The position numbers and the translations under genes are program-made. A stretch of DNA of 64,000 nt from Mycetocola sp. (GTDB lineage Bacteria > Actinomycetota > Actinomycetes > Actinomycetales > Microbacteriaceae). The notes under the pieces were generated by a model. That model made no database searches. It was not told the origin of the DNA and saw nothing but the letters and a program-made list of their open reading frames with translations. Position 1 is the first letter of the stretch, and every line of letters starts with the position of its first letter. The stretch is from contig NZ_JAODMP010000085.1 of NCBI RefSeq assembly GCF_025464835.1, positions 1 to 64,000 on the forward strand, in the 5' to 3' direction. Below are positions 1 to 64,000 of this stretch, piece by piece.

Positions 1-336
1 CGGTGGACCGCCTTTATCATCTGCTCCTCGCTCTCGGTGGTCGCGGGGCTCTTCTCCATCAGCAAGGTGGGGTCCGTGGATGCCGCTGCGGGTCGCGACC
101 TCGTTTTGAGTGGCGTTGCGGCGGCCGTCGTCGGCGGCGTCAGTCTTTTCGGCGGCCGCGGTCGCCTCCTCCACGCGGCCGTTGGCGCGCTCGTGATCGC
201 GGTGATCACGAACGGGCTTGGGCTGTTGAACCTGCCGGCGGGCGTGAACTTCGCGGTCACCGGTGGCGTGCTGATCCTCGCGGCGACGGTGGATGCGGTT
301 TCCCGCAAGCGGGGCGGCGCCATCGTTCGCACCTGA
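1..336 (+). CDS. Sugar ABC transporter permease, RbsC/XylH-like (C-terminal part; 5' end outside window)
   Basis: Frame 1 open from base 1; translation ...VLSGVAAAVVGGVSLFGGRGRLLHAAVGALVIAVITNGLGLLNLP, typical of the C-terminus of BPD_transp_2 permeases. Confidence 0.85.
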   Translation, partial: RWTAFIICSSLSVVAGLFSISKVGSVDAAAGRDLVLSGVAAAVVGGVSLFGGRGRLLHAAVGALVIAVITNGLGLLNLPAGVNFAVTGGVLILAATVDAVSRKRGGAIVRT

Positions 337-362
337 GAGAGCGGGGCGGCCGAACAACTCCC

Positions 363-1997
363 TTACACCGTGACGTCCCCGACCAGGTGCACGCGCACTC
401 CGAGCTCCGCGAACAGTGCAGCTTTCGCGATCAGTGCCTTGTCAGCGGTGTCGGCGTCCGGCGCGTAGACGACCTGGGCGTGGTTGGCCTTGTGGCGGGC
501 CATGTACTGGTCGCGCGTCACCCCGCGGAGCACGACGTGGGCGATCGGCCACTCGGGGTTCGTGGCCTGCTTGCGGCGCTCGGTCTCTTCGGCTGGCAGT
601 TCGACGACGCTCGCGCGGCCGATGTCGAGATTGAGCACGCCGTCGGCGATGTAGACGCGCGACCAAACGATCTCACCCGGCTTGGAAACGCCGTTGATCG
701 TGCTGCCCCCTGCAGGGAAGAACACGGGGCTCTGCCGCCAGCCTTCGGCGTTCTGGTACCCGCCGAGGTGTGAAGCGGGCACCGAGCCGGAGATCTCGTA
801 CACCCAGACGAAATCTCCGTCGAACTGTTCACCCCACCGCACATCGTGCAGCGTGTTGTCAGGGACCAGTCCCATCGCCCGCCAGACCCGGTCGGTGATG
901 AGCGCGTCGACGGCGACTCCCTCGTCGGCTTCGTTGAAGTGGGGGAACGCCTTGCCCTCGTGCAGCACCCGCGAGCCGTCACGGCTGGTCACCGGCGGGC
1001 GCTCGGTCGAGTTGAGCAGCCCCTCGGCCAGGTCGCTCGCCGGCACGAGATCCTTGAGCCCCTGCTGGTACTGGATGCCGACGGCGTCCAGTCCGAAATC
1101 GTCGCTGATCCGCAGCGCGGCGATGTACATCTTGTACTGCCAGGTCAGCTGTTCTTCGGTCAGCTCAGTGGCGTCATCCGTGCCGAGCCGGAACGTCATC
1201 CCGGCGTTGGTCAGCCACTCGCCGACGGCGGCGGCATCCTCGTCACTGACGGTGAGCATCTCGGCGTAGAGGGCGCTCTGCGAGAGACGCTCCTTGTAGA
1301 TGCCGAGTGTGTTGAGCAGTTCGTCGTCGAAGATCGCGTTGTACATGCCCATACAGCCCTCGTCGAAGACGCCGATGATGGCCTTCTCGGTCTGCAGCTG
1401 TCGAGCGAGCGCGACACCGAGTTCCTTCTCCGGGGAGTCCGGCAGTTTGGGGAGCGGTCGCACGTGGGATTCGTCGTGTTCGATGGTGCCGGTCTCGGTC
1501 CAACTCCGGATGCCGTCGCGGAACCAGTCGTCTGTGAAGTCCACGCTCCAGATCGTGGAGTAGTCGGTTCCCATCTTGGTCAGACCGGCGTTGAGGCCGA
1601 GGAGGCCGACGAGACCCGGCCAGTCGGGGGCGAAGTTCGCAACGGTGAGGATCGGTCCCCGGTGGGTGCGGAGCCCGGCGAGCACATGGTGGCTGTACTG
1701 CCAAACGGCTTCGGCGACGATCAGCGGTGCGGTCGGCGGAATGTCCCTGAAGACGTCCAGTCCCATCCGCTGGCTGCGGATGAAGCCATGGCCCAGATCG
1801 GGGTCGATCGGGTTGCCGCGTTTGATCGTCCAGCCGATTCCGGCGAAGGCCCTTTCCAGGTCCCGCTCCATCGCCTCCTGTACCGGCCACCCGGCGGTGT
1901 TGGCCGATTCGCGGAGGTCTCCGCTCGAGATCAGATAGGCGGTTTTCGGCTCAGCGGTCGCCTCGGGAGAAGGCGTGGGGAGGCTGTAGGTCGACAT
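363..1997 (-). CDS. L-fucose isomerase-like protein (L-fucose/L-arabinose isomerase superfamily)
   Basis: ORF 363..2114; likely start MSTYSLPTPSP at 1997; located beside fucose catabolic genes. Confidence 0.7.
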   Translation of the reverse strand: MSTYSLPTPSPEATAEPKTAYLISSGDLRESANTAGWPVQEAMERDLERAFAGIGWTIKRGNPIDPDLGHGFIRSQRMGLDVFRDIPPTAPLIVAEAVWQYSHHVLAGLRTHRGPILTVANFAPDWPGLVGLLGLNAGLTKMGTDYSTIWSVDFTDDWFRDGIRSWTETGTIEHDESHVRPLPKLPDSPEKELGVALARQLQTEKAIIGVFDEGCMGMYNAIFDDELLNTLGIYKERLSQSALYAEMLTVSDEDAAAVGEWLTNAGMTFRLGTDDATELTEEQLTWQYKMYIAALRISDDFGLDAVGIQYQQGLKDLVPASDLAEGLLNSTERPPVTSRDGSRVLHEGKAFPHFNEADEGVAVDALITDRVWRAMGLVPDNTLHDVRWGEQFDGDFVWVYEISGSVPASHLGGYQNAEGWRQSPVFFPAGGSTINGVSKPGEIVWSRVYIADGVLNLDIGRASVVELPAEETERRKQATNPEWPIAHVVLRGVTRDQYMARHKANHAQVVYAPDADTADKALIAKAALFAELGVRVHLVGDVTV

Positions 1998-2036
1998 CGT
2001 TGGCTCCTTGGTTGACAGGGTGTTTTCAGGGTCGCA

Positions 2037-2048
2037 GAAATCGATTTC
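2037..2048. promoter_or_regulatory. Putative LacI-family operator GAAATCGATTTC
   Basis: Perfect 12-bp palindrome about 40 bp upstream of the 363..1997 start codon, between that gene and the LacI regulator gene. Confidence 0.55.
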
Positions 2049-2185
2049 ACAATCAAGCCGCCGGGGTGCGCCGGTGGTGGCGAGTTGCCCCGGACTGCTG
2101 TCCACCGGCGCCACGAACGACGCTTTCAGGCAACTCGATCGACCGGACGACCTGTCGTGGCGATTCGACGGGTCGAGCAGCCCGG

Positions 2186-3166
2186 TCAGGTGTGAACGGA
2201 TGCCACGGCCAGCTCGCCGGGCAGCAGCACGGTGCGCGCGGGCTCCCGGTTGCCCGCGATGCGGGAGACCAGCATTTTCACGGCTGTGGTGCCAAGGTCG
2301 CGGGTGGGCAGATGCACGAGGGAGATCAGCCCGGGTGACAGCGTCGTGAATGGAAGGTCGCCGATCACTCCAACGCCGAATGCCGGTGGAGTGAGCCCGT
2401 GCTCGTTGAGCACCTGGAGCGCGCCGACGCCCATGAGGTTGTTCGTGACCACGACGGCATCCGGCGTCTCCGCTTCGGCGAGCAGCTCCGCCATCGCCGC
2501 CCGGCCGCCGTCGACCCGGTAGTTGGCGATCTTGAGCAGGAGCTCAGAGTCGTAGCCGCCGCGTGCCTCGACGACGTGACGCCAGCCCCGTGCACGGTCG
2601 GTGGCGGTGACAACCGTTTCGGGCCCGGCGATGCAGGCAACACGTTCGAAGCCCGCGTCGAACAGCGCTGTCGTGACCGATGCTCCCGCAGGTTCGTTCT
2701 CGATCATCACGTGGTCAACATCGAACGCGGTCGTGCGGTCAACCGTGACCACGGGGCGACCCGACGCGATGATGCTCGACAGATCGCTCTGGTCGGATGC
2801 CGGGACGAGAATGACGCCGGCCATGTTCTCCGAGAGGGCGATCTGGAGGTAGGTCGCTTCCTTGCCCGGGTCGTCGTCGGTGTTACACAGCACAACCGAG
2901 AACCCGGCGGCCTGCGCGCGGTCCTCGACGCCGCGAGCCATGGCGGTGAAGAAGGGATTCTCGATGTCGGGGATGATCAGTGCGAGAACCTCCGAACTCT
3001 GCTTGCGCAGTGACCGAGCGGTGCGGTTCGGGGTGAAGGCCAGGGTGGAGGCGGCCTCACGCACGAGCTTCGACTTCTCGTCGGAGACCGGACGGCCGTT
3101 GAAAACGCGTGAGACCGTTGCCGGAGACACGCCTGCCAGGGCGGCGACTTGGTAGATCGTGGCCAT
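2186..3166 (-). CDS. LacI family transcriptional regulator
   Basis: N-terminal HTH MATIYQVAALAGVSPATVSRVFNGRPVSDEKSKLVREAASTLAFTPNRTARSLR followed by periplasmic-binding-like domain. Confidence 0.95.
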   Translation of the reverse strand: MATIYQVAALAGVSPATVSRVFNGRPVSDEKSKLVREAASTLAFTPNRTARSLRKQSSEVLALIIPDIENPFFTAMARGVEDRAQAAGFSVVLCNTDDDPGKEATYLQIALSENMAGVILVPASDQSDLSSIIASGRPVVTVDRTTAFDVDHVMIENEPAGASVTTALFDAGFERVACIAGPETVVTATDRARGWRHVVEARGGYDSELLLKIANYRVDGGRAAMAELLAEAETPDAVVVTNNLMGVGALQVLNEHGLTPPAFGVGVIGDLPFTTLSPGLISLVHLPTRDLGTTAVKMLVSRIAGNREPARTVLLPGELAVASVHT

Positions 3167-3265
3167 GAGATCCTTCTGCCTCGTCGACATCGTTGCGCCG
3201 ATGCTTCATGTTCTGCAACGGTATCGCGGCCGGGGGAACCTCAGGGACGGGTGCCGACACACGCG

Positions 3266-3295
3266 AAACCCCCGGCCGTCGTCGGGCGGGGGTTT
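3266..3295. terminator. Putative terminator hairpin
   Basis: AAACCCCCG...CGGGGGTTT inverted repeat. Confidence 0.6.
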
Positions 3296-3299
3296 CCGT

Positions 3300-3463
3300 T
3301 CAGCCGTGGGAGTTCAGCCGCAATCGACGGGCGGCCGCTACCGCGAGGTGTGGAGGAGGGTAGCTGTCGCGGTCGATGCCCGCCTGCTCGAGTGCGCCGC
3401 CCAGCATTGGGGTGTCGATGACACCCGGGGCGACCGAGTTGACACGGATGTTCTCGCCTGCGG
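3300..3463 (-). pseudogene. C-terminal remnant of a short-chain dehydrogenase
   Basis: Minus-strand translation AGENIRVNSVAPGVIDTPMLGGALEQAGIDRDSYP; canonical SDR segment with no N-terminal part. Confidence 0.7.
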
Positions 3464-3487
3464 TTGCCGAGCCGGATGAGACAAGAG

Positions 3488-3558
3488 AGCGGATGACGGG
3501 AATCGAACCCGCGCTATCAGCTTGGGAAGCTGAAGTTCTGCCATTGAACTACATCCGC
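3488..3558 (-). tRNA. tRNA-Gly (anticodon CCC)
   Basis: Reverse complement GCGGATGTAGTTCAATGGCAGAACTTCAGCTTCCCAAGCTGATAGCGCGGGTTCGATTCCCGTCATCCGCT; acceptor GCGGATG/CATCCGC, anticodon stem TCAGC/GCTGA, loop TTCCCAA, GTTCGATTC T-loop. Confidence 0.93.
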
Positions 3559-3618
3559 ACGTGACGCCCGGTGGCGTCGCCGCAATACTATCAAGCCTCG
3601 CCCTTATAAACTGACCTC

Positions 3619-4224
3619 GTGCTTCTCTCCGACCGCGACATCAAATCTGAGCTGGCATCCGGGCGCATCGGTCTTGAACCGTCCCACCCCGAGATGGTCC
3701 AGCCCTCGAGCGTCGACGTGCGCCTCGACCGGTACTTCCGGTTGTTCGACAACCACAAGTACCCGTACATCGACCCGGCCGAAGACCAGCCCGATCTGAC
3801 CCGCCTGATCGAGGCGAAGCCGAATGAAGCATTCATCCTGCACCCGGGCGAATTCGTACTTGGGTCGACCTACGAACAGATCACCCTGCCCGACGACGTC
3901 GCTGCCCGGCTCGAGGGCAAAAGCTCGCTCGGCCGCCTCGGCCTGCTCACCCACTCCACCGCCGGCTTCATCGACCCCGGCTTCAGCGGACACGTCACCC
4001 TCGAACTCAGCAACGTCGCCACACTTCCCATCAAGCTCTGGCCCGGTATGAAGATCGGTCAGCTCTGCTTCTTCCAGCTCAGTTCGGCTGCCGAGAAGCC
4101 ATACGGTTCGGCGGAATACAGCTCGAGGTACCAGGGGCAACGCGGCCCGACGGCATCTCGCTCGTTCCAGAACTTCCACCGCACAGACATCGGCGTCGTC
4201 GACGTCGGAAGCCTCGGCAGTTAG
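3619..4224 (+). CDS. dcd: dCTP deaminase
   Basis: [43 protein letters not shown]...[34 protein letters not shown]. Confidence 0.96.
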
Positions 4225-4239
4225 CAGAAAGGCCCCGCC

Positions 4240-4761
4240 ATGAGTGACGCCGCCGACCTCCCCTTCGCCGAAGCCCTCATCTCGGGTGCCGCCACATCGC
4301 AGTACCCCAACCGGATGTCCCGGTTCGGCCGGATGGTCGGTCGCTGGCAGGTGCACTCAAAGCGCCTCGACGAGAAGACGGGGCACTGGCACGAAACCGA
4401 CTTCCTCTGGGTGATGTCGTTCATCCTCGACGGCAAGGCCGTTCAGGATGTCGCCCTGCACCCCCGAGAGGACGGCGGGTACGACGCAATCGCCACAGCG
4501 GTGCGCGTCTACGACCGCGACATGGGTGCCTGGCGGGTCAGCTACTTCGAACCGGAGCGCGGGGAGTACGCCCACCTCGTGGCGACCGCACACAAGCGGG
4601 ACGGCATCCGGCAGGACGGCACACGCAACGACGGGCTCCTGATCCGGTGGAACTTCTCGAAGATAACCGACACCTCGTACACCTGGGAAAGCTTCGTCTC
4701 CGAAGACGAGGGCGCGACCTGGGTGCTCAACGAGCACAACGAAGGCCGCCGCATCGGCTGA
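4240..4761 (+). CDS. DUF1579-like / small beta-barrel hypothetical protein
   Basis: ORF 173 aa directly after dcd: RFGRMVGRWQVHSKRLDEKTGHWHETDFLWVMSFILDGKAVQDV. Confidence 0.6.
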   Translation: MSDAADLPFAEALISGAATSQYPNRMSRFGRMVGRWQVHSKRLDEKTGHWHETDFLWVMSFILDGKAVQDVALHPREDGGYDAIATAVRVYDRDMGAWRVSYFEPERGEYAHLVATAHKRDGIRQDGTRNDGLLIRWNFSKITDTSYTWESFVSEDEGATWVLNEHNEGRRIG

Positions 4762-4787
4762 ACTGGTTCGCCGTCTCGCTCTCGTCG

Positions 4788-5537
4788 TCACTCGGGACGG
4801 AGGCGCAGTTCCTGCATTCCGCCGTCGACCGCGATCGACGTGCCCGTCGTCGACCCGGAACGCGGGCTCGCGAGGTAGGCGACAGCATCCGCGACCTCTG
4901 ACGCGGCAACCATGCGACCGTGCGGTTGCCTGGCGTTGAGCGCGGCGCGCTCTGCCTCCGGATCGGCGGCGCTCGACAGGAGCCGACCAATCCACGGCGT
5001 GTCGGCAGTTCCCGGGTTCACGGCATTGACGCGGATGCCCTCGCGCAGGTGATCGGCCGCCATCGCACGGGTGAGGGAGAGCACCGCACCCTTCGAGGCA
5101 CTGTACAGCGCGCGGGAGGGCAGGCCCGCCGTCGCCGCGATCGACGACGTGTTGACGATCGCGGCCGACCGAGACTTCCGCAACCAGGGCAGCGCCGCAG
5201 CGGATACCCTGGCGATGCCGGTCACATTGATGCTCAACACCCGGGCCCACTCGTCGTCGTCGTTGTCGGCGACGGTTCCCTGGGCCCCGATGCCGGCGTT
5301 GTTGATGACAATGTCGATCCGGCCGAATCTCGCCGCGACCGCGGCGATGGCCGCTTCGACTGACCCGCGGTCCGCGACGTTCGCCTGCAGCGCGAGGTGG
5401 GCGGGGTCGGCGCCGGCGGGATCCAGGTCGAGCACAGCGACCTGTGCGCCGGCTTCGGAGAGCCGGGCGGCGATCGCGGCGCCGATCCCCGAAGCGCCGC
5501 CGGTGACGACGGCTACGAGGTTGTCGAACTCTGGCAT
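4788..5537 (-). CDS. SDR family oxidoreductase (candidate 2-keto-3-deoxy-L-fuconate dehydrogenase)
   Basis: VAVVTGGASGIGAAIA, NNAG, YSASKGA motifs; fucose locus context. Confidence 0.88.
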   Translation of the reverse strand: MPEFDNLVAVVTGGASGIGAAIAARLSEAGAQVAVLDLDPAGADPAHLALQANVADRGSVEAAIAAVAARFGRIDIVINNAGIGAQGTVADNDDDEWARVLSINVTGIARVSAAALPWLRKSRSAAIVNTSSIAATAGLPSRALYSASKGAVLSLTRAMAADHLREGIRVNAVNPGTADTPWIGRLLSSAADPEAERAALNARQPHGRMVAASEVADAVAYLASPRSGSTTGTSIAVDGGMQELRLRPE

Positions 5538-5630
5538 GAGGTGCTCCTTTGTCGTGGGTGGTCTCTCGAGCTGAGCGAAGCCGCTGCGGCCGAGTCGAGG
5601 GCCGTCGATACGCGACGAGGTGGGCTGGGG

Positions 5631-6488
5631 TCAGCGGGGCTGGTGCGCCGTGAACACCTGACGCTGCCGGCCGAGGCCCTCGATCTCGATCTCGACGACG
5701 TCGCCGTCGGTGAGATACGGGAACCGGCCGGACAGCGCCACACCCTCAGGGGTGCCGGTCAGGATGAGGTCGCCCGGCTCGAGAGCCAGGTACTGGCTGA
5801 GGTGCCAGACGACGTGCTCGACACTGAAGATCAGGTCTGCCGTCGTCGAGTCCTGCCGGGGTTCACCGTTCACGAAGCTTCTCAGCTGCAGGTTGCCGTG
5901 GTCGACCTCGTCTGGTGTGACCAGCCAGGGCCCGGTCGGGTTGAAGCCGGGCGCGCACTTGCCTTTTGACCACTGGCCCCCAGAGGCTTCGAGCTGGAAG
6001 GTTCGCTCCGACACATCGTTCGCCGTCACGAAACCCGCGATGTGCTCGCGCGCCTCGTCCGGGGAGTCGAGGTAAGAAGCCCGCTTGCCGATGACGATGC
6101 CGAGCTCGACCTCCCAGTCGGTCTTCGTGCTCCCGCGGGGGATCTCGACCGGATCGTTCGGTCCGACAACGGTGTTCGGGGTCTTCAGGAACATGATCGG
6201 GATCTCCGGCGGCGCCGAGCCCGACTCCGCGGCGTGCGCGGCGTAGTTCATGCCGATGCAGATCACAGCGCTCGGACGGGCGATCGGAGCGCCGATCCGC
6301 AGTTCGTCCGCGCCGGGCAGAGTCGAGAGCGACCCGGCATTGAGGGCGGTACGCACCCTCTCCACCCCAGAGGAGGAGAGGAAGTCGCCGTCGATGTCAG
6401 CGGTGATGGAGGAGATGTCGTGCCACGTTCCGTCGACACCGACCACGGGTGTTTCGAAACCGATCGGGCCCAATCGTGCGAGTCTCAT
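5631..6488 (-). CDS. Fumarylacetoacetate hydrolase family protein (candidate 2,4-diketo-3-deoxy-L-fuconate hydrolase)
   Basis: Start MRLARLGPIGFETPVVG; VICIGMNYAAHAAESGSAPPEIPIMFLKTPNTVVGPNDPVEIP ... GDLILTGTPEGVA. Confidence 0.9.
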   Translation of the reverse strand: MRLARLGPIGFETPVVGVDGTWHDISSITADIDGDFLSSSGVERVRTALNAGSLSTLPGADELRIGAPIARPSAVICIGMNYAAHAAESGSAPPEIPIMFLKTPNTVVGPNDPVEIPRGSTKTDWEVELGIVIGKRASYLDSPDEAREHIAGFVTANDVSERTFQLEASGGQWSKGKCAPGFNPTGPWLVTPDEVDHGNLQLRSFVNGEPRQDSTTADLIFSVEHVVWHLSQYLALEPGDLILTGTPEGVALSGRFPYLTDGDVVEIEIEGLGRQRQVFTAHQPR

Positions 6489-6617
6489 GTGGACCTCTCT
6501 GTCATATGCCTCACGGTGCGGGGCATCCGCGCCTGGCCGGAACATCTGAACTGTCGTGCCGCCGTCTCCGGCTCGGCCGCGAAGAATCGGCGACGCGGTC
6601 TGACATTGACATTCTAT

Positions 6618-6628
6618 ACATCGGATGT
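6618..6628. promoter_or_regulatory. Palindrome ACATC-G-GATGT in the divergent intergenic region
   Basis: Inverted repeat lying between a TTGACA (6606-6611) and a TAGGGT-like -10. Confidence 0.4.
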
Positions 6629-6661
6629 TTAGGGTGAGGGGGCCCAAGAAGGAGATCATCC

Positions 6662-7942
6662 GTGAGCATCGTCCGCGCGCTGGAGACCAGCGACATCCGC
6701 TTCCCGACATCGACGCAGCTCGACGGATCCGACGCCATGAACCTCGACCCGGACTACTCAGCGGCGTACGTGAGGGTGCTCACCGACGCGGACGACGGGC
6801 ACGAGGGTCATGGGTTCGTGTTCACCATCGGGCGGGGAAACGACGTGCAGGTCGCTGCGATCCAGGCGCTTGCCGGTCACATCATCGGCCGGAACGCCGA
6901 GGACCTGCTCGCGAACATGGGCGCCACGTGGCGCGAGTTCGTCTGGGACTCACAGTTACGCTGGCTGGGCCCTGAGAAGGGTGTCATGCACATGGCGATC
7001 GGTGCGGTCGTCAACGCCCTGTGGGATCTGAAGGCCAAGCGCGCGGGGCTACCGCTCTGGCAGCTGCTCGGCAGGATGAGCCCCGAAGAGATCGTCGAGC
7101 TCGTCGACTTCCGCTATCTCACCGATGCCCTCACCCCTGAAGAGGCCATCGGCATCCTCCGTGCCTCGGAGTCCGGCCGCCTCGAGCGTGAAGCCGAATT
7201 GCTCGCCTCCGGTTATCCGGCTTACACGACCACTCCAGGCTGGCTGGGCTACAGCGACGAGAAGCTGGTACGCCTTGCGAAGGAGGCGGTCGCGGAGGGC
7301 TACGGCATGATCAAGCTCAAGGTCGGCGGCAACGTCGACGACGACATCCGGCGGATGCGGCTCGCTCGTGAAGCAGTCGGGCCCGACATCCGGATCGGAA
7401 CCGACGCCAACCAGCGTTGGGGCGTCGATGAAGCGATCGAATGGATGTCGCGCCTTGCCGAATTCGACGTCGCCTGGATCGAGGAGCCGACCAGCCCCGA
7501 TGACCTGCTCGCCCACGCCGCCATCGCGCGCGGCGTCGCTCCCATTCCGGTTGCGACGGGAGAGCACATGGCGAACCGGATCATGTTCAAGCAGTTCCTC
7601 CAGGCCGACGCACTCCAGGTCCTCCAGATCGATGCGAGCCGCGTCGCCGGAGTCAACGAAAACGTCGCCATCCTTCTGCTCGCTGCGAAGTTCGGTGTCC
7701 CCGTATGCCCACACGCCGGCGGCGTCGGTCTGTGTGAAGCGGTGCAGCACCTGTCCATGTTCGACTTCGTCGCGGTCTCGGGCTCGCAGGACGGCCGGGT
7801 CATCGAATTCGTCGACCACCTGCACGAGCACTTCGTCACCCCCGTCGACATGCGGAACGGCCGCTATTCTGCCCCAACCGCGCCGGGCAACGGCATGGAG
7901 ATGTACGCAGCGAGTCGGGCAGGGTACGCTTTCGGCGCATGA
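6662..7942 (+). CDS. L-fuconate dehydratase (enolase superfamily)
   Basis: [27 protein letters not shown]...[38 protein letters not shown]...[12 protein letters not shown]. Confidence 0.92.
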
Positions 7943-8895
7943 GCGAACTCCACCTTCCTCGGCTCGGCTACGGCGCCGCGAACGTCGGCAACCTGTTCCG
8001 TGCACTCGACGATGACACCGCGTGGGAGATCCTGCAGGCGGCGTGGGATGCCGGCATCCGATACTTCGATACCGCCCCGCACTACGGTCTCGGACTCTCG
8101 GAACGGCGACTCGGGGCGTTCCTCGCGACGAAGCCGCGTGACCAGTTCGTCGTTTCGACGAAGGTCGGCCGCCTGCTCGAGCCGCACCCGGAGGGTGCGG
8201 CGGAACTCGACCTGGAGCATGACTTCGCCGTGCCCGCCGACCACCGGCGAGTCTGGGACTTCTCTGCCGACGGCATCCGTTCGAGTGTGGAGGAGTCTCT
8301 CGAGCGCACTGGCCTTGACCGGTTCGACATTCTCTACCTGCACGACCCGGAGCGCCACAGCTTGCAGGAGGGCCTGGACACGGCAATTCCGGCGCTTGCG
8401 CATTTCCGTGACCAGGGCATGACTCGCGCCGTCGGAGTCGGATCGATGGACACCGACGCCCTTCTCGCCTCGGCGAACACCGGGGCTCTCGACCTGCTCA
8501 TGGTCGCCGGGCGTTACACCCTCGCCGAGCAGCCGGCGCTCGCCGACGTCGTTCCCGCCTGCCGCGCGAATGGCGTCGGGATCGTCAACGCCTCGGTCTT
8601 CAACTCCGGCCTGCTCGCGACGGACGACCCGGGCGAGGACGCCCGCTACGAGTACGGCGGGGTACCCGCACCGGTTCTGGAACGCGTCCAGGCGATCGCT
8701 CGGGTGTGCCGGGAATTCCAGGTTCCGCTGCCGGCCGCCGCACTTCAGTACACGTTGCGCGATGACACGGTCCGCTCGATCGTGGTCGGCGGCAGCAAAC
8801 CCGGGCAGTTGAAGCAGAACGCCGCGCGGATGGTGCAGCCGATCCCGGCAGAACTCTGGGACGCACTGGTCGAAAAGGACCTGATCCCGGCATGA
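7939..8895 (+). CDS. Aldo/keto reductase (candidate L-fucose dehydrogenase)
   Basis: [21 protein letters not shown]...[14 protein letters not shown] overlap with upstream dehydratase. Confidence 0.9.
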
Positions 8896-9734
8896 CCACT
8901 CTCCGCCGCATTGACGCGCACCTGCACCTCTGGGACCTCTCGGTCTCGGAGTACAGCTGGCTGGGGCCGCAATTCGGCCCGCTCTTCGCGGACTGGTCAG
9001 CCGAGCAGGCGGGGCCGGAACTGCGTCGCGCCGGCATGGACGGAGCCATCCTGGTCCAGGCCGAGGACTCGCTCGTCGATACGCGGTTCATGCTCGACAA
9101 CGCCGATACCCACGACTGGGTGCTCGGCGTCGTCGGCTGGGTGCAGCTGGATTCCACGGATGCCGCCCATCGCGACCTCGACGTGTGGTCGCAACACCCA
9201 AAATTCCGCGGAATCCGGCACCTGCTCAACGACGACCCGAGGGACGAGTTCCTGGATCTTCCGGAGGTGCGCGCGTCACTCGCCGAGGTTGCGCGCCGGG
9301 GACTGGTCTTCGACGTCCACGATGCGTGGCCCCGCCACCTCGACCGTGCCTCCAGGGTCGCCGCCGATCTGCCGGAGCTGACCGTCGTGCTGGACCACCT
9401 CGCCAAACCGCCCCGCGGACGCGACGATTTCCCGGCCTGGCGTTCGAGCCTGGCCCGGTTCGCCGCGCAACCGAACACGATCGGCAAGCTTTCCGCCCTC
9501 CACAGTCCGGATGCCCCGTTCACCGTCGATGCGCTGCGTCAGACGTTCGACGCCGCGCTCGCCGCATTCGGCGCTGACCGGTTGATGTACGGCGGTGACT
9601 GGCCGATGACAATCCCCCACGGCGGATACCAGCCGAACTGGCACGTGATGAGATCACTCCTCGCCGAGCTCAGCCAATCCGAGCAGAACGCGATCCTCGG
9701 CAGCACCGCGAGCCGGGTGTACGGCATCCGATAA
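8892..9734 (+). CDS. Amidohydrolase family protein (candidate L-fuconolactonase)
   Basis: RRIDAHLHLWDLSVSEYSWLGP...ADRLMYGGDWPM. Confidence 0.88.
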   Translation: MTTLRRIDAHLHLWDLSVSEYSWLGPQFGPLFADWSAEQAGPELRRAGMDGAILVQAEDSLVDTRFMLDNADTHDWVLGVVGWVQLDSTDAAHRDLDVWSQHPKFRGIRHLLNDDPRDEFLDLPEVRASLAEVARRGLVFDVHDAWPRHLDRASRVAADLPELTVVLDHLAKPPRGRDDFPAWRSSLARFAAQPNTIGKLSALHSPDAPFTVDALRQTFDAALAAFGADRLMYGGDWPMTIPHGGYQPNWHVMRSLLAELSQSEQNAILGSTASRVYGIR

Positions 9735-9761
9735 CACCACCACAATGAGAGGAACGGCCAC

Positions 9762-10181
9762 ATGTTGCAGGGAATCCACCCCCTCCTCACCGGCGAACTG
9801 CTGATGCACCTGGACGAGATGGGTCATTCAGACACCGTGATCATCGTCGACGCACACTTCCCGGCATCCCGTCTTGCCGAGAGGCTGATCACCCTGCCGG
9901 GAACCACGTCGCCCGAGGTGCTCGCGGCCGTGCGCAGCGTGCTGCCCCTCGATGACAGCCCGGCGGTCGATCTCATGACTTCCGCTGACGGGACCGTGCT
10001 CGACGTGCAGCGAGAGCTGCTGTCCGCTGCGGGTGTGACCGAGGACGAGGCTCAATTCGTGGACCGTTTCGGCTTCTACGACGACGCGGAGGATGCCTAC
10101 GTCATCATCCGTACGGGAGAAACGCGCAAGTACGGCTGTGTCATCGTACGCAAGGGACTCGTTGGTCATCCCTCGGCCTGA
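9762..10181 (+). CDS. RbsD/FucU family protein, candidate L-fucose mutarotase
   Basis: MLQGIHPLLTGELLMHLDEMGHSDTVIIVDAHFPA...GETRKYGCVIVRKGLV. Confidence 0.9.
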   Translation: MLQGIHPLLTGELLMHLDEMGHSDTVIIVDAHFPASRLAERLITLPGTTSPEVLAAVRSVLPLDDSPAVDLMTSADGTVLDVQRELLSAAGVTEDEAQFVDRFGFYDDAEDAYVIIRTGETRKYGCVIVRKGLVGHPSA

Positions 10182-10296
10182 AAACCGCTGTCGATTGCGC
10201 CCCCGGTTGCGGGTCACGCAATACTGGTAGTCGGAAACCGGTCGCTTTGACGCCGAAAGGGCGTCTCATGGCCGCAGAAAGAAACGGTGACCTGAC

Positions 10297-11919
10297 GTGT
10301 CGAACGTGCCGAATGAACCACAGATCACAGCGATCGTCCGATCCAATGGTACCGGTGAGGTCGCGGTCGACGGCGAACGGTTCGAGATGCAGACGGTAGA
10401 TGTCGCAAGCGCTCGCGCGGCGGTCATCGCCCGTGTCGCCGAGGAAGCCGGTTCCCGGGGCCGCCCGGTCCGGGTGGCGACGACAGATCTCGACGGCGTC
10501 TACGCCCTCATCGTGCACCCCAACGGTGACGTGGAATCTGAAGGGCCCATCCGTGCGGACGAGGCTGTCATCGCCCAGCCGGAATCCGCCCTCGCGCCGC
10601 CCCCGCCGTTCGGTCTGGGCGACCTGATCGGCTTCACCGAATTGGGCCCGGATCCCACACCTGGGTCCGGCAAACACTTCGAGCCCGCGCGGACCCGACG
10701 GTCGACGTTCCGCGCGCACGGCGACGATGCCGGCCGGACTGATGCCACGGACGATTCCGTCATGGGCGAGCCCGAAGTGCTGCCGGCCAACGGTGCTACC
10801 ACCGCGCTGGTGCCCGACCCTGTCGTGAGCGATCCTCCGCTGATGCCTGAGACGGGTCCGGCATCCAGCGCGGTCGGCTCCGCCCGCCCAGCCGCTGCCG
10901 ACCTGCCGACCCATGTCGCCGAGCCGGCGCTTGCGCCCTCCCGGGCGGGCATCCACTCGCTGTCGGCGGAGGGAGCCTCTGAGGCCGTCCCGACACTCGA
11001 CGACTTCCTCCAGTCGCGACCGTCGGCGCCAGAGGGGCCGGCGAAGCAGGGCTGGCAGGGTTTCGTGCGCCGCATGACGGGCGGCGTTCTTTCGCCACGA
11101 CCGGGCAAAGCCGAACAGTCACACCGGGACGCCATCCACCGTGTTCAGCGAGGTCTCAAGGGGCCACGCACCATCGTGGTGCTCAACCCGAAGGGCGGCG
11201 CGCACAAGACCACCGCGACGCTTCTGCTCGCTGCGACCTTCGGGATCCACCGGGGCGGCTCCACGCTCGCCTGGGACAACAACGAGACGCGCGGAACCCT
11301 CGGCTGGCGGGCACAGCCGTCTCGGCATTCGAACACCGCCGTGGATCTGCTCCGCGACGTCCACCTGTTCGCCGACGTGAGGTCGGCCCGTGTGGGGCAC
11401 CTCGACAACTACGTCAGGGGCCAGGGCGACGCCCAGTTCGATGTCCTCGCCTCCGACGAGGATGCCGCGGCGTCTTCGACGATCGACGCAAAGGCGTTCG
11501 ACAGCCTCCACTCGACGCTCAGCCGGTTCTACCGTCTGCTCGTCATCGACACCGGGAACAACATGCGTGCCTCGAACTGGGAGGCCGCGGTCGAAGCGGC
11601 CGACCAGCTTGTCGTGGTCACCACCGTCAATGAGGAGACCGCAGCCAGTGCGGCATGGCTGCTCGACGGCCTCCGCCAGAAGGGCCACCAGGACAAGGTC
11701 AGCCAGGCGGTGACCATCCTGTCTGCGCCGGGTGACGCGGTGCAGCCGGAGCTCACTCAGCGCCTGCACACGCACTTCTCCGCGCTCACCCGGGTGGTGC
11801 TCGAGGTTCCGTACGACCAGGGCTTCCAGAGCGGAGGGCCGCTCAACGTCGAGGTGCTCGCACCGCAGACCCGTGAGGCGTGGCTGCGGGTGACGGCGGC
11901 GGTCGCCGACGGACTCTAG
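10297..11919 (+). CDS. MinD/ParA-like ATPase with long low-complexity N-terminal region
   Basis: Deviant Walker A VVLNPKGGAHKTTATLLLA; LLVIDTGNN; about 270 aa Pro/Ala/Ser-rich N-terminal extension. Confidence 0.8.
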   Translation: MSNVPNEPQITAIVRSNGTGEVAVDGERFEMQTVDVASARAAVIARVAEEAGSRGRPVRVATTDLDGVYALIVHPNGDVESEGPIRADEAVIAQPESALAPPPPFGLGDLIGFTELGPDPTPGSGKHFEPARTRRSTFRAHGDDAGRTDATDDSVMGEPEVLPANGATTALVPDPVVSDPPLMPETGPASSAVGSARPAAADLPTHVAEPALAPSRAGIHSLSAEGASEAVPTLDDFLQSRPSAPEGPAKQGWQGFVRRMTGGVLSPRPGKAEQSHRDAIHRVQRGLKGPRTIVVLNPKGGAHKTTATLLLAATFGIHRGGSTLAWDNNETRGTLGWRAQPSRHSNTAVDLLRDVHLFADVRSARVGHLDNYVRGQGDAQFDVLASDEDAAASSTIDAKAFDSLHSTLSRFYRLLVIDTGNNMRASNWEAAVEAADQLVVVTTVNEETAASAAWLLDGLRQKGHQDKVSQAVTILSAPGDAVQPELTQRLHTHFSALTRVVLEVPYDQGFQSGGPLNVEVLAPQTREAWLRVTAAVADGL

Positions 11920-12785
11920 TGCAGGCCGATCGACTCCACTGCCCGAAGCTGCCCGCGGATGAACTGGTTCGCGTGCGCGGCGAGGTCATCGGAGTCGTCC
12001 CAGAGGTTCCGCCAGATACCGAGCATCCGGCTCAGGTCCTCGTTGACCACGGCTGACGAGAACGACTCGAAAACGACAGGGCCGTCGTATCCGTTCCGCG
12101 CCAAGCCGCGGAAGAACGAGCCGAAGTCGACGGTGCCGGACCCCAGATAGCCGCGATGGCTCTCGCCGATGTGCACGTAGCCGAGCCGGTCGCCCACATC
12201 GAGCACGGGGGTGTACTGGTCGGATTCCTCGATGTTCATGTGGTACGTGTCGAGGTGCACCGAGACGTTGGTGTGACCGACCTGGTCCAGGAACTCGAGC
12301 GCCTGCCTGCCGGTGTTCATCACGTTCGTCTCGTAACGGTTCACGACCTCCAGTGACAGGCGGATGCCGAGATCCTCGGCTCGGGAGGCGAGACGAGACA
12401 GAGCCTGGGCGCTGGATGCCCGACCGGCCAGAGTGGCGGGGGCCATGTATTTCTTCATCGCGCTGTAGATCACACCGCACAGATTGCTGCCGCCCATGGC
12501 GTGGACGATGTCGATGCATTCCTCAAGCAGGCGTTCCCCGGCGGCGACGACCGATGGGTCATCACTCGTCAGATCGGTGCCCGCGCTCAGGCCCAGGGAA
12601 GCGCTTACAGCGAGGTCGTTGTCCTTGAGGAGGCGGGCCGCAAGCATCCGATCAAAGTGATAGGGGTCCATCAGCGGAATTTCAATGAGATCGAACCCGG
12701 CCTGCTTGGTCTTTTCGATGGCCTTTGTCAATCCGGCCTGCTCGAATGAGCCGGAGAAGACGAGAGCGTGTGCGCCTATGAGCAC
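11916..12785 (-). CDS. Sugar phosphate isomerase/epimerase (TIM barrel, AP endonuclease family 2 fold)
   Basis: MLIGAHALVFSGSFEQAGLTKAIEKTKQAGFDLIEIPLMDPYHFD...NVSVHLDTYHMNIEE...VHIGESHRGYLGSGTVDF. Confidence 0.88.
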   Translation of the reverse strand: MLIGAHALVFSGSFEQAGLTKAIEKTKQAGFDLIEIPLMDPYHFDRMLAARLLKDNDLAVSASLGLSAGTDLTSDDPSVVAAGERLLEECIDIVHAMGGSNLCGVIYSAMKKYMAPATLAGRASSAQALSRLASRAEDLGIRLSLEVVNRYETNVMNTGRQALEFLDQVGHTNVSVHLDTYHMNIEESDQYTPVLDVGDRLGYVHIGESHRGYLGSGTVDFGSFFRGLARNGYDGPVVFESFSSAVVNEDLSRMLGIWRNLWDDSDDLAAHANQFIRGQLRAVESIGLH

Positions 12786-12998
12786 GATCGTGTCCTTTCA
12801 GAAGACGAGGCCAACCGATTCGGGCCCGCGGTGAAATCCCACCCTATTCGGATGGCCGAGAATTAGATACATTGGGGTACAACTGAAAACCCGACCGGAT
12901 CGATTTTTAGAATTGGTCGGATCTCTGGGCTTTCCGTGGCAGAATCCTTCTGGGAACCGAGAGCCCCGGTTCCACCCTCCGACGAAGTAGGTGAACGA

Positions 12999-14507
12999 GT
13001 GCCGACCCAACTGTTGAAGGTCAGCGGAATCAGCAAAAGCTTCCCTGGTGTCCAGGCCCTTCAGGACGTCCAGTTCGAGCTGAACCGTGGTGAGGTGCTC
13101 ACCCTGGTCGGCGAGAACGGTGCAGGCAAGTCGAGCCTGATGAAGATCCTGTCCGGTATCTACGCGAAGGATGCCGGCAGCATCGTCCTCGAGGGCGAAG
13201 AGGTCGTCATCGACAGCCCTCGCGCGGCGCAGCAGGTCGGCATCAGCATCATCCACCAGGAGATGAACCTGATGCCTCATTTGACCGTCGCCCAGAACAT
13301 CTATATCGGGCGAGAGCCACGCACCATGGGATTCGTCAATGAACGACGTCTCAATCGTCAGGCCGCTGACCTGCTCAACCGACTCGGCATCCACCTGAAT
13401 CCTCGCAGGCTCGTCGGTGAGCTCAGCGTGGCACACCAGCAGATGGTCGAGATAGCGAAGGCGTTGTCGTTCGACGCCAAAGTGCTCATCATGGACGAGC
13501 CGACCTCGGCGCTGACCGAGTCCGAGACCGAAACACTCTTCCGCCTGATCGAGGGCCTCAAGGAGCACGGCACCGGGATCATCTATATCTCGCACCGCAT
13601 GGAGGAGCTGCGTCGAATCGCCGACCGGGTCACCGTGCTCCGGGACGGGCATTACATCGGGAGCCTGGACAAGGGCGAGATCGACATCCCCACTGTCATC
13701 GAGATGATGGTCGGCCGTCACATCGAGGAAGGTGCCCGCCCTGAGGCTCGTCAGCACGCTCATGACGACGTCGTCCTGAAGGTGGAGAACCTCGGCACCC
13801 GGCACCTGCTCAAGGACATCAGCTTCGAACTCAGGCGCGGCGAAATCCTCGGGTTCGCTGGCCTGATGGGCGCTGGGCGTACCGAAGTCGCACGCGCGAT
13901 CATCGGCGCGGACCCCTCAGAGGGCGCGGTCATCCACGTGCAGGGCAAGGAAGTGAAGATCCACCAGCCGTCGGATGCCGTCGCGCACGGAATCGGCTAT
14001 CTCTCGGAGGACCGTAAAGCGCTGGGGCTCCTGCTCGAGCGAGACGTCAACACCAACATCCTGCTTGCCTCGCTCAACGACTACACCGGGCCGCTCGGTT
14101 TCATGCGTACCGGCAAAGGCAAGCAGAAATCCCGGGGCTACGTCGAGTCGTTGCGGATCAAAACCCCGTCGATCCACCAGATCACCAAGAACCTCTCCGG
14201 AGGCAACCAGCAGAAAGTCGTCATCGCCAAGTGGCTGGCGCGGGACTGCGACATTCTCATCTTCGACGAACCCACGCGCGGAATCGACGTGGGCGCCAAG
14301 GAGGAGATCTACCGGCTGCTCAACGATCTCGTCGCCCAGGGCAAATCGATCATCATGATTTCCTCAGAGCTTCCCGAGGTGTTGCGGCTGTCGCACCGGA
14401 TCGTTGTGATGGCCGGCGGGCGCATCACCGGGATCCTCAACAATGAAGACGCGAGCCAGGCGAAAATCATGGACTATGCGACCAACATCGACGACGAGAA
14501 AGAGTAA
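12999..14507 (+). CDS. Sugar ABC transporter ATP-binding protein (RbsA/MglA type, two NBDs)
   Basis: GENGAGKSSLMKILSG, LSGGNQQKVVIAKWL; GTG start VPTQLLKVSGISKSFPG preferred. Confidence 0.94.
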   Translation: MPTQLLKVSGISKSFPGVQALQDVQFELNRGEVLTLVGENGAGKSSLMKILSGIYAKDAGSIVLEGEEVVIDSPRAAQQVGISIIHQEMNLMPHLTVAQNIYIGREPRTMGFVNERRLNRQAADLLNRLGIHLNPRRLVGELSVAHQQMVEIAKALSFDAKVLIMDEPTSALTESETETLFRLIEGLKEHGTGIIYISHRMEELRRIADRVTVLRDGHYIGSLDKGEIDIPTVIEMMVGRHIEEGARPEARQHAHDDVVLKVENLGTRHLLKDISFELRRGEILGFAGLMGAGRTEVARAIIGADPSEGAVIHVQGKEVKIHQPSDAVAHGIGYLSEDRKALGLLLERDVNTNILLASLNDYTGPLGFMRTGKGKQKSRGYVESLRIKTPSIHQITKNLSGGNQQKVVIAKWLARDCDILIFDEPTRGIDVGAKEEIYRLLNDLVAQGKSIIMISSELPEVLRLSHRIVVMAGGRITGILNNEDASQAKIMDYATNIDDEKE

Positions 14508-14513
14508 AGGGAA

Positions 14514-15536
14514 ATGAACGCATCTCCTGTCATCGAAAAAGCGCCGAAGGTCGGCGAGACCGCTCCTGCGAAGTCGGGGACAGCAGTGACCTTCCTCCGC
14601 GCCAAGCTCCAGCAGTCGCTGGCGTTCGGCACCCTCATCGTTCTCGTGATCTTCTTCTCGATCGCCAGCAGCAACTTCTTCAGCTGGTCGAACATTTCGA
14701 GCATCCTGCTCGCGACGGCCGTGATCGGAATCCTGGCGCTCGGCACGACGTTCGTCATCATCACCGGTGGCATCGACCTGTCGATCGGTACCGGCATGAC
14801 ACTGGCTGCGGTGATGACGGGTATCTTCCTCGTCAACATGCAACTGCCACTGATCGTCGGTGTGCTCGGCGGACTCGCGACGGGTGCGCTGATGGGGTTC
14901 ATCAACGGGGTGAACATCGCCATCCTCAAGCTGCCCCCATTCATCGCGACCCTGGCGATGATGCTCATCGCTCAGGGTCTCGCCCTGGTGATCTCCGGGG
15001 TCCGTCCCATCTATTTCTCCGGAGTAGAGGGGTTCAAGAACATCTCACTGGGGACCATCATCCCCGGGCTGCCCAACGCGGTCCTCATCCTGTTCCTCCT
15101 CGCCATCGTCGCCTACCTGCTGCTGAGCAAGACCCTGTTCGGCCGCTACACCTTCGCGATCGGCAGCAATGAGGAGGCGACCCGCCTGTCGGGCGTCAAC
15201 ACCCGCAAGTGGCTGATCGTCGTCTATACGGTGGCGGGACTCTTCACCGGTTTCGCCGGTGTCGTGATCGCCGCCCGACTCGACTCGGCCCAGCCGCAGA
15301 TCGGTGTCGGCTATGAACTCCAGGCCATCGCCGCCGTCATCATCGGTGGCACCTCGCTCCTCGGCGGACGTGGCTCGATCATGGGTACGGTCATCGGTGC
15401 GCTCATCATGAGCGTGCTGATCAACGGCCTGCGGATCATGTCCATCCAAACCGAATGGCAGAACGTGGTCGTCGGAATCGTCATCCTGATCGCCGTCTTC
15501 ACCGACACCCTCCGCCAGCGGCGATCGGCCACCTAA
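14514..15536 (+). CDS. Sugar ABC transporter permease (RbsC type)
   Basis: ALGTTFVIITGGIDLSIGTGM...GGTSLLGGRGSIMGTVIGALIMSVLINGL. Confidence 0.94.
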   Translation: MNASPVIEKAPKVGETAPAKSGTAVTFLRAKLQQSLAFGTLIVLVIFFSIASSNFFSWSNISSILLATAVIGILALGTTFVIITGGIDLSIGTGMTLAAVMTGIFLVNMQLPLIVGVLGGLATGALMGFINGVNIAILKLPPFIATLAMMLIAQGLALVISGVRPIYFSGVEGFKNISLGTIIPGLPNAVLILFLLAIVAYLLLSKTLFGRYTFAIGSNEEATRLSGVNTRKWLIVVYTVAGLFTGFAGVVIAARLDSAQPQIGVGYELQAIAAVIIGGTSLLGGRGSIMGTVIGALIMSVLINGLRIMSIQTEWQNVVVGIVILIAVFTDTLRQRRSAT

Positions 15537-15600
15537 GCCCCCACGAACCGGGAAGGGCTGGCAGAACCGAGAGGCCGGGCTGCCTTTCCCGCGCAATCGT

Positions 15601-15612
15601 GAAATCGATTGC
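15601..15612. promoter_or_regulatory. LacI-operator-like site GAAATCGATTGC
   Basis: 11/12 identical to the palindrome at 2037-2048; about 130 bp upstream of the SBP start. Confidence 0.35.
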
Positions 15613-15740
15613 ATCGGCGTGATCCTGTGGGATATAACGATCTTGTATCTACGTGTACTATCGCCACTCCCGGTCACTCAAACGAAATACCATGGCCGAG
15701 TCAGCCGCTGGCTGGCCCGAACGAACAATGGAGTTATTCG

Positions 15741-16733
15741 ATGAAAACAGGTAAGAAAGTCGCCGCACTCGCGGCTGCGGCCGCGGTGGCCCTGAGCCTC
15801 GCCGGCTGTTCGAACGGCGGCGGCGGAGGAACGGCCGAGAGCTCCGGGTCCGGCGAGGGCGACATCCAGATCGCACTCGTTTCAAAAGGCTTCCAGCACC
15901 AGTTCTGGCAGGCGGTCAAGCAGGGCGCTGAACAGCGGGCAGAAGAGCTCGGCGTGTCAGTGACCTTCGATGGTCCTGCGGCCGAGACGGAGATCGACGG
16001 CCAGCTGCAGATGCTGCAGGCAGCCATCGACAAGAAGCCGGATGCCATCGGCTTCGCCGCCCTGGACCCCGAGGCGTGCATCCCGCTCTACGACGCAGCT
16101 GAAAGCGCCGGCATCCCGGTCGTCGAGTTCGACGCGGGCTGCTCCAGCGAATACGGCCAGAGCATCGCCAAGACCGACAGCCTGGGTGCAGGTGCCCTCG
16201 CCGCCGACCACATGGCCGAGCTCATCGGCGGAGAAGGCGAGGTGGCCATCGTCGGCCACAGCCAGATCAACTCGACCGGCGTGGAGCGTCGCGACGGTTT
16301 CGTCGATCAAATGGAAGCGGAATACCCCGACATCGAAATCGTCGACATCCAGTATGGTGACGGCGACCACCTCAAGTCGGCTGACATCGCGAAAGCCATG
16401 ATCCAGGCCCACCCGAACCTCAAGGGCATCTACGGCACCAACGAAGGCTCCGCGATCGGCGTCGTCAACGCTGTCGGCGAGCTGGGCCTCGAGTCCGGCG
16501 AACTGACCGTCGTCGGCTTCGACTCCGGTCAGGCTCAGATCGACGCCATCGAGAACGGGCTGATGGCCGGCGCCATCACCCAGAACCCGATCGGCATCGG
16601 CGAAGAGGTCGTGCAGGCCGCATACGACATCATCAACGGTGAAACTCCGGAGGAAGTCATCGACACCGGCTACTTCTGGTACGACAAGGACAACATGGAT
16701 GACGAGGAGATCGCCGCGGTTCTCTACAAGTAA
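15741..16733 (+). CDS. Sugar ABC transporter substrate-binding lipoprotein
   Basis: MKTGKKVAALAAAAAVALSLAGCSNGGG lipobox; periplasmic-binding-protein-like domain. Confidence 0.93.
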   Translation: MKTGKKVAALAAAAAVALSLAGCSNGGGGGTAESSGSGEGDIQIALVSKGFQHQFWQAVKQGAEQRAEELGVSVTFDGPAAETEIDGQLQMLQAAIDKKPDAIGFAALDPEACIPLYDAAESAGIPVVEFDAGCSSEYGQSIAKTDSLGAGALAADHMAELIGGEGEVAIVGHSQINSTGVERRDGFVDQMEAEYPDIEIVDIQYGDGDHLKSADIAKAMIQAHPNLKGIYGTNEGSAIGVVNAVGELGLESGELTVVGFDSGQAQIDAIENGLMAGAITQNPIGIGEEVVQAAYDIINGETPEEVIDTGYFWYDKDNMDDEEIAAVLYK

Positions 16734-16749
16734 GATCGCGTGACTCAGT

Positions 16750-16788
16750 ACTCGGCCCCTTCCTCCTTCCCGGGGGGAGGGGCCGAGT
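16750..16788. terminator. GC-rich hairpin, possible terminator or mRNA stabiliser between SBP and AKR genes
   Basis: ACTCGGCCCCTTCC...GGAGGGGCCGAGT; no clear T-run. Confidence 0.5.
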
Positions 16789-16809
16789 CGCACCCGGAGG
16801 AATACCGCC

Positions 16810-17775
16810 ATGCCGCCAGCCAGGAGCCAGCTTGGATTCGGACCGCTGTCATTCGGTGGAGCGTCGCTCGGCAACCTGTTCCGTGCGGTTGACAACGCTC
16901 AGGCGACGGCGACCCTGGAGACCGTGTGGGATCTCGGCATCCGCTACTTCGACACGTCGCCGCACTACGGACTGGGCCTCTCGGAGCGGAGGATCGGGAG
17001 ATTCCTCAAAGGCAAGCCCCGCGACGAGTTCGTGATCAGTACGAAGGTGGGGCGGCTGCTCGAACCCACTCCGGAGCGTGCCCACCAGCCCGATGACACG
17101 TGGTTTCTGGTGCCGGCGACGGCGCGGCGGGTATGGGATTACTCAGCGGACGGCATCCGGAAGAGCCTCGAGGACTCGCTCGACCGGCTCGGACTGGACC
17201 GCGTCGACATCCTCTACCTGCACGACCCGGAACAGTATGGGGTTCCCGGCGACATCCCCAGCGCCCTGGACGCGCTGGTTGGCTTGCGCGACGAGGGCCT
17301 CGTCGCCGCGGTCGGGGTTGGAACGAGTGATCTCGGCATCCTGCGTTCGGCGGTGGCGGCAAGCGATATCGATCTCGCCATGGTTTCGAACCGTTATACG
17401 TTGCTCGACTCGTCCGCCCGGATAGGGCTGTCAGACCTGTGCCGCACTCGAGGCGTCGGCATCGTCAACGTCGGCGTGTTCAACTCCGGGATACTCGCCA
17501 CGAGCGAGCCGCGCGAAGGAGCGCATTACGAATACGGTCCGGTCCCGTCCACCATTCAGGCGAAGGCGCACCGACTCGCTGCCATCTGCGCGGACCACGG
17601 CGTTGAACTGCCCGCTGCGGCGCTCCAGTACAGCTTGCGCGACGACGTCGTTCGAACGGTCGTCGTCGGCTCGGCCGACCCAGTTGAGATGCGCCAGAAC
17701 GTCGAGCGGATGGCGGCGCCCATCCCAGGCGGATTGTGGGCAGAGCTTGAAGCACAGGGGCTCATCCCCGCCTGA
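16810..17775 (+). CDS. Aldo/keto reductase, paralog of 7939..8895
   Basis: [44 protein letters not shown]; clearly similar to first AKR along full length. Confidence 0.9.
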   Translation: MPPARSQLGFGPLSFGGASLGNLFRAVDNAQATATLETVWDLGIRYFDTSPHYGLGLSERRIGRFLKGKPRDEFVISTKVGRLLEPTPERAHQPDDTWFLVPATARRVWDYSADGIRKSLEDSLDRLGLDRVDILYLHDPEQYGVPGDIPSALDALVGLRDEGLVAAVGVGTSDLGILRSAVAASDIDLAMVSNRYTLLDSSARIGLSDLCRTRGVGIVNVGVFNSGILATSEPREGAHYEYGPVPSTIQAKAHRLAAICADHGVELPAAALQYSLRDDVVRTVVVGSADPVEMRQNVERMAAPIPGGLWAELEAQGLIPA

Positions 17776-17784
17776 TCGGATGCC

Positions 17785-18726
17785 TCAGCGCACGTCCCAC
17801 GCCAGCCAGCGGTGCGCATTCGACGTGAGGATGTCGGAGAGCGCCTCGTGCCCGATCCGCTCCGCCAGCCGGGGGAGATACCGACGCCCGAGGTAGGCGA
17901 GACCCGGCATTCCGCCGTAGGACTCGTACCGGCTTCTCCGTGCCACATCGCCGCCGAGGACGACGGTTGCTCCCGCTGCCACGACGTCGGCGGTGAGGTC
18001 GAGCAACTCGGCGTCGGTGCGGCTGCGCGGTCGAGCCATCCCGTCGTAGCCCAGCACAGCGCCACGCGCGGCCAGGTCGAGGTGGAGCCCCGGGTCGGGG
18101 TTGCGGTCGGCGTGCGCAAGAACCACCCGGGAGGGTCGCACACCGAATGCCTCCAGCACGTCGAGAACCTCATGGGCAGCTGTCCCGAACTCGAGATGCA
18201 CCATGACGGGGGCGCCGGTCTCGACGTGGGCCGCGGCCACGCCGGACAGCGCTCGCTGCTCGAAGGCCGAGATCTGCCAGTAATCGATCCCCGCCTTGAG
18301 CACGCCAGCGCGCACCGTGCTCCTGGCGCCGGGCGGACCGTCGTCGTTGGGCGGCATCCCCGTTGTCAGATCGGCGAGAAAGAGAGCCGTGAGCGCTGTC
18401 TCGTCGAGGTTTCGCAACCAGTGGTCGTCGGCGTAGTGGGCGTCGCGGTGGGCGCCGGTCGTCGCCACGACTTTCAGCGAGGTCGCGGCGCTGATCCGGG
18501 CGACCGCTCGGGGGTCGCGGCCGAGCCCGACCGGTGTGGCGTCGACCATGGCGTCGAAACCGCTCGCTCGCAGCGCCGCCGCCTCAGCGCGCGACGCCGC
18601 CTCGTCGGTCAGCTCATCGCCCGGCAACAGCGGTGAGACCTGGAAGAGGTGCTCGTGGTAGTTCACCCGGCCGATCTCGCCCGCGGCGACGTCGCCGAGC
18701 ACCGTGCGAATGAACGGCGTGATCAT
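17785..18726 (-). CDS. Phosphotriesterase family hydrolase (candidate sugar lactonase)
   Basis: MITPFIRTVLGDVAAGEIGRVNYHEHLFQ; HxH motif and DATPVGLGRDP. Confidence 0.85.
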   Translation of the reverse strand: MITPFIRTVLGDVAAGEIGRVNYHEHLFQVSPLLPGDELTDEAASRAEAAALRASGFDAMVDATPVGLGRDPRAVARISAATSLKVVATTGAHRDAHYADDHWLRNLDETALTALFLADLTTGMPPNDDGPPGARSTVRAGVLKAGIDYWQISAFEQRALSGVAAAHVETGAPVMVHLEFGTAAHEVLDVLEAFGVRPSRVVLAHADRNPDPGLHLDLAARGAVLGYDGMARPRSRTDAELLDLTADVVAAGATVVLGGDVARRSRYESYGGMPGLAYLGRRYLPRLAERIGHEALSDILTSNAHRWLAWDVR

Positions 18727-19634
18727 CGGTCGTTCAGGGCAGCGTCGGCCAGTCGCTTCACCAGCTGCTCGTTCATTTCCAGCGAAAACACCTCCGCGAT
18801 CACCTGCGTCCAGCCGTGGATGAAGTACCGCCAACCATCGACGATGACGAGCTCGGCGGATCCCTCCTGCCGCCTGGCCTGTGCGAGGAACTCGAGGCTG
18901 CCGCGATAATTGAATTCCCACACGTACGCGTTGTGGGGGAACACAGCAGAGTCCGGGAGCGGCGACCCTGGCCGGTCCTTACCGAGCCCCGACGCGTTCA
19001 CCACCAGGCTTGACGCAGGGAGCGCAGTGAGCAGCGCCCTCGTCGCATCCTGGTCGGATGCCAGCAGATAGCGGATTGCCTCAGGTGGGGTGCCGCGACG
19101 AGCATGGACATCGCGGAGATGCTCGAGTCTGAACGTGCTGGTGTCTGTCACGGTGATCGAGTCCGGGCGGTCGTCCCGCTCGCTGAGATGCCAGCTCAGC
19201 GCGGTCCCTGCGCCTCCGGCGCCCATGATCAGCGCGTGCGCCCCGGTCGAATCGAAGTGATTCGCAGGGAGGAACTCGCTCAACGCCAGCCCGGCAGTGA
19301 TCGGGTCTTTCGCATGACCGAGCAGGGCACCGTCCCGTTTCGAGATGCTGGAGATCTCCCCGCAGAGCGTGCTGAACGTGTCGAGCTCGTCGAAAAGGTC
19401 GTGTGCGGCTTCGAACAAGGCCATCTTGTGCGTTGTGACCAGTGCACCGAGGTGGTGGGGATCGTCCCGGATCTGCTCGACGAGCGTGCGGTAATTCTCG
19501 ACGGTCGCGTCGAGCGGGAGGTCATGTCCGATCAGGGTGCGTGTGGGCAGGTTCAGGATCTCCGCCCAGCGGGGGAAGATCCGCATGATCGAGGATTCGG
19601 CTGTGCTCACCCCGACGAATCCCATGTGGGTCAT
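18723..19634 (-). CDS. Shikimate dehydrogenase (AroE)-like oxidoreductase
   Basis: GALVTTHKMALFEAAHDLFDELD, LIMGAGGAGTALSWHL, NASGLGKDRPGSPL. Confidence 0.82.
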   Translation of the reverse strand: MTHMGFVGVSTAESSIMRIFPRWAEILNLPTRTLIGHDLPLDATVENYRTLVEQIRDDPHHLGALVTTHKMALFEAAHDLFDELDTFSTLCGEISSISKRDGALLGHAKDPITAGLALSEFLPANHFDSTGAHALIMGAGGAGTALSWHLSERDDRPDSITVTDTSTFRLEHLRDVHARRGTPPEAIRYLLASDQDATRALLTALPASSLVVNASGLGKDRPGSPLPDSAVFPHNAYVWEFNYRGSLEFLAQARRQEGSAELVIVDGWRYFIHGWTQVIAEVFSLEMNEQLVKRLADAALNDR

Positions 19635-20257
19635 GCGCCCACCCCCGACGCGGAGAACGTTTCTGCGCGACGCGTGATCGCCGCCCAGTCCCCGGATGCC
19701 AGGGCCGCCGACGATACGAGGTCGCTGCCCGCACCCACAGCGACCGCGCCCGCTGCGATCCAGTCACCGATGTTCTCGGGGCTCACGCCGCCGGTCGGCA
19801 TCAGCGGCACGTCGGGGAAGGGGCCGCGAAGCGCCTTGAGGTAGCCCGGTCCTCCCAGAGATGCCGGGAAAATCTTGACAACGTCGCTGCCGTACTCCAC
19901 GGCCGCCATCACCTCGCTCGGTGTCAGCGCGCCGGTCATCACCGTGAGCCCGGTCGCCTTCATGGCGGCCGTGAGTCTCTCGCGTGTGCCGGGGCTGACG
20001 AGAAACCGAGCACCGGCATCCGCCGCTTGTTCCGCCTGCTCTTGGGTGGTGACTGTGCCAGCTCCGAGGTAGATCCGGTCGCCGTACTTCTCGTCGAGCG
20101 CCCGGATCACGGCGGGTGCATCGGGGGTCGAGTAGGTGATCTCGAGCCCGGTGACTCCTCCGTCGACGAGGGCGTCGGCAGCCCGCAGGGCGCTTTCGGA
20201 CGTTGGCGCGCGCAGCACCGCAAGGACGCGAGTGGTTTTGAGGGTATCGAGCGACAT
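19631..20257 (-). CDS. KDPG/KHG aldolase family protein
   Basis: GLEITYSTPDAPAVI, YLGAGTVTTQEQ, VVKIFPASLGGPGYLKALRGPFPDVPLMPTGGV. Confidence 0.92.
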   Translation of the reverse strand: MSLDTLKTTRVLAVLRAPTSESALRAADALVDGGVTGLEITYSTPDAPAVIRALDEKYGDRIYLGAGTVTTQEQAEQAADAGARFLVSPGTRERLTAAMKATGLTVMTGALTPSEVMAAVEYGSDVVKIFPASLGGPGYLKALRGPFPDVPLMPTGGVSPENIGDWIAAGAVAVGAGSDLVSSAALASGDWAAITRRAETFSASGVGA

Positions 20258-20260
20258 GGG

Positions 20261-21217
20261 TCAGCCTTCCAACGGGACGGGGAACGGGGGAGTGGCGCCG
20301 GCGAGCACGGCAAGTACATTCGACACGGCCATCGACCCCATGGCGTCGACCGCCTCGACGGTCTGGGCGCCGAAGTGGGGTGTGATCACCACCCGGTCGG
20401 CGAGATCGTCGGCCAAGAGCGGCGACGTCAGCCCTGCGGTGTCTCCGGCCAGGGTGTCGGCGGCGAAACCCGCCAGGCGTCCGTCCCGAAGGGCGGCGGC
20501 GAGAGGCCCTTCGTCGATCAGGTCGGGCCTGGCGGTGTTCACGAGAACGAGGCCTCGGCGTGCGGATGCCAGCCAACCGGAATCGACGATCACCGCCCCG
20601 CCCGGTGCGTGAAGCGACACCAGATCGCAACGTGCGGGCATCTCGGCGACATCGAGCGGCTGGGCGTCGGCCGCGCGGATCGCGTCGTCACCGAGCCATG
20701 GATCATGCGCGACGATGCGGGAGCCGAATCCGGAGAGCCGCCGGGCGACGCCCTGGCCGATTCTGCCGAACCCGACGATGCCGATGGTGAGAGAGCCGAG
20801 TTCGCGGCCACGGAGCACCGACCAGTTGCCCATTCGAACCCGGCGGTCGCCCTCGGTAGTGCCGCGCAGGACGGCGAGCATGAGGCCGACCGCATGGTCG
20901 GCAACGGCGCCACTGTTTGCCCCGGGAGTGTTGGTCACCAGGATGCCGCGTTCGGCGGCCGCGGCACGGTCGACGGCGTCGATCCCGACGCCGTAGCGGG
21001 CGACCACCTTAAGTCGAGGTGCCGCGTCGAGATGGGCTGCGGTGATCGGGCCGGTGCCAGCGATCCACGCGTCGATGTGCGCCAACTGCGGCCCGAGCTC
21101 GTCGAGATGATGCGTGGACGACCCACGTGTCACCTGGTGACCTTCCGCGGCGAGCTCGCCGAGAAGGTCCCGGGACCCGGAGGAGAAGGAACGGCTGGTG
21201 GCGAGGATGTGGGCCAT
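20261..21217 (-). CDS. D-isomer-specific 2-hydroxyacid dehydrogenase
   Basis: VVARYGVGIDAVD, LTIGIVGFGRIGQGVARRL, ADLADRVVITPHFGAQTVEA. Confidence 0.9.
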   Translation of the reverse strand: MAHILATSRSFSSGSRDLLGELAAEGHQVTRGSSTHHLDELGPQLAHIDAWIAGTGPITAAHLDAAPRLKVVARYGVGIDAVDRAAAAERGILVTNTPGANSGAVADHAVGLMLAVLRGTTEGDRRVRMGNWSVLRGRELGSLTIGIVGFGRIGQGVARRLSGFGSRIVAHDPWLGDDAIRAADAQPLDVAEMPARCDLVSLHAPGGAVIVDSGWLASARRGLVLVNTARPDLIDEGPLAAALRDGRLAGFAADTLAGDTAGLTSPLLADDLADRVVITPHFGAQTVEAVDAMGSMAVSNVLAVLAGATPPFPVPLEG

Positions 21218-22716
21218 CAGCCGGGGAACCTGCCGGAGTTCCATGTCTCGAGGCTGGCGTAACCGTCGAGGAAGACCTGATGCCTGGCCAGGTAGTCGGT
21301 GTGACGGGACCCGTCAGGCGTGAACTCGGCAGTGACCTCCGACAGCCCGCGGGCGGCGCTGAAGTCGTCGACGAGGCCCAGGCCGACAGCGGCGGTGACC
21401 GCGGCCCCGAGACTGTTCGCCTCTTCGACGATGCTGCGGCGGCGCACAGGAACCCCCCACACATCGGCGAGGATCTGTAGCCACACGTCGCTGGCTGCCC
21501 CGCCACCGATCGCATCGATCCGGTCCACCACCGCACCGGATTCGCGGAAAGCGTGGATGCAGGTGAGCAGGTTGAATGCCACGCCCTCAAGCACGGCCCG
21601 TGTCATCGCCGCGCGTCCGTGGTGCCGGCCGATGCCGAGGAATGCGCCGGAAGCATCCGGGTTCCAGTGGGGAGAGCGTTCGCCGAGAAGATAGGGCAGG
21701 AAGTAGAGGCCGCTTGTAGAGGCTCCGGCGGTGGACGCGTCAGCCACCAGGGCGGAGAGCGTAGCGCTGGAGGGGTGAGGGTCGAGCAGTTCCGACACCC
21801 AGGCGAGGGCGGCACCGCCGGCCTGCATCGTCGCCGTTGGCACGTAGCTACCTGGGACGACGTTGTCGAAGGTCATGGTGCGCATGAGCGGGTCATACAC
21901 CGGGGTGTCGCTGGCGAAAGAGATCCACGAGGAGGTGCCAAGCGAAACGTATGCCCCGTCGTCTGGAGCTACGATACCGGCGCCGACGGCGGCTATCGGG
22001 CCGTCGCCCCCGCCCATCACAACCCGGGTTCCCGCGCGAAGACCCGTCGCACTCGCCGCGTCCGCCGTCAGGTCGCCGACGACGGCCGTGGAGTCGAGGA
22101 TCTCGGGAAAGAGGGAGTGGTCGAGGCGTGCGGCGGAGAGCATCTCGGGCGACCATGAGCCGAGCGCCTGGTCGTAGGCGTTCGTGGCGGAGGCATCCGA
22201 CCGGTCGGTTGCGAGTCGCCCCGTGAGCCTGTGAATCACGAAATCCTTGGCCACACAGAAATGCCGGACCCGCGCGAAGATATCCGGTTCGTGATCACGC
22301 ACCCACATAACCTTCTCGAGGGAGTAAGTGGGATTGAGCCGGTGCCCCAGCAGTGAGTAGGCACGGTCCCGCCCGATGACGGATTCGAGGGCTGTGGTCT
22401 GCGCACCCGAGCGGGTATCGGCCCAGATGATCGCCGGTCGAACCGGTCGGTACTCGGCGTCGAGCAGCACAGCCCCCATCATCTGGCCGCTGATGGCCAG
22501 ACCGGTCACCTGGCCCGGGTCGACCTCGGAGCGGGCGATCAACTCCCGCGTCGCCTGGACGACCGCGCTCCACCAGTCCTCAGCGTTTTGCTCGGCGACA
22601 CCGCCGTCGGCGAAGTGTGCCGGGTAGCCGACGGTGACGGCGCTCAGCAGGCGGCCGTCATCCGTGTGCAGGGAGGCCTTGTTTCCCGTCGTGCCGAGAT
22701 CGTGGGCGAGGATCAC
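21217..22716 (-). CDS. FGGY-family carbohydrate kinase (xylulokinase-like)
   Basis: MILAHDLGTTGNKASLHTDDGRL ... GGDGPIAAVGAG ... DAIGGGAASDVWLQILADVWGVPV. Confidence 0.92.
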   Translation of the reverse strand: MILAHDLGTTGNKASLHTDDGRLLSAVTVGYPAHFADGGVAEQNAEDWWSAVVQATRELIARSEVDPGQVTGLAISGQMMGAVLLDAEYRPVRPAIIWADTRSGAQTTALESVIGRDRAYSLLGHRLNPTYSLEKVMWVRDHEPDIFARVRHFCVAKDFVIHRLTGRLATDRSDASATNAYDQALGSWSPEMLSAARLDHSLFPEILDSTAVVGDLTADAASATGLRAGTRVVMGGGDGPIAAVGAGIVAPDDGAYVSLGTSSWISFASDTPVYDPLMRTMTFDNVVPGSYVPTATMQAGGAALAWVSELLDPHPSSATLSALVADASTAGASTSGLYFLPYLLGERSPHWNPDASGAFLGIGRHHGRAAMTRAVLEGVAFNLLTCIHAFRESGAVVDRIDAIGGGAASDVWLQILADVWGVPVRRRSIVEEANSLGAAVTAAVGLGLVDDFSAARGLSEVTAEFTPDGSRHTDYLARHQVFLDGYASLETWNSGRFPG

Positions 22717-22721
22717 GGCGA

Positions 22722-23300
22722 TCAGCTCGCGTCGTAGTCGACGAACTCGACGCCGGACTCGCCGGTCAGGACACGGCGTCCCATCCCGTGCTCGAGCACC
22801 CAGCCGTAATCGTGCCCGGCTCCTCCCGGGTAGACGGCGAGGAACGAGTACGGCTCGTCACCGACGTTGACGCTGCGGTGAGCCCACCCCGGAGGGATGT
22901 AGCCGATGATGCCGGGTGTCATGTCGACCCATTGGGTCTCCGTTCCGTCGAACATCAAAAGCCCGCCGCGCCCGGAAATGCCGAGATAGATTTCGCCCTG
23001 GTGGTTCGGGTGCTGATGACCTTTGGTCATCCACAGTTCCCCGGCGGTCGAGCCAGGCTGGATGGTGGTGATCGACTGGGGCAGTTCGCGCTCGATCTCG
23101 GGCACACGCGAGGAGACGACGGAGTACACCACAGGGTCGCCGTCGCTGACCGCCTTCTCCCATGCCTCGTGGTCGCGGAAGAGTCCCTCGAGATCGGACA
23201 TCCGGCGGGCGAGCGTCGGGCCCTCGGGTTGGAGGGTGCCGCCGGCCGGATCGAAACGGATGCTCATCGGTGGCACGGGAAGGGGTGAGTAGCTCGTCAC
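22722..23300 (-). CDS. Cupin-type glucose-6-phosphate isomerase
   Basis: ELWMTKGHQHPNHQGEIYLGISGRGGLLMFDG...VDMTPGIIGYIPPGWAHRSVNVGDEP. Confidence 0.82.
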   Translation of the reverse strand: MTSYSPLPVPPMSIRFDPAGGTLQPEGPTLARRMSDLEGLFRDHEAWEKAVSDGDPVVYSVVSSRVPEIERELPQSITTIQPGSTAGELWMTKGHQHPNHQGEIYLGISGRGGLLMFDGTETQWVDMTPGIIGYIPPGWAHRSVNVGDEPYSFLAVYPGGAGHDYGWVLEHGMGRRVLTGESGVEFVDYDAS

Positions 23301-23347
23301 AATCTCTCCTCGATCGGGCAGCGGCGGTGCTGCGCTCCCAGAGTATC

Positions 23348-23377
23348 TGTAATGACACGTAACATGTAATTACATGT
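23348..23377. promoter_or_regulatory. Putative GntR operator cluster: TGTAATGACA (23348-23357) and palindrome ACATGTAATTACATGT (23362-23377)
   Basis: Perfect 16-bp palindrome plus a second TGTAATKACA copy, upstream of the cupin/FGGY genes and next to the GntR gene. Confidence 0.55.
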
Positions 23378-23402
23378 CACGAATTCTCTCGACGGAGCCG
23401 GC

Positions 23403-24227
23403 TCAGTTCGGACCGCTGTGCCGGAGCGAGGCCGTGCTCACCTCAGTCGGCGCCGCGTTCAGCTGGAACTCGAATCGGCTGCGGTCGCCCCGGTGGTACG
23501 CGACGAAGAACTCCATCGGCCGGTCTCTCTCATCGAAGCCGATACTGCGGAGCACCAGGAGAGCCTTGCCCGTGCCCACGCCGAGCAGCGCCCCTTGTTC
23601 CTCAGTCGCCGAAGCGGCCTCGGCAGAGCGCACTCCGCGAACCGCTCGGATGCCGTGGGTCGCGAGGACCGCATACAAGGACTGATCGCTGAGATCCTCC
23701 TGCAGCACAGCTTGGCCGATGTCGTGCGGCAGATACGTCGTCGTCCAGGACCACGGCTCGTCGTCGACGTGGCGAAGCCGCTCGATGACGACGACCGCCG
23801 TCCCTGGGGCGACGCCGAGAGCATCCGCCACTTCATCATCGGCCGGAGCGACCTCCTGCCGGCGAACGTCGCTGTGCACGTGGCCTCCACGCGCCGCGAC
23901 CTCCTGGAACAGGCCGGTCAGGGTGTGAACGAGACTCTCGGGGGTCTTCTGGTGGGCGACGAAAGTGCCCTTGCCCTTGACCCGTTCAATCACTCCCTGG
24001 TGTTCGAGCTGCGACAGGGCCTGCCGAACGACGGTGCGGGAGACGCCGAACTGTTCGCACAGTTTGTGTTCACCGGGCAGGAGATCACCCGGGCGGAGGG
24101 CGAGGCGGGTGATGTCGTCAATGATCCGGTGCTTGAGCTGGTGGTACATCGGCGTCGGCGCCTGCCGGTCGATGTCGGCGGCCGTTCCGCGGTCGATGTC
24201 TGGTTCGGGGCTGGTCAGAAGTGTCAC
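23403..24227 (-). CDS. GntR family regulator (HutC/UTRA subfamily)
   Basis: PMYHQLKHRIIDDITRLALRPGDLLPGEHKLCEQFGVSRTVVRQALSQLEHQGVIERVKGKGTFV. Confidence 0.93.
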   Translation of the reverse strand: MTLLTSPEPDIDRGTAADIDRQAPTPMYHQLKHRIIDDITRLALRPGDLLPGEHKLCEQFGVSRTVVRQALSQLEHQGVIERVKGKGTFVAHQKTPESLVHTLTGLFQEVAARGGHVHSDVRRQEVAPADDEVADALGVAPGTAVVVIERLRHVDDEPWSWTTTYLPHDIGQAVLQEDLSDQSLYAVLATHGIRAVRGVRSAEAASATEEQGALLGVGTGKALLVLRSIGFDERDRPMEFFVAYHRGDRSRFEFQLNAAPTEVSTASLRHSGPN

Positions 24228-24242
24228 GGTGGTCGATTCTTC

Positions 24243-24647
24243 TCAGTACGCGACGCCGGCCTGCAGGAGGACGTTGGCGTATGGCGTGTACTCGCCGGAG
24301 CGCACGAAGGCCCGGGCGTCACGGGTGCGGAGCTTGAATTCGGTGTGGGGCACCAGCGTGATCTGGACGCCGAGTGGGTCGAGCCGGTCGCGCAGCGCCT
24401 GGAGCACGTGGGGGCTGTGCTCCTCGATCTCGGCGGAGACTGTGGCGCCTTCGACGACGAGTTCGGCAAGGACGGTGTCGAGCACGTCGAAGAACGCCGG
24501 GGCGCCCGGCCGGTACGCAAGATCGACTCGCTCCGAGCCGGCGGGGATCGGCAGGCCGGCGTCCGTGACGACGATGAGGTCGGTGTGCCCGGTCTCGGAG
24601 ATGATCCGGGAGAGCTGCGGGTTGATGGTGGTGTTCGTGCTTCTCAT
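24243..24647 (-). CDS. rbsD: D-ribose pyranase (RbsD family)
   Basis: MRSTNTTINPQLSRIISETGHTDLIVVTDAGLPIPAGSERVDLAYRPG; followed by ribokinase overlap. Confidence 0.92.
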   Translation of the reverse strand: MRSTNTTINPQLSRIISETGHTDLIVVTDAGLPIPAGSERVDLAYRPGAPAFFDVLDTVLAELVVEGATVSAEIEEHSPHVLQALRDRLDPLGVQITLVPHTEFKLRTRDARAFVRSGEYTPYANVLLQAGVAY

Positions 24648-25606
24648 CGGAGTGCTTCCTTCCGGGAGGCTGCGAGGGCGTCGACCTCGTCACGGTGGGG
24701 GAGGCTCGGTGATGCTCCCCGCCGGGTGACGGCGAGCGCACCGGCGGCGATGGCACGACGGATGGCATCCCTCACGTCGTATCCGTCGGCCAGCGAGGCG
24801 CCGAGGTAACCGGCGAACGCGTCGCCCGCCGCCGTCGTGTCGACCGCGTCGACCGGGATCGACTCGAAGCGGTCGACGGCGTCGGCCGTGACGAGCACCG
24901 CACCCGCTGCCGCCATCGTGATGAGCGCGCTGCTCGCGCCACGGGCGGTGAACCAGCGGCCGGCTTCGATTGCAGACTGCTGGTCGACGACGGGGATTCC
25001 GGTGAGGATCGACGCCTCGGTCTCGTTCGGGGTGACGATGTCGACGAGGGGCCAGATGGATTCGTCGAGCGACGCGGCAGGTGCCGGGTCGAGGATCACG
25101 GTGAGACCGGCCGCATTCGCCTTCCGGATCGCGTACTGGGTCAGCGCCCAGGGAATCTCGAGTTGGGTGAGCAGGACACTGCAGGTCGATCCGAGTTCGT
25201 CGAACGCTTCGTCGATCTGCGCTTCGCTGAGCGATGCGTTCGCGAGGGGCACCATGACGATGTCATTCTCCCCGGAGTCGTCGACCCGGATGTGGGCGAT
25301 GCCGGTCGGGCCGGGCACCGCACGCAGGTGGTCGATGTGCACGCCGGCGTCGCGGAGGCCGCGGGTGACGAGCTCCGAGAACAGGTCGGTCCCAACGCAG
25401 CCGACCATGTGGGCGTTGCCTCCGGCGAGGCCGGCCGAGACGGCCTGATTCGCGCCTTTGCCGCCGAGAACAAGGGTGAAATCGTCCCCGAGGATGGTCT
25501 CTCCCCGTGCGGGGAGCCGGGAGGAGAAAGTTGTCAGGTCAGCGGTGATGCTGCCGACGATCAGGACGCCGCCGGAGGCGGATGCGGACGACGGTGTCTC
25601 GTTCAT
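24644..25606 (-). CDS. rbsK: Ribokinase (PfkB family)
   Basis: VLIVGSITADLTTFSSRLPARGETILGDDFTLVLGGKGANQAV...VDTTAAGDAFAGYLGA. Confidence 0.92.
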   Translation of the reverse strand: MNETPSSASASGGVLIVGSITADLTTFSSRLPARGETILGDDFTLVLGGKGANQAVSAGLAGGNAHMVGCVGTDLFSELVTRGLRDAGVHIDHLRAVPGPTGIAHIRVDDSGENDIVMVPLANASLSEAQIDEAFDELGSTCSVLLTQLEIPWALTQYAIRKANAAGLTVILDPAPAASLDESIWPLVDIVTPNETEASILTGIPVVDQQSAIEAGRWFTARGASSALITMAAAGAVLVTADAVDRFESIPVDAVDTTAAGDAFAGYLGASLADGYDVRDAIRRAIAAGALAVTRRGASPSLPHRDEVDALAASRKEALR

Positions 25607-25659
25607 GAGTGCCTTTCAGGGCGCAATTCTCCTGACCGCGGAGACCAGTTCCGCGGGCC

Positions 25660-25669
25660 TGTCATTACA
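25660..25669. promoter_or_regulatory. TGTCATTACA motif (reverse complement of TGTAATGACA) upstream of ribokinase
   Basis: Exact reverse-complement match to 23348-23357, 54 bp upstream of rbsK start. Confidence 0.45.
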
Positions 25670-25755
25670 TTAGCGGACAGGTAAGCCAACCTCGGGGGAC
25701 CTGCGCCTGGCTTTGATACGCTTCCTCAAAACGATCCCTGCACAGGAAGTCTCCC

Positions 25756-26415
25756 ATGACGACGTCTCGCCCCCGCTTTTATGCCGACAGCGCTGACGTT
25801 GACGCCGTGTCCCAACTCCTGGCAGCCGGTCTGGTGCACGGGGTGACAACGAACCCGACGATCCTCGAGCGCGCTGGACATTCGGTCGCAGCCATGGCCC
25901 ACCTGTATGCCCGCTGGGAGTCCGAGGGCGCCAGGGAGATCTTCTTCCAGTCCTGGGGGTCGGCCGCCGACGAGCTCCTCGCGCACGCCGACGACATCCT
26001 TGCCCTCGGCTCGCTCGCCGTCGTCAAGGTGCCGGCCACGCGCGCCGGTTTCGCTGCGGCATCCGCTCTCACCCTCCGGGGCGCGCCGGTGCTGCTCACC
26101 GCGGTCTACTCCGACGCCCAGGCGCTCGCCGCCGCAACCATTGGCGTGCCGTACATCGCCCCGTACCTGGGGCGGCTGAACGATGCGGGGCGAGACGGGC
26201 TTGCCGAGATCGGCCGGATGCAGGCACTCGTCGCCGGCAGCGGAACCAATGTTCTTGCTGCCAGTCTGCGCCGCCCCGCTGACATCGTCGATCTCGCGCT
26301 ACTGGGCGTGCCGTACTTCACGGCAGCGCCGTCGGTGCTTCTCGCCGCGTTGCAGGACGACGTCAGCGATCGTTCAGCAGCAGAGTTCGAGGCGGCTGTG
26401 GCCCGCGGGCTCTGA
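25756..26415 (+). CDS. Transaldolase / fructose-6-phosphate aldolase-like protein
   Basis: RFYADSADVDAVSQLLAAGLVHGVTTNPTILERAG...VVKVPATRAGF...YIAPYLGRLNDAG. Confidence 0.9.
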   Translation: MTTSRPRFYADSADVDAVSQLLAAGLVHGVTTNPTILERAGHSVAAMAHLYARWESEGAREIFFQSWGSAADELLAHADDILALGSLAVVKVPATRAGFAAASALTLRGAPVLLTAVYSDAQALAAATIGVPYIAPYLGRLNDAGRDGLAEIGRMQALVAGSGTNVLAASLRRPADIVDLALLGVPYFTAAPSVLLAALQDDVSDRSAAEFEAAVARGL

Positions 26416-26430
26416 AACGCTCGCGACGGG

Positions 26431-27105
26431 TCAGGCGGCCGCGTCGCGGAGCCACTGTTCGACGCCCGAGATGTGCACGAGCGTGAGCGCCTGCGCGAGC
26501 TCGGCGTCTCCGCGCTCGAGGGCGTCCACGATCGCCCGGTGCTCCGCCAGGGTGCGCCCCACCGAGTTCTCCTGGGTGAGGCCACGCCAGATGCGGGCGC
26601 GGACCGTGTTGCTCGAAAGCGATTCGATCAGGCTCGCGAGGTAGGAATTTCCCGCCGACCCCACGATCGCCCGGTGGAACTCGAGGTCGTGCGCGACGAG
26701 ACCTTCGACGTCGGTGCTGTGACCGACGGAGTCGATCTGGGCGCGCAGATCGCGGACGGCAGCATCCGTCACCCGGGCAGCGGCGAGGGCGACGGCAGCG
26801 GGCTCGAGGATGCGGCGCACCGCGAACAGCTCGAGGATCGACGAGTCGTCGTGCAGGTCCACGACGAAAGACATCGCTTCGAGCAGCAGGCGAGGCTCCA
26901 GGCTGGTGACATAGGTGCCGTCGCCCCGGCGCACGTCGAGCACCCGGATCACCTCGAGGGCCTTGACCGCTTCGCGCATGGAGCTGCGTGACAGTCCGAG
27001 GCGTTCGGAGAGCTCCTTTTCCGGCGGGAGGCGATCGCCGGGGCCGAGCTGGCCCGAGAGGATCATCTCTTTGATCTTGAGGATCGCCGCATCCGTGACT
27101 GCCAT
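26431..27105 (-). CDS. FadR-type GntR regulator (FCD domain)
   Basis: ILKIKEMILSGQLGPGDRLPPEKELSERLGLSRSSMREAVKALEVI. Confidence 0.93.
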   Translation of the reverse strand: MAVTDAAILKIKEMILSGQLGPGDRLPPEKELSERLGLSRSSMREAVKALEVIRVLDVRRGDGTYVTSLEPRLLLEAMSFVVDLHDDSSILELFAVRRILEPAAVALAAARVTDAAVRDLRAQIDSVGHSTDVEGLVAHDLEFHRAIVGSAGNSYLASLIESLSSNTVRARIWRGLTQENSVGRTLAEHRAIVDALERGDAELAQALTLVHISGVEQWLRDAAA

Positions 27106-27200
27106 GCAAAGATCCTACCTTTCGGTGCGGCGCGGGTATCATCGCCCACAGTGACGGACGGATGCCGTCGCCTCCCGCGCAGAGCGTGCCCTGCCGCTCG

Positions 27201-28541
27201 CTACCTCAGCTGCTGCTGCCTGGCCTGCACGGGCAGGAGCAGCAGAAGACCGATGAAGATGACCAGGATGATGCCGAGGATTCCCCAGTACTGTTCTCCA
27301 CCGATCGTGATGAACAGTGCGAACGCGGTGGGTGCCAGGAACGAAACGGCGCGACCGGTCGTGGCGTACAGTCCGAACACCTCGCCCTCCCGACCGGCGG
27401 GGATCAGCCGGGCCAGGAACGAGCGTGATGCCGACTGGGCGGGGCCGACGAACAGGCACAGGGCGAGCCCGAAGATCCAGAACATGATCTGGCCACCATC
27501 GTGGAGGAAAAAGACGGCGAGGCCGGCGAGTACGAGTCCGATGAGGGATGCCATGATCACCGGTTTCGCGCCGAGCCGGTCGTCGAGAAGCCCCACGGTG
27601 ATCGTCGAGATCCCGGCGACGACGTTTGCGGCGATGGCGAAGATGATGACCTCCCCCGCCGAGAAGCCGAACCAGCCTGCCGCGAGAACGCCACCGAAGG
27701 TGAACACCCCGGCGAGGCCGTCGCGGAAGACGGCGCTCGCCAGAAGGAAGTAGACGGTCTGCCGGCTTTCGTGCCACAGCGTCTGGATGTCCTGGAAAAG
27801 ACGCCGGTATGACGCGAAGAACCCGACCTTCGGGCGGCGGGCGGCGACACCCTCATACTCGGGAACGGTCAGGAGGACGGGAACGGCGAACAGTCCGAAC
27901 CAGATCGCTGACACGAGGACGGTGACGCGCACGTCCATGGCATCCTCACCGGTGATGCCGAAGAGCCCCACCTCGGGCTGGATCAGGCCGAAGTAGACGA
28001 TCAGGAGGAGCACGATGCCGCCGAGGTAGCCGAAGCCCCAGCCGATGCCTGACACCCTGCCGATCGTCTTCGGGGTCGAGACTTGGGCGAGCATGGCGTT
28101 GTAGTTGACACCGGCGAACTCGAAGAACACGTTCCCCGCTGCGACGAGCAGGAGCCCCAGCCAGAGGAAGTTCGGTTCGGGGGCGACGAAGAACATGCAT
28201 GCGGTGATCGCGACGACGATGTAGGTGTTGACTCCGAGCCACAGTTTGCGCCGCCCGGCGCTGTCCGAGCGCTGCCCGGTGACGGGAGCGAGCACGGCGA
28301 TGAGCAGGCCGGCTGCGGCGAGTGCCCAGCCGAGCTGGGCCGAAACGACCGCTTCTCCGCCGAAGGCGTCCGAGGTGAGGTAGACCGTGAAGACGAACGT
28401 GGTGACCACGGCGTTGAACGCGGCCGATCCCCAGTCCCACAGCCCCCAGGCCAGCACCCGTTTCGGGCTGATCGTCTGGGGCGCCTCTGAGAGGGCTGGC
28501 GCAACGGTATCGGGTGAACCGTCGCTGTCGTTCGTCGTCAT
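27201..28541 (-). CDS. MFS transporter (UMF1-like)
   Basis: RVLAWGLWDWGSAAFNAVVTTFVFTVYLTSDAFGG...GRVSGIGWGFGYLGGIVLLLI. Confidence 0.88.
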   Translation of the reverse strand: MTTNDSDGSPDTVAPALSEAPQTISPKRVLAWGLWDWGSAAFNAVVTTFVFTVYLTSDAFGGEAVVSAQLGWALAAAGLLIAVLAPVTGQRSDSAGRRKLWLGVNTYIVVAITACMFFVAPEPNFLWLGLLLVAAGNVFFEFAGVNYNAMLAQVSTPKTIGRVSGIGWGFGYLGGIVLLLIVYFGLIQPEVGLFGITGEDAMDVRVTVLVSAIWFGLFAVPVLLTVPEYEGVAARRPKVGFFASYRRLFQDIQTLWHESRQTVYFLLASAVFRDGLAGVFTFGGVLAAGWFGFSAGEVIIFAIAANVVAGISTITVGLLDDRLGAKPVIMASLIGLVLAGLAVFFLHDGGQIMFWIFGLALCLFVGPAQSASRSFLARLIPAGREGEVFGLYATTGRAVSFLAPTAFALFITIGGEQYWGILGIILVIFIGLLLLLPVQARQQQLR

Positions 28542-29012
28542 GAGGTCAGGGTAGTGGCATCGGCAGGCTGTACGGGTGAACCCGCGCGAATCCTCGTGTC
28601 GCCGCCCGGCATGGCGGCTCATTGCCTTGAAGCCGCGTGCGCTCGAGCGCCCACGTGGTCAGTTCGTGACGTGACGGAAGCTGCCGTTTTCGGAAGCGGC
28701 ATCCGAGCGCGTCAGGCTCGGGCCACGATCGCAGAGTTGGATCAGGGGGATGCGGGGAATCTGGTGGCAGGGCGCCCCCGACGTCTCGAATACGCCTGAG
28801 TGGCTGGAGTCCACCCTCCGTTGCGGGCGCGACGCCCGATGGCGCGTGGAACCCGACTGTCGCAGCGGGTCAGGCTGAACGCGAGGCCCAGCGACGCTCC
28901 GCGACGCCGGACGGGCGCGTGCCCGCCGCGAACATGAGGAACGGTACCGCCGGCGCCAGCGTGGCGCTGCGTTCGTCTCTTTCGCGCTCGGGTTTGCGCT
29001 CCTGGATACAAA

Positions 29013-29033
29013 GTTGAGCCACCGTGGCTCAAG
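29013..29033. promoter_or_regulatory. HAIR-like HspR operator 1
   Basis: GTTGAGC-N7-GCTCAAG. Confidence 0.8.
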
Positions 29034-29074
29034 ATTTGCCGTGAAAAGTTGACAGCACTTCGGCGGTCGGTAAA

Positions 29075-29095
29075 CTTGAGTCATCGCCGCTCAAC
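29075..29095. promoter_or_regulatory. HAIR-like HspR operator 2, overlapping putative dnaK -10
   Basis: CTTGAGT-N7-GCTCAAC; TTGACA (29049-29054) with 16-bp spacer to TAAACT (29071-29076). Confidence 0.85.
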
Positions 29096-29185
29096 TATCG
29101 AGATGGCGTCACACACTTGCAGTGGCGGGCCGTAACCCGGCCGACATCGAACAGACCCTGACCGGTCTCAAAAGGAGATAAACAC

Positions 29186-31060
<1,875 letters not shown>

Positions 31061-31062
31061 CG

Positions 31063-31692
31063 ATGACTGACACGAACCCGACTCCAGAAAACGGCGACGA
31101 GGTTCAGCCAGTGGACGAGGGGTCGGAAGCTACAGCTTCCGGCCCTGAGTCGCAGGTGGACTCTGAGCTTCCCGAAACAGTCGACGACGAACTCACCGTG
31201 CAGGACATCCTGGACGCGGCCCAGGCCGATGGACTCGAGGGTGACGTCGACGCGGAGCGCGTCGCCGACGCGGCTCCCGAGCACGAGCACCTCGTCGACC
31301 TCAAGCGTGTGAGCGCGGAGTATGCCAACTACCGCAAGCGCACGGAAGCCAACCGTGAGGTTGAGCGGGAGCGCCTGACCGGTGACGTCATCAAGGTGCT
31401 GCTGCCGGTTCTCGACGACATCGACCGGGCCGAGAAGCACGGCGATCTCGGGGCCGACACTCCGTTCTCAGCGATCGCCGCGAAGCTGCGAACGAGCATC
31501 GGAAAGCTGGGCCTGGCTTCGTTCGGGGAGAAGGGCGAGCCCTTCGACCACAACCTCCACGAGGCGATCTTCCAGCAGCCGAGCGCTGACGTCGACACCG
31601 AAATCATCCTCGACGTCGTCGAAACCGGATACACGATCGGTTCCACTCTGCTCCGTGCGGCCAAGGTCGTCGTCGCCGTCCCCGCTGAGTAG
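31063..31692 (+). CDS. grpE: Nucleotide exchange factor GrpE
   Basis: RVSAEYANYRKRTEANREVERERLTGDVIKVLLPVLDDIDRAEKHGD; dnaK-grpE order. Confidence 0.96.
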   Translation: MTDTNPTPENGDEVQPVDEGSEATASGPESQVDSELPETVDDELTVQDILDAAQADGLEGDVDAERVADAAPEHEHLVDLKRVSAEYANYRKRTEANREVERERLTGDVIKVLLPVLDDIDRAEKHGDLGADTPFSAIAAKLRTSIGKLGLASFGEKGEPFDHNLHEAIFQQPSADVDTEIILDVVETGYTIGSTLLRAAKVVVAVPAE

Positions 31693-31697
31693 GCGCG

Positions 31698-32687
31698 ATG
31701 GCAAGCCAGGACTGGTTCGATAAGGACTTCTACAAGATTCTCGGAGTGAAGAAGGATGTCACGCCGGCTGAATTGAAGAAGACCTACCGCAAGCTTGCGC
31801 GCAAGTACCATCCCGACTCCAATGCGGGTGACACCAACGCTGAGGCGAAGTTCAAGGAACTCAGTGAGGCGTACTCGGTCCTCAACGACCCTGAGCAGCG
31901 CAAGGAATATGACGCGGTCCGCGCCATGGGGTCCGGCGCCCGCTTCACCGCGCCAGGCGGGGCAGGCGGAAGCGGCGGGTTCGACGACGTCTTCGGCGGA
32001 ATGTTCGGCGGCGGTGCACGAGGAACGAGCAGCGGTTACCAGCAGGCCGACTTCGAGGACATCCTCGGAGGGGTGTTCGGACGCAGTGGGGGCTTCGGCC
32101 AGCCGACCGGCGGTTACCGCGGGTTCGGCGGGCCGACCCCGGGTCGGGATGTCACGGCGTCCACGACGATCGATTTCCTCACGGCGACGAAGGGTGACCA
32201 GATCACCCTGCAGACCGCTGAGGGTCGGACGATCAAGGTGAACATCCCCGCCGGTGTGGCAGACGGGCAGAAGATCAAGCTGCGCGGCAAGGGCCACCCG
32301 TCTCCTGACGGAGGCGCGGCCGGAGACCTCGTCCTCACCGTCGCGGTGCGGAAGCATCCGGTTTTCGAACGGGACGGCCTCAACCTGCGGGTGAACGTGC
32401 CTGTCACGTTCGTTGAGGCGACGCTCGGCGCAACAATCGAGGTGCCGACTCTCGGAGGGGATCCGGTAAAACTGCGGGTCGCGCCGGGGACGCCGTCGGG
32501 GCGGGTGCTCCGGGTGAAGGGTCGTGGCGTTGCGACGTCGAAAGGCACGGGAGACCTGCTCGCTGTCGTCCAGGTGGCGGTACCGTCCCACCTCAGCGCG
32601 GAAGCACGGGCAGCTCTTGAGCACTTCCACGAACTCGAACCGCATGAAAACCCCCGTGATGACCTTCTCCTGCGGGCGAGGGGGTAG
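31698..32687 (+). CDS. dnaJ: J-domain co-chaperone DnaJ (no Zn-finger, CbpA-like)
   Basis: FYKILGVKKDVTPAELKKTYRKLARKYHPDSNAGD; no cysteine in the whole translation. Confidence 0.95.
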   Translation: MASQDWFDKDFYKILGVKKDVTPAELKKTYRKLARKYHPDSNAGDTNAEAKFKELSEAYSVLNDPEQRKEYDAVRAMGSGARFTAPGGAGGSGGFDDVFGGMFGGGARGTSSGYQQADFEDILGGVFGRSGGFGQPTGGYRGFGGPTPGRDVTASTTIDFLTATKGDQITLQTAEGRTIKVNIPAGVADGQKIKLRGKGHPSPDGGAAGDLVLTVAVRKHPVFERDGLNLRVNVPVTFVEATLGATIEVPTLGGDPVKLRVAPGTPSGRVLRVKGRGVATSKGTGDLLAVVQVAVPSHLSAEARAALEHFHELEPHENPRDDLLLRARG

Positions 32688-32693
32688 CGGAAA

Positions 32694-33107
32694 TTGGACG
32701 AGAATTCGCCGATCTTCGCGATCACGATGGCGGCCGAGCTGGCCGGAATGCATCCGCAGACGCTGCGGCAGTACGACCGGCTCGGTCTCGTCTCTCCCAC
32801 CCGAACGGCTGGCAAGTCCCGACGCTATTCGATGCGCGACGTCGTGCAGCTCAGGGAGGTCGCCCGGCTGAGTGCTGAGGGCGTGAGCCTCGAGGGCATC
32901 GCCCGGATCCTCGCCCTCGAGAACGAAGTGGTCGCATTGACCGCGCGCGTGCGCGAACTGGAGCATGCTCTCGCGAGTGAACTGGTCAAGTCGCCAGGGC
33001 GACGTGTGTTCGCGGCGGGAGCCCAGGGCGATGTCGTGCCGCTGAGAAGCGGCACGCGCGCGCAGCGGCGCACCGAGCTCGTGGTCTGGCGGCCGTTTCA
33101 GCGCTGA
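32694..33107 (+). CDS. hspR: Heat shock repressor HspR (MerR family)
   Basis: FAITMAAELAGMHPQTLRQYDRLGLVSPTRTAGKSRRYSMRDVVQLREV. Confidence 0.95.
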   Translation: MDENSPIFAITMAAELAGMHPQTLRQYDRLGLVSPTRTAGKSRRYSMRDVVQLREVARLSAEGVSLEGIARILALENEVVALTARVRELEHALASELVKSPGRRVFAAGAQGDVVPLRSGTRAQRRTELVVWRPFQR

Positions 33108-33193
33108 GCGGACCAATGGTTCCCCTGCGGCGGAACCCATCGGTGTTGAGGGTGGGGTTACGCCCGTCCGCCCCGGTCGTTAAGCTGAGCCGC

Positions 33194-34315
33194 ATGGGCG
33201 ACAACGAGCCTCAGATTCCGGACAACCCGCCGTCGACTGCGCCGCGAGGCGGGTCAGACCCGACACCGACAGGACCGCCGCCCGGCCAGGCTGATCAGCC
33301 GGCCAGGCCGCAACCCGGGTCCCCCCTGGAACCGCCCCGTGGAACGCCGTTGCCCCCAGCCTCGGATTCCCCTGCGGGCCCCGCGCCGATCCAGCAGCCG
33401 GGCTATCCACAACAGCCAGGTTATCCGCAGCAGCAGGTTTATCCGCAGCAGCCCGGCTACCCGTCCCAGCCCGGCTACCCGCCCCAGCCGCAGCAGGTTT
33501 ATCCGCAGCAGCCCGGCTACCCGCCCCAGCCGCAGCAGGGTTACCCACAGCAGGGTTACCCACAGCACCCGCAGCACTATCCGGTCCAACAGCACGGTCA
33601 CCCGCAACCCGGCTACATCGCACAGGTGCCTGCGCGGACAACGCCGCCACGCCCCCCGCTTGATCCGCGGCAGAGACGCGGCGCGATGCTCGCGGGCGGG
33701 GTGGCCTTCACTCTCATGAGCCTGGGCTTCGCCCTCGTCGCGATCCCGCTCACGATCGCACTGGTCGGTGCGTTCTTCGGCACCCTGTTCTCCTGGATTG
33801 CGCGGAACAACCCTGAGGATCTCCCGCTCGACGGAGCACCGTTGCCTGGAAACATCGACCAGATCGTCAGCGGCGCCTGGTCTGTGGCTCTGCCGTGGCT
33901 GATCGGCCTGGTCATCCTCGGCATCATCCTGTGGGTCGTCGGCTACCTCTTCAGCCTGCGCACGCTGAAGAGCCACCGGGTGAACCGTCCGGTAGCCGTC
34001 ACCTGGAGTGCGCTCGGCATCGCCGTCGCCGCCAACTTCCTGCTCAGCGCGTTGAGCTCACCGTTCTCGGGGCTGCTCAACATGTGGACGCCGGATGTCA
34101 ACGGGACGGGCAACGTCGACGGTGATGGCGGCTTCCGGGGGCTGGAAGGCATCGACTTCACGCCGTTCATCGGGCTCGGAGTGTTCTTCATTCTGGTGAA
34201 TCTGCTCGTGAACGCGGCGATCGGCCTGCTCAGTTGGTGGTGGATGGCTCACGCCTTCCGTGAGCCGTCTGCGCCGATCGGGGGCCAGGCGGCCGTGCCG
34301 CCGTCGACGATCTGA
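33194..34315 (+). CDS. Pro/Gln/Tyr-rich N-terminus membrane protein, function unknown
   Basis: Repeated QQPGYP/QQVYP units followed by about four hydrophobic segments. Confidence 0.75.
   Translation: MGDNEPQIPDNPPSTAPRGGSDPTPTGPPPGQADQPARPQPGSPLEPPRGTPLPPASDSPAGPAPIQQPGYPQQPGYPQQQVYPQQPGYPSQPGYPPQPQQVYPQQPGYPPQPQQGYPQQGYPQHPQHYPVQQHGHPQPGYIAQVPARTTPPRPPLDPRQRRGAMLAGGVAFTLMSLGFALVAIPLTIALVGAFFGTLFSWIARNNPEDLPLDGAPLPGNIDQIVSGAWSVALPWLIGLVILGIILWVVGYLFSLRTLKSHRVNRPVAVTWSALGIAVAANFLLSALSSPFSGLLNMWTPDVNGTGNVDGDGGFRGLEGIDFTPFIGLGVFFILVNLLVNAAIGLLSWWWMAHAFREPSAPIGGQAAVPPSTI
33404..33590 (+). repeat. Coding tandem repeat (YPQQPGYPxQP units; 60-bp period)
   Basis: cagcaggtttatccgcagcagcccggctacccg occurs twice at 60-bp spacing plus degenerate units. 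Confidence 0.85.
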
Positions 34316-34382
34316 CAGGAGTCCCGCTTCGCTGACGGGAGCCGCATCAAGTCGGGAGCCGAGGCACCGATACCCTGAACAG

Positions 34383-35504
34383 GTGACTGACTTCCCGTTC
34401 GACCGGCTCCGCCGGTGGCCAGACGTCGAAGCTGCCAACCTCTTCGCGTCGGACGCGACCGACCGGCTCCTGCTCGACACCGCGGAAAGCGAGATCACCA
34501 CCTCGCTGCCCGGCGATGTGGTCGTGATCGGTGACCGGTACGGTGCGCTGACGCTCGGGGCCGCTTGGGCAGGAGCCACTGGCATCCGCGTGCACCAGGA
34601 CGAGCTTTCCGGAGAACGGGCACTGGGCAACAACGCCATCGCCATGTCCGCTGCCGACAGGTACGCGAATCTGCCGCTGGAGGCCTCCGCCGTCGATGGC
34701 GCTCGCATCGTGCTCCTGCAGTTGCCACGGTCGCTTGACGCACTCGCCGAGATCGCCGAGAGCATCGCCCGGCATGCGACGGCGGATGTCACCGTGTACG
34801 CCGGCGGGCGGCTGAAACACATGACCACCGCCATGAATGAGGTGTTCGGGAGATATTTTGGTTCGGTCACCGCGTCGCGAGCGCATCAGAAATCCCGGGT
34901 GCTTCTCGTGCGGGAGCCGCTGGCGCCGGCCGGCGAACCGGTCTGGCCGGCCCGCGAATTCCATGAAGACCTCGGGCTGTGGGTCTGTGCTCACGGCGCG
35001 GCCTTCGCCGGAACCCGGGTCGACATCGGCACGCGGTTCCTGCTCGGCTTCCTGGACGGGCTGCCTGCGGCCGACGCCGCGATCGACCTCGGCTGCGGCA
35101 CAGGGATCCTCGCGACCGCTGTCGCGCGTGCTCGACCTGCCATGCTCGTCACCGCCACCGACCAGTCCGCGGCGGCGGTGGCATCCGCACACGAGACGGT
35201 GTCGGCCAACGGAGTCGCCGACCGGGTCAGGGTCGTGCGCGACGACGGCTTGTCCGGGTGGGCCGATGCCTCCGCCGAACTGATCCTCCTGAACCCGCCG
35301 TTCCATGTCGGAGCCACAGTTCACGCCGGCATCGCCGGGAAGCTGTTTGATGACGCCGCCCGCGTGCTCAAGCCGGGCGGCGAACTGTGGACGGTGTGGA
35401 ACTCACACCTCGGCTACCGGTCAGCGCTCGAGCGCACCGTCGGCCCGACCAGGCAGCTGGGGCGCAACAGCAAATTCACGGTGACGGTGTCCGTCAAACG
35501 TTGA
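34383..35504 (+). CDS. Class I SAM-dependent methyltransferase, RsmC/RlmG-like
   Basis: AIDLGCGTGILATAVARARP and NPPFHVGATVHAGIAGKLFDDAARVLKPGGELW. Confidence 0.9.
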   Translation: MTDFPFDRLRRWPDVEAANLFASDATDRLLLDTAESEITTSLPGDVVVIGDRYGALTLGAAWAGATGIRVHQDELSGERALGNNAIAMSAADRYANLPLEASAVDGARIVLLQLPRSLDALAEIAESIARHATADVTVYAGGRLKHMTTAMNEVFGRYFGSVTASRAHQKSRVLLVREPLAPAGEPVWPAREFHEDLGLWVCAHGAAFAGTRVDIGTRFLLGFLDGLPAADAAIDLGCGTGILATAVARARPAMLVTATDQSAAAVASAHETVSANGVADRVRVVRDDGLSGWADASAELILLNPPFHVGATVHAGIAGKLFDDAARVLKPGGELWTVWNSHLGYRSALERTVGPTRQLGRNSKFTVTVSVKR

Positions 35505-35513
35505 CACCGGAGG

Positions 35514-36158
35514 TCAGTGGCGACCGGAGCGTGTCGCCTGCGCCACGTCGATCTCGAGCTCCTCGAGGTCACGCCTGGGTCCGAACGCGGCTGTGCCGGC
35601 CTCGATGCGCCAGCTCTCGCTCAACGGCCCGATATCGAGCACGTCGAAACCGATCGCGTCGATGAACTCGCTGACGACCTTCTTGGCTTTCTCGTCATCC
35701 CCGGCCACGATGAGTGCACGCCGCTCCGCCGTTCCCGCCGACTGTGCGTCGTCGGTGATCGCCGGCGCCTGGATGTGATTGAACGCCTTCACCACCCGAG
35801 CGTCAGCGAAGTGCGCCTGAACGAACTCGGACACCGCCATTTCACCGGCGTCGAGCGGCGCGATGGTGCCGTCCCGCCGCGGATAGTAGTTGCTCGTGTC
35901 GATCACGATCTTGCCGGCAAGCAGATCGGCGGGGATGCGTTCCACGTCCTTGAGGGGGACGGCGACCGCCACGATGTCGGCGGTGGCGGCATCCGCCGCC
36001 GTTCCGGCCATCGCTCGCTCACCGAGTTCGAGGATCAGCTCGGTCAGGGATTCCGGCCCGCGGGAGTTCGAGACGATGACGTCATAGCCGTGTGCGACGG
36101 CAGCGCGGGCGAGCTGGGACCCGATGTGCCCGGCGCCGAGAAGTCCAAGAGTTGTCAT
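35514..36158 (-). CDS. NADPH-dependent F420 reductase-like protein (NPDR/F420_oxidored domain)
   Basis: MTTLGLLGAGHIGSQLARAAVAHGYDVIVSNSRGPESL...VIDTSNYYPRRDG...VKAFNHI. Confidence 0.85.
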   Translation of the reverse strand: MTTLGLLGAGHIGSQLARAAVAHGYDVIVSNSRGPESLTELILELGERAMAGTAADAATADIVAVAVPLKDVERIPADLLAGKIVIDTSNYYPRRDGTIAPLDAGEMAVSEFVQAHFADARVVKAFNHIQAPAITDDAQSAGTAERRALIVAGDDEKAKKVVSEFIDAIGFDVLDIGPLSESWRIEAGTAAFGPRRDLEELEIDVAQATRSGRH

Positions 36159-36198
36159 AGGGGGAAGAAGGCGAGAGGGGCCAGAATTGTTCCCGCGT

Positions 36199-36978
36199 TC
36201 ATTCGTCGCCTCGGTCGGCGCCGTTGAGGTAGGCGAGCTGTGCTTTGACGGAGTGCTCGGCGGCGAAGCGGACGGCCGGGTCGATGTGGGAGTACACGAC
36301 ATCCGTTACCGCGGTGATACTGGCATCCGGTCCCAGGGATCGCATCGCGGCGCGCACCTCGTTGAGCCGCTGATGCCGGTGGGCGAGATAGGCATCGCAG
36401 GTCGACGCGAGATCCGGCAGGATGGGACCGTGCGCAGGCAGCACGGTGAGCGAACCGAGGTCGCGGAGTGCCCGCAGCGAGGTCAGATAGTCGGCGAGGC
36501 TGCCGTCCGGAGTGGCGATCACCGTCGTGCCACGGCCGAGGAGCGTGTCGCCGGTGAGGATCGCGCCGCGTGCTCCGTCGTCAGGGAGAACGAAGCAGGC
36601 CGAGTCCGCTGTGTGCCCTGGCGTGGCGACGACACGGATGCTGACACCCGCCGCTGAAACGAGCTCCCCGTCGGTCAGGGGCTCGCCTCCGATGCAGAAT
36701 GCCGGGTCCATGGCCCGCACCGGTGCGCCGGTGAGGCTGGCCAGTTCTGCGCTACCCCCCGTGTGGTCGTCGTGTCGGTGGGTGACGAGGATGAGATCGA
36801 CCGGTGCCGCTGCCGACAGCGCCTCCAGATGCGCTGGGTCGGGCGGGCCTGGGTCTACCACAACGATCGATCCCGAACCGGGTTCGCCGATCAGGTAACT
36901 GTTGGTGCCGTCGAGGGTCATCGGACCGGCGTTCGGGGCGAGAAGCATCCGGGTCAGTGCGCTCGTTCTCACGGTCAT
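36199..36978 (-). CDS. MBL-fold metallohydrolase
   Basis: LILVTHRHDDHTGGSAELASLTGAPVRA...TPGHTADSACFVL. Confidence 0.92.
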   Translation of the reverse strand: MTVRTSALTRMLLAPNAGPMTLDGTNSYLIGEPGSGSIVVVDPGPPDPAHLEALSAAAPVDLILVTHRHDDHTGGSAELASLTGAPVRAMDPAFCIGGEPLTDGELVSAAGVSIRVVATPGHTADSACFVLPDDGARGAILTGDTLLGRGTTVIATPDGSLADYLTSLRALRDLGSLTVLPAHGPILPDLASTCDAYLAHRHQRLNEVRAAMRSLGPDASITAVTDVVYSHIDPAVRFAAEHSVKAQLAYLNGADRGDE

Positions 36979-36982
36979 GGGT

Positions 36983-37987
36983 TCACCCCAGCTCGCGGAG
37001 CCGCGGTGCGATGTCCCCGGCGAAGAGATCGAGGAACCGTTTCTGGTTGTGACCGGGCCCGTGGAAGACGAGGTGGTTGAGGCCCGCGTCGATATACGGC
37101 TTGATCAGCGACACGGCCTCGTCCGGGTCGTTGGACACGATCCAGCGTTTGGCGACCTGCTCGATCGGCAGCGCATCGGCGGCCGCCTCCATCTCGATCG
37201 GGTCGTCGATCGAGTGTTTCTGCTCCGGGGTGAGCGAGAGCGGCGCCCAGAACCGGGTATTTTCGAGTGCGACGTCTCGGTCGGTGTCATACGAAATCTT
37301 GATCTCGATCATCTTGTCGATTGCGTCGACGTCGCGCCCGGCCTTGGCCGCACCCTCGGCGACGGCGGGGAGCAGCTCGTCGGTGTACAGCTCCATACCT
37401 TTACCGGACGTGCAGATGAAGCCGTCGCCGGCGCGGCCGGCGTAACGGGCTACGACCGGTCCGCCCGCCGCGACGTAGACGGGAAGGCCCCCGGTCGGCA
37501 CATCGTAGATCGACGCACCCCTGGTCGAGTAGTACTGACCGTCGAAGCTGACGCGGTCGCCTGCCCAGAGCTGGCGCATGAGGTCGACGGCTTCACGCAG
37601 CCGACCGAAACGCTCCTTGAATTCGGGCCATTCGCCCTGGTAACCGGTGGCGATCTCGTTGAGAGCCTCACCGGTGCCGACACCGAGAAAGATCCGCCCC
37701 GGGTACAGGCACCCCATCGTGGCGAACGCCTGGGCGACCACAGCCGGGTTGTACCGGAAGGTCGGCGTCATCACCGAGGTGCCGATCTGAATGCGTTCGG
37801 TGCGCTCACCGACCGCGGTCATCCATGCCAGGGAGAAGGGCGCGTGGCCGCCGTTGTGCCGCCACGGCTGGAAATGATCGCTCACGGTGACGCTGTCGAA
37901 GCCGCGTTCCTCGGCCATGACGCCGAGTTCAACGAGATCTCGCGGTCCGAACTGCTCCGCCGACGCCTTCACACCCAACTTCAACAT
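36983..37987 (-). CDS. fgd: F420-dependent glucose-6-phosphate dehydrogenase-like (LLM class)
   Basis: [92 protein letters not shown]. Confidence 0.92.
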
Positions 37988-38191
37988 ATCGAACCTCCAC
38001 AGCCAGACAGCTCGCGGCGCCGTTCGCCGATAACCCCGACACTAGCGGGGCGAACCAGCACCGGTCCCTGTGAATCCGCCTCCCTGCCTCACCCGCGAGG
38101 ACCCGCGTGCCATCCGATCGGCCCTGAGCGACTGGATGTCAAGGGCGTGGCCGGAGATTGCATTGACGCGTTGGAGTGTCAAGCTTGGACA

Positions 38192-38476
38192 GTGCCACAA
38201 CTAGACGACCGCCTGGACCTCGCCGAGTCCCTCACACTCGGTACGCCCTGGAACACCGTGGTGTGGGACGACCCGGTCAATCTCATGACCTATGTCTCCT
38301 GGGTGTTCCGCAGCTACTTCGGCTTCAGCAGTGCCCGCGCCGATGAGCTGATGCTTCAGGTTCACAACGCGGGCAGCGCCGTTGTCGCGACGGGTTCCCG
38401 GGAAGAGATGGAGCGGCACGTGGTCGCGATGCACGGGTTCGGGCTGTTGTCGACGCTTGCGAAGGTGCCGGAATGA
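38192..38476 (+). CDS. clpS: ATP-dependent Clp protease adaptor ClpS
   Basis: PWNTVVWDDPVNLMTYVSWVFRSYFGFSSARADELMLQVHNAGSAVVATGSREEMERHVVAMHGFGL; GTG start proposed. Confidence 0.92.
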   Translation: MPQLDDRLDLAESLTLGTPWNTVVWDDPVNLMTYVSWVFRSYFGFSSARADELMLQVHNAGSAVVATGSREEMERHVVAMHGFGLLSTLAKVPE

Positions 38477-39009
38477 GGGCGTTCGACCCGACACCGGCTG
38501 GTGACCTTTCCGCCGAATTCGAGACCCAGGAGGTCGCGCTGTTCATCGACCTGGTGCAGCAGATCATCGGTCTGCTCGTACGGGTCAAGGACGGTGAAGC
38601 CGACGTCGAGCCGAGCGTCCTGGCGCGATTGTTCCCGGACGCCTACACGGACGATCCGGATGCGGCCGACGAGTTCCGTCGGTTCACCCTCGACGATCTG
38701 ATCGACCGCAAGGTGGAGAACGCCAGGGGAGTGCTCGCCTCCTTTCACGTCGCACAGTCCCGACGCACGCCAGACGGCGAAGTCCGGCTGGTGCAGCTCG
38801 ACCGGGAGCATGCGATGTACTGGCTCGGCACACTGACGGACCTGCGCCTCGTCCTCGCAACGAGCCTCGGCATCGCGACCGTTTCAGACGAAGGTGCGGT
38901 CGAAAGCCCGGATGCCGAATACGTCGAGAGCCTCTACGACTGGTTCGGGTTCGCGCAGGGATCGTTGCTCGAGGCGCTGGAAGAGGTCGAGGGCATCGGT
39001 GGTTCCTGA
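38473..39009 (+). CDS. DUF2017 family protein
   Basis: ORF overlapping clpS by 4 bp; typical clpS neighbour in actinobacteria. Confidence 0.78.
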   Translation: MRAFDPTPAGDLSAEFETQEVALFIDLVQQIIGLLVRVKDGEADVEPSVLARLFPDAYTDDPDAADEFRRFTLDDLIDRKVENARGVLASFHVAQSRRTPDGEVRLVQLDREHAMYWLGTLTDLRLVLATSLGIATVSDEGAVESPDAEYVESLYDWFGFAQGSLLEALEEVEGIGGS

Positions 39010-39091
39010 TTTCGACAAGCTCAATCCTACGAGCGGACCGTGTGCGGCCGAGTCGAAGGGCGCTTCCTGAGTTGGATAGCCTAATGGCACC

Positions 39092-40291
39092 ATGCACATA
39101 CTGATGTTCAGCGACCAGCACGCAGACTCCCTCGGCGGCGTGCAGGTCTCTCTCAGGCTGCAGAAACAGTTCCTCGAGCAGGCGGGGCACACGGTCACCG
39201 TGTGCGCCCCGAGGATGCACCGGGCGCATGCCGGTGACCCCGGTTACATCGACACGCCGTCCGTCCCCATCACGCGTGACCGTGAGTATTCGATGACGCT
39301 TGTCAGTCGGCGCACAGACCGGTTCATCGACGCAGCGCTTGCCTCACGGCCCCCGGTCGATGTCGTGCACGTGCAAGCCGACTTCTGGGGTGCGATGCTG
39401 GGCTACCGGTATGCAGCGCGGCACGGCATCCGGGTAGTGCACACGTTCCACAACCACATGGAGTTCGGCATCGAGCGGGTCGTGCCGGTCCCCGAGCTTG
39501 CCGTTCGCGGTTTGTTGTGGTGGCAACACCGGCTGCTCAAGCCTGCTCTGTCTCCTCTCGCGCCGAGCGCGTGGGCGTATCTGAACGAGCTGGCCCTGCG
39601 AGCGGATATCTGCACGGCGCCGAGCAGCCACTTCGCGGCGCTGTTGGAACGAAAGGGTGCGGCGTCCGACGTGGAGGTGATCCTCACCGGCGCCGACGAT
39701 TCCGTCGTCGAACAGGTGCTGCTGGGCGCCGAACCCCGCTCGGCACGACGGCCCCTGTTCGTCTGGATGGGAAGAATGAGTTCCGAGAAACGGGTGCTCG
39801 AATATCTCGATGCCATCCGCATTGCGGACGTGGATGCCGACTTCCGGCTCTACGGTGCCGGCCTCCTGCTCTCCAGGGCCAGGGCCTTCGTGCGTGAGCA
39901 CGAACTCGGCGACCGGGTGCACTTCGCAGGCAAGGTGCCATACCCCGAGGCCCTTGCCGCCATCGCGACTGCAGACGCCCTGGTGCAGACGTCGATCGGA
40001 TTCGAAACCCAGGGGATGACCGTCTTCGAGGCGGCCGCGCTGGGGACCCCCTCGATCGTGAGCGACCCGAACATCGCCGGTGAGCTGCCGGACGGGATCT
40101 ACTGGCAGCCCGCTGACGGGAGCGTGCAGGCGCTCGCCGAGACGCTTCGTCTGGTCGCCGCCGACATGGCATCCGGTTCGGAGCTCGTCGTGGAGCCGCA
40201 GACAAGTTCGACCTTCCGGCAGAGTCACCAGACCGCCCGCATGGTGGACGTTTACGAACGCGTGCTCGCCGGGCAATCCGCACAGCGCTGA
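39092..40291 (+). CDS. Glycosyltransferase group 1 family protein (GT4-like)
   Basis: MHILMFSDQHADSLGGVQVSLRLQKQFLEQAGHTVTVCAP...FETQGMTVFEAAALGTPSIVSD. Confidence 0.9.
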   Translation: MHILMFSDQHADSLGGVQVSLRLQKQFLEQAGHTVTVCAPRMHRAHAGDPGYIDTPSVPITRDREYSMTLVSRRTDRFIDAALASRPPVDVVHVQADFWGAMLGYRYAARHGIRVVHTFHNHMEFGIERVVPVPELAVRGLLWWQHRLLKPALSPLAPSAWAYLNELALRADICTAPSSHFAALLERKGAASDVEVILTGADDSVVEQVLLGAEPRSARRPLFVWMGRMSSEKRVLEYLDAIRIADVDADFRLYGAGLLLSRARAFVREHELGDRVHFAGKVPYPEALAAIATADALVQTSIGFETQGMTVFEAAALGTPSIVSDPNIAGELPDGIYWQPADGSVQALAETLRLVAADMASGSELVVEPQTSSTFRQSHQTARMVDVYERVLAGQSAQR

Positions 40292-40364
40292 GACGGACGT
40301 CGCTATGTGACGCCGTGTTGCGATTGCAGTCGCAACCCCGGGAGCGAACCCGCACCATGGGATC

Positions 40365-41750
40365 ATGCCTCGCCACATTCGCTTCAACGCCTTCGACATG
40401 AACTGCGTCGCCCACCAGTCGCCAGGGCTCTGGCGTCACCCGGACGACCAGTCGCACCGTTACACCGACCTCAGCTACTGGACCGAGCTCGCGAAGCTGC
40501 TCGAGCGAGGCAAGTTCGACGGTCTTTTCATCGCCGACGTGCTCGGCACCTATGACGTGTATGGCGGCAACCATGATGCCGCACTCCGCAATGGCGCACA
40601 GGTGCCGGTCAGCGACCCGCTGCTTCTGGTGTCGGCGATGGCTGCGGTGACCGAGAACCTCGGGTTCGGCATCACCGCCGGCACCGCATACGAGCACCCG
40701 TACCCGTTCGCGCGGCGGCTCTCGACCCTCGACCACCTCACCAAAGGCCGGATCGGCTGGAATGTCGTCACCGGCTACCTCCCGAGCGCCGCACGCAACA
40801 TGGGCCACGACGACCAGATCGAACACGACGAGCGCTACAACATCGCCGATGAGTACCTCGAGGTGCTCTACAAGCTGTGGGAGGGTTCCTGGGAGGACGA
40901 CGCCGTCGTGCGGGACCGCGAGTCCGGCGTCTTCACGGACCCCGCCAAGGTGCACGAGATCGCTCACGCGGGCAAGAACTTCACCGTTCCCGGCATCCAC
41001 CTCTCTGAACCGTCGCCGCAGCGCACCCCGGTCATCTTCCAGGCCGGAGCCTCAGGCCGCGGTGTCACCTTCGCCGCCGAGAACGCCGAGGCGATCTTCG
41101 TCGGCTCCCCGACGAAAGCGATCCTCAAGAACACCGTGGCGAAGATCCGGGATGCCCTCGAGGCGGCAGGCCGTGACCGTTACGCTGCGAAGATCTACCA
41201 GCTGGTGACGGTCATCACCGACGAGACCCCGGAGAAGGCGCAAGCCAAACACGAGGACTACCAGCAGTATGCGAGCACCGAAGGCGCGCTCGTGTTCATG
41301 TCCGGCTGGATGGGGATCGACCTGTCGCAGTACGACCTCGACGCTCCGATCGGGGACGTGAAGAGCAACGCGATCCAGTCCACGGTCGCAAACTTCCAGT
41401 CGGCTTCCGAAGACGGCAGCGAGTGGACGGTTCGGGACATCGCGTCGTGGGCTGGCATCGGCGGGCTGGGCACCCGGATCGTGGGCTCCGGCAGCGAGGT
41501 GGCCGACCAGCTCCAGTCGTGGGTGGACGAAACCGACGTCGACGGCTTCAACCTGGCCTACGCGATCACACCGGGATCGTTCGAGGACATCGTCGAGTTC
41601 GTCATCCCTGAACTTCAGGCTCGGGGTGCGTACCCGACCGACTACGCACCAGGCAGCTTCCGCAACAAGCTGCATGGCCGCGGCGACCGCCTCCCTGAGG
41701 AACATCGAGGTGCGTCGTTCAGCTACCGGGAGCGAGCAGCTACGTCGTAG
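40365..41750 (+). CDS. LLM-class flavin monooxygenase, nitrilotriacetate monooxygenase component A/SnaA/DszA type
   Basis: IRFNAFDMNCVAHQSPGLWRHPDDQSHRYTDLSYWTELAKLLERGKFDGLFIADVLGTYDVYGG...GRIGWNVVTGYLPSAARNMG. Confidence 0.92.
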   Translation: MPRHIRFNAFDMNCVAHQSPGLWRHPDDQSHRYTDLSYWTELAKLLERGKFDGLFIADVLGTYDVYGGNHDAALRNGAQVPVSDPLLLVSAMAAVTENLGFGITAGTAYEHPYPFARRLSTLDHLTKGRIGWNVVTGYLPSAARNMGHDDQIEHDERYNIADEYLEVLYKLWEGSWEDDAVVRDRESGVFTDPAKVHEIAHAGKNFTVPGIHLSEPSPQRTPVIFQAGASGRGVTFAAENAEAIFVGSPTKAILKNTVAKIRDALEAAGRDRYAAKIYQLVTVITDETPEKAQAKHEDYQQYASTEGALVFMSGWMGIDLSQYDLDAPIGDVKSNAIQSTVANFQSASEDGSEWTVRDIASWAGIGGLGTRIVGSGSEVADQLQSWVDETDVDGFNLAYAITPGSFEDIVEFVIPELQARGAYPTDYAPGSFRNKLHGRGDRLPEEHRGASFSYRERAATS

Positions 41751-41963
41751 CGCCCCAGTGGGCACGCCGCCGTGGCAGGCCGGGGTGCCTCAGGCGCTGA
41801 CGACGCATCTCTGGACGACGACACCGGCGTGGTTCCCCCACCACTGCCTCCAGCAAGGCCATAATGCAAGAGTTGCGACGGCGAGTCAGCCGACCTCCTC
41901 CGATGCCCCGCCGAGGACTCAGCTGACTTGCCGTTGCACTTTCTTGGGCGGGGCCGCCTCGAA

Positions 41964-43127
41964 TCAGACGTGCAGGGCAGGTCGGCCCAGTGAGAAGAGG
42001 TCGATCGCGAAATCTGTGCGGCCCCTGGTCGACAGGTCTGCGGCAATTTCGCCCACAACGGGAACGAACTTGAAGCCGTGCCCCCCGAACCCGGTGGCAA
42101 CGGTCACCTGCGAGTGCTCGGGATGCAGCCCGATCATGAAGTGATCGTCAGGAGCGCTCGGGTACAGGCAGGTCTTCGCGTCGATCAGGCGGCCGGTGAG
42201 ATGGGGAAACAGCTCGAGCGCCCTCGACTGCATCCTCGCCACCTCGAACGGGAGCACCACCCGATCGATGGCATCAGGGTTCGTCGGTCGATCCTCGTGG
42301 AAGAAGCCGATCTTGATGCCTCCACCCGACCCATCCGCAATAGGAAAACCGTAGACCTGGTCGTTGCCGTCAGTGCGCTCGATGAACACCGGCTGCCTGC
42401 CGGCCGCATAGTCCTCGAAGGTCGGCCGGCCCGGTGAGTACCCGGGCTCGAACCAGTACATGACCTGCCGTTCGGACGTCACCGACGCACCGACCTCTCC
42501 AAGCAACTGCGCCGACCAGGCGCCTGGTGCGATCACCAGTCGGTCGGCCCCGTACGTTCCATGGTCGGTCACCACCTCGACTCCACCGCCGCTGGTGGCC
42601 GTCCAGGAGCGCACCGCCTCACCGAAGTGCAGTCGAGCGCCATGCTGGGTGGCGACCTGGATGTTCGCTGCCGTGGTTCGTTCCGGATTCACGAAGCCGG
42701 CGTTCGCCTCATACAGACCCATAACGTGGCCAGCCGGGCGCATTGCTGGGAACCGTGCCGTGATCTCGGCACTGGACAGCACCTCATGAGGCAGGTTCCA
42801 CTGGCGAGCCGAGCGCAGGGCGCCGGTGAACGTCTCTTCGTCCGGGTCGCCGATGTAGATGCCGCCCGTGAGAGTGACGAGTTTTTGCTCCGATTGTTCT
42901 TCGAGCCGCCGCCAACCTTCATAGGCGCGGAGCAGGAGCGGGACGTAATCGACACCTTCGTAATAAGACTGGCGGATGATTCGGGTGCCGCCGTGCGCCG
43001 AACCGCGGTCGTGAGACGGCCAGAAACGCTCGAACCCGAGCACGCTCAGTCCGCGCTGGGCAAGGGCGTTCGCCGCGGCACCGCCCATGGAGCCCAGCCC
43101 GATCACAATGACGTCGGCCGAAAGCAT
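41964..43127 (-). CDS. FAD-dependent amine oxidase, N-methyl-L-tryptophan oxidase (SolA)-like
   Basis: DVIVIGLGSMGGAAANALAQRGLSVLGFERFWPSHDRGSAHGGTRIIRQSYYEG. Confidence 0.88.
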   Translation of the reverse strand: MLSADVIVIGLGSMGGAAANALAQRGLSVLGFERFWPSHDRGSAHGGTRIIRQSYYEGVDYVPLLLRAYEGWRRLEEQSEQKLVTLTGGIYIGDPDEETFTGALRSARQWNLPHEVLSSAEITARFPAMRPAGHVMGLYEANAGFVNPERTTAANIQVATQHGARLHFGEAVRSWTATSGGGVEVVTDHGTYGADRLVIAPGAWSAQLLGEVGASVTSERQVMYWFEPGYSPGRPTFEDYAAGRQPVFIERTDGNDQVYGFPIADGSGGGIKIGFFHEDRPTNPDAIDRVVLPFEVARMQSRALELFPHLTGRLIDAKTCLYPSAPDDHFMIGLHPEHSQVTVATGFGGHGFKFVPVVGEIAADLSTRGRTDFAIDLFSLGRPALHV

Positions 43128-43213
43128 GCGTGCTCGATTCTCGCTGAGGATTGACGGGTTCTCCCAGCCTAGAGAATCGAACCAGTAGCGCCGGATCTAT
43201 TCGACGCGGTAAA

Positions 43214-43234
43214 CTTGAGTCCGTACGACTCAAC
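43214..43234. promoter_or_regulatory. HAIR-like HspR operator upstream of clpB
   Basis: CTTGAGT-N7-ACTCAAC directly upstream of the clpB start. Confidence 0.88.
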
Positions 43235-43248
43235 TTTGAAGGAGACTC

Positions 43249-45399
43249 ATGCAACCCGGTTCGAACTCGCAGGAAGAGCAGAAAAGCGCCCTCGAACTGT
43301 ACGGGATGAACCTCACAGAGATCGCCCGCTCCGGCAAACTTGACCCGGTCATCGGGCGGGACGCCGAGATTCGCCGGGTCAGCCAGGTTCTGACCCGCCG
43401 CACCAAGAACAACCCGGTGCTCATCGGTGAACCGGGCGTCGGTAAGACCGCCGTGGTCGAAGGCCTCGCCCAGCGCATCGTCGAGGGTGATGTCGCCGAG
43501 TCGCTGAAGAACAAGGAGATCGTTTCCCTCGACCTCGCTGCTCTCGTGGCCGGCGCAAAGTACCGCGGTGAATTCGAGGAACGGCTCAAGGCCGTGCTCC
43601 AGGAGATCAACGACGCCGAGGGCAAGATCATCACCTTCATCGACGAGTTGCACACCCTGATGGGGGCAGGCGCCGGCGAAGGATCTGTCGCCGCAGCCAA
43701 CATGCTCAAGCCCATGCTTGCCCGCGGCGAGTTGCGCATGATCGGCGCCACCACGCTCAACGAGTACCGCGAGTACATCGAGAAGGATGCCGCCATGGAG
43801 CGCCGGTTCCAGCAGGTCTACGTGGGGGAGCCCAGTGTCGAGGACACCGTCGCCATCCTCCGCGGGCTCAAGGAGCGCTACGAGGCACATCACAAGGTGA
43901 CGATCGCTGACTCAGCGCTCGTCGCGGCGGCATCGCTCTCCAACCGCTACATCCCGGCACGGCAACTGCCGGACAAGGCGATCGACCTCATCGACGAGGC
44001 CGCGTCCCGGCTGCGGATGGAGATCGACTCATCCCCGGTCGAGGTCGACGAACTGCAGCGCAGCGTTAACCGGCTCAAGCTCGAGGAGCTCGCTTTGAAG
44101 AAGGAGAAGGACGACGCCTCCAAGGAGCGCCTCGCGAAACTCCGGGAAGACATGGCGGAGCGGCAGGCGTCACTCGACGAATTGAAGGCGCGCTGGGACA
44201 AGGAACGTGCCAACCTCAACCGGGTCGGTGACCTCAAGACCCAGCTCGACGAGATGAAATCGCGGCGGGACCGGGCGCTCCGCGAGGCGGATTACCAGGA
44301 GACGTCACGGCTTGAATACGAAGTCATTCCCGCCATCGAGAAGGAGATCAAGGAGGCGGAACGGGTGGAGAGCGACGAGCCCCTCATGGTCAACGACCAG
44401 GTCACCGCTGACGACATCGCCGCCGTGATCGCCGCGTGGACCGGCATCCCCGTCGGGCGTCTGCTGCAGGGTGAAACCGAGAAGCTGCTCCACCTCGAGA
44501 CGGAACTTGGCAAGCGACTGGTCGGGCAGAAGCCGGCTGTGAAGGCAGTGTCGGATGCCGTTCGGCGCACGCGGGCCGGGATCTCCGACCCCAACCGCCC
44601 GACGGGTTCGTTCCTGTTCCTGGGTCCGACCGGTGTCGGTAAGACGGAGCTGGCCAGGGCGCTCGCCGAATTCCTCTTCGACGACGAGAAAGCCATGGTG
44701 CGGATCGACATGTCCGAGTACGGAGAGAAGTTCTCGGTCTCACGGCTCGTCGGCGCCCCTCCCGGTTATGTCGGGTATGAGCAGGGAGGACAGCTGACCG
44801 AGGCGGTGCGTCGCCGGCCGTACTCTGTCGTGCTTTTCGATGAGATCGAGAAGGCGCACCCGGAGGTGTTCGACGTACTGCTGCAGGTGCTCGACGACGG
44901 CAGGCTCACCGACGGGCAGGGCCGGACGGTGGATTTCCGGAACACCATCCTCATTCTCACCTCCAACCTGGGTTCGCACTTCCTCGTGGACCCGTCGATG
45001 TCGTGGCCGGAGAAGGAAGAGGCGGTGCAGAACCTTGTGCGCCAAGCGTTCAAACCAGAGTTCGTGAACCGGCTCGACGGCATCGTCGTGTTCTCCGCCC
45101 TCACCGAGGAGGACCTCAGCCAGATCGTCGAACTGTACATCGACAGGCTGCAGCGCCGGCTGCAGGAGCGGCGGCTTGAACTCGCGGTGACGCCGGATGC
45201 CAGAAGCTGGCTCGCCGAACGCGGATACGACCCGATCTACGGCGCGCGCCCGTTGCGTCGGCTCATGCAGAACGAGATCGACGACCGGTTGGCGACGGCG
45301 ATACTCGACGGCTCCGTGCGCGACGGCAACACGGTGCGGGTCGACCTTGACCCGGTCGCCGACGCGCTGACGGTCGGTTCCGTTCCGGTGCCGGTGTAA
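43249..45399 (+). CDS. clpB: ClpB-type AAA+ disaggregase lacking the N-terminal domain
   Basis: [47 protein letters not shown]...[36 protein letters not shown]; 716 aa. Confidence 0.95.
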
Positions 45400-45410
45400 C
45401 GAGCTCTTCG

Positions 45411-45442
45411 AAACGGGCGGATGCTTCGGTATCCGCCCGTTT
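45411..45442. terminator. clpB terminator hairpin
   Basis: AAACGGGCGGAT-GCTTCGGT-ATCCGCCCGTTT. Confidence 0.85.
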
Positions 45443-45611
45443 CTCGTGTGCGGTTCCCTTGCGGCGTACCCTTCCCGCAGGGGCTGTTGCCCGCTGTCGT
45501 CGTTGAGCAGGGCGTCGTCTTCGCGTATGCGGCGATCGAGCTCGTCGGCACCGCGGCGGGGGAGACCGCAGAAAGCACGGCGGCGGCTGAAAACGCCGGG
45601 AAGGACACACA

Positions 45612-45642
45612 CACCCGGGCCCATCGTCAGGGCGCCCGGGTG
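45612..45642. terminator. Putative terminator hairpin downstream of nitroreductase
   Basis: CACCCGGGC...GCCCGGGTG. Confidence 0.55.
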
Positions 45643-45659
45643 CGTTGTCGGGTGCAGAG

Positions 45660-46244
45660 TCAGACGCTGAGGAGCACCAGCTCGTCGAGGGGGCGCCGGC
45701 TGCGGGGAGCGACCTCGCGCTCACGCAGTACATCGCTGGTCAGTGCATCGGGGGTGCCGAGCACGCCGAGAGCAGTGACGGAGATCGGCTCGAGGGCCGG
45801 ATCGATGTCGAACGCAGCGCGCAGGCCGTCGACTTCGATGCCGCCCATCTGGTGCACGTGGAGGCCGTCGTGGTGCGCCTGGACCGTGAGGTTGGCGACA
45901 GCCTGGCCGAGGTCGTACTGGGCCCAGCGCTGCGGAGTGCCGTCGTCGGAGGTTACGGCGGCGAGGTTGACGATGAGCACGTGTGCGGACGCCGCCCACG
46001 ACTGGTTGAAGCCGATCAGGTTCTCGACGATCGTCGCGTGCTCCGCCGTGCCGCGCCGGGCGACGAGGAAGCGCCACGGCTGCGTGTTCGAGGCGGATGC
46101 CGACCAGCGGGCGGCCTCGAGGGCTGCGGTGATCTTCTCGGCGGGGACCTCGACGCCCGAGTCGAAGGATCGCGGGCTCCACCGCTCGGCGAGCACCTCG
46201 TGGATCGGTTCGCTTGTGACGGCGGTGCGGTTGATAGCGGTCAT
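45660..46244 (-). CDS. Nitroreductase family protein
   Basis: LAERWSPRSFDSGVEVPAEKITAALEAARWSASASNTQPWRFLVARR. Confidence 0.92.
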   Translation of the reverse strand: MTAINRTAVTSEPIHEVLAERWSPRSFDSGVEVPAEKITAALEAARWSASASNTQPWRFLVARRGTAEHATIVENLIGFNQSWAASAHVLIVNLAAVTSDDGTPQRWAQYDLGQAVANLTVQAHHDGLHVHQMGGIEVDGLRAAFDIDPALEPISVTALGVLGTPDALTSDVLREREVAPRSRRPLDELVLLSV

Positions 46245-46404
46245 GTGGCTTCCTCCGATTGTGCGATGTCATTCGGAGTCGCCCTTGACCCATTCAGATG
46301 CAAGCAAAAGGCGCCACGGGATATTCCGCGACACCCTCGCCTTTTCATCTTATTGCGGCATCCGTCTTCGCCTGTTCGTCGGCTATTCACGGTTACGGGT
46401 GCCG

Positions 46405-47397
46405 TTACGCGAGCGCCGGGATGACCTCACGTTCGAACAGCTCGATCCCGGACCGGTCGAACGCTGCTTCGGGGAAGTACGTGATCAGGTACCCCAGACC
46501 GCGCTCCTTCATTCCGCTGAAGCGTTCAATGAGCTGCTCAGGTGTTCCGACACCGAGCGCCTTGCCGCTGCGGTACTCGTTCATGAACTCAGCCGTTTTC
46601 TTCTCGCCGAGATACGGGGTGATTCGAGCTTCGATGGCGTCGAGGCGGTCGGCGACCTCGGCTTCGGTATCGGCGATGACGACGTTGTAGTTGGCGCTGC
46701 GCACGATGTCGTCGAAGTTCCGGCCGACCTTCTCGCAGTGGCCGCGGAGGATCTCGCTCTTGTGCGTGAAGCCGTCCGGTGAGCCGTCGAAGTTCGTGTA
46801 CTGGGCGTACTGCGCGGCGATGCGCAGCGTCACCTTCTCGCCTCCTCCGGCGATCCAGAACGGGATGCCGCCCTCCTGCAGCGGCAGCGGGCGGACGATG
46901 GCACCGTCGACCTGGTAGTGCTTGCCGTCAAGGGTGGCGGTACCGGTTTCCCACGCCTGCTTCATGATCTGCACGCCTTCGTCGAGCCGGCCGAGCCGGT
47001 CACCGACTCGGGGGAAGCCGTAGCCGTATGCGCGCCATTCATGCTCGTACCAGCCGCCGCCGATGCCCATCTCGACCCGGCCACCGGAAATGACATCGAT
47101 CGTGGCGGCAACCTTCGCGAGATAGGCGGGGTTGCGGTAGCTCATGCATGTGCACATCTGGCCCAGCCTCACGCGCTTCGTCGTGGCGGCGAAAGCGGAC
47201 ATCAGCGTCCAGGCTTCGTGGGTCGCCTCTTCGCTCGGCTTGGGAACGGTATGGAAGTGGTCGTAGACCCAGATGGACTCCCAAGGCCCGGCATCCGCAC
47301 GCGCAGCGAGGCTGCTCATCGCCTCCCACTGCTCGGCGGGGTCTATTCCAACAAGGTCATGGCGCCATCCCTGAGGGATGAAGGTTCCGAATCGCAT
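46405..47397 (-). CDS. LLM-class oxidoreductase, probably F420-dependent
   Basis: MRFGTFIPQGWRHDLVGIDPAEQWEAMSSLAARADAGPWESIWVYDHFHTVP...GRVEMGIGGGWYEHEWRAYGY. Confidence 0.88.
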   Translation of the reverse strand: MRFGTFIPQGWRHDLVGIDPAEQWEAMSSLAARADAGPWESIWVYDHFHTVPKPSEEATHEAWTLMSAFAATTKRVRLGQMCTCMSYRNPAYLAKVAATIDVISGGRVEMGIGGGWYEHEWRAYGYGFPRVGDRLGRLDEGVQIMKQAWETGTATLDGKHYQVDGAIVRPLPLQEGGIPFWIAGGGEKVTLRIAAQYAQYTNFDGSPDGFTHKSEILRGHCEKVGRNFDDIVRSANYNVVIADTEAEVADRLDAIEARITPYLGEKKTAEFMNEYRSGKALGVGTPEQLIERFSGMKERGLGYLITYFPEAAFDRSGIELFEREVIPALA

Positions 47398-47650
47398 GCC
47401 GGCCAGCCTAGGGGTGCGCTTTCTTCGACCGAAGCCGTTGCCACCGCCTCGTTAATCGAGTAGCGAGGAACGAGCGTATCGAGAGCCCTGGTCGGAGTTT
47501 GATCTCGAGTCGCGGCCTCGCTCGCTCGGTCGCTACTCGATCAGCGGAGAACGGGACGCGGGGGATCTCGACTCGTCGGCCAAGCGTGGCCGACGGCTTG
47601 GTTCTTGAGCGCAGCCGTTCACGGCCGCGTCGAAGGGCACCCTCGCCCGT

Positions 47651-49693
47651 TCAGCGCGCGCGTCGGGATGCGTGGACGATGCCCTCGATCCGGGCAGGCA
47701 CCGTGTCATCCTGCAGGCTCGTCACGTCGCCGAGCGGTCGAGAGTCGGAGATGTCGCCGAGGAGCCGCCGCATGATCTTTCCCGACCGGGTCTTCGGCAG
47801 GTCGGGAACGACGATGACATCACGGGGCTTAGCGATCGGACCGATCTCCCGGGCGACATGCGCCCGCAACAGTCCGGTGAGCTCGCCGGCGAGTCCCACC
47901 CAGTAGTCAGGATGCTCCGCATCGGCACCGGTGGAACGCGCGGCGGGGATCACATACGCCGCGATCGCCTGCCCGGTGAGGGCATCAGCCACCCCGACGA
48001 CGCCGGCCTCCCCGACAGCGGGATGTGCGACGAGCGACGACTCGATCTCGATCGTCGACAGCCGGTGGCCGGACACGTTGATGACGTCGTCGACCCGGCC
48101 GAGCACCCAGATGTCGCCGTCGGCATCCCACTTCGCGCCGTCGCCTGAGAAGAAGTAGCCCTGTTTCCAGAACCTCGCCCAGTAGGAGTCGCGATACCGC
48201 TCAGGATCGCCCCACACCGTACGCGCCAGCGCAGGGCCTGGACGGTCGACGACGAGGTAACCGCCCTGCCCGTACGGCACAGGGTTGCCGTCGTCGTCGA
48301 CGATGAGCGTCGACAGCCCAGGCAGCGCCCGGTTCGCCGAACCCGGCTTCAGGGTGGAGACACCGGGCATGGGGGCCATCACAGCGGCTCCGGTCTCCGA
48401 TTGCCACCAGGTGTCGACGATGGGGGTGACGCCGCGGCCGAGGTGGGTGTGGAACCACACCCATGCCTCAGGGTTGATCGCCTCGCCGACCGTGCCGAGC
48501 AGGCGGATGGACGAGAGATCGTATCCGCTTGGCACGCCGTCGGGGAACCAGGTCATCAGCGTGCGGATGAGCGTCGGCGCCGTGTAATAGGTGGTCACTC
48601 CGTACCGCTCGAGAATTTCGAAGTGCCGTGCGGTGTGCGGTGTGTTCGGCGTGCCCTCGTAGATCACCTGGGTGAGCCCGTTCGACAGGGGGCCGTAGAT
48701 CTCGTAGGTGTGCGCGGTCACCCAGGCGAGGTCGGCGGTGCACCAGTGCACGTCGTCGGGTTTCGCGTCGAAGATCGCCCAGTGGCTCCACGACGCCTGG
48801 GTGAGGTAGCCGCCCGCTGTGTGCACCAGACCCTTCGGCTTACCGGTCGTACCCGAGGTGTAGATGATGAACAGCGGGGTCTCCGCGTCGAACGCCTCCG
48901 GGTCGTGGTGATCGGATGCCCCGCCGACGACGTCGTGCCACCAGACGTCCCGGCCCGGTGTCCACGCGACCGGCGGAATGCCGTTCCCCGTGCGCCGCAC
49001 CACGAGAACGTGTTCGATGCTGTCGACACCGGCCACGGCGGCATCCGCGTTGTCCTTCACAGCGACGGCCGTTCCCCGGCGGTACTGCCCGTCGGTGGTG
49101 ATCAGGAGCTTCGCCTGGGTGTCCTCCACCCGGAACCGCAGAGCGTCAGCGCTGAAACCGCCGAAGACGAGCGAGTGAATGGCGCCGATCCGCGCCACCG
49201 CGAGCGTTGCGATGACGGTCTCTGGGATCACCGGCAGGTAGATCACCACACGGTCGCCCGCGCGGATGCCCAGCTCGGTCAGTGCGTTTGCCGCCTGTGA
49301 CACCTCCCGCTGCAGCTCGGCGTAGCTGATCGATCGGCGGTCGCCTGGTTCGCCCTCGAAGTGCAGAGCGATTCTGTCGCCGTTCCCCGCCGTCACGTGC
49401 CGGTCAACGCAATTCACGGCCACGTTGAGCTTGCCACCGACGAACCACTCGGACTTCGGAACGGTGAGTTCGCCGTCAGGGCCCTCGGTGACCGGCTCCC
49501 AGCTGTGCGTCGTGTGCCAGGGTTCAGCCCAGTCGAGCCGCCTGGCGGCATCCGCCCAGAAACCGACAGGGTCCGCGTCCGCTCTCGCCCAGTCCTCGGC
49601 GCTCACGTTGGCCTGCGCGGTGAACGCGGACGGCGGCGGAAAGCGTCGGGTCTCCGTCGAGAGGTTGGCCAGAGTGGGGGCGGATGCGGGCAT
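47651..49693 (-). CDS. acs: Acetyl-coenzyme A synthetase
   Basis: FIIYTSGTTGKPKGLVHTAGGYL, VDTWWQSETGA, GHRLSTIEIESSLVAHPAVGEAGVVGV, PKTRSGKIMRRLLG. Confidence 0.95.
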   Translation of the reverse strand: MPASAPTLANLSTETRRFPPPSAFTAQANVSAEDWARADADPVGFWADAARRLDWAEPWHTTHSWEPVTEGPDGELTVPKSEWFVGGKLNVAVNCVDRHVTAGNGDRIALHFEGEPGDRRSISYAELQREVSQAANALTELGIRAGDRVVIYLPVIPETVIATLAVARIGAIHSLVFGGFSADALRFRVEDTQAKLLITTDGQYRRGTAVAVKDNADAAVAGVDSIEHVLVVRRTGNGIPPVAWTPGRDVWWHDVVGGASDHHDPEAFDAETPLFIIYTSGTTGKPKGLVHTAGGYLTQASWSHWAIFDAKPDDVHWCTADLAWVTAHTYEIYGPLSNGLTQVIYEGTPNTPHTARHFEILERYGVTTYYTAPTLIRTLMTWFPDGVPSGYDLSSIRLLGTVGEAINPEAWVWFHTHLGRGVTPIVDTWWQSETGAAVMAPMPGVSTLKPGSANRALPGLSTLIVDDDGNPVPYGQGGYLVVDRPGPALARTVWGDPERYRDSYWARFWKQGYFFSGDGAKWDADGDIWVLGRVDDVINVSGHRLSTIEIESSLVAHPAVGEAGVVGVADALTGQAIAAYVIPAARSTGADAEHPDYWVGLAGELTGLLRAHVAREIGPIAKPRDVIVVPDLPKTRSGKIMRRLLGDISDSRPLGDVTSLQDDTVPARIEGIVHASRRAR

Positions 49694-49753
49694 ACTCCGA
49701 CGTTACGGCGAGTGGTCCTGGTGGCCGAATCGCTGAGCAACCCAACGTAACGT

Positions 49754-49817
49754 TCGCGAGTTGCCCGGTTTCGCGGGTCATCCGGCCGTCGCACCCCTGA
49801 AAGCGGGCAACTCGCGA
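49754..49817. repeat. Imperfect inverted repeat (19-bp arms) in the acs/epimerase intergenic region
   Basis: TCGCGAGTTGCCCGGTTTC ... GAAAGCGGGCAACTCGCGA, 18/19 match. Confidence 0.85.
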
Positions 49818-49830
49818 GAGGATGGGCCCC

Positions 49831-50746
49831 ATGAGCGCGAAGAGTGTCCTTTTTCTGGGCGGCACAGGAGTCATCAGTTCGGCGGCGCGTTCCGTCCAGT
49901 GTCAAGACGCGCGAAGCCGACATCCGCGATCCGGAGTCGCTCGCCGCCGCGGTCGGCGGCCGTTCGTTCGACGTGGTGGCCGACTTCCTCAGCTTCACCC
50001 CCAACCAGTTGCACCTCGACGCCTTTCGGGGCCGCACCGGCCAGTACATTTTCATCAGTTCGGCCTCGGCGTACCAGACACCGCCGTCGCGACTGCCGGT
50101 CACCGAGTCGACTCCGCTCCGCAACCCGTTCTGGGAGTACTCGCGCAACAAGATCGCGTGCGAGGACGCGCTCGTCACCGAGTACCGCGAGACCGGCTAC
50201 CCGGTCACGATCGTGCGCCCGTCGCACACGTATGACAGCACCTCGGTCCCCACCCTCGGCGGCTGGACCGACATCGACCGGATGCGACGGGGTGCGCCGG
50301 TTGTCGTGCACGGCGACGGCAGCTCCCTGTGGACGATCACGCACACCCGCGACTTCGCTGTCGGTTTCGTCGGCCTGTTCGGTCATCCGGCCGCGCTGGG
50401 AGAGTCGTTCCACATCACCGGGAATGAAGCACCGACCTGGGATGCGATCTACCGAGCTCTGGGCACTGCCGCCGGCGTGGAGCCGGTACTCGCCCACGTG
50501 ACGAGCGACCTGATCGCGGCGGCGGTCCCCGAGCTCGGTCCTGGGCTACTCGGCGACAAGAGCCACACGATGGTTTTCGACAACAGCAAGCTCACCGCGA
50601 TCGTTCCGGACTTCGCCCAGCACACGGTCTTCGCCGAGGGCGCGCATGAGATTGTGGACTGGTACGACGCCGACCCGACACGACAGACGGCCGACCCGAA
50701 GCTGGACGCCCTGTTCGACCGGCTGGTCGAGATTCACGGCGCCTGA
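49831..50746 (+). pseudogene. NAD-dependent epimerase/reductase, disrupted near the N-terminus
   Basis: Frame 1 gives MSAKSVLFLGGTGVISSA; the rest (VKTREADIRDPESLAAAVGGRSFDVVADFLSF...) is in frame 2, with about 20-35 residues of the Rossmann fold missing. Confidence 0.75.
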
Positions 50747-50753
50747 GCGCTCA

Positions 50754-50870
50754 GCGCACGCGCGGCTGCCTCACGCCGTGGGTCGCGAGGATCACGACGA
50801 CGGCGACGGCGACACCGACAACGGTTTCACGGCCTCGGTCGAGAACGAGCGGCGGGACGGGAACCGGGCA
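50754..50870 (-). pseudogene. Possible C-terminal remnant of a membrane protein
   Basis: Minus-strand PPLVLDRGRETVVGVAVAVVVILATHGVRQPRVR-stop, no upstream start or body. Confidence 0.35.
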
Positions 50871-50877
50871 CAGGCGA

Positions 50878-51948
50878 TCAGGCCGAAAGTTCGGAGCGAA
50901 TCCCGGCGACGAACGCGTCGATGTCGGCCTCTGTCGTATCGAACGATGCCATCCAGCGGACCTCGCTCTTCGACGCGTCCCAGTCGTAGAAGTGGAACGT
51001 CTCGCGCAACCGGTTCGCCGCATCCGTCGGCAGCACGGCGAACACCGCGTTGGACTGGGTGGGCTGGCTGAAACTCAGGCCGCTCACCGCGCCGGACGCC
51101 ACGAGCTCGTCGAGCGATGACCGCAGCCGCCCGGCCATCGCATTGGCGTGCGAAGCCGAGCGGAGCCACAGGTCCCCGTCCAGCAGGGCGATGAGCTGCG
51201 CGGAGACGAAGCGCAGTTTCGACGCGAGCTGCATGTTCAGCTTGCGCAGGAAGATGAGACCGTCGGATGCCGCCGGGTTGAGCACGACGACCGCCTCACC
51301 GAACAGCAGCCCGTTCTTGGTGCCGCCGAAGGAGAGCACGTCGACGCCCGCGTCGGTGGTGAAGTCCCGGAACGGAACGCCGAGCGCTGCTGCAGCGTTC
51401 GACAGCCGGGCGCCGTCCATGTGCAGTTTCATGCCGTGGGAGTGGGCGTGATCGGCGATCGCCCGGACTTCGTCGACCGTGTACAGGGTGCCGAGCTCGG
51501 TGGACTGGGTGATCGACACGACAAGCGGCTGCGCGCGGTGCTCGTCGCCCCAGCCCCACGCCTCGCGGTCGATGAGTTCTGGCGTGAGCTTGCCGTCAGG
51601 CGCATCCACGGTCAGCAGCTTCATTCCGCCGACCCGCTCAGGGGCGCCGTTCTCGTCGACGTTGATGTGGGCGGTGGACGCCGCGATCACCGCTCCCCAG
51701 CGCGGCAGCATCGACTGCAGGCCGATGACGTTGGCGCCGGTGCCGTTGAAGACGGGGAACACCTGCACGCCGTCGCCGAAGTGCCGGGCGAACACCTCCT
51801 GAAGTCTCGCGGTGTAGACGTCGGCACCGTAAGACACCTGGTGCCCGCCGTTGGCGGCGCCGATCGCCTCGAGCACCTCGGGGTGGACTCCGGCGTAGTT
51901 GTCGCTTGCGAAGCCGCGGGAATCGGGGTCATGCAGGATTTCGGTCAC
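50878..51948 (-). CDS. Low-specificity L-threonine aldolase / beta-eliminating lyase
   Basis: FASDNYAGVHPEVLEAIGAANGGHQVSYGADVYTARLQEVFARHFG...MHMDGARLSNAAAALG; SFGGTKNGLLFGEAVV. Confidence 0.92.
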   Translation of the reverse strand: MTEILHDPDSRGFASDNYAGVHPEVLEAIGAANGGHQVSYGADVYTARLQEVFARHFGDGVQVFPVFNGTGANVIGLQSMLPRWGAVIAASTAHINVDENGAPERVGGMKLLTVDAPDGKLTPELIDREAWGWGDEHRAQPLVVSITQSTELGTLYTVDEVRAIADHAHSHGMKLHMDGARLSNAAAALGVPFRDFTTDAGVDVLSFGGTKNGLLFGEAVVVLNPAASDGLIFLRKLNMQLASKLRFVSAQLIALLDGDLWLRSASHANAMAGRLRSSLDELVASGAVSGLSFSQPTQSNAVFAVLPTDAANRLRETFHFYDWDASKSEVRWMASFDTTEADIDAFVAGIRSELSA

Positions 51949-52039
51949 ACCCTAGTCTCGTTCATCAGGCGCTGCTGTGCCGCACCAGATTCCTCGGGCC
52001 GCAACACTGCCGGGCGGGAACCGTGCCTGCGTGGCGAGT

Positions 52040-52586
52040 TCAGCCGCTGAAGAGCTCGTCGTACTTCTCCTGAAGCGCATCCCAGCCGTGCAGTTGGGCG
52101 TCCTCGCCGACTATCCGGGGCACGTCGAGGCCGCTGGCGACACCGTCGAGCGCGGTGAGGCACAGGTGCCAGCCGGCCGCGTAACTGGAGGCGTTGGCCC
52201 GGTCGTCGAACGTGTGGCTGAGCCGCACGATGGTGGCGGATGCCGTCGGCGCCAGTTCGATGTCGATCGCGTCCCCTCCCCAGACGAGCGACAGCATCCG
52301 CTGAGGGGCGACTGTCACCACGGTCCCGATCGACTCGTCTGGGTTCTCCGCTTCGTCGGCGGACTCCTCTCTGCCCGCTTCGGGGAGGGCGACGGACCCG
52401 GTCTCCGTGAGGTCCCGGTCGGGGTCGAACGGCGCCCACCGGCTGACCTGGTCCCGTTGGGTGAGTGCTGACCAGATCTCCTGCGGAGCGTTCGGCAGCG
52501 TCCGTTCGAGCACGAGGAGCCACCGGGAACCGAGATTGCTCAGTTGCGCCTCGATCGGATGCTGCGGGAGTAGCGACGCCGACATG
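52040..52586 (-). CDS. SRPBCC (AHSA1-like) domain protein
   Basis: WLLVLERTLPNAPQEIWSALTQRDQVSRWAPFDPDRDLTETGSV. Confidence 0.83.
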
Positions 52587-52650
52587 AAACGCTCCTTTGC
52601 CTGAGGGGTTCCAGTCTGGTCGGCATCGCCGCTGCCGTCCAGCGCTGGGC

Positions 52651-53760
52651 TCAGCTGGTCAGCGCCTCCCGCCACTTCACCCTCGCGCCCATCTTCAGCA
52701 GCGAATTCTGGTAGATCCGCGACGCCAGCCAGATGGTGCCTGCGGTGGTCACGGCCAGGATGGCGAGCGAGACGAGCGGCTCCCACCAGGCGGCGGTTCC
52801 GAGGAAGAGGCGCACGGGCATGCCGACCGGGGCGGAGAACGGAACGTACGACATGATCGTCAGCACCAGGGGGTTGGCGTTGAAAAACACGACAGCGAAG
52901 TACGGCAGCATCACGAGCATCGTCACCGGGGTGGTGGTTGAGCTGATGTCTTCCTGACGGGAGACCATCGACGCGGTCGCCGCGAAGAGCGAGGCGAGCA
53001 GGACGAAACCGATGGCGAAGAACACGACGAACCAGACGATCGGCATTCCGAGCCCGGTGAGGAGGTCCGTCTGCCCGAGGATCGTCAGCCCGATGATCGA
53101 CAACACCGCGGTGAGCGCGATCTGACCGAACGCGAGGATCGAATTGCCCAGGACCTTGCCTGCGAGAAGCGCCTGCACTGGGATGGCGGACATGAGGATC
53201 TCGACCACGCGGGTCTGCTTCTCCTCGACGACGTTCTGGGCGATGGTCGAGCCGAAGGTCATCGCTGACATGAAAAAGACGATCCCGAAGCCGAGCGAGA
53301 CCAGGTAGGTGATGAACGGATTCGTCGGGCTCTCGTCGAGCAGCGTCACTGGAGGGGACACACTCAACTGGCTGACCAGCGCAGCAGGAACCTCGCTGTC
53401 GGCGAGAATTCCGATACCGAGCGGCGTCGAACCGTCTGGCACGATCGCGGCATCGACGGTGCCGTCGCGCACCAGCTCGGTGGCCGCCTCCACGCTCGCG
53501 ACCTCGGTCACGTCCAGGCGGCCGCCGTTGCCGATCGACTGCCCAGCTGCGCCCACAACAGCGACCGGCGTCGTGTCGTTGCTGCTGTTCTGCGCGGTGA
53601 AGCCGCCGATGAGGATCGACGCGAGCACGAGAAGAAGCAGGATGCCGGTGGAGATCAGGAAGACCCTGCTCCGCAACCGCATCGTGATCTCGCGTTCGGC
53701 GACGAGCCAGGTGCTTTGGGCGAAGCGCGGGGCCTGGGGTCGGATGGTCGATGTGCTCAT
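52651..53760 (-). CDS. ABC transporter permease (NatB-like)
   Basis: TWLVAEREITMRLRSRVFLISTGILLLLVLASI...NVVEEKQTRVVEILMSAIPVQALLAGKVLGNSI. Confidence 0.88.
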   Translation of the reverse strand: MSTSTIRPQAPRFAQSTWLVAEREITMRLRSRVFLISTGILLLLVLASILIGGFTAQNSSNDTTPVAVVGAAGQSIGNGGRLDVTEVASVEAATELVRDGTVDAAIVPDGSTPLGIGILADSEVPAALVSQLSVSPPVTLLDESPTNPFITYLVSLGFGIVFFMSAMTFGSTIAQNVVEEKQTRVVEILMSAIPVQALLAGKVLGNSILAFGQIALTAVLSIIGLTILGQTDLLTGLGMPIVWFVVFFAIGFVLLASLFAATASMVSRQEDISSTTTPVTMLVMLPYFAVVFFNANPLVLTIMSYVPFSAPVGMPVRLFLGTAAWWEPLVSLAILAVTTAGTIWLASRIYQNSLLKMGARVKWREALTS

Positions 53761-54641
53761 CGGATGACCTCTCGGAAGATCTGGGCGAGTGACGGATGCC
53801 GGGGGGCGAAGGTGGCGACGTCGCCACGGCCTATGGCGTCCCGGAGAACCGCCTGTGCGGTCGACTCGGCGTCGACATCGAAGAGGGCATAGCTGCCGTC
53901 GAAGTCGACAACACTGACCCCGGGGACCGAACGCAACCAGCCGGCATCCCCGCTGGAGATGAGCTCATACCGCAGCGTGGAGTGGCTGGCGCGGAGTGCC
54001 TCACGGGACCCGTTCGCGCGGATCGACCCGTTGGCGATGATGACGAGGTCGTCGCAGAGGCGTTCGACGATGTCGAGCTGGTGTGAAGAGAACAGCACGG
54101 GGGTGCCGGCGAGTGCGCGGTCCTTCAGCACACCGACCACGACGTCGACGGCGAGCGGGTCGAGACCGGAGAACGGTTCGTCGAGGATGAGCACATCCGG
54201 GTCGTGGACGAGAGCGGCGGCGATCTGGGCCCGCTGCTGGTTGCCGAGGGAGAGGCTCTCCACCGTCGAACCGGCGCGCTCGCCGAGTCCGAGCTGTTCG
54301 AGCAGGTTTCCCGCGTTCCGCTTCGCGGCAGTGACGGACAGACCGTGCAGCCGGGCCAGGTAGACGAGTTGTTCCTCGACCTTCATCTTCGGGTACAGCC
54401 CGCGTTCCTCCGGCATGTAGCCGAAGCGTCTCCGGTCCTCGGGGGTGACTTTCGACCCACCAAGGGTGACGGTTCCGCTGTCCGAGGAGAGCACGCCGAG
54501 GATGATGCGCATGGTGGTCGTCTTGCCTGCCCCGTTGCCTCCGACGAAACCCGTCATCCGGCCCGGAACGACATCGAAGCTGACGTCGGTGAGGACGCGG
54601 GCCGTTCCATAGTGCTTGTTGACGTCTCGAATCTCGAGCAT
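53757..54641 (-). CDS. ABC transporter ATP-binding protein
   Basis: MLEIRDVNKHYGTARVLTDVSFDV...GGNGAGKTTTMRIILGVL...LSLGNQQRAQIAAALVHDPDVLILDEPFSGLDP. Confidence 0.94.
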   Translation of the reverse strand: MLEIRDVNKHYGTARVLTDVSFDVVPGRMTGFVGGNGAGKTTTMRIILGVLSSDSGTVTLGGSKVTPEDRRRFGYMPEERGLYPKMKVEEQLVYLARLHGLSVTAAKRNAGNLLEQLGLGERAGSTVESLSLGNQQRAQIAAALVHDPDVLILDEPFSGLDPLAVDVVVGVLKDRALAGTPVLFSSHQLDIVERLCDDLVIIANGSIRANGSREALRASHSTLRYELISSGDAGWLRSVPGVSVVDFDGSYALFDVDAESTAQAVLRDAIGRGDVATFAPRHPSLAQIFREVIR

Positions 54642-54768
54642 GCTGCCTCCCTGTGTGACGCTGACTTCACGATACGACCGTGAAGCGGCCGGTGGCATCC
54701 GCACGCGGAGGGGTCTTTCAAGGCGCAGGGTCTGCGCCGCATGGGGGAGCCGGGCATACGCTGGGCTG

Positions 54769-55977
54769 GTGTCTCCCATCACCCCCATCCGCCGCGCGCT
54801 CTCCGCCGGGCCACGACGGACGCGACTGCCGCGCGACGTCGTGGTGCTCGGCGTCATCGCCTTTTTCGTGATGGTCGGATTCGGTGTGGTCGTGCCCGTT
54901 CTGCCTGTGTACGTGCGCAGTTTCGGCGTCGGCTACCTCGAGGTCGGTGCCGTCGTGTCAGCGTTCGCGCTCATGCGGTTCGTCGCCAGCCCGTTCTGCG
55001 GGCGACTGATCGACTGGCTGGGTGAGCGGGCTCTGCTCGCGATCGGTATCGGAATCGTCGCGGTGTCGAGTGCGCTTGTGGGGTTCGCCGGCAGTTATGT
55101 CGAGGTACTGCTGTTGCGCGGCGCCGGCGGAATCGGGTCGGCGATGTTCTCGGTCTCGGCGATGACCCTGCTTCTGCGGTCGACACCTGCTTCTTCCCGC
55201 GGTCGCTCGGTGAGTTTCTACCACGGCGGTTTCCTGCTCGGCGGGATGGCTGGCCCGGCGATCGGTGGCGTCCTGGCATCCGTGTCGCTGACCGCGCCGT
55301 TTTTCTTCTATGCGGGAACGCTCGCTGTCGCCGGTCTTGTCGGCCTCCTCCTGCTGCAACGGAAATCCGTGGACGTCGAGGACACCGCCGCTGGGCCGGT
55401 GGTCTCGTTGCGCACGGTGCTGCGCGATCCGCGGTTCCGGGCGGCCTGCCTGGCCAACTTCGCCAACGGGTGGACCTCGCTCGGCGTGCGGAGCGCCCTG
55501 ATCCCCGTGCTCGTCGTGGACGTGCTTGACGGGACGGCGGCGTGGACCGGTGTGGCGTTCGCGATCGCCGCGGTCGTGCAGACGATCACGCTCGGCCCCG
55601 CCGGCCGGTTCGTGGACACGGTCGGCCGCCGGCCGGCGATTTTTGGCGCTTATCTTGTGGCGGCCGGCACGATCCTCGCCATCTCGATCGCGCCGAACTT
55701 CGCGGTGCTCACGGTTCTGCTCTGCGTCTACGGTGTCGCAGCGGCATTCATGGGAACCGCCCCGGCGGCTGCTGTCGGCGACGCCACCGCAGGGGCTCGG
55801 GGTGGGCGTCCCGTCGCCCTGTTCTCCATGGCGAGTGACCTCGGTGCGATCGCAGGGCCGCTCGTCGCCGGCTGGCTCGTCGATGTGGCATCTTTCCCGG
55901 CCGCGCTCGGTGTGGCGGCCGTGTTTCTCATGATCGCGGCCCTGTCGGCGCTGCGGATGCCGCGCGAGCGTGCGTGA
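54769..55977 (+). CDS. MFS transporter
   Basis: GTG start VSPITPIRRALSAGPRRTRLPRDVVVLGVIAFFVMVGFGVVVPVLPVY; repeated hydrophobic segments. Confidence 0.9.
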   Translation: MSPITPIRRALSAGPRRTRLPRDVVVLGVIAFFVMVGFGVVVPVLPVYVRSFGVGYLEVGAVVSAFALMRFVASPFCGRLIDWLGERALLAIGIGIVAVSSALVGFAGSYVEVLLLRGAGGIGSAMFSVSAMTLLLRSTPASSRGRSVSFYHGGFLLGGMAGPAIGGVLASVSLTAPFFFYAGTLAVAGLVGLLLLQRKSVDVEDTAAGPVVSLRTVLRDPRFRAACLANFANGWTSLGVRSALIPVLVVDVLDGTAAWTGVAFAIAAVVQTITLGPAGRFVDTVGRRPAIFGAYLVAAGTILAISIAPNFAVLTVLLCVYGVAAAFMGTAPAAAVGDATAGARGGRPVALFSMASDLGAIAGPLVAGWLVDVASFPAALGVAAVFLMIAALSALRMPRERA

Positions 55978-56015
55978 CAGCGCCGCCTGGCGATCGGCCG
56001 GCAGGCCCGTGTTCC

Positions 56016-56090
56016 CAACTTCGGAGATTTCAGAGTGAAGGGGGATCTTCGGTCGGTTACGAGCTGATAGGGCGAAAATCTCCGAAGTTG
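56016..56090. repeat. MITE-like inverted repeat between convergent genes
   Basis: CAACTTCGGAGATTTC ... GAAAATCTCCGAAGTTG (16-17 bp arms, one indel). Confidence 0.85.
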
Positions 56091-56269
56091 CAAACAGTTC
56101 GACCGTGTCGGGCAGCTGGACGTCCATGCAGAGGACGTCTGGCGGGAGTTCCGCGGGTCAACGCTTCGGCGCCGGTGGCCGCCTCCCCGAGATGTTGCCG
56201 ATCAGTAGCTTTGGCACATGCCGTTCACCGCCGGCGATGAAGGTGCCGGCATCCGTCGTGAGGCGGACG

Positions 56270-56953
56270 TCACGTCGCATCGGGGTCGGCGGCCAGCGGA
56301 AGCCGCGACAAAGGCTCCGACGCCCCGTCAGCACCCCACAGGGCCGTCACCCCGGCCGCCAGCCGCGACTCCAGCCCGTCGAGCGCCCGCACCACGAAGA
56401 TGGTGGCGGATGCGGTCGGGGCCGATTTCTCGAAACCGTTCGCGATCGCGCGCACCCACGTCTCCGCCGCAGCCTTGGCGGCGGCATAGTTGGCACCGCC
56501 CGGCATCGGTTTATCCAGCGTCGTGGTGGAGACGATGGCGAGCCGGCCGGCATCAGATGCGTGCAGGTCCTCGACGAAGACGCGAGTGGTGTTGCGAAGC
56601 GTTGTGAACACGCGGGAATGAAGGAACTCCCAGTCCTCGTCCGTCTGGCCGGCAAAGCCACCGCCGCCGCGCCACCCGCCGACGAGGTGGATCAGCCCGT
56701 CGATCCGCCCGTGTTCCGCGTGGATGCGCTCACGCAACCCGATCACATCGTCGAACCGGGCGAGGTCGCAGACGTAGCCGATGGCATCCGGGACCTCAGC
56801 CGTTACCACGCGCAACCGTTCGGCGTTCGAGCCGACAGCGATCACGCGGGCGCCGTGAGCGGCGAGGTCACGGCCCACGGCGATGCCCGCAGCGCTGGTC
56901 GCGCCGGCGAGAAGCACGGTGCGACCAGCGACGGCCGGAGCGGGGTCAGTCAC
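56270..56953 (-). CDS. SDR family NAD(P)-dependent oxidoreductase
   Basis: VLLAGATSAAGIAVGRDLAAHGARVIAVG...NYAAAKAAAETW; overlaps upstream gene by 8 bp. Confidence 0.87.
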   Translation of the reverse strand: MTDPAPAVAGRTVLLAGATSAAGIAVGRDLAAHGARVIAVGSNAERLRVVTAEVPDAIGYVCDLARFDDVIGLRERIHAEHGRIDGLIHLVGGWRGGGGFAGQTDEDWEFLHSRVFTTLRNTTRVFVEDLHASDAGRLAIVSTTTLDKPMPGGANYAAAKAAAETWVRAIANGFEKSAPTASATIFVVRALDGLESRLAAGVTALWGADGASEPLSRLPLAADPDAT

Positions 56954-58361
56954 GACCGGTGATCCCCGCGGTGGACTCGATCACGTCGCGCAACTTCTTC
57001 GAGAGTGCCTCGTAGAACATGCTGAGCGGGAATTCGTCATCCATGACCAGATCGGTGTGCCCCTTCGGAGCACCGGTGAGGACGTCGTCGGCCAGGCCAC
57101 GCGCCCACGCCGAAGCGGGGTGAGGCTCGACCGTGCCAGAGACGAGTTCGTAGGCAGCGAGCCAGTGAGAAACCTTCGGCCGGTCGATGGATCGCCAGTA
57201 CAGCTCGTCGATCGCGTTGCCGAGAGCGACGACGACGTCAGGCACCTCAGCCCAGTCGATCGTCAGTGCCGTGTCGGTCCAGTGCAGAACGTGGTGCTGG
57301 TGCAGCCAGGCGAACAGCAGCTGGCCGCCGAGTCCGTCGTAGTTGCGCACCCGGCTTCCGGTCAGCGCGAACCGGAAGATCCGGTCGAAGATGACCGCGT
57401 ACTGCACAAGTTTCGCATGGGCGAGGATTTCGGTCTCAACGTCGGTGAGCTCCGCAGGGCTCTGCGCCGACAGGGTGCGTTCGAGTTTGACCGATTCCCG
57501 GAACGCCGTGAGGTCGCACCTCAGTTCCTCCAGGGAGTAGAGGAAGAACGGCATCCGCTGCTTGATCATGAACGGGTCGAACGGGAGGTCACCACGCATG
57601 TGCGTGCGGTCGTGGATCAGGTCCCACATGACGAAGGTTTCCTCGGCCAGCTCCTGGCTCTCGAGAAGAGCCTGCGCTTCGGCCGGCAACTCGAGCTTCG
57701 TGATCTCAGCGGCCGCTTCCACCACCCGGCGGAAACGTGCGGCCTCACGGTCGGCGAAGATCGCACCCCAGGTGAACGTCGGGATGGCGCGCATGGAGAC
57801 CGTCTCAGGGAACAGAACCGCTGAGTTGGTGTCGTACCCTGGAGTGAAATCGAGGAACCGGATCGGCACGAACAGCTTGTTCGAGTAGTCCCCGGCCTCC
57901 AGGTGCGCGATGAACTCCGGCCACACGACCTCGATCAGCACGGCTTCGACGAGTCGGTCGGTGGATCCGTTCTGCGTGTACATCGGGAACAGCACCAGGT
58001 GGGTGCGCCCGTCGGCGCGGTGTTCCTGCGGCTGGAACGCCATCAGCGAGTCGTAGAAGTCCGGAACGCCGAACCCGTCCCGTGCCCAGCGCTCGACATC
58101 GACGATGACAGCGTTGAGATAAGCGGCATCCCAGGGGAACAGCGGCGCCAGGTCGCGCACCGCACCGACAATCATCGCGACGTGCTCGCGTGCCATGCCG
58201 TGGGCATCCGGGTCCGGGATCGAACCGTCCTTGACCTGCAACGGGCGGATGCCGACGGCTGCGGCCTTGAGACGGAGCCAGGCCGGGTGGGTGCGGAGGG
58301 CACATGCGTCCTCGAGCACCTCGGGCTCGCCAACGATCACGTGTGCGTGAGATTCAGACAT
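56946..58361 (-). CDS. DUF6421-like protein of unknown function
   Basis: 471 aa: FVPIRFLDFTPGYDTNSAVLFPETVSMRAIPTFTWGAIFADREAARFRRVVEAAAEIT; resemblance recalled, not searched. Confidence 0.65.
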   Translation of the reverse strand: MSESHAHVIVGEPEVLEDACALRTHPAWLRLKAAAVGIRPLQVKDGSIPDPDAHGMAREHVAMIVGAVRDLAPLFPWDAAYLNAVIVDVERWARDGFGVPDFYDSLMAFQPQEHRADGRTHLVLFPMYTQNGSTDRLVEAVLIEVVWPEFIAHLEAGDYSNKLFVPIRFLDFTPGYDTNSAVLFPETVSMRAIPTFTWGAIFADREAARFRRVVEAAAEITKLELPAEAQALLESQELAEETFVMWDLIHDRTHMRGDLPFDPFMIKQRMPFFLYSLEELRCDLTAFRESVKLERTLSAQSPAELTDVETEILAHAKLVQYAVIFDRIFRFALTGSRVRNYDGLGGQLLFAWLHQHHVLHWTDTALTIDWAEVPDVVVALGNAIDELYWRSIDRPKVSHWLAAYELVSGTVEPHPASAWARGLADDVLTGAPKGHTDLVMDDEFPLSMFYEALSKKLRDVIESTAGITGRD

Positions 58362-58505
58362 AACAACCCTCCCGGCATCGATTCGAACAGTGTGAATCGA
58401 GCGTAGCCGGGGAGGGTCAGGCGTTTCTTTGACTCTTACGAAGGTTGGCTGCGCCTTTTGCGCAGGTCACGCAGGTTAACTGCGCGGGCCCGGAGCGCGG
58501 TCGGT

Positions 58506-58577
58506 TCGGCGCGGTTCTTCCAGACAGGGCCGGGAGAGTACGGCGAAGGTGACGTGTTTCCCGGAGTCGGGGCGACT
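58506..58577 (+). pseudogene. Fragment of an AlkD-like DNA alkylation repair gene
   Basis: Translation SARFFQTGPGEYGEGDVFPGVG matches the conserved AlkD N-terminal segment; no continuation in any frame. Confidence 0.6.
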
Positions 58578-58739
58578 GAGTTCCTCGATCAACCTCTCCG
58601 GTCGGTACAGCTGGCGACCCACGAGTCTGCGCTGGTTCACCCGATGCGGACCAGTACACGCGGTACGCCGGGTGTTTTCGTCCGGGACGGGTGACGTCGC
58701 GCGTGAAGCGACGGGTGCCGCGGGTCAGCGCCAGCGCGG

Positions 58740-59654
58740 TCAGCTCCAGCGTTTGTTCACCCAGCGTTCGAACAGCCCGACAAGAGAATCGGTGAGCTTG
58801 CCGAGCAGGGCGAGCAGCACGATGGCCAGGAAGATGCGGTCGAGCCGGCCGTTGTTCTGCGAATCGCTGAGCAGGAACCCCAGCCCCATGGACGCGCCCA
58901 GCAACTCGGCGGCGACGAGGAACAACCACGCCTGGGCGAGGGCGAGGCGCAGGCCGGAGACCACGGAGGGCAGGACGGCAGGCAGCTGCACCGTGGTGAA
59001 GAGCCGGGCGCCGTTGAGGCCGAAGGCTCGCCCTGCCTCAACGAGCTGACGGTCGACGTGCCGCAGCGCGGCCGAGACGGTCGTGTAGACCGGGAAGAAC
59101 GCACCGATGGCGATGAGGGTGATCTTCGATTCCTCGCCGTACTTCAGCCAGATAATGAGGAGCGGCACCCAGGCGAGGGAGGGCACAGCGCGGATGGCGC
59201 CGAGGCTGGGGGCGAGCAGGATGTCACCCAGTCGCGACAGTCCGACGACGGCGCCGAACAGCAGGCCGAGGACGGCGCCGATGCTGAACCCGATCAGGAC
59301 CCGTTGGGTGGAGATGGCGGTGTACTGCCCCAGCTGGCCGCGCTGAATCAGGTCGATCGCTGCATCCCACACCATGACCGGCGATGGGAGCTGAGAAACG
59401 GGCACGAGTTCGAGTGTGGTGACCAGCTGCCAGACGACGAGCACGATCGCGGGCACAAGCGCGCCGCCGCCGATGATGAACCAGCTGCGCCGGGTGAGCG
59501 GCACCCGGCCTGCTGCACTGTCGGCAGCACGGTCGGCCGCGTCGGATCGAGCGGCCACCTCGGCGCGCGGGTCCACCGCGACGGGAAGGCCGGGGTAACC
59601 GCCCGCGGATGCCTGCACCCGTTCGTTCGTCGTCAGGTTGTCGTTGGAGCTCAT
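58740..59654 (-). CDS. Nitrate/sulfonate/taurine-type ABC transporter permease
   Basis: GFSIGAVLGLLFGAVVGLSRLGDILLAPSLGAIRAVPSLAWVPLLIIWLKYGEESKITLIAIGAFFPVY. Confidence 0.92.
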   Translation of the reverse strand: MSSNDNLTTNERVQASAGGYPGLPVAVDPRAEVAARSDAADRAADSAAGRVPLTRRSWFIIGGGALVPAIVLVVWQLVTTLELVPVSQLPSPVMVWDAAIDLIQRGQLGQYTAISTQRVLIGFSIGAVLGLLFGAVVGLSRLGDILLAPSLGAIRAVPSLAWVPLLIIWLKYGEESKITLIAIGAFFPVYTTVSAALRHVDRQLVEAGRAFGLNGARLFTTVQLPAVLPSVVSGLRLALAQAWLFLVAAELLGASMGLGFLLSDSQNNGRLDRIFLAIVLLALLGKLTDSLVGLFERWVNKRWS

Positions 59655-59713
59655 GCTCGGTCCTCTTGCAGTGGGGTGGCGGGGGATCCGGAAGCCGGAC
59701 CCCCGCCGGGCGA

Positions 59714-60757
59714 CTAGCCGATCGCGTCGGCGTCGGCCTTCTTCGCGAATGTGTCGTTGATGATGGTGTCGAGCGCCTCATCGACGGCGTCCTGCGACTG
59801 GACGTCACCGGTCTCGACGAAGATCGGGCCGATGATCGCGAGGACATCGCGCTGTGCGCTGCCCGGGATCGGGTCGACGTCGAGGTTTGAACGCTCGGTG
59901 ATCACGTTGGTGGCGACCTCGAGGTCCAGAGCTGCGACATCCGCCAGGATCTGCGCCGTCTCCTCAGGGTTCTCCGCTGCCCATGCTCGAGCGTGCTCGT
60001 AGGCGTTCACGACCGTCTGCGCGAGGTCCGGCTTCTCCTTGATGAAGGTTTCAGTGGCGTTGAGAAACCCGTAGCTGTTGAAGTCGACGTTGCGGTAGAT
60101 CAGCTTCGCGCCGGCCTTCTCGGCGCCGGCCATGATCGGGTCGAGCCCGGACCAAGCATCGACGGAACCGTTCTGAAGCGCGGCCCAGCCGTCGGCGTGC
60201 TGGAGGTTCTCGATCGTCACGTCGTCCTGGCTCAGGCCGGCCTCTTCAAGCGCCTGCAGCAGGAAGAAGTACGGGTCGGTTCCCTTGGTCGCGGCGATCT
60301 TCTTGCCCTTGAGCTCGGCGACGTCCGTGATGGCGGAGTTCGGTCCGACGACGAGAGCGGACCATTCGGGTTGCGAGTACAGGTCGATCACCTGGATCGG
60401 CGAGCCGTTGGCGCGGGCGAGCAATGCAGCCGAACCAGCGGTCGACCCGACGTCGACGGCGTTGGCGCGGAGGGCCTCGTTAGCCTTGTTCGAGCCGGCC
60501 GACTGGATCCAGTTGACCGTCACGTCCTGCTCTGCGAGGGCCTCTTCGAGCCACCCCTTCTCCTTGAGGACGAGCGAGAGCGGGTTGTATGTGGCGAAAT
60601 CGATGTTGAGCTCGCCGCCGGTGGTGACGATCTCACCGGCGGAGTCGGTCTTCGACTCCGATGATCCGGCGGAGTTCTCCCCGGCGACGCAACCGGTCAG
60701 GAGGAGGGCGGCAGCGCCGGCGACGAGCGCCGCGGCTGAGATGCGTTTGCGAATCAT
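59714..60757 (-). CDS. Aliphatic sulfonate/taurine-type ABC substrate-binding lipoprotein
   Basis: MIRKRISAAALVAGAAALLLTGCVAG lipobox; LKGKKIAATKGTDPYFFLLQALEEAGL. Confidence 0.92.
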   Translation of the reverse strand: MIRKRISAAALVAGAAALLLTGCVAGENSAGSSESKTDSAGEIVTTGGELNIDFATYNPLSLVLKEKGWLEEALAEQDVTVNWIQSAGSNKANEALRANAVDVGSTAGSAALLARANGSPIQVIDLYSQPEWSALVVGPNSAITDVAELKGKKIAATKGTDPYFFLLQALEEAGLSQDDVTIENLQHADGWAALQNGSVDAWSGLDPIMAGAEKAGAKLIYRNVDFNSYGFLNATETFIKEKPDLAQTVVNAYEHARAWAAENPEETAQILADVAALDLEVATNVITERSNLDVDPIPGSAQRDVLAIIGPIFVETGDVQSQDAVDEALDTIINDTFAKKADADAIG

Positions 60758-60797
60758 GGAAATCCTTCTGCTGGGTGCTGGGTGCTTCGTGCCGGGG

Positions 60798-61682
60798 TCA
60801 GTACGGGAAGTGCGGGATCGCGGTGGTCGACTCGACGCCTCTGGCCTGCCCGTGACGGTCGATGCCGAGGCCATCGAGGAGGCGGCCTCGCAGCTCGGCG
60901 AGTTCCGCCGAACCCCGGTCCCGGGGACGTGCGCCCGGCACCACGACCTCCTGGGCGATGGTCGAACCGTCGACCCCGCTCTGCCGACCGAGCAGGATGA
61001 TCCGGTCGGCGAGCTGGAGGGCCTCGTCGACGTCATGCGTCACGAGGAGAACCGTTGTCGGGGCGGCGGCGTGCACGTCGAGGAGGAGGTCCTGCATCTT
61101 GAGACGGGTGAGGGCGTCGAGGGCTCCGAACGGTTCGTCGAGGAGCAGGACGCCCGGGTTGCGGGCAAGTGCACGAGCGAGGGATGCCCGCTGCGCCATC
61201 CCGCCGGAGATCTCACGGGGCCGGTGGCCGGCGAAGTCTCCGAGGCCCACGAGATCGATCAACCGTGCGACCCGCGCGGCGCCGTCGGATTTGGAGGTAC
61301 CACGCGGCAGACCGAGCGCGACGTTCTCGGTGATGCTCCGCCAGGGGAGAAGCCGAGGCTCCTGGAACCCCACGGCCGTCCGGGAGTCGAAGCCGACGAC
61401 GGGGGAACCGTCGATGAGGACCCGCCCGGCCGATGCGGAGTCCAGGCCACCCGCGATCCGCAGAAGCGTCGACTTTCCGCAGCCGCTCGTGCCGAGGATC
61501 GCCAGCACCTCTCCGGGCTTCACGGTGATCGACACATCCCGGAGGACGGTTCGGGATGCACCGCGTTCACTGGGGAAGGACCGGCCGACGGACGCGAACT
61601 CGACCGAGTATGCGGCATCCGTCGACCCGGATGCAGCAGAGGCGCTGCCGGGAAGAACCGGTGCGGCGCTGTGAGGGGGCAT
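60798..61682 (-). CDS. Sulfonate/nitrate-type ABC transporter ATP-binding protein
   Basis: LAILGTSGCGKSTLLRIAGGL, EISGGMAQRASLARALARNPGVLLLDEPFGALDALTR. Confidence 0.93.
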   Translation of the reverse strand: MPPHSAAPVLPGSASAASGSTDAAYSVEFASVGRSFPSERGASRTVLRDVSITVKPGEVLAILGTSGCGKSTLLRIAGGLDSASAGRVLIDGSPVVGFDSRTAVGFQEPRLLPWRSITENVALGLPRGTSKSDGAARVARLIDLVGLGDFAGHRPREISGGMAQRASLARALARNPGVLLLDEPFGALDALTRLKMQDLLLDVHAAAPTTVLLVTHDVDEALQLADRIILLGRQSGVDGSTIAQEVVVPGARPRDRGSAELAELRGRLLDGLGIDRHGQARGVESTTAIPHFPY

Positions 61683-61816
61683 ACGGAACTTCCGAAGGAG
61701 GATGGAGCGGAGCGGGTAGACCAACGGTACTGACGCGCTTGCGCAGGTGCCCACCGAGCCGAAACACTGTGTAACACTTGCGGGCACGAGCACATCCAGC
61801 CGGAGAGGAGCAGGGC

Positions 61817-62833
61817 ATGGTCGTCGTCGACAATGCGGTGTACGTCCGCGGACAACGCGTGGCCAGCCCGCCGAGCCTCGACGACACCTACGAGGTCCTG
61901 CACGAGAAACACGGCATGGCGTGGATCGGGCTGTACCGCCCGGATGAGGCGGAACTGCACTCGGTGGCCGCGGAATTCGGCCTGCACACGCTCATGATCG
62001 AGGACGCACTCCGCGGTCACCAGCGGCCGAAGATGGAACGGTACGGCGACACCCTCCTGGCCGTGTTCAAAGCTGCCCGCTACCTCGACACCGAGGAACG
62101 CGTCGAGTTCGGTGAGGTCCACATCATCCTCGGTCCCGACTTCGCGATCACCGTACGGCATTCCGAGACGCCGAACATCGGTGCGATCCGGAAGCGGCTG
62201 GAGGCTAACGCGAACCTGCTGGCGCGCGGACCGGAGGCGGTGCTCTATGCCGTGATCGACGAGATCGTCGACGGCTACGCACCGGTTCTCGCCGGGCTCC
62301 AGAACGACATCGACGAAATCGATGACGCCCTGTTCACCGAGGGCAAGGAATCGTCGAAACGCATCTACGCCCTCAGCCGCGAGGTGATCGAATTCCAGCG
62401 GGCGACGAAACCGCTCATCGGAGTGTTCGACGCGCTCACCGCCGGTTTCGAGAAGTACGACGTCGACGTCGAACTCCGCCGCCACCTCCGAGACGTCCAC
62501 GACCACGTGCTCCGGGTGATCGAACGAGCGGATGCTTTCCGTGCGGTCCTTCAGAACGCCCTCACGGTGAACAGTGCTCTCGTCGGGCAGCGCCAGAACG
62601 AGGAGACCAGGAGGTTGTCCGAGGCGAGCTACGCGCAGAGCGAGCAGGTCAAGAAGATTTCGAGTTGGGCGGCGATCCTCTTCGCCCCGACGCTCATCGG
62701 AACCATCTACGGGATGAACTTCCGCCACATGCCCGAACTGGACTGGCCGCTCGGATATCCGTTGGCATTGCTCCTCATGGCGGGGATGAGTGCCGTGCTC
62801 TATGTCGTGTTCAGGAAGAACAAATGGCTGTGA
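61817..62833 (+). CDS. corA: CorA-family magnesium/cobalt transporter
   Basis: C-terminal GTIYGMNFRHMPELDWPLGYPLALLLMAGMSAVLYVVFRKNKWL (GMN motif). Confidence 0.95.
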   Translation: MVVVDNAVYVRGQRVASPPSLDDTYEVLHEKHGMAWIGLYRPDEAELHSVAAEFGLHTLMIEDALRGHQRPKMERYGDTLLAVFKAARYLDTEERVEFGEVHIILGPDFAITVRHSETPNIGAIRKRLEANANLLARGPEAVLYAVIDEIVDGYAPVLAGLQNDIDEIDDALFTEGKESSKRIYALSREVIEFQRATKPLIGVFDALTAGFEKYDVDVELRRHLRDVHDHVLRVIERADAFRAVLQNALTVNSALVGQRQNEETRRLSEASYAQSEQVKKISSWAAILFAPTLIGTIYGMNFRHMPELDWPLGYPLALLLMAGMSAVLYVVFRKNKWL

Positions 62834-64000
62834 CACCGTCCGTCGTCTGGTTCCGCGACGACCTGAGGCTTGACGACAACCCGGCACTCTGCGCGGCGAT
62901 CCGCCGCGACGGACCCGTCGTTGCCGTGTACGTGCTGGATGAGGAGTCCGCTGGTTTCCGTCCGTACGGTGGGGCCGCGAAATGGTGGCTTCATAACAGT
63001 CTTGTGTCGCTCGCCAAGGGGCTGGACGAACGTGGCGCTGAACTCGTCCTGCGCCGCGGACCCGCCGAGCAGGTCCTCCCGTTGGTTGTGGCGGAGACCG
63101 GCGCTGGCGCGGTGTTCTGGAATCGGCGTTACGGGGCCGCTGAGCGTGCGGTCGACGCCCGGTTGAAGACGGCGCTCCGCGACGTCGACGTCGACGTCGC
63201 AAGTTTCGCCGCCACGCTTCTCTACGAGCCGTGGGCCATCGCGAACGGTCAGGGGGCGCCATACTCGGTATTCACACCGTTCTGGCGGGCCTGCCAGGCG
63301 GCCCCGCCGCCCCGCGCTCCGTTCGATTCCCCGGCTGCGATCGATGGGTGGGTCGGGCAGGTGGCAACCGACAACCTCGACGGATGGCGGTTACTGCCGA
63401 CAAAACCGGACTGGGCAGGCGGCTTCCGCGAATCGTGGGAGCCTGGTGAGGCATCCGCCCACCGCCTGCTCGAGCAATTCCTGTCAGACAAGCTCGACGA
63501 CTACGCCGATGAACGCGACATCCCCGGGCAGTCGGCGACGTCAGGGCTGTCACCGCACCTGCGCTGGGGGGAGATCAGCCCCTACCGGGTGCTGCACGAG
63601 ACCGAGGAAGCGCGGCGTGGCGCCACCGGCCGGAGGGCGGAAGGCGCCACACGGTTCGTCACCGAACTGGGCTGGCGCGAGTTCGCCTCGCACGTGCTCT
63701 TCGCCACCCCGGATCTCGCCACCGTCAACTGGCGGCGTGAGTTCGACGCGTTCCCGTGGCCGCCGCTGAACGAGGATGCCCTTCGTGCGTGGCAGCGCGG
63801 GCGAACCGGCATCCCGATCGTCGACGCCGGCATGCGGGAACTGTGGCGCACCGGCGCGATGCACAACCGGGTGCGTATGATCGTCGCTTCGTTCCTCATC
63901 AAGAACCTTCTCATCGACTGGCGACACGGTGAGCAATGGTTCTGGGACACCCTCGTCGACGCCGACGCGGCCAATAATGCGTTCAACTGGCAGTGGATCG
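62824..64000 (+). CDS. phr: Deoxyribodipyrimidine photo-lyase (3' end beyond window)
   Basis: VWFRDDLRLDDNPALCAAIRRDGPVVAVYVLDEESAGFRPYGGAAKWWLHNSL...HLRWGEISPYRV...GIPIVDAGMRELWRTGAMHNRVRMIVASFLIKNLLIDWRHGEQWFWDTLVDADAANNAFNWQWI; open to window end. Confidence 0.96.
   Translation, partial: MAVTPSVVWFRDDLRLDDNPALCAAIRRDGPVVAVYVLDEESAGFRPYGGAAKWWLHNSLVSLAKGLDERGAELVLRRGPAEQVLPLVVAETGAGAVFWNRRYGAAERAVDARLKTALRDVDVDVASFAATLLYEPWAIANGQGAPYSVFTPFWRACQAAPPPRAPFDSPAAIDGWVGQVATDNLDGWRLLPTKPDWAGGFRESWEPGEASAHRLLEQFLSDKLDDYADERDIPGQSATSGLSPHLRWGEISPYRVLHETEEARRGATGRRAEGATRFVTELGWREFASHVLFATPDLATVNWRREFDAFPWPPLNEDALRAWQRGRTGIPIVDAGMRELWRTGAMHNRVRMIVASFLIKNLLIDWRHGEQWFWDTLVDADAANNAFNWQWI

Follow-up and report, generated by a model that had tools for sequence, protein, structure and literature searches.

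We describe a carbohydrate locus in the window, a stretch of 64,000 nucleotides of Mycetocola sp. DNA, whose sequence makes one dedicated regulon a well supported interpretation. Our best reading, held tentatively and at somewhat less than even confidence, is that this GntR regulon serves to import a sugar and, once it has been made into a ketose, to break it down by a phosphorylative, oxidative route. The sugar is perhaps a rare ketohexose of the allulose or tagatose type. The features of the locus are as follows.

11916-12785, minus strand: ketose 3-epimerase of the D-allulose 3-epimerase type (phmmer E 1e-120 to 8yeb/5zfs)
12936-14507, plus strand: RbsA-type ABC ATPase (Pfam/NCBIfam profiles)
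14514-15536, plus strand: RbsC-type permease (Pfam/NCBIfam profiles)
15741-16733, plus strand: lipoprotein sugar-binding protein, SBP (best NCBIfam matches, below cut-off, to D-allose and rhamnose binding proteins)
17785-18726, minus strand: PTE-family binuclear metal hydrolase, putative sugar-phosphate lactonase (PF02126)
18723-19634, minus strand: AroE-like dehydrogenase of a distinct subfamily (NCBIfam, alignment, predicted structure)
19631-20257, minus strand: KDPG/KHG-family class I aldolase (TIGR01182, 208.7 bits versus cut-off 156)
20261-21244, minus strand: D-2-hydroxyacid dehydrogenase, phosphoglycerate-dehydrogenase-like (PF02826, PF00389)
21217-22716, minus strand: FGGY kinase, xylulokinase-like (TIGR01312, 395.9 bits versus cut-off 380.25)
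22722-23300, minus strand: cupin-type phosphoglucose (sugar-6-phosphate) isomerase, PGI, first gene of the core operon (PF06560, 72.4 bits versus cut-off 20.7)
23346-23381, no strand: two GntR-type operator palindromes upstream of the core operon, TCTGTAATGACACG and CATGTAATTACATG (best score 23.0, 0/300 shuffles)
23403-24227, minus strand: GntR/UTRA (HutC-type) regulator, putative regulon repressor (PF00392 and PF07702)
24243-24647, minus strand: RbsD-type sugar pyranase (NF008761, 145.9 bits versus cut-off 93)
24644-25606, minus strand: ribokinase-like PfkB kinase (TIGR02152, 289.5 bits, slightly below cut-off 299.65)
25658-25671, no strand: operator CCTGTCATTACATT between rbsK and FSA (score 17.2, 0/300 shuffles)
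25756-26415, plus strand: transaldolase/FSA-like protein (PF00923, 112 bits)
26431-27105, minus strand: FCD-type GntR regulator, linked by neighbourhood only (PF07729)

All the genes that an earlier note had listed at 11916-27105 were found at their coordinates and confirmed by fold with Pfam and NCBIfam, the AroE-like gene most weakly. Six of them form the core operon, which runs on the minus strand from 23300 down to 17785 in the order cupin PGI, FGGY kinase, 2-hydroxyacid dehydrogenase, KDPG-family aldolase, AroE-like dehydrogenase and PTE-family hydrolase. Gaps or overlaps inside the operon are at most 5 nt, with the exception of a 28-nt overlap between the kinase and 2-hydroxyacid dehydrogenase genes. 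The start of the PTE gene was corrected from 18921 to the ATG at 18726, which overlaps the AroE stop by 4 nt, and for the SBP lipoprotein the ATG at 15741 is the probable start. Fusions of core-enzyme genes, sought to order the steps, were not found among the module loci.

We found that a palindrome, CCTGTAATTACAGG, lies upstream of the core operon and upstream of rbsK/FSA, with no other site in the 2.66-Mb genome; in this genome-wide search a control pattern gave 0. The GntR/UTRA gene adjoins the operator, and its orthologues travel with the module. In Microbacterium, the same palindrome occurs in the epimerase/rbsA intergenic region, ahead of the transporter and epimerase genes, and also directly upstream of a stand-alone aldolase that is tens of kilobases away. 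At the window's own transporter/epimerase promoter, no site stands out as an operator (best score 5.3, 24/300 shuffles), which counts against our best reading. The FCD regulator, which had also been placed in the regulon, is present and co-located with the module in Microbacteriaceae, so that its link by neighbourhood stands; it was rejected as an operator-controlled member, having no operator.

For conservation, 70 loci, each 18 kb or longer, that carry an AroE-like gene were sampled, and partner functions were counted by HMM. Four or all five of the partner functions were present in 58 of the 70 loci, compared with 0 of 20 control loci around canonical aroE. The hosts belong to Actinomycetota, Pseudomonadota, Chloroflexota, Bacillota and Spirochaetota, and the regulon genes are syntenic across Microbacteriaceae. 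These counts, with an operator confined to the locus genome-wide, support the earlier proposal of a single carbohydrate regulon. Furthermore, the neighbourhood search for PTE, AroE-like and KDPG aldolase genes revealed a conserved module that matched no assigned pathway, and no published pathway with this enzyme set was found in the open literature searched; the view that the combination is unassigned is consistent with this. Two observations go against our best reading: in the Chloroflexota branch a recognised lactonase is often missing from the neighbourhood, and several loci have no nearby 2-hydroxyacid dehydrogenase or aldolase.

The gene set, the operon, the shared operator, the wide conservation, the intact active sites, the interchangeable hydrolases and the absence of Edd were computed directly; from them we infer the order of the steps and the choice of lactone-forming dehydrogenase. 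The sugar would be (1) imported via the RbsABC-type system, (2) interconverted with other ketoses by the 3-epimerase, (3) phosphorylated by the FGGY kinase to a ketose phosphate and (4) converted by the cupin isomerase to an aldose phosphate. The AroE-like enzyme would then (5) use NAD(P)+ to form a lactone phosphate, which (6) the PTE-family enzyme, or elsewhere a metallo-beta-lactamase-fold (MBL) enzyme, would open. Finally, (7) the 2-hydroxyacid dehydrogenase would oxidize C2 to give a 2-keto aldonate phosphate, and (8) the KDPG-family aldolase would cleave this to glyceraldehyde 3-phosphate plus a three-carbon keto acid. Within the regulon, ribose-type or side-product sugars would be the task of RbsD/RbsK and the FSA-like protein. 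As there is no Edd-type dehydratase, hydroxypyruvate is the keto acid to be expected, except from a sugar that is 3-deoxy at the outset. The usual product of KDPG aldolase is pyruvate, not hydroxypyruvate, which speaks against this reading. In its general form the proposal is doubtful: a dehydratase-free phosphorylative oxidative route for ketohexoses or hexitols, present in several phyla. An AroE-family enzyme would serve in it as aldose-phosphate 1-dehydrogenase, and a fully hydroxylated 2-keto-hexonate 6-phosphate would be cleaved by a KDPG-family aldolase to hydroxypyruvate and glyceraldehyde 3-phosphate.

We favour the best reading because of the 58/70 versus 0/20 contrast, the locus-confined operator, the exchange of PTE for MBL, the AroE-PTE adjacency, the retained cupin PGI and PTE basic residues, the absence of Edd and the D-allulose 3-epimerase match, together with evidence from other carriers. 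The epimerase matches the D-allulose 3-epimerase structures over 289/289 residues (405 bits) and scores 160.6 bits against NCBIfam NF051856, under the cut-off of 300, whereas the remaining module genes are not in any allulose pathway found. An SBP encoded next to a rhizobial copy of the module matches 4ry9 (E 7e-115), which we take to be a D-talitol complex; the PDB relatives of the window's SBP are too remote for a substrate to be read from it. A GolD/DthD-family polyol dehydrogenase adjoins the module in another carrier, and in Lysinibacillus a PfkB hexose kinase and a LacD-family aldolase lie beside it. The SBP-guided Agrobacterium hexitol pathways (D-altritol, galactitol) reportedly combine ABC import, polyol dehydrogenases and ketose kinases, in similar rhizobial settings, and are said to proceed via ketose phosphate epimerization, with no AroE/lactonase/2-hydroxyacid dehydrogenase/aldolase route.

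The core enzymes retain their catalytic residues. The cupin matches archaeal PGI structures (phmmer E 1.9e-44) and keeps the H,H,E,H metal ligands, the substrate Tyr/His cluster and the HDYG stretch, with H95, H97, E103, H141, D164 and Y165 conserved in 31 loci; the alignment identifies it as a PGI homologue with its active site intact. The nearest structure to the FGGY kinase is XylB, and the substrate is not readable from the TIGR01312 match. The 2-hydroxyacid dehydrogenase is closest in structure to phosphoglycerate dehydrogenase, and its catalytic Arg and His are conserved, with Glu or Asp always at the third position. In the aldolase, the catalytic E39 and the Schiff-base K128 are invariant.

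In most Microbacterium genomes the aldolase lies outside the core operon. This would fit a module that makes 6-phosphogluconate or another central sugar acid phosphate, in which oxidation and reduction by the 2-hydroxyacid dehydrogenase and the AroE-like enzyme, acting together, would invert one carbon, leaving the aldolase a side role. A precedent exists in KguD-type 2-hydroxyacid dehydrogenases, which reduce 2-ketogluconate 6-phosphate. We consider this explanation unlikely, since the distant aldolase bears the same operator in every Microbacterium genome examined, which makes it part of the pathway. Membership of this stand-alone aldolase in a KDG kinase operon was rejected, as no kinase adjoins it.

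The Entner-Doudoroff pathway (Zwf, Pgl, Edd, Eda) shares with our best reading the conversion of an aldose phosphate to a lactone, a lactonase, a sugar acid phosphate and a KDPG-family aldolase. Here, in contrast, the AroE-like enzyme would replace Zwf, PTE or MBL would replace Pgl, and the 2-hydroxyacid dehydrogenase would take the place of the dehydration step. Identity with that pathway was rejected for the missing Edd: the best score of the Edd model (TIGR01196), which does not cover other dehydratases, was 188.9 bits in the Mycetocola genome against a cut-off of 708. Edd exceeded the cut-off in 3 of 18 carriers and fell below it in 15, while KDPG aldolase was found in 17. An ordinary KDPG aldolase without Edd would also be accounted for if the same enzymes, all other steps unchanged, acted on a 3-deoxy sugar such as 3-deoxyfructose or another ketose of this kind: KDPG or a stereoisomer would come from the 2-hydroxyacid dehydrogenase, and pyruvate from the aldolase, with no dehydratase needed. 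This seems quite unlikely to us, given that the 3-epimerase, RbsD/RbsK and the polyol dehydrogenases of other carriers suggest ordinary ketoses and polyols, and that 3-deoxy sugars are improbable as a diet over so many phyla.

The AroE-like protein has no Pfam match at 1e-3. Its NCBIfam matches to shikimate dehydrogenases are weak (at most 42 bits versus cut-offs of at least 200; TIGR00507, 32 bits versus 200.2). The predicted structure (pLDDT 95) has the shikimate/quinate dehydrogenase fold, and the catalytic dyad shared with these enzymes and with the 5-ketofructose reductase 7cok, K70 and D110, is invariant in 40 AroE-like sequences. By comparison with 19 canonical sequences, the shikimate-binding SxSP, Asn86 (the NT asparagine) and the C-terminal MLxxQ glutamine are substituted in module members, and these positions hold other, family-specific conserved residues. 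The automatic annotation 'shikimate dehydrogenase' is probably wrong in all carriers. We know of no characterized AroE-family member that oxidizes an anomeric carbon, a point against our best reading. By profile, the best match among solved structures is 7cok, so the enzyme might act at pathway entry by reducing a keto sugar, for example 5-keto-fructose, with ordinary kinase/isomerase catabolism in the rest of the operon. We regard this as decidedly improbable: by fold it is shikimate and quinate dehydrogenases that come closest rather than 7cok, and the tight pairing with the hydrolase and the hydrolase exchange would be left without explanation. Furthermore, a putative shikimate dehydrogenase of Clostridium pasteurianum that resembles the reductase had no activity on 5-keto-fructose (PMC7954740).

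The nearest structures to the PTE-family hydrolase are 3pnz and 3msr/3ovg. Its binuclear metal ligands H24, H26, K144, H177, H205 and D260 are invariant in all 21 aligned sequences, and basic residues 208, 232, 234 and 263 are retained at positions that the alignment places at the presumed 3msr/3ovg phosphate contacts. Against the 3ovg contacts, which we take to be K217, K244, Y245, R275 and Y278, the module enzymes have R, R/K, a variable residue, R and mostly R. The enzyme shares the fold and the metal site with phospho-furanose lactonases, and probably several basic residues at the phosphate site, but scores 129 bits against their model NF045706 (cut-off 630) and differs at two of the presumed contacts. 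PTE is present in 59 loci and MBL in 17; they occur together in one locus only, where each adjoins its own AroE copy. AroE and PTE are direct neighbours in 49 loci, and mapping the MBL label on the AroE tree requires 4-5 changes. By this distribution, the MBL hydrolase stands in for PTE in other lineages, as alternative lactonases would. It was rejected as a UlaG member, with no match to the UlaG model and a weak generic metal-dependent hydrolase match in one copy; its candidate lactonase role therefore rests on its replacing PTE.

The basic residues at the presumed PTE phosphate site and the retained cupin PGI active site indicate that phosphorylation probably comes first. The earlier note had the AKR at 16810-17775 oxidize a free aldose to a lactone, which the PTE-family enzyme would open before a late phosphorylation. 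The AKR and PTE genes do adjoin, and AKRs of the L-fucose-type family oxidize L-fucose-type sugars. Lactone hydrolysis, dehydrogenation and aldol cleavage of the KDPG type are supported as the underlying logic; chemistry on free sugars with a late kinase conflicts with the cupin and PTE residues, and the scheme as a whole is very improbable. The AKR was also rejected as a core member: it is a window-specific 54% paralogue of the L-fucose-type AKR at 7939-8895, is not conserved with the module and has no operator, and AKRs near the module in other genomes are mostly closer to the 7939-8895 protein.

If our best reading is true, a common yet unrecognized sugar route exists in soil and plant-associated bacteria, with two steps of new chemistry. 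Many proteins labelled 'shikimate dehydrogenase', 'phosphotriesterase' or 'glucose-6-phosphate isomerase' would gain a function, and a natural operon would plausibly be found for the well used D-allulose 3-epimerase family.

Next to the regulon, at 4788-10181, lies an L-fucose oxidative cluster that looks complete. Its enolase-type dehydratase, fuconolactonase and FAA hydrolase (5631-9734) lie outside the regulon, and no operator was found at or near these genes. This neighbour and the operator-free transporter promoter might suggest that unrelated ribose, L-fucose and rare-sugar operons were juxtaposed by chance, an explanation made barely credible by the common operator, the Microbacteriaceae synteny and the 58/70 versus 0/20 counts. 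The FSA-like gene also lies beside the operator in Cryobacterium and Microbacterium.

Profile matches verified every member of the carbohydrate gene list in the earlier note, and six of these genes, from the cupin PGI to the PTE-family hydrolase, are consecutive and nearly gapless on the minus strand. The region is laid out as follows:

25756-26415, divergent from rbsK: transaldolase-like (FSA-like) protein
25606 down to 23403, minus strand, upstream of the cupin PGI: rbsK, rbsD and a GntR/UTRA regulator
22722-23300, minus strand: cupin phosphoglucose isomerase (PGI)
21217-22716, minus strand: FGGY kinase
20261-21244, minus strand: D-2-hydroxyacid dehydrogenase (2-HADH)
19631-20257, minus strand: KDPG-family aldolase
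18723-19634, minus strand: AroE-like dehydrogenase
17785-18726, minus strand: PTE-family hydrolase
16810-17775, flanked by the sugar-binding protein (SBP) and PTE genes, convergent to PTE: AKR
11916-12785, far end of the region, divergent from rbsA, rbsC and the SBP gene: ketose 3-epimerase

The AroE-like gene set is a conserved module. Relatives of the AroE-like protein were found on hundreds of genome contigs; 592 pattern stretches yielded 500 confirmed relatives, of which 80 were kept at 48-72% identity. These, together with phylum-sample loci and rhizobial and other plasmids, were compared and counted if they spanned at least 18 kb. At least four of PGI, FGGY kinase, 2-HADH, KDPG aldolase and a lactonase-type hydrolase were present at 58 of 70 AroE-like loci and at none of 20 canonical aroE loci, proportions that hold for the sampled loci rather than for bacteria at large, since loci were picked by AroE-like similarity. 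The module was seen in, among others, Microbacterium, Cryobacterium, Arthrobacter, Saccharopolyspora, Actinomadura and Nocardioides, as well as in Rhizobium, Sinorhizobium, roseobacters, Paraburkholderia, Anaerolineae, Lysinibacillus and a Spirochaetes bacterium. On a Shinella zoogloeoides plasmid the module is enlarged by a second AroE-type gene, two sugar-phosphate epimerases, several polyol dehydrogenases and an inositol-monophosphatase-family protein. A distant relative of L-fucose isomerase (about 570 aa, no NCBIfam name) recurs near the module at five loci (L041, L061, L067, L070 and L103; cluster c20), sometimes accompanied by a second FGGY kinase.

Microbacteriaceae, Arthrobacter and several more families of actinobacteria have a putative operator palindrome (consensus CCTGTAATTACAGG) ahead of the PGI operon. 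The window has two copies upstream of PGI (23346 and 23363) and one in the rbsK/FSA gap (25658), and the top score in each of these regions was matched by none of 300 shuffles. Across the whole 2.66-Mb genome, a relaxed pattern found only these three sites and a reversed control pattern found none. Most Microbacterium have their KDPG aldolase as a solitary gene tens of kilobases from the PGI operon, and the palindrome lies immediately 5' of this gene in all six genomes with the region examined. Strict matches in 13 whole genomes were nearly all at the module or the aldolase. The epimerase/transporter intergenic region carries the palindrome in most Microbacterium; a shuffle-scored scan of that region in the window found none. 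One regulon is well supported by these sites, and the earlier proposal of a single carbohydrate regulon with an unassigned enzyme set stands.

The cupin retains the metal ligands and substrate Tyr/His cluster of archaeal PGI, and should therefore interconvert aldose and ketose phosphates. The predicted structure of the AroE-like protein has a shikimate/quinate dehydrogenase fold (pLDDT 95). It shares catalytic Lys70/Asp110 with shikimate dehydrogenase, but the shikimate-recognising residues are exchanged for other conserved residues; judged by these, the protein is no shikimate dehydrogenase. For aroE itself the genome has a separate, weak candidate (G000:C8). The 2-HADH retains its catalytic triad (Arg, His, Glu/Asp), and the aldolase Glu39 and Lys128. 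A second KDPG-aldolase-family gene of this genome adjoins a contig end (G000:C99:91010-91417).

The PTE-family enzyme has a complete metal centre, and its nearest structures are 3pnz and 3msr/3ovg. The latter, a phospho-furanose lactonase, has phosphate contacts K217, K244, Y245, R275 and Y278; the aligned residues are R208, R234, S235, R263 and R266, the basic ones largely family-conserved. A metallo-beta-lactamase-fold (MBL) enzyme takes the place of PTE in most Pseudomonadota loci and a few others (PTE in 59 loci, MBL in 17, both in one). At that one locus (L060, Microbacterium sp. Bi121, 8986-13655) each hydrolase adjoins its own AroE-like copy; one AroE-like gene is followed by PTE, and the other, on the opposite strand, lies beside the MBL enzyme. 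The MBL label requires four to five changes on the AroE tree, indicating repeated replacement. Because these unrelated metallohydrolases interchange beside the dehydrogenase, both are best read as lactonases.

The Entner-Doudoroff dehydratase Edd was not found in this genome (best 189 bits against a cut-off of 708) and is missing from 15 of 18 carriers tested, whereas KDPG aldolase is present in 17 of the 18. The aldolase substrate is thus probably formed without Edd, the dehydratase family searched.

Several observations bear on the sugar. The full length of the 3-epimerase aligns with D-allulose 3-epimerase structures (E 1e-120), the SBP is similar to proteins that bind allose and rhamnose, and rbsD/rbsK belong to the regulon. 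At rhizobial loci there are a GolD/DthD-family polyol dehydrogenase and enzymes resembling glycerol dehydrogenase, and one SBP from rhizobia has a match in 4ry9 (E 7e-115), presumably a D-talitol complex. In Lysinibacillus macroides (L113, 368-15077) the module occurs with two Zn-dependent dehydrogenases and a PfkB-type hexose kinase, with a LacD-family aldolase on the other strand, linking it to tagatose-6-phosphate-like chemistry. Taken together, they point weakly to an allulose-tagatose-group ketohexose or hexitol.

Beyond the gene set, regulon, active sites and hydrolase exchange, which were computed, we infer a reaction order. The FGGY kinase would phosphorylate a ketose, the cupin would convert the ketose phosphate to an aldose phosphate, and the AroE-like protein would form the lactone phosphate. 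PTE or MBL would open this to an aldonate phosphate, 2-HADH would oxidize it to the 2-keto aldonate phosphate, and the aldolase would release glyceraldehyde 3-phosphate and a three-carbon acid, which may be hydroxypyruvate. Sugar catabolic regulons are known as a kind; the earlier note could assign this enzyme set to no pathway, and we likewise found no described pathway with the combination in the open-access literature, though a paywalled description is possible.

The AKR-first, non-phosphorylated order proposed earlier does not hold up: the AKR has a 54% paralogue in the L-fucose-type AKR at 7939, and its presence is not conserved alongside the module. Between the genes for the SBP and the AKR lies a long G+C-rich inverted repeat (CTCGGCCCC...GGGGCCGAG; 16747-16790) that resembles a terminator or processing hairpin that would set the AKR apart from the transporter genes. 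The adjoining region (4788-10181) carries what looks like a complete oxidative cluster of the L-fucose type, made up of SDR, FAA hydrolase, enolase-superfamily dehydratase, AKR, amidohydrolase-2 lactonase and FucU/RbsD mutarotase; in Arthrobacter and Microbacterium, too, some of these genes lie near the module.
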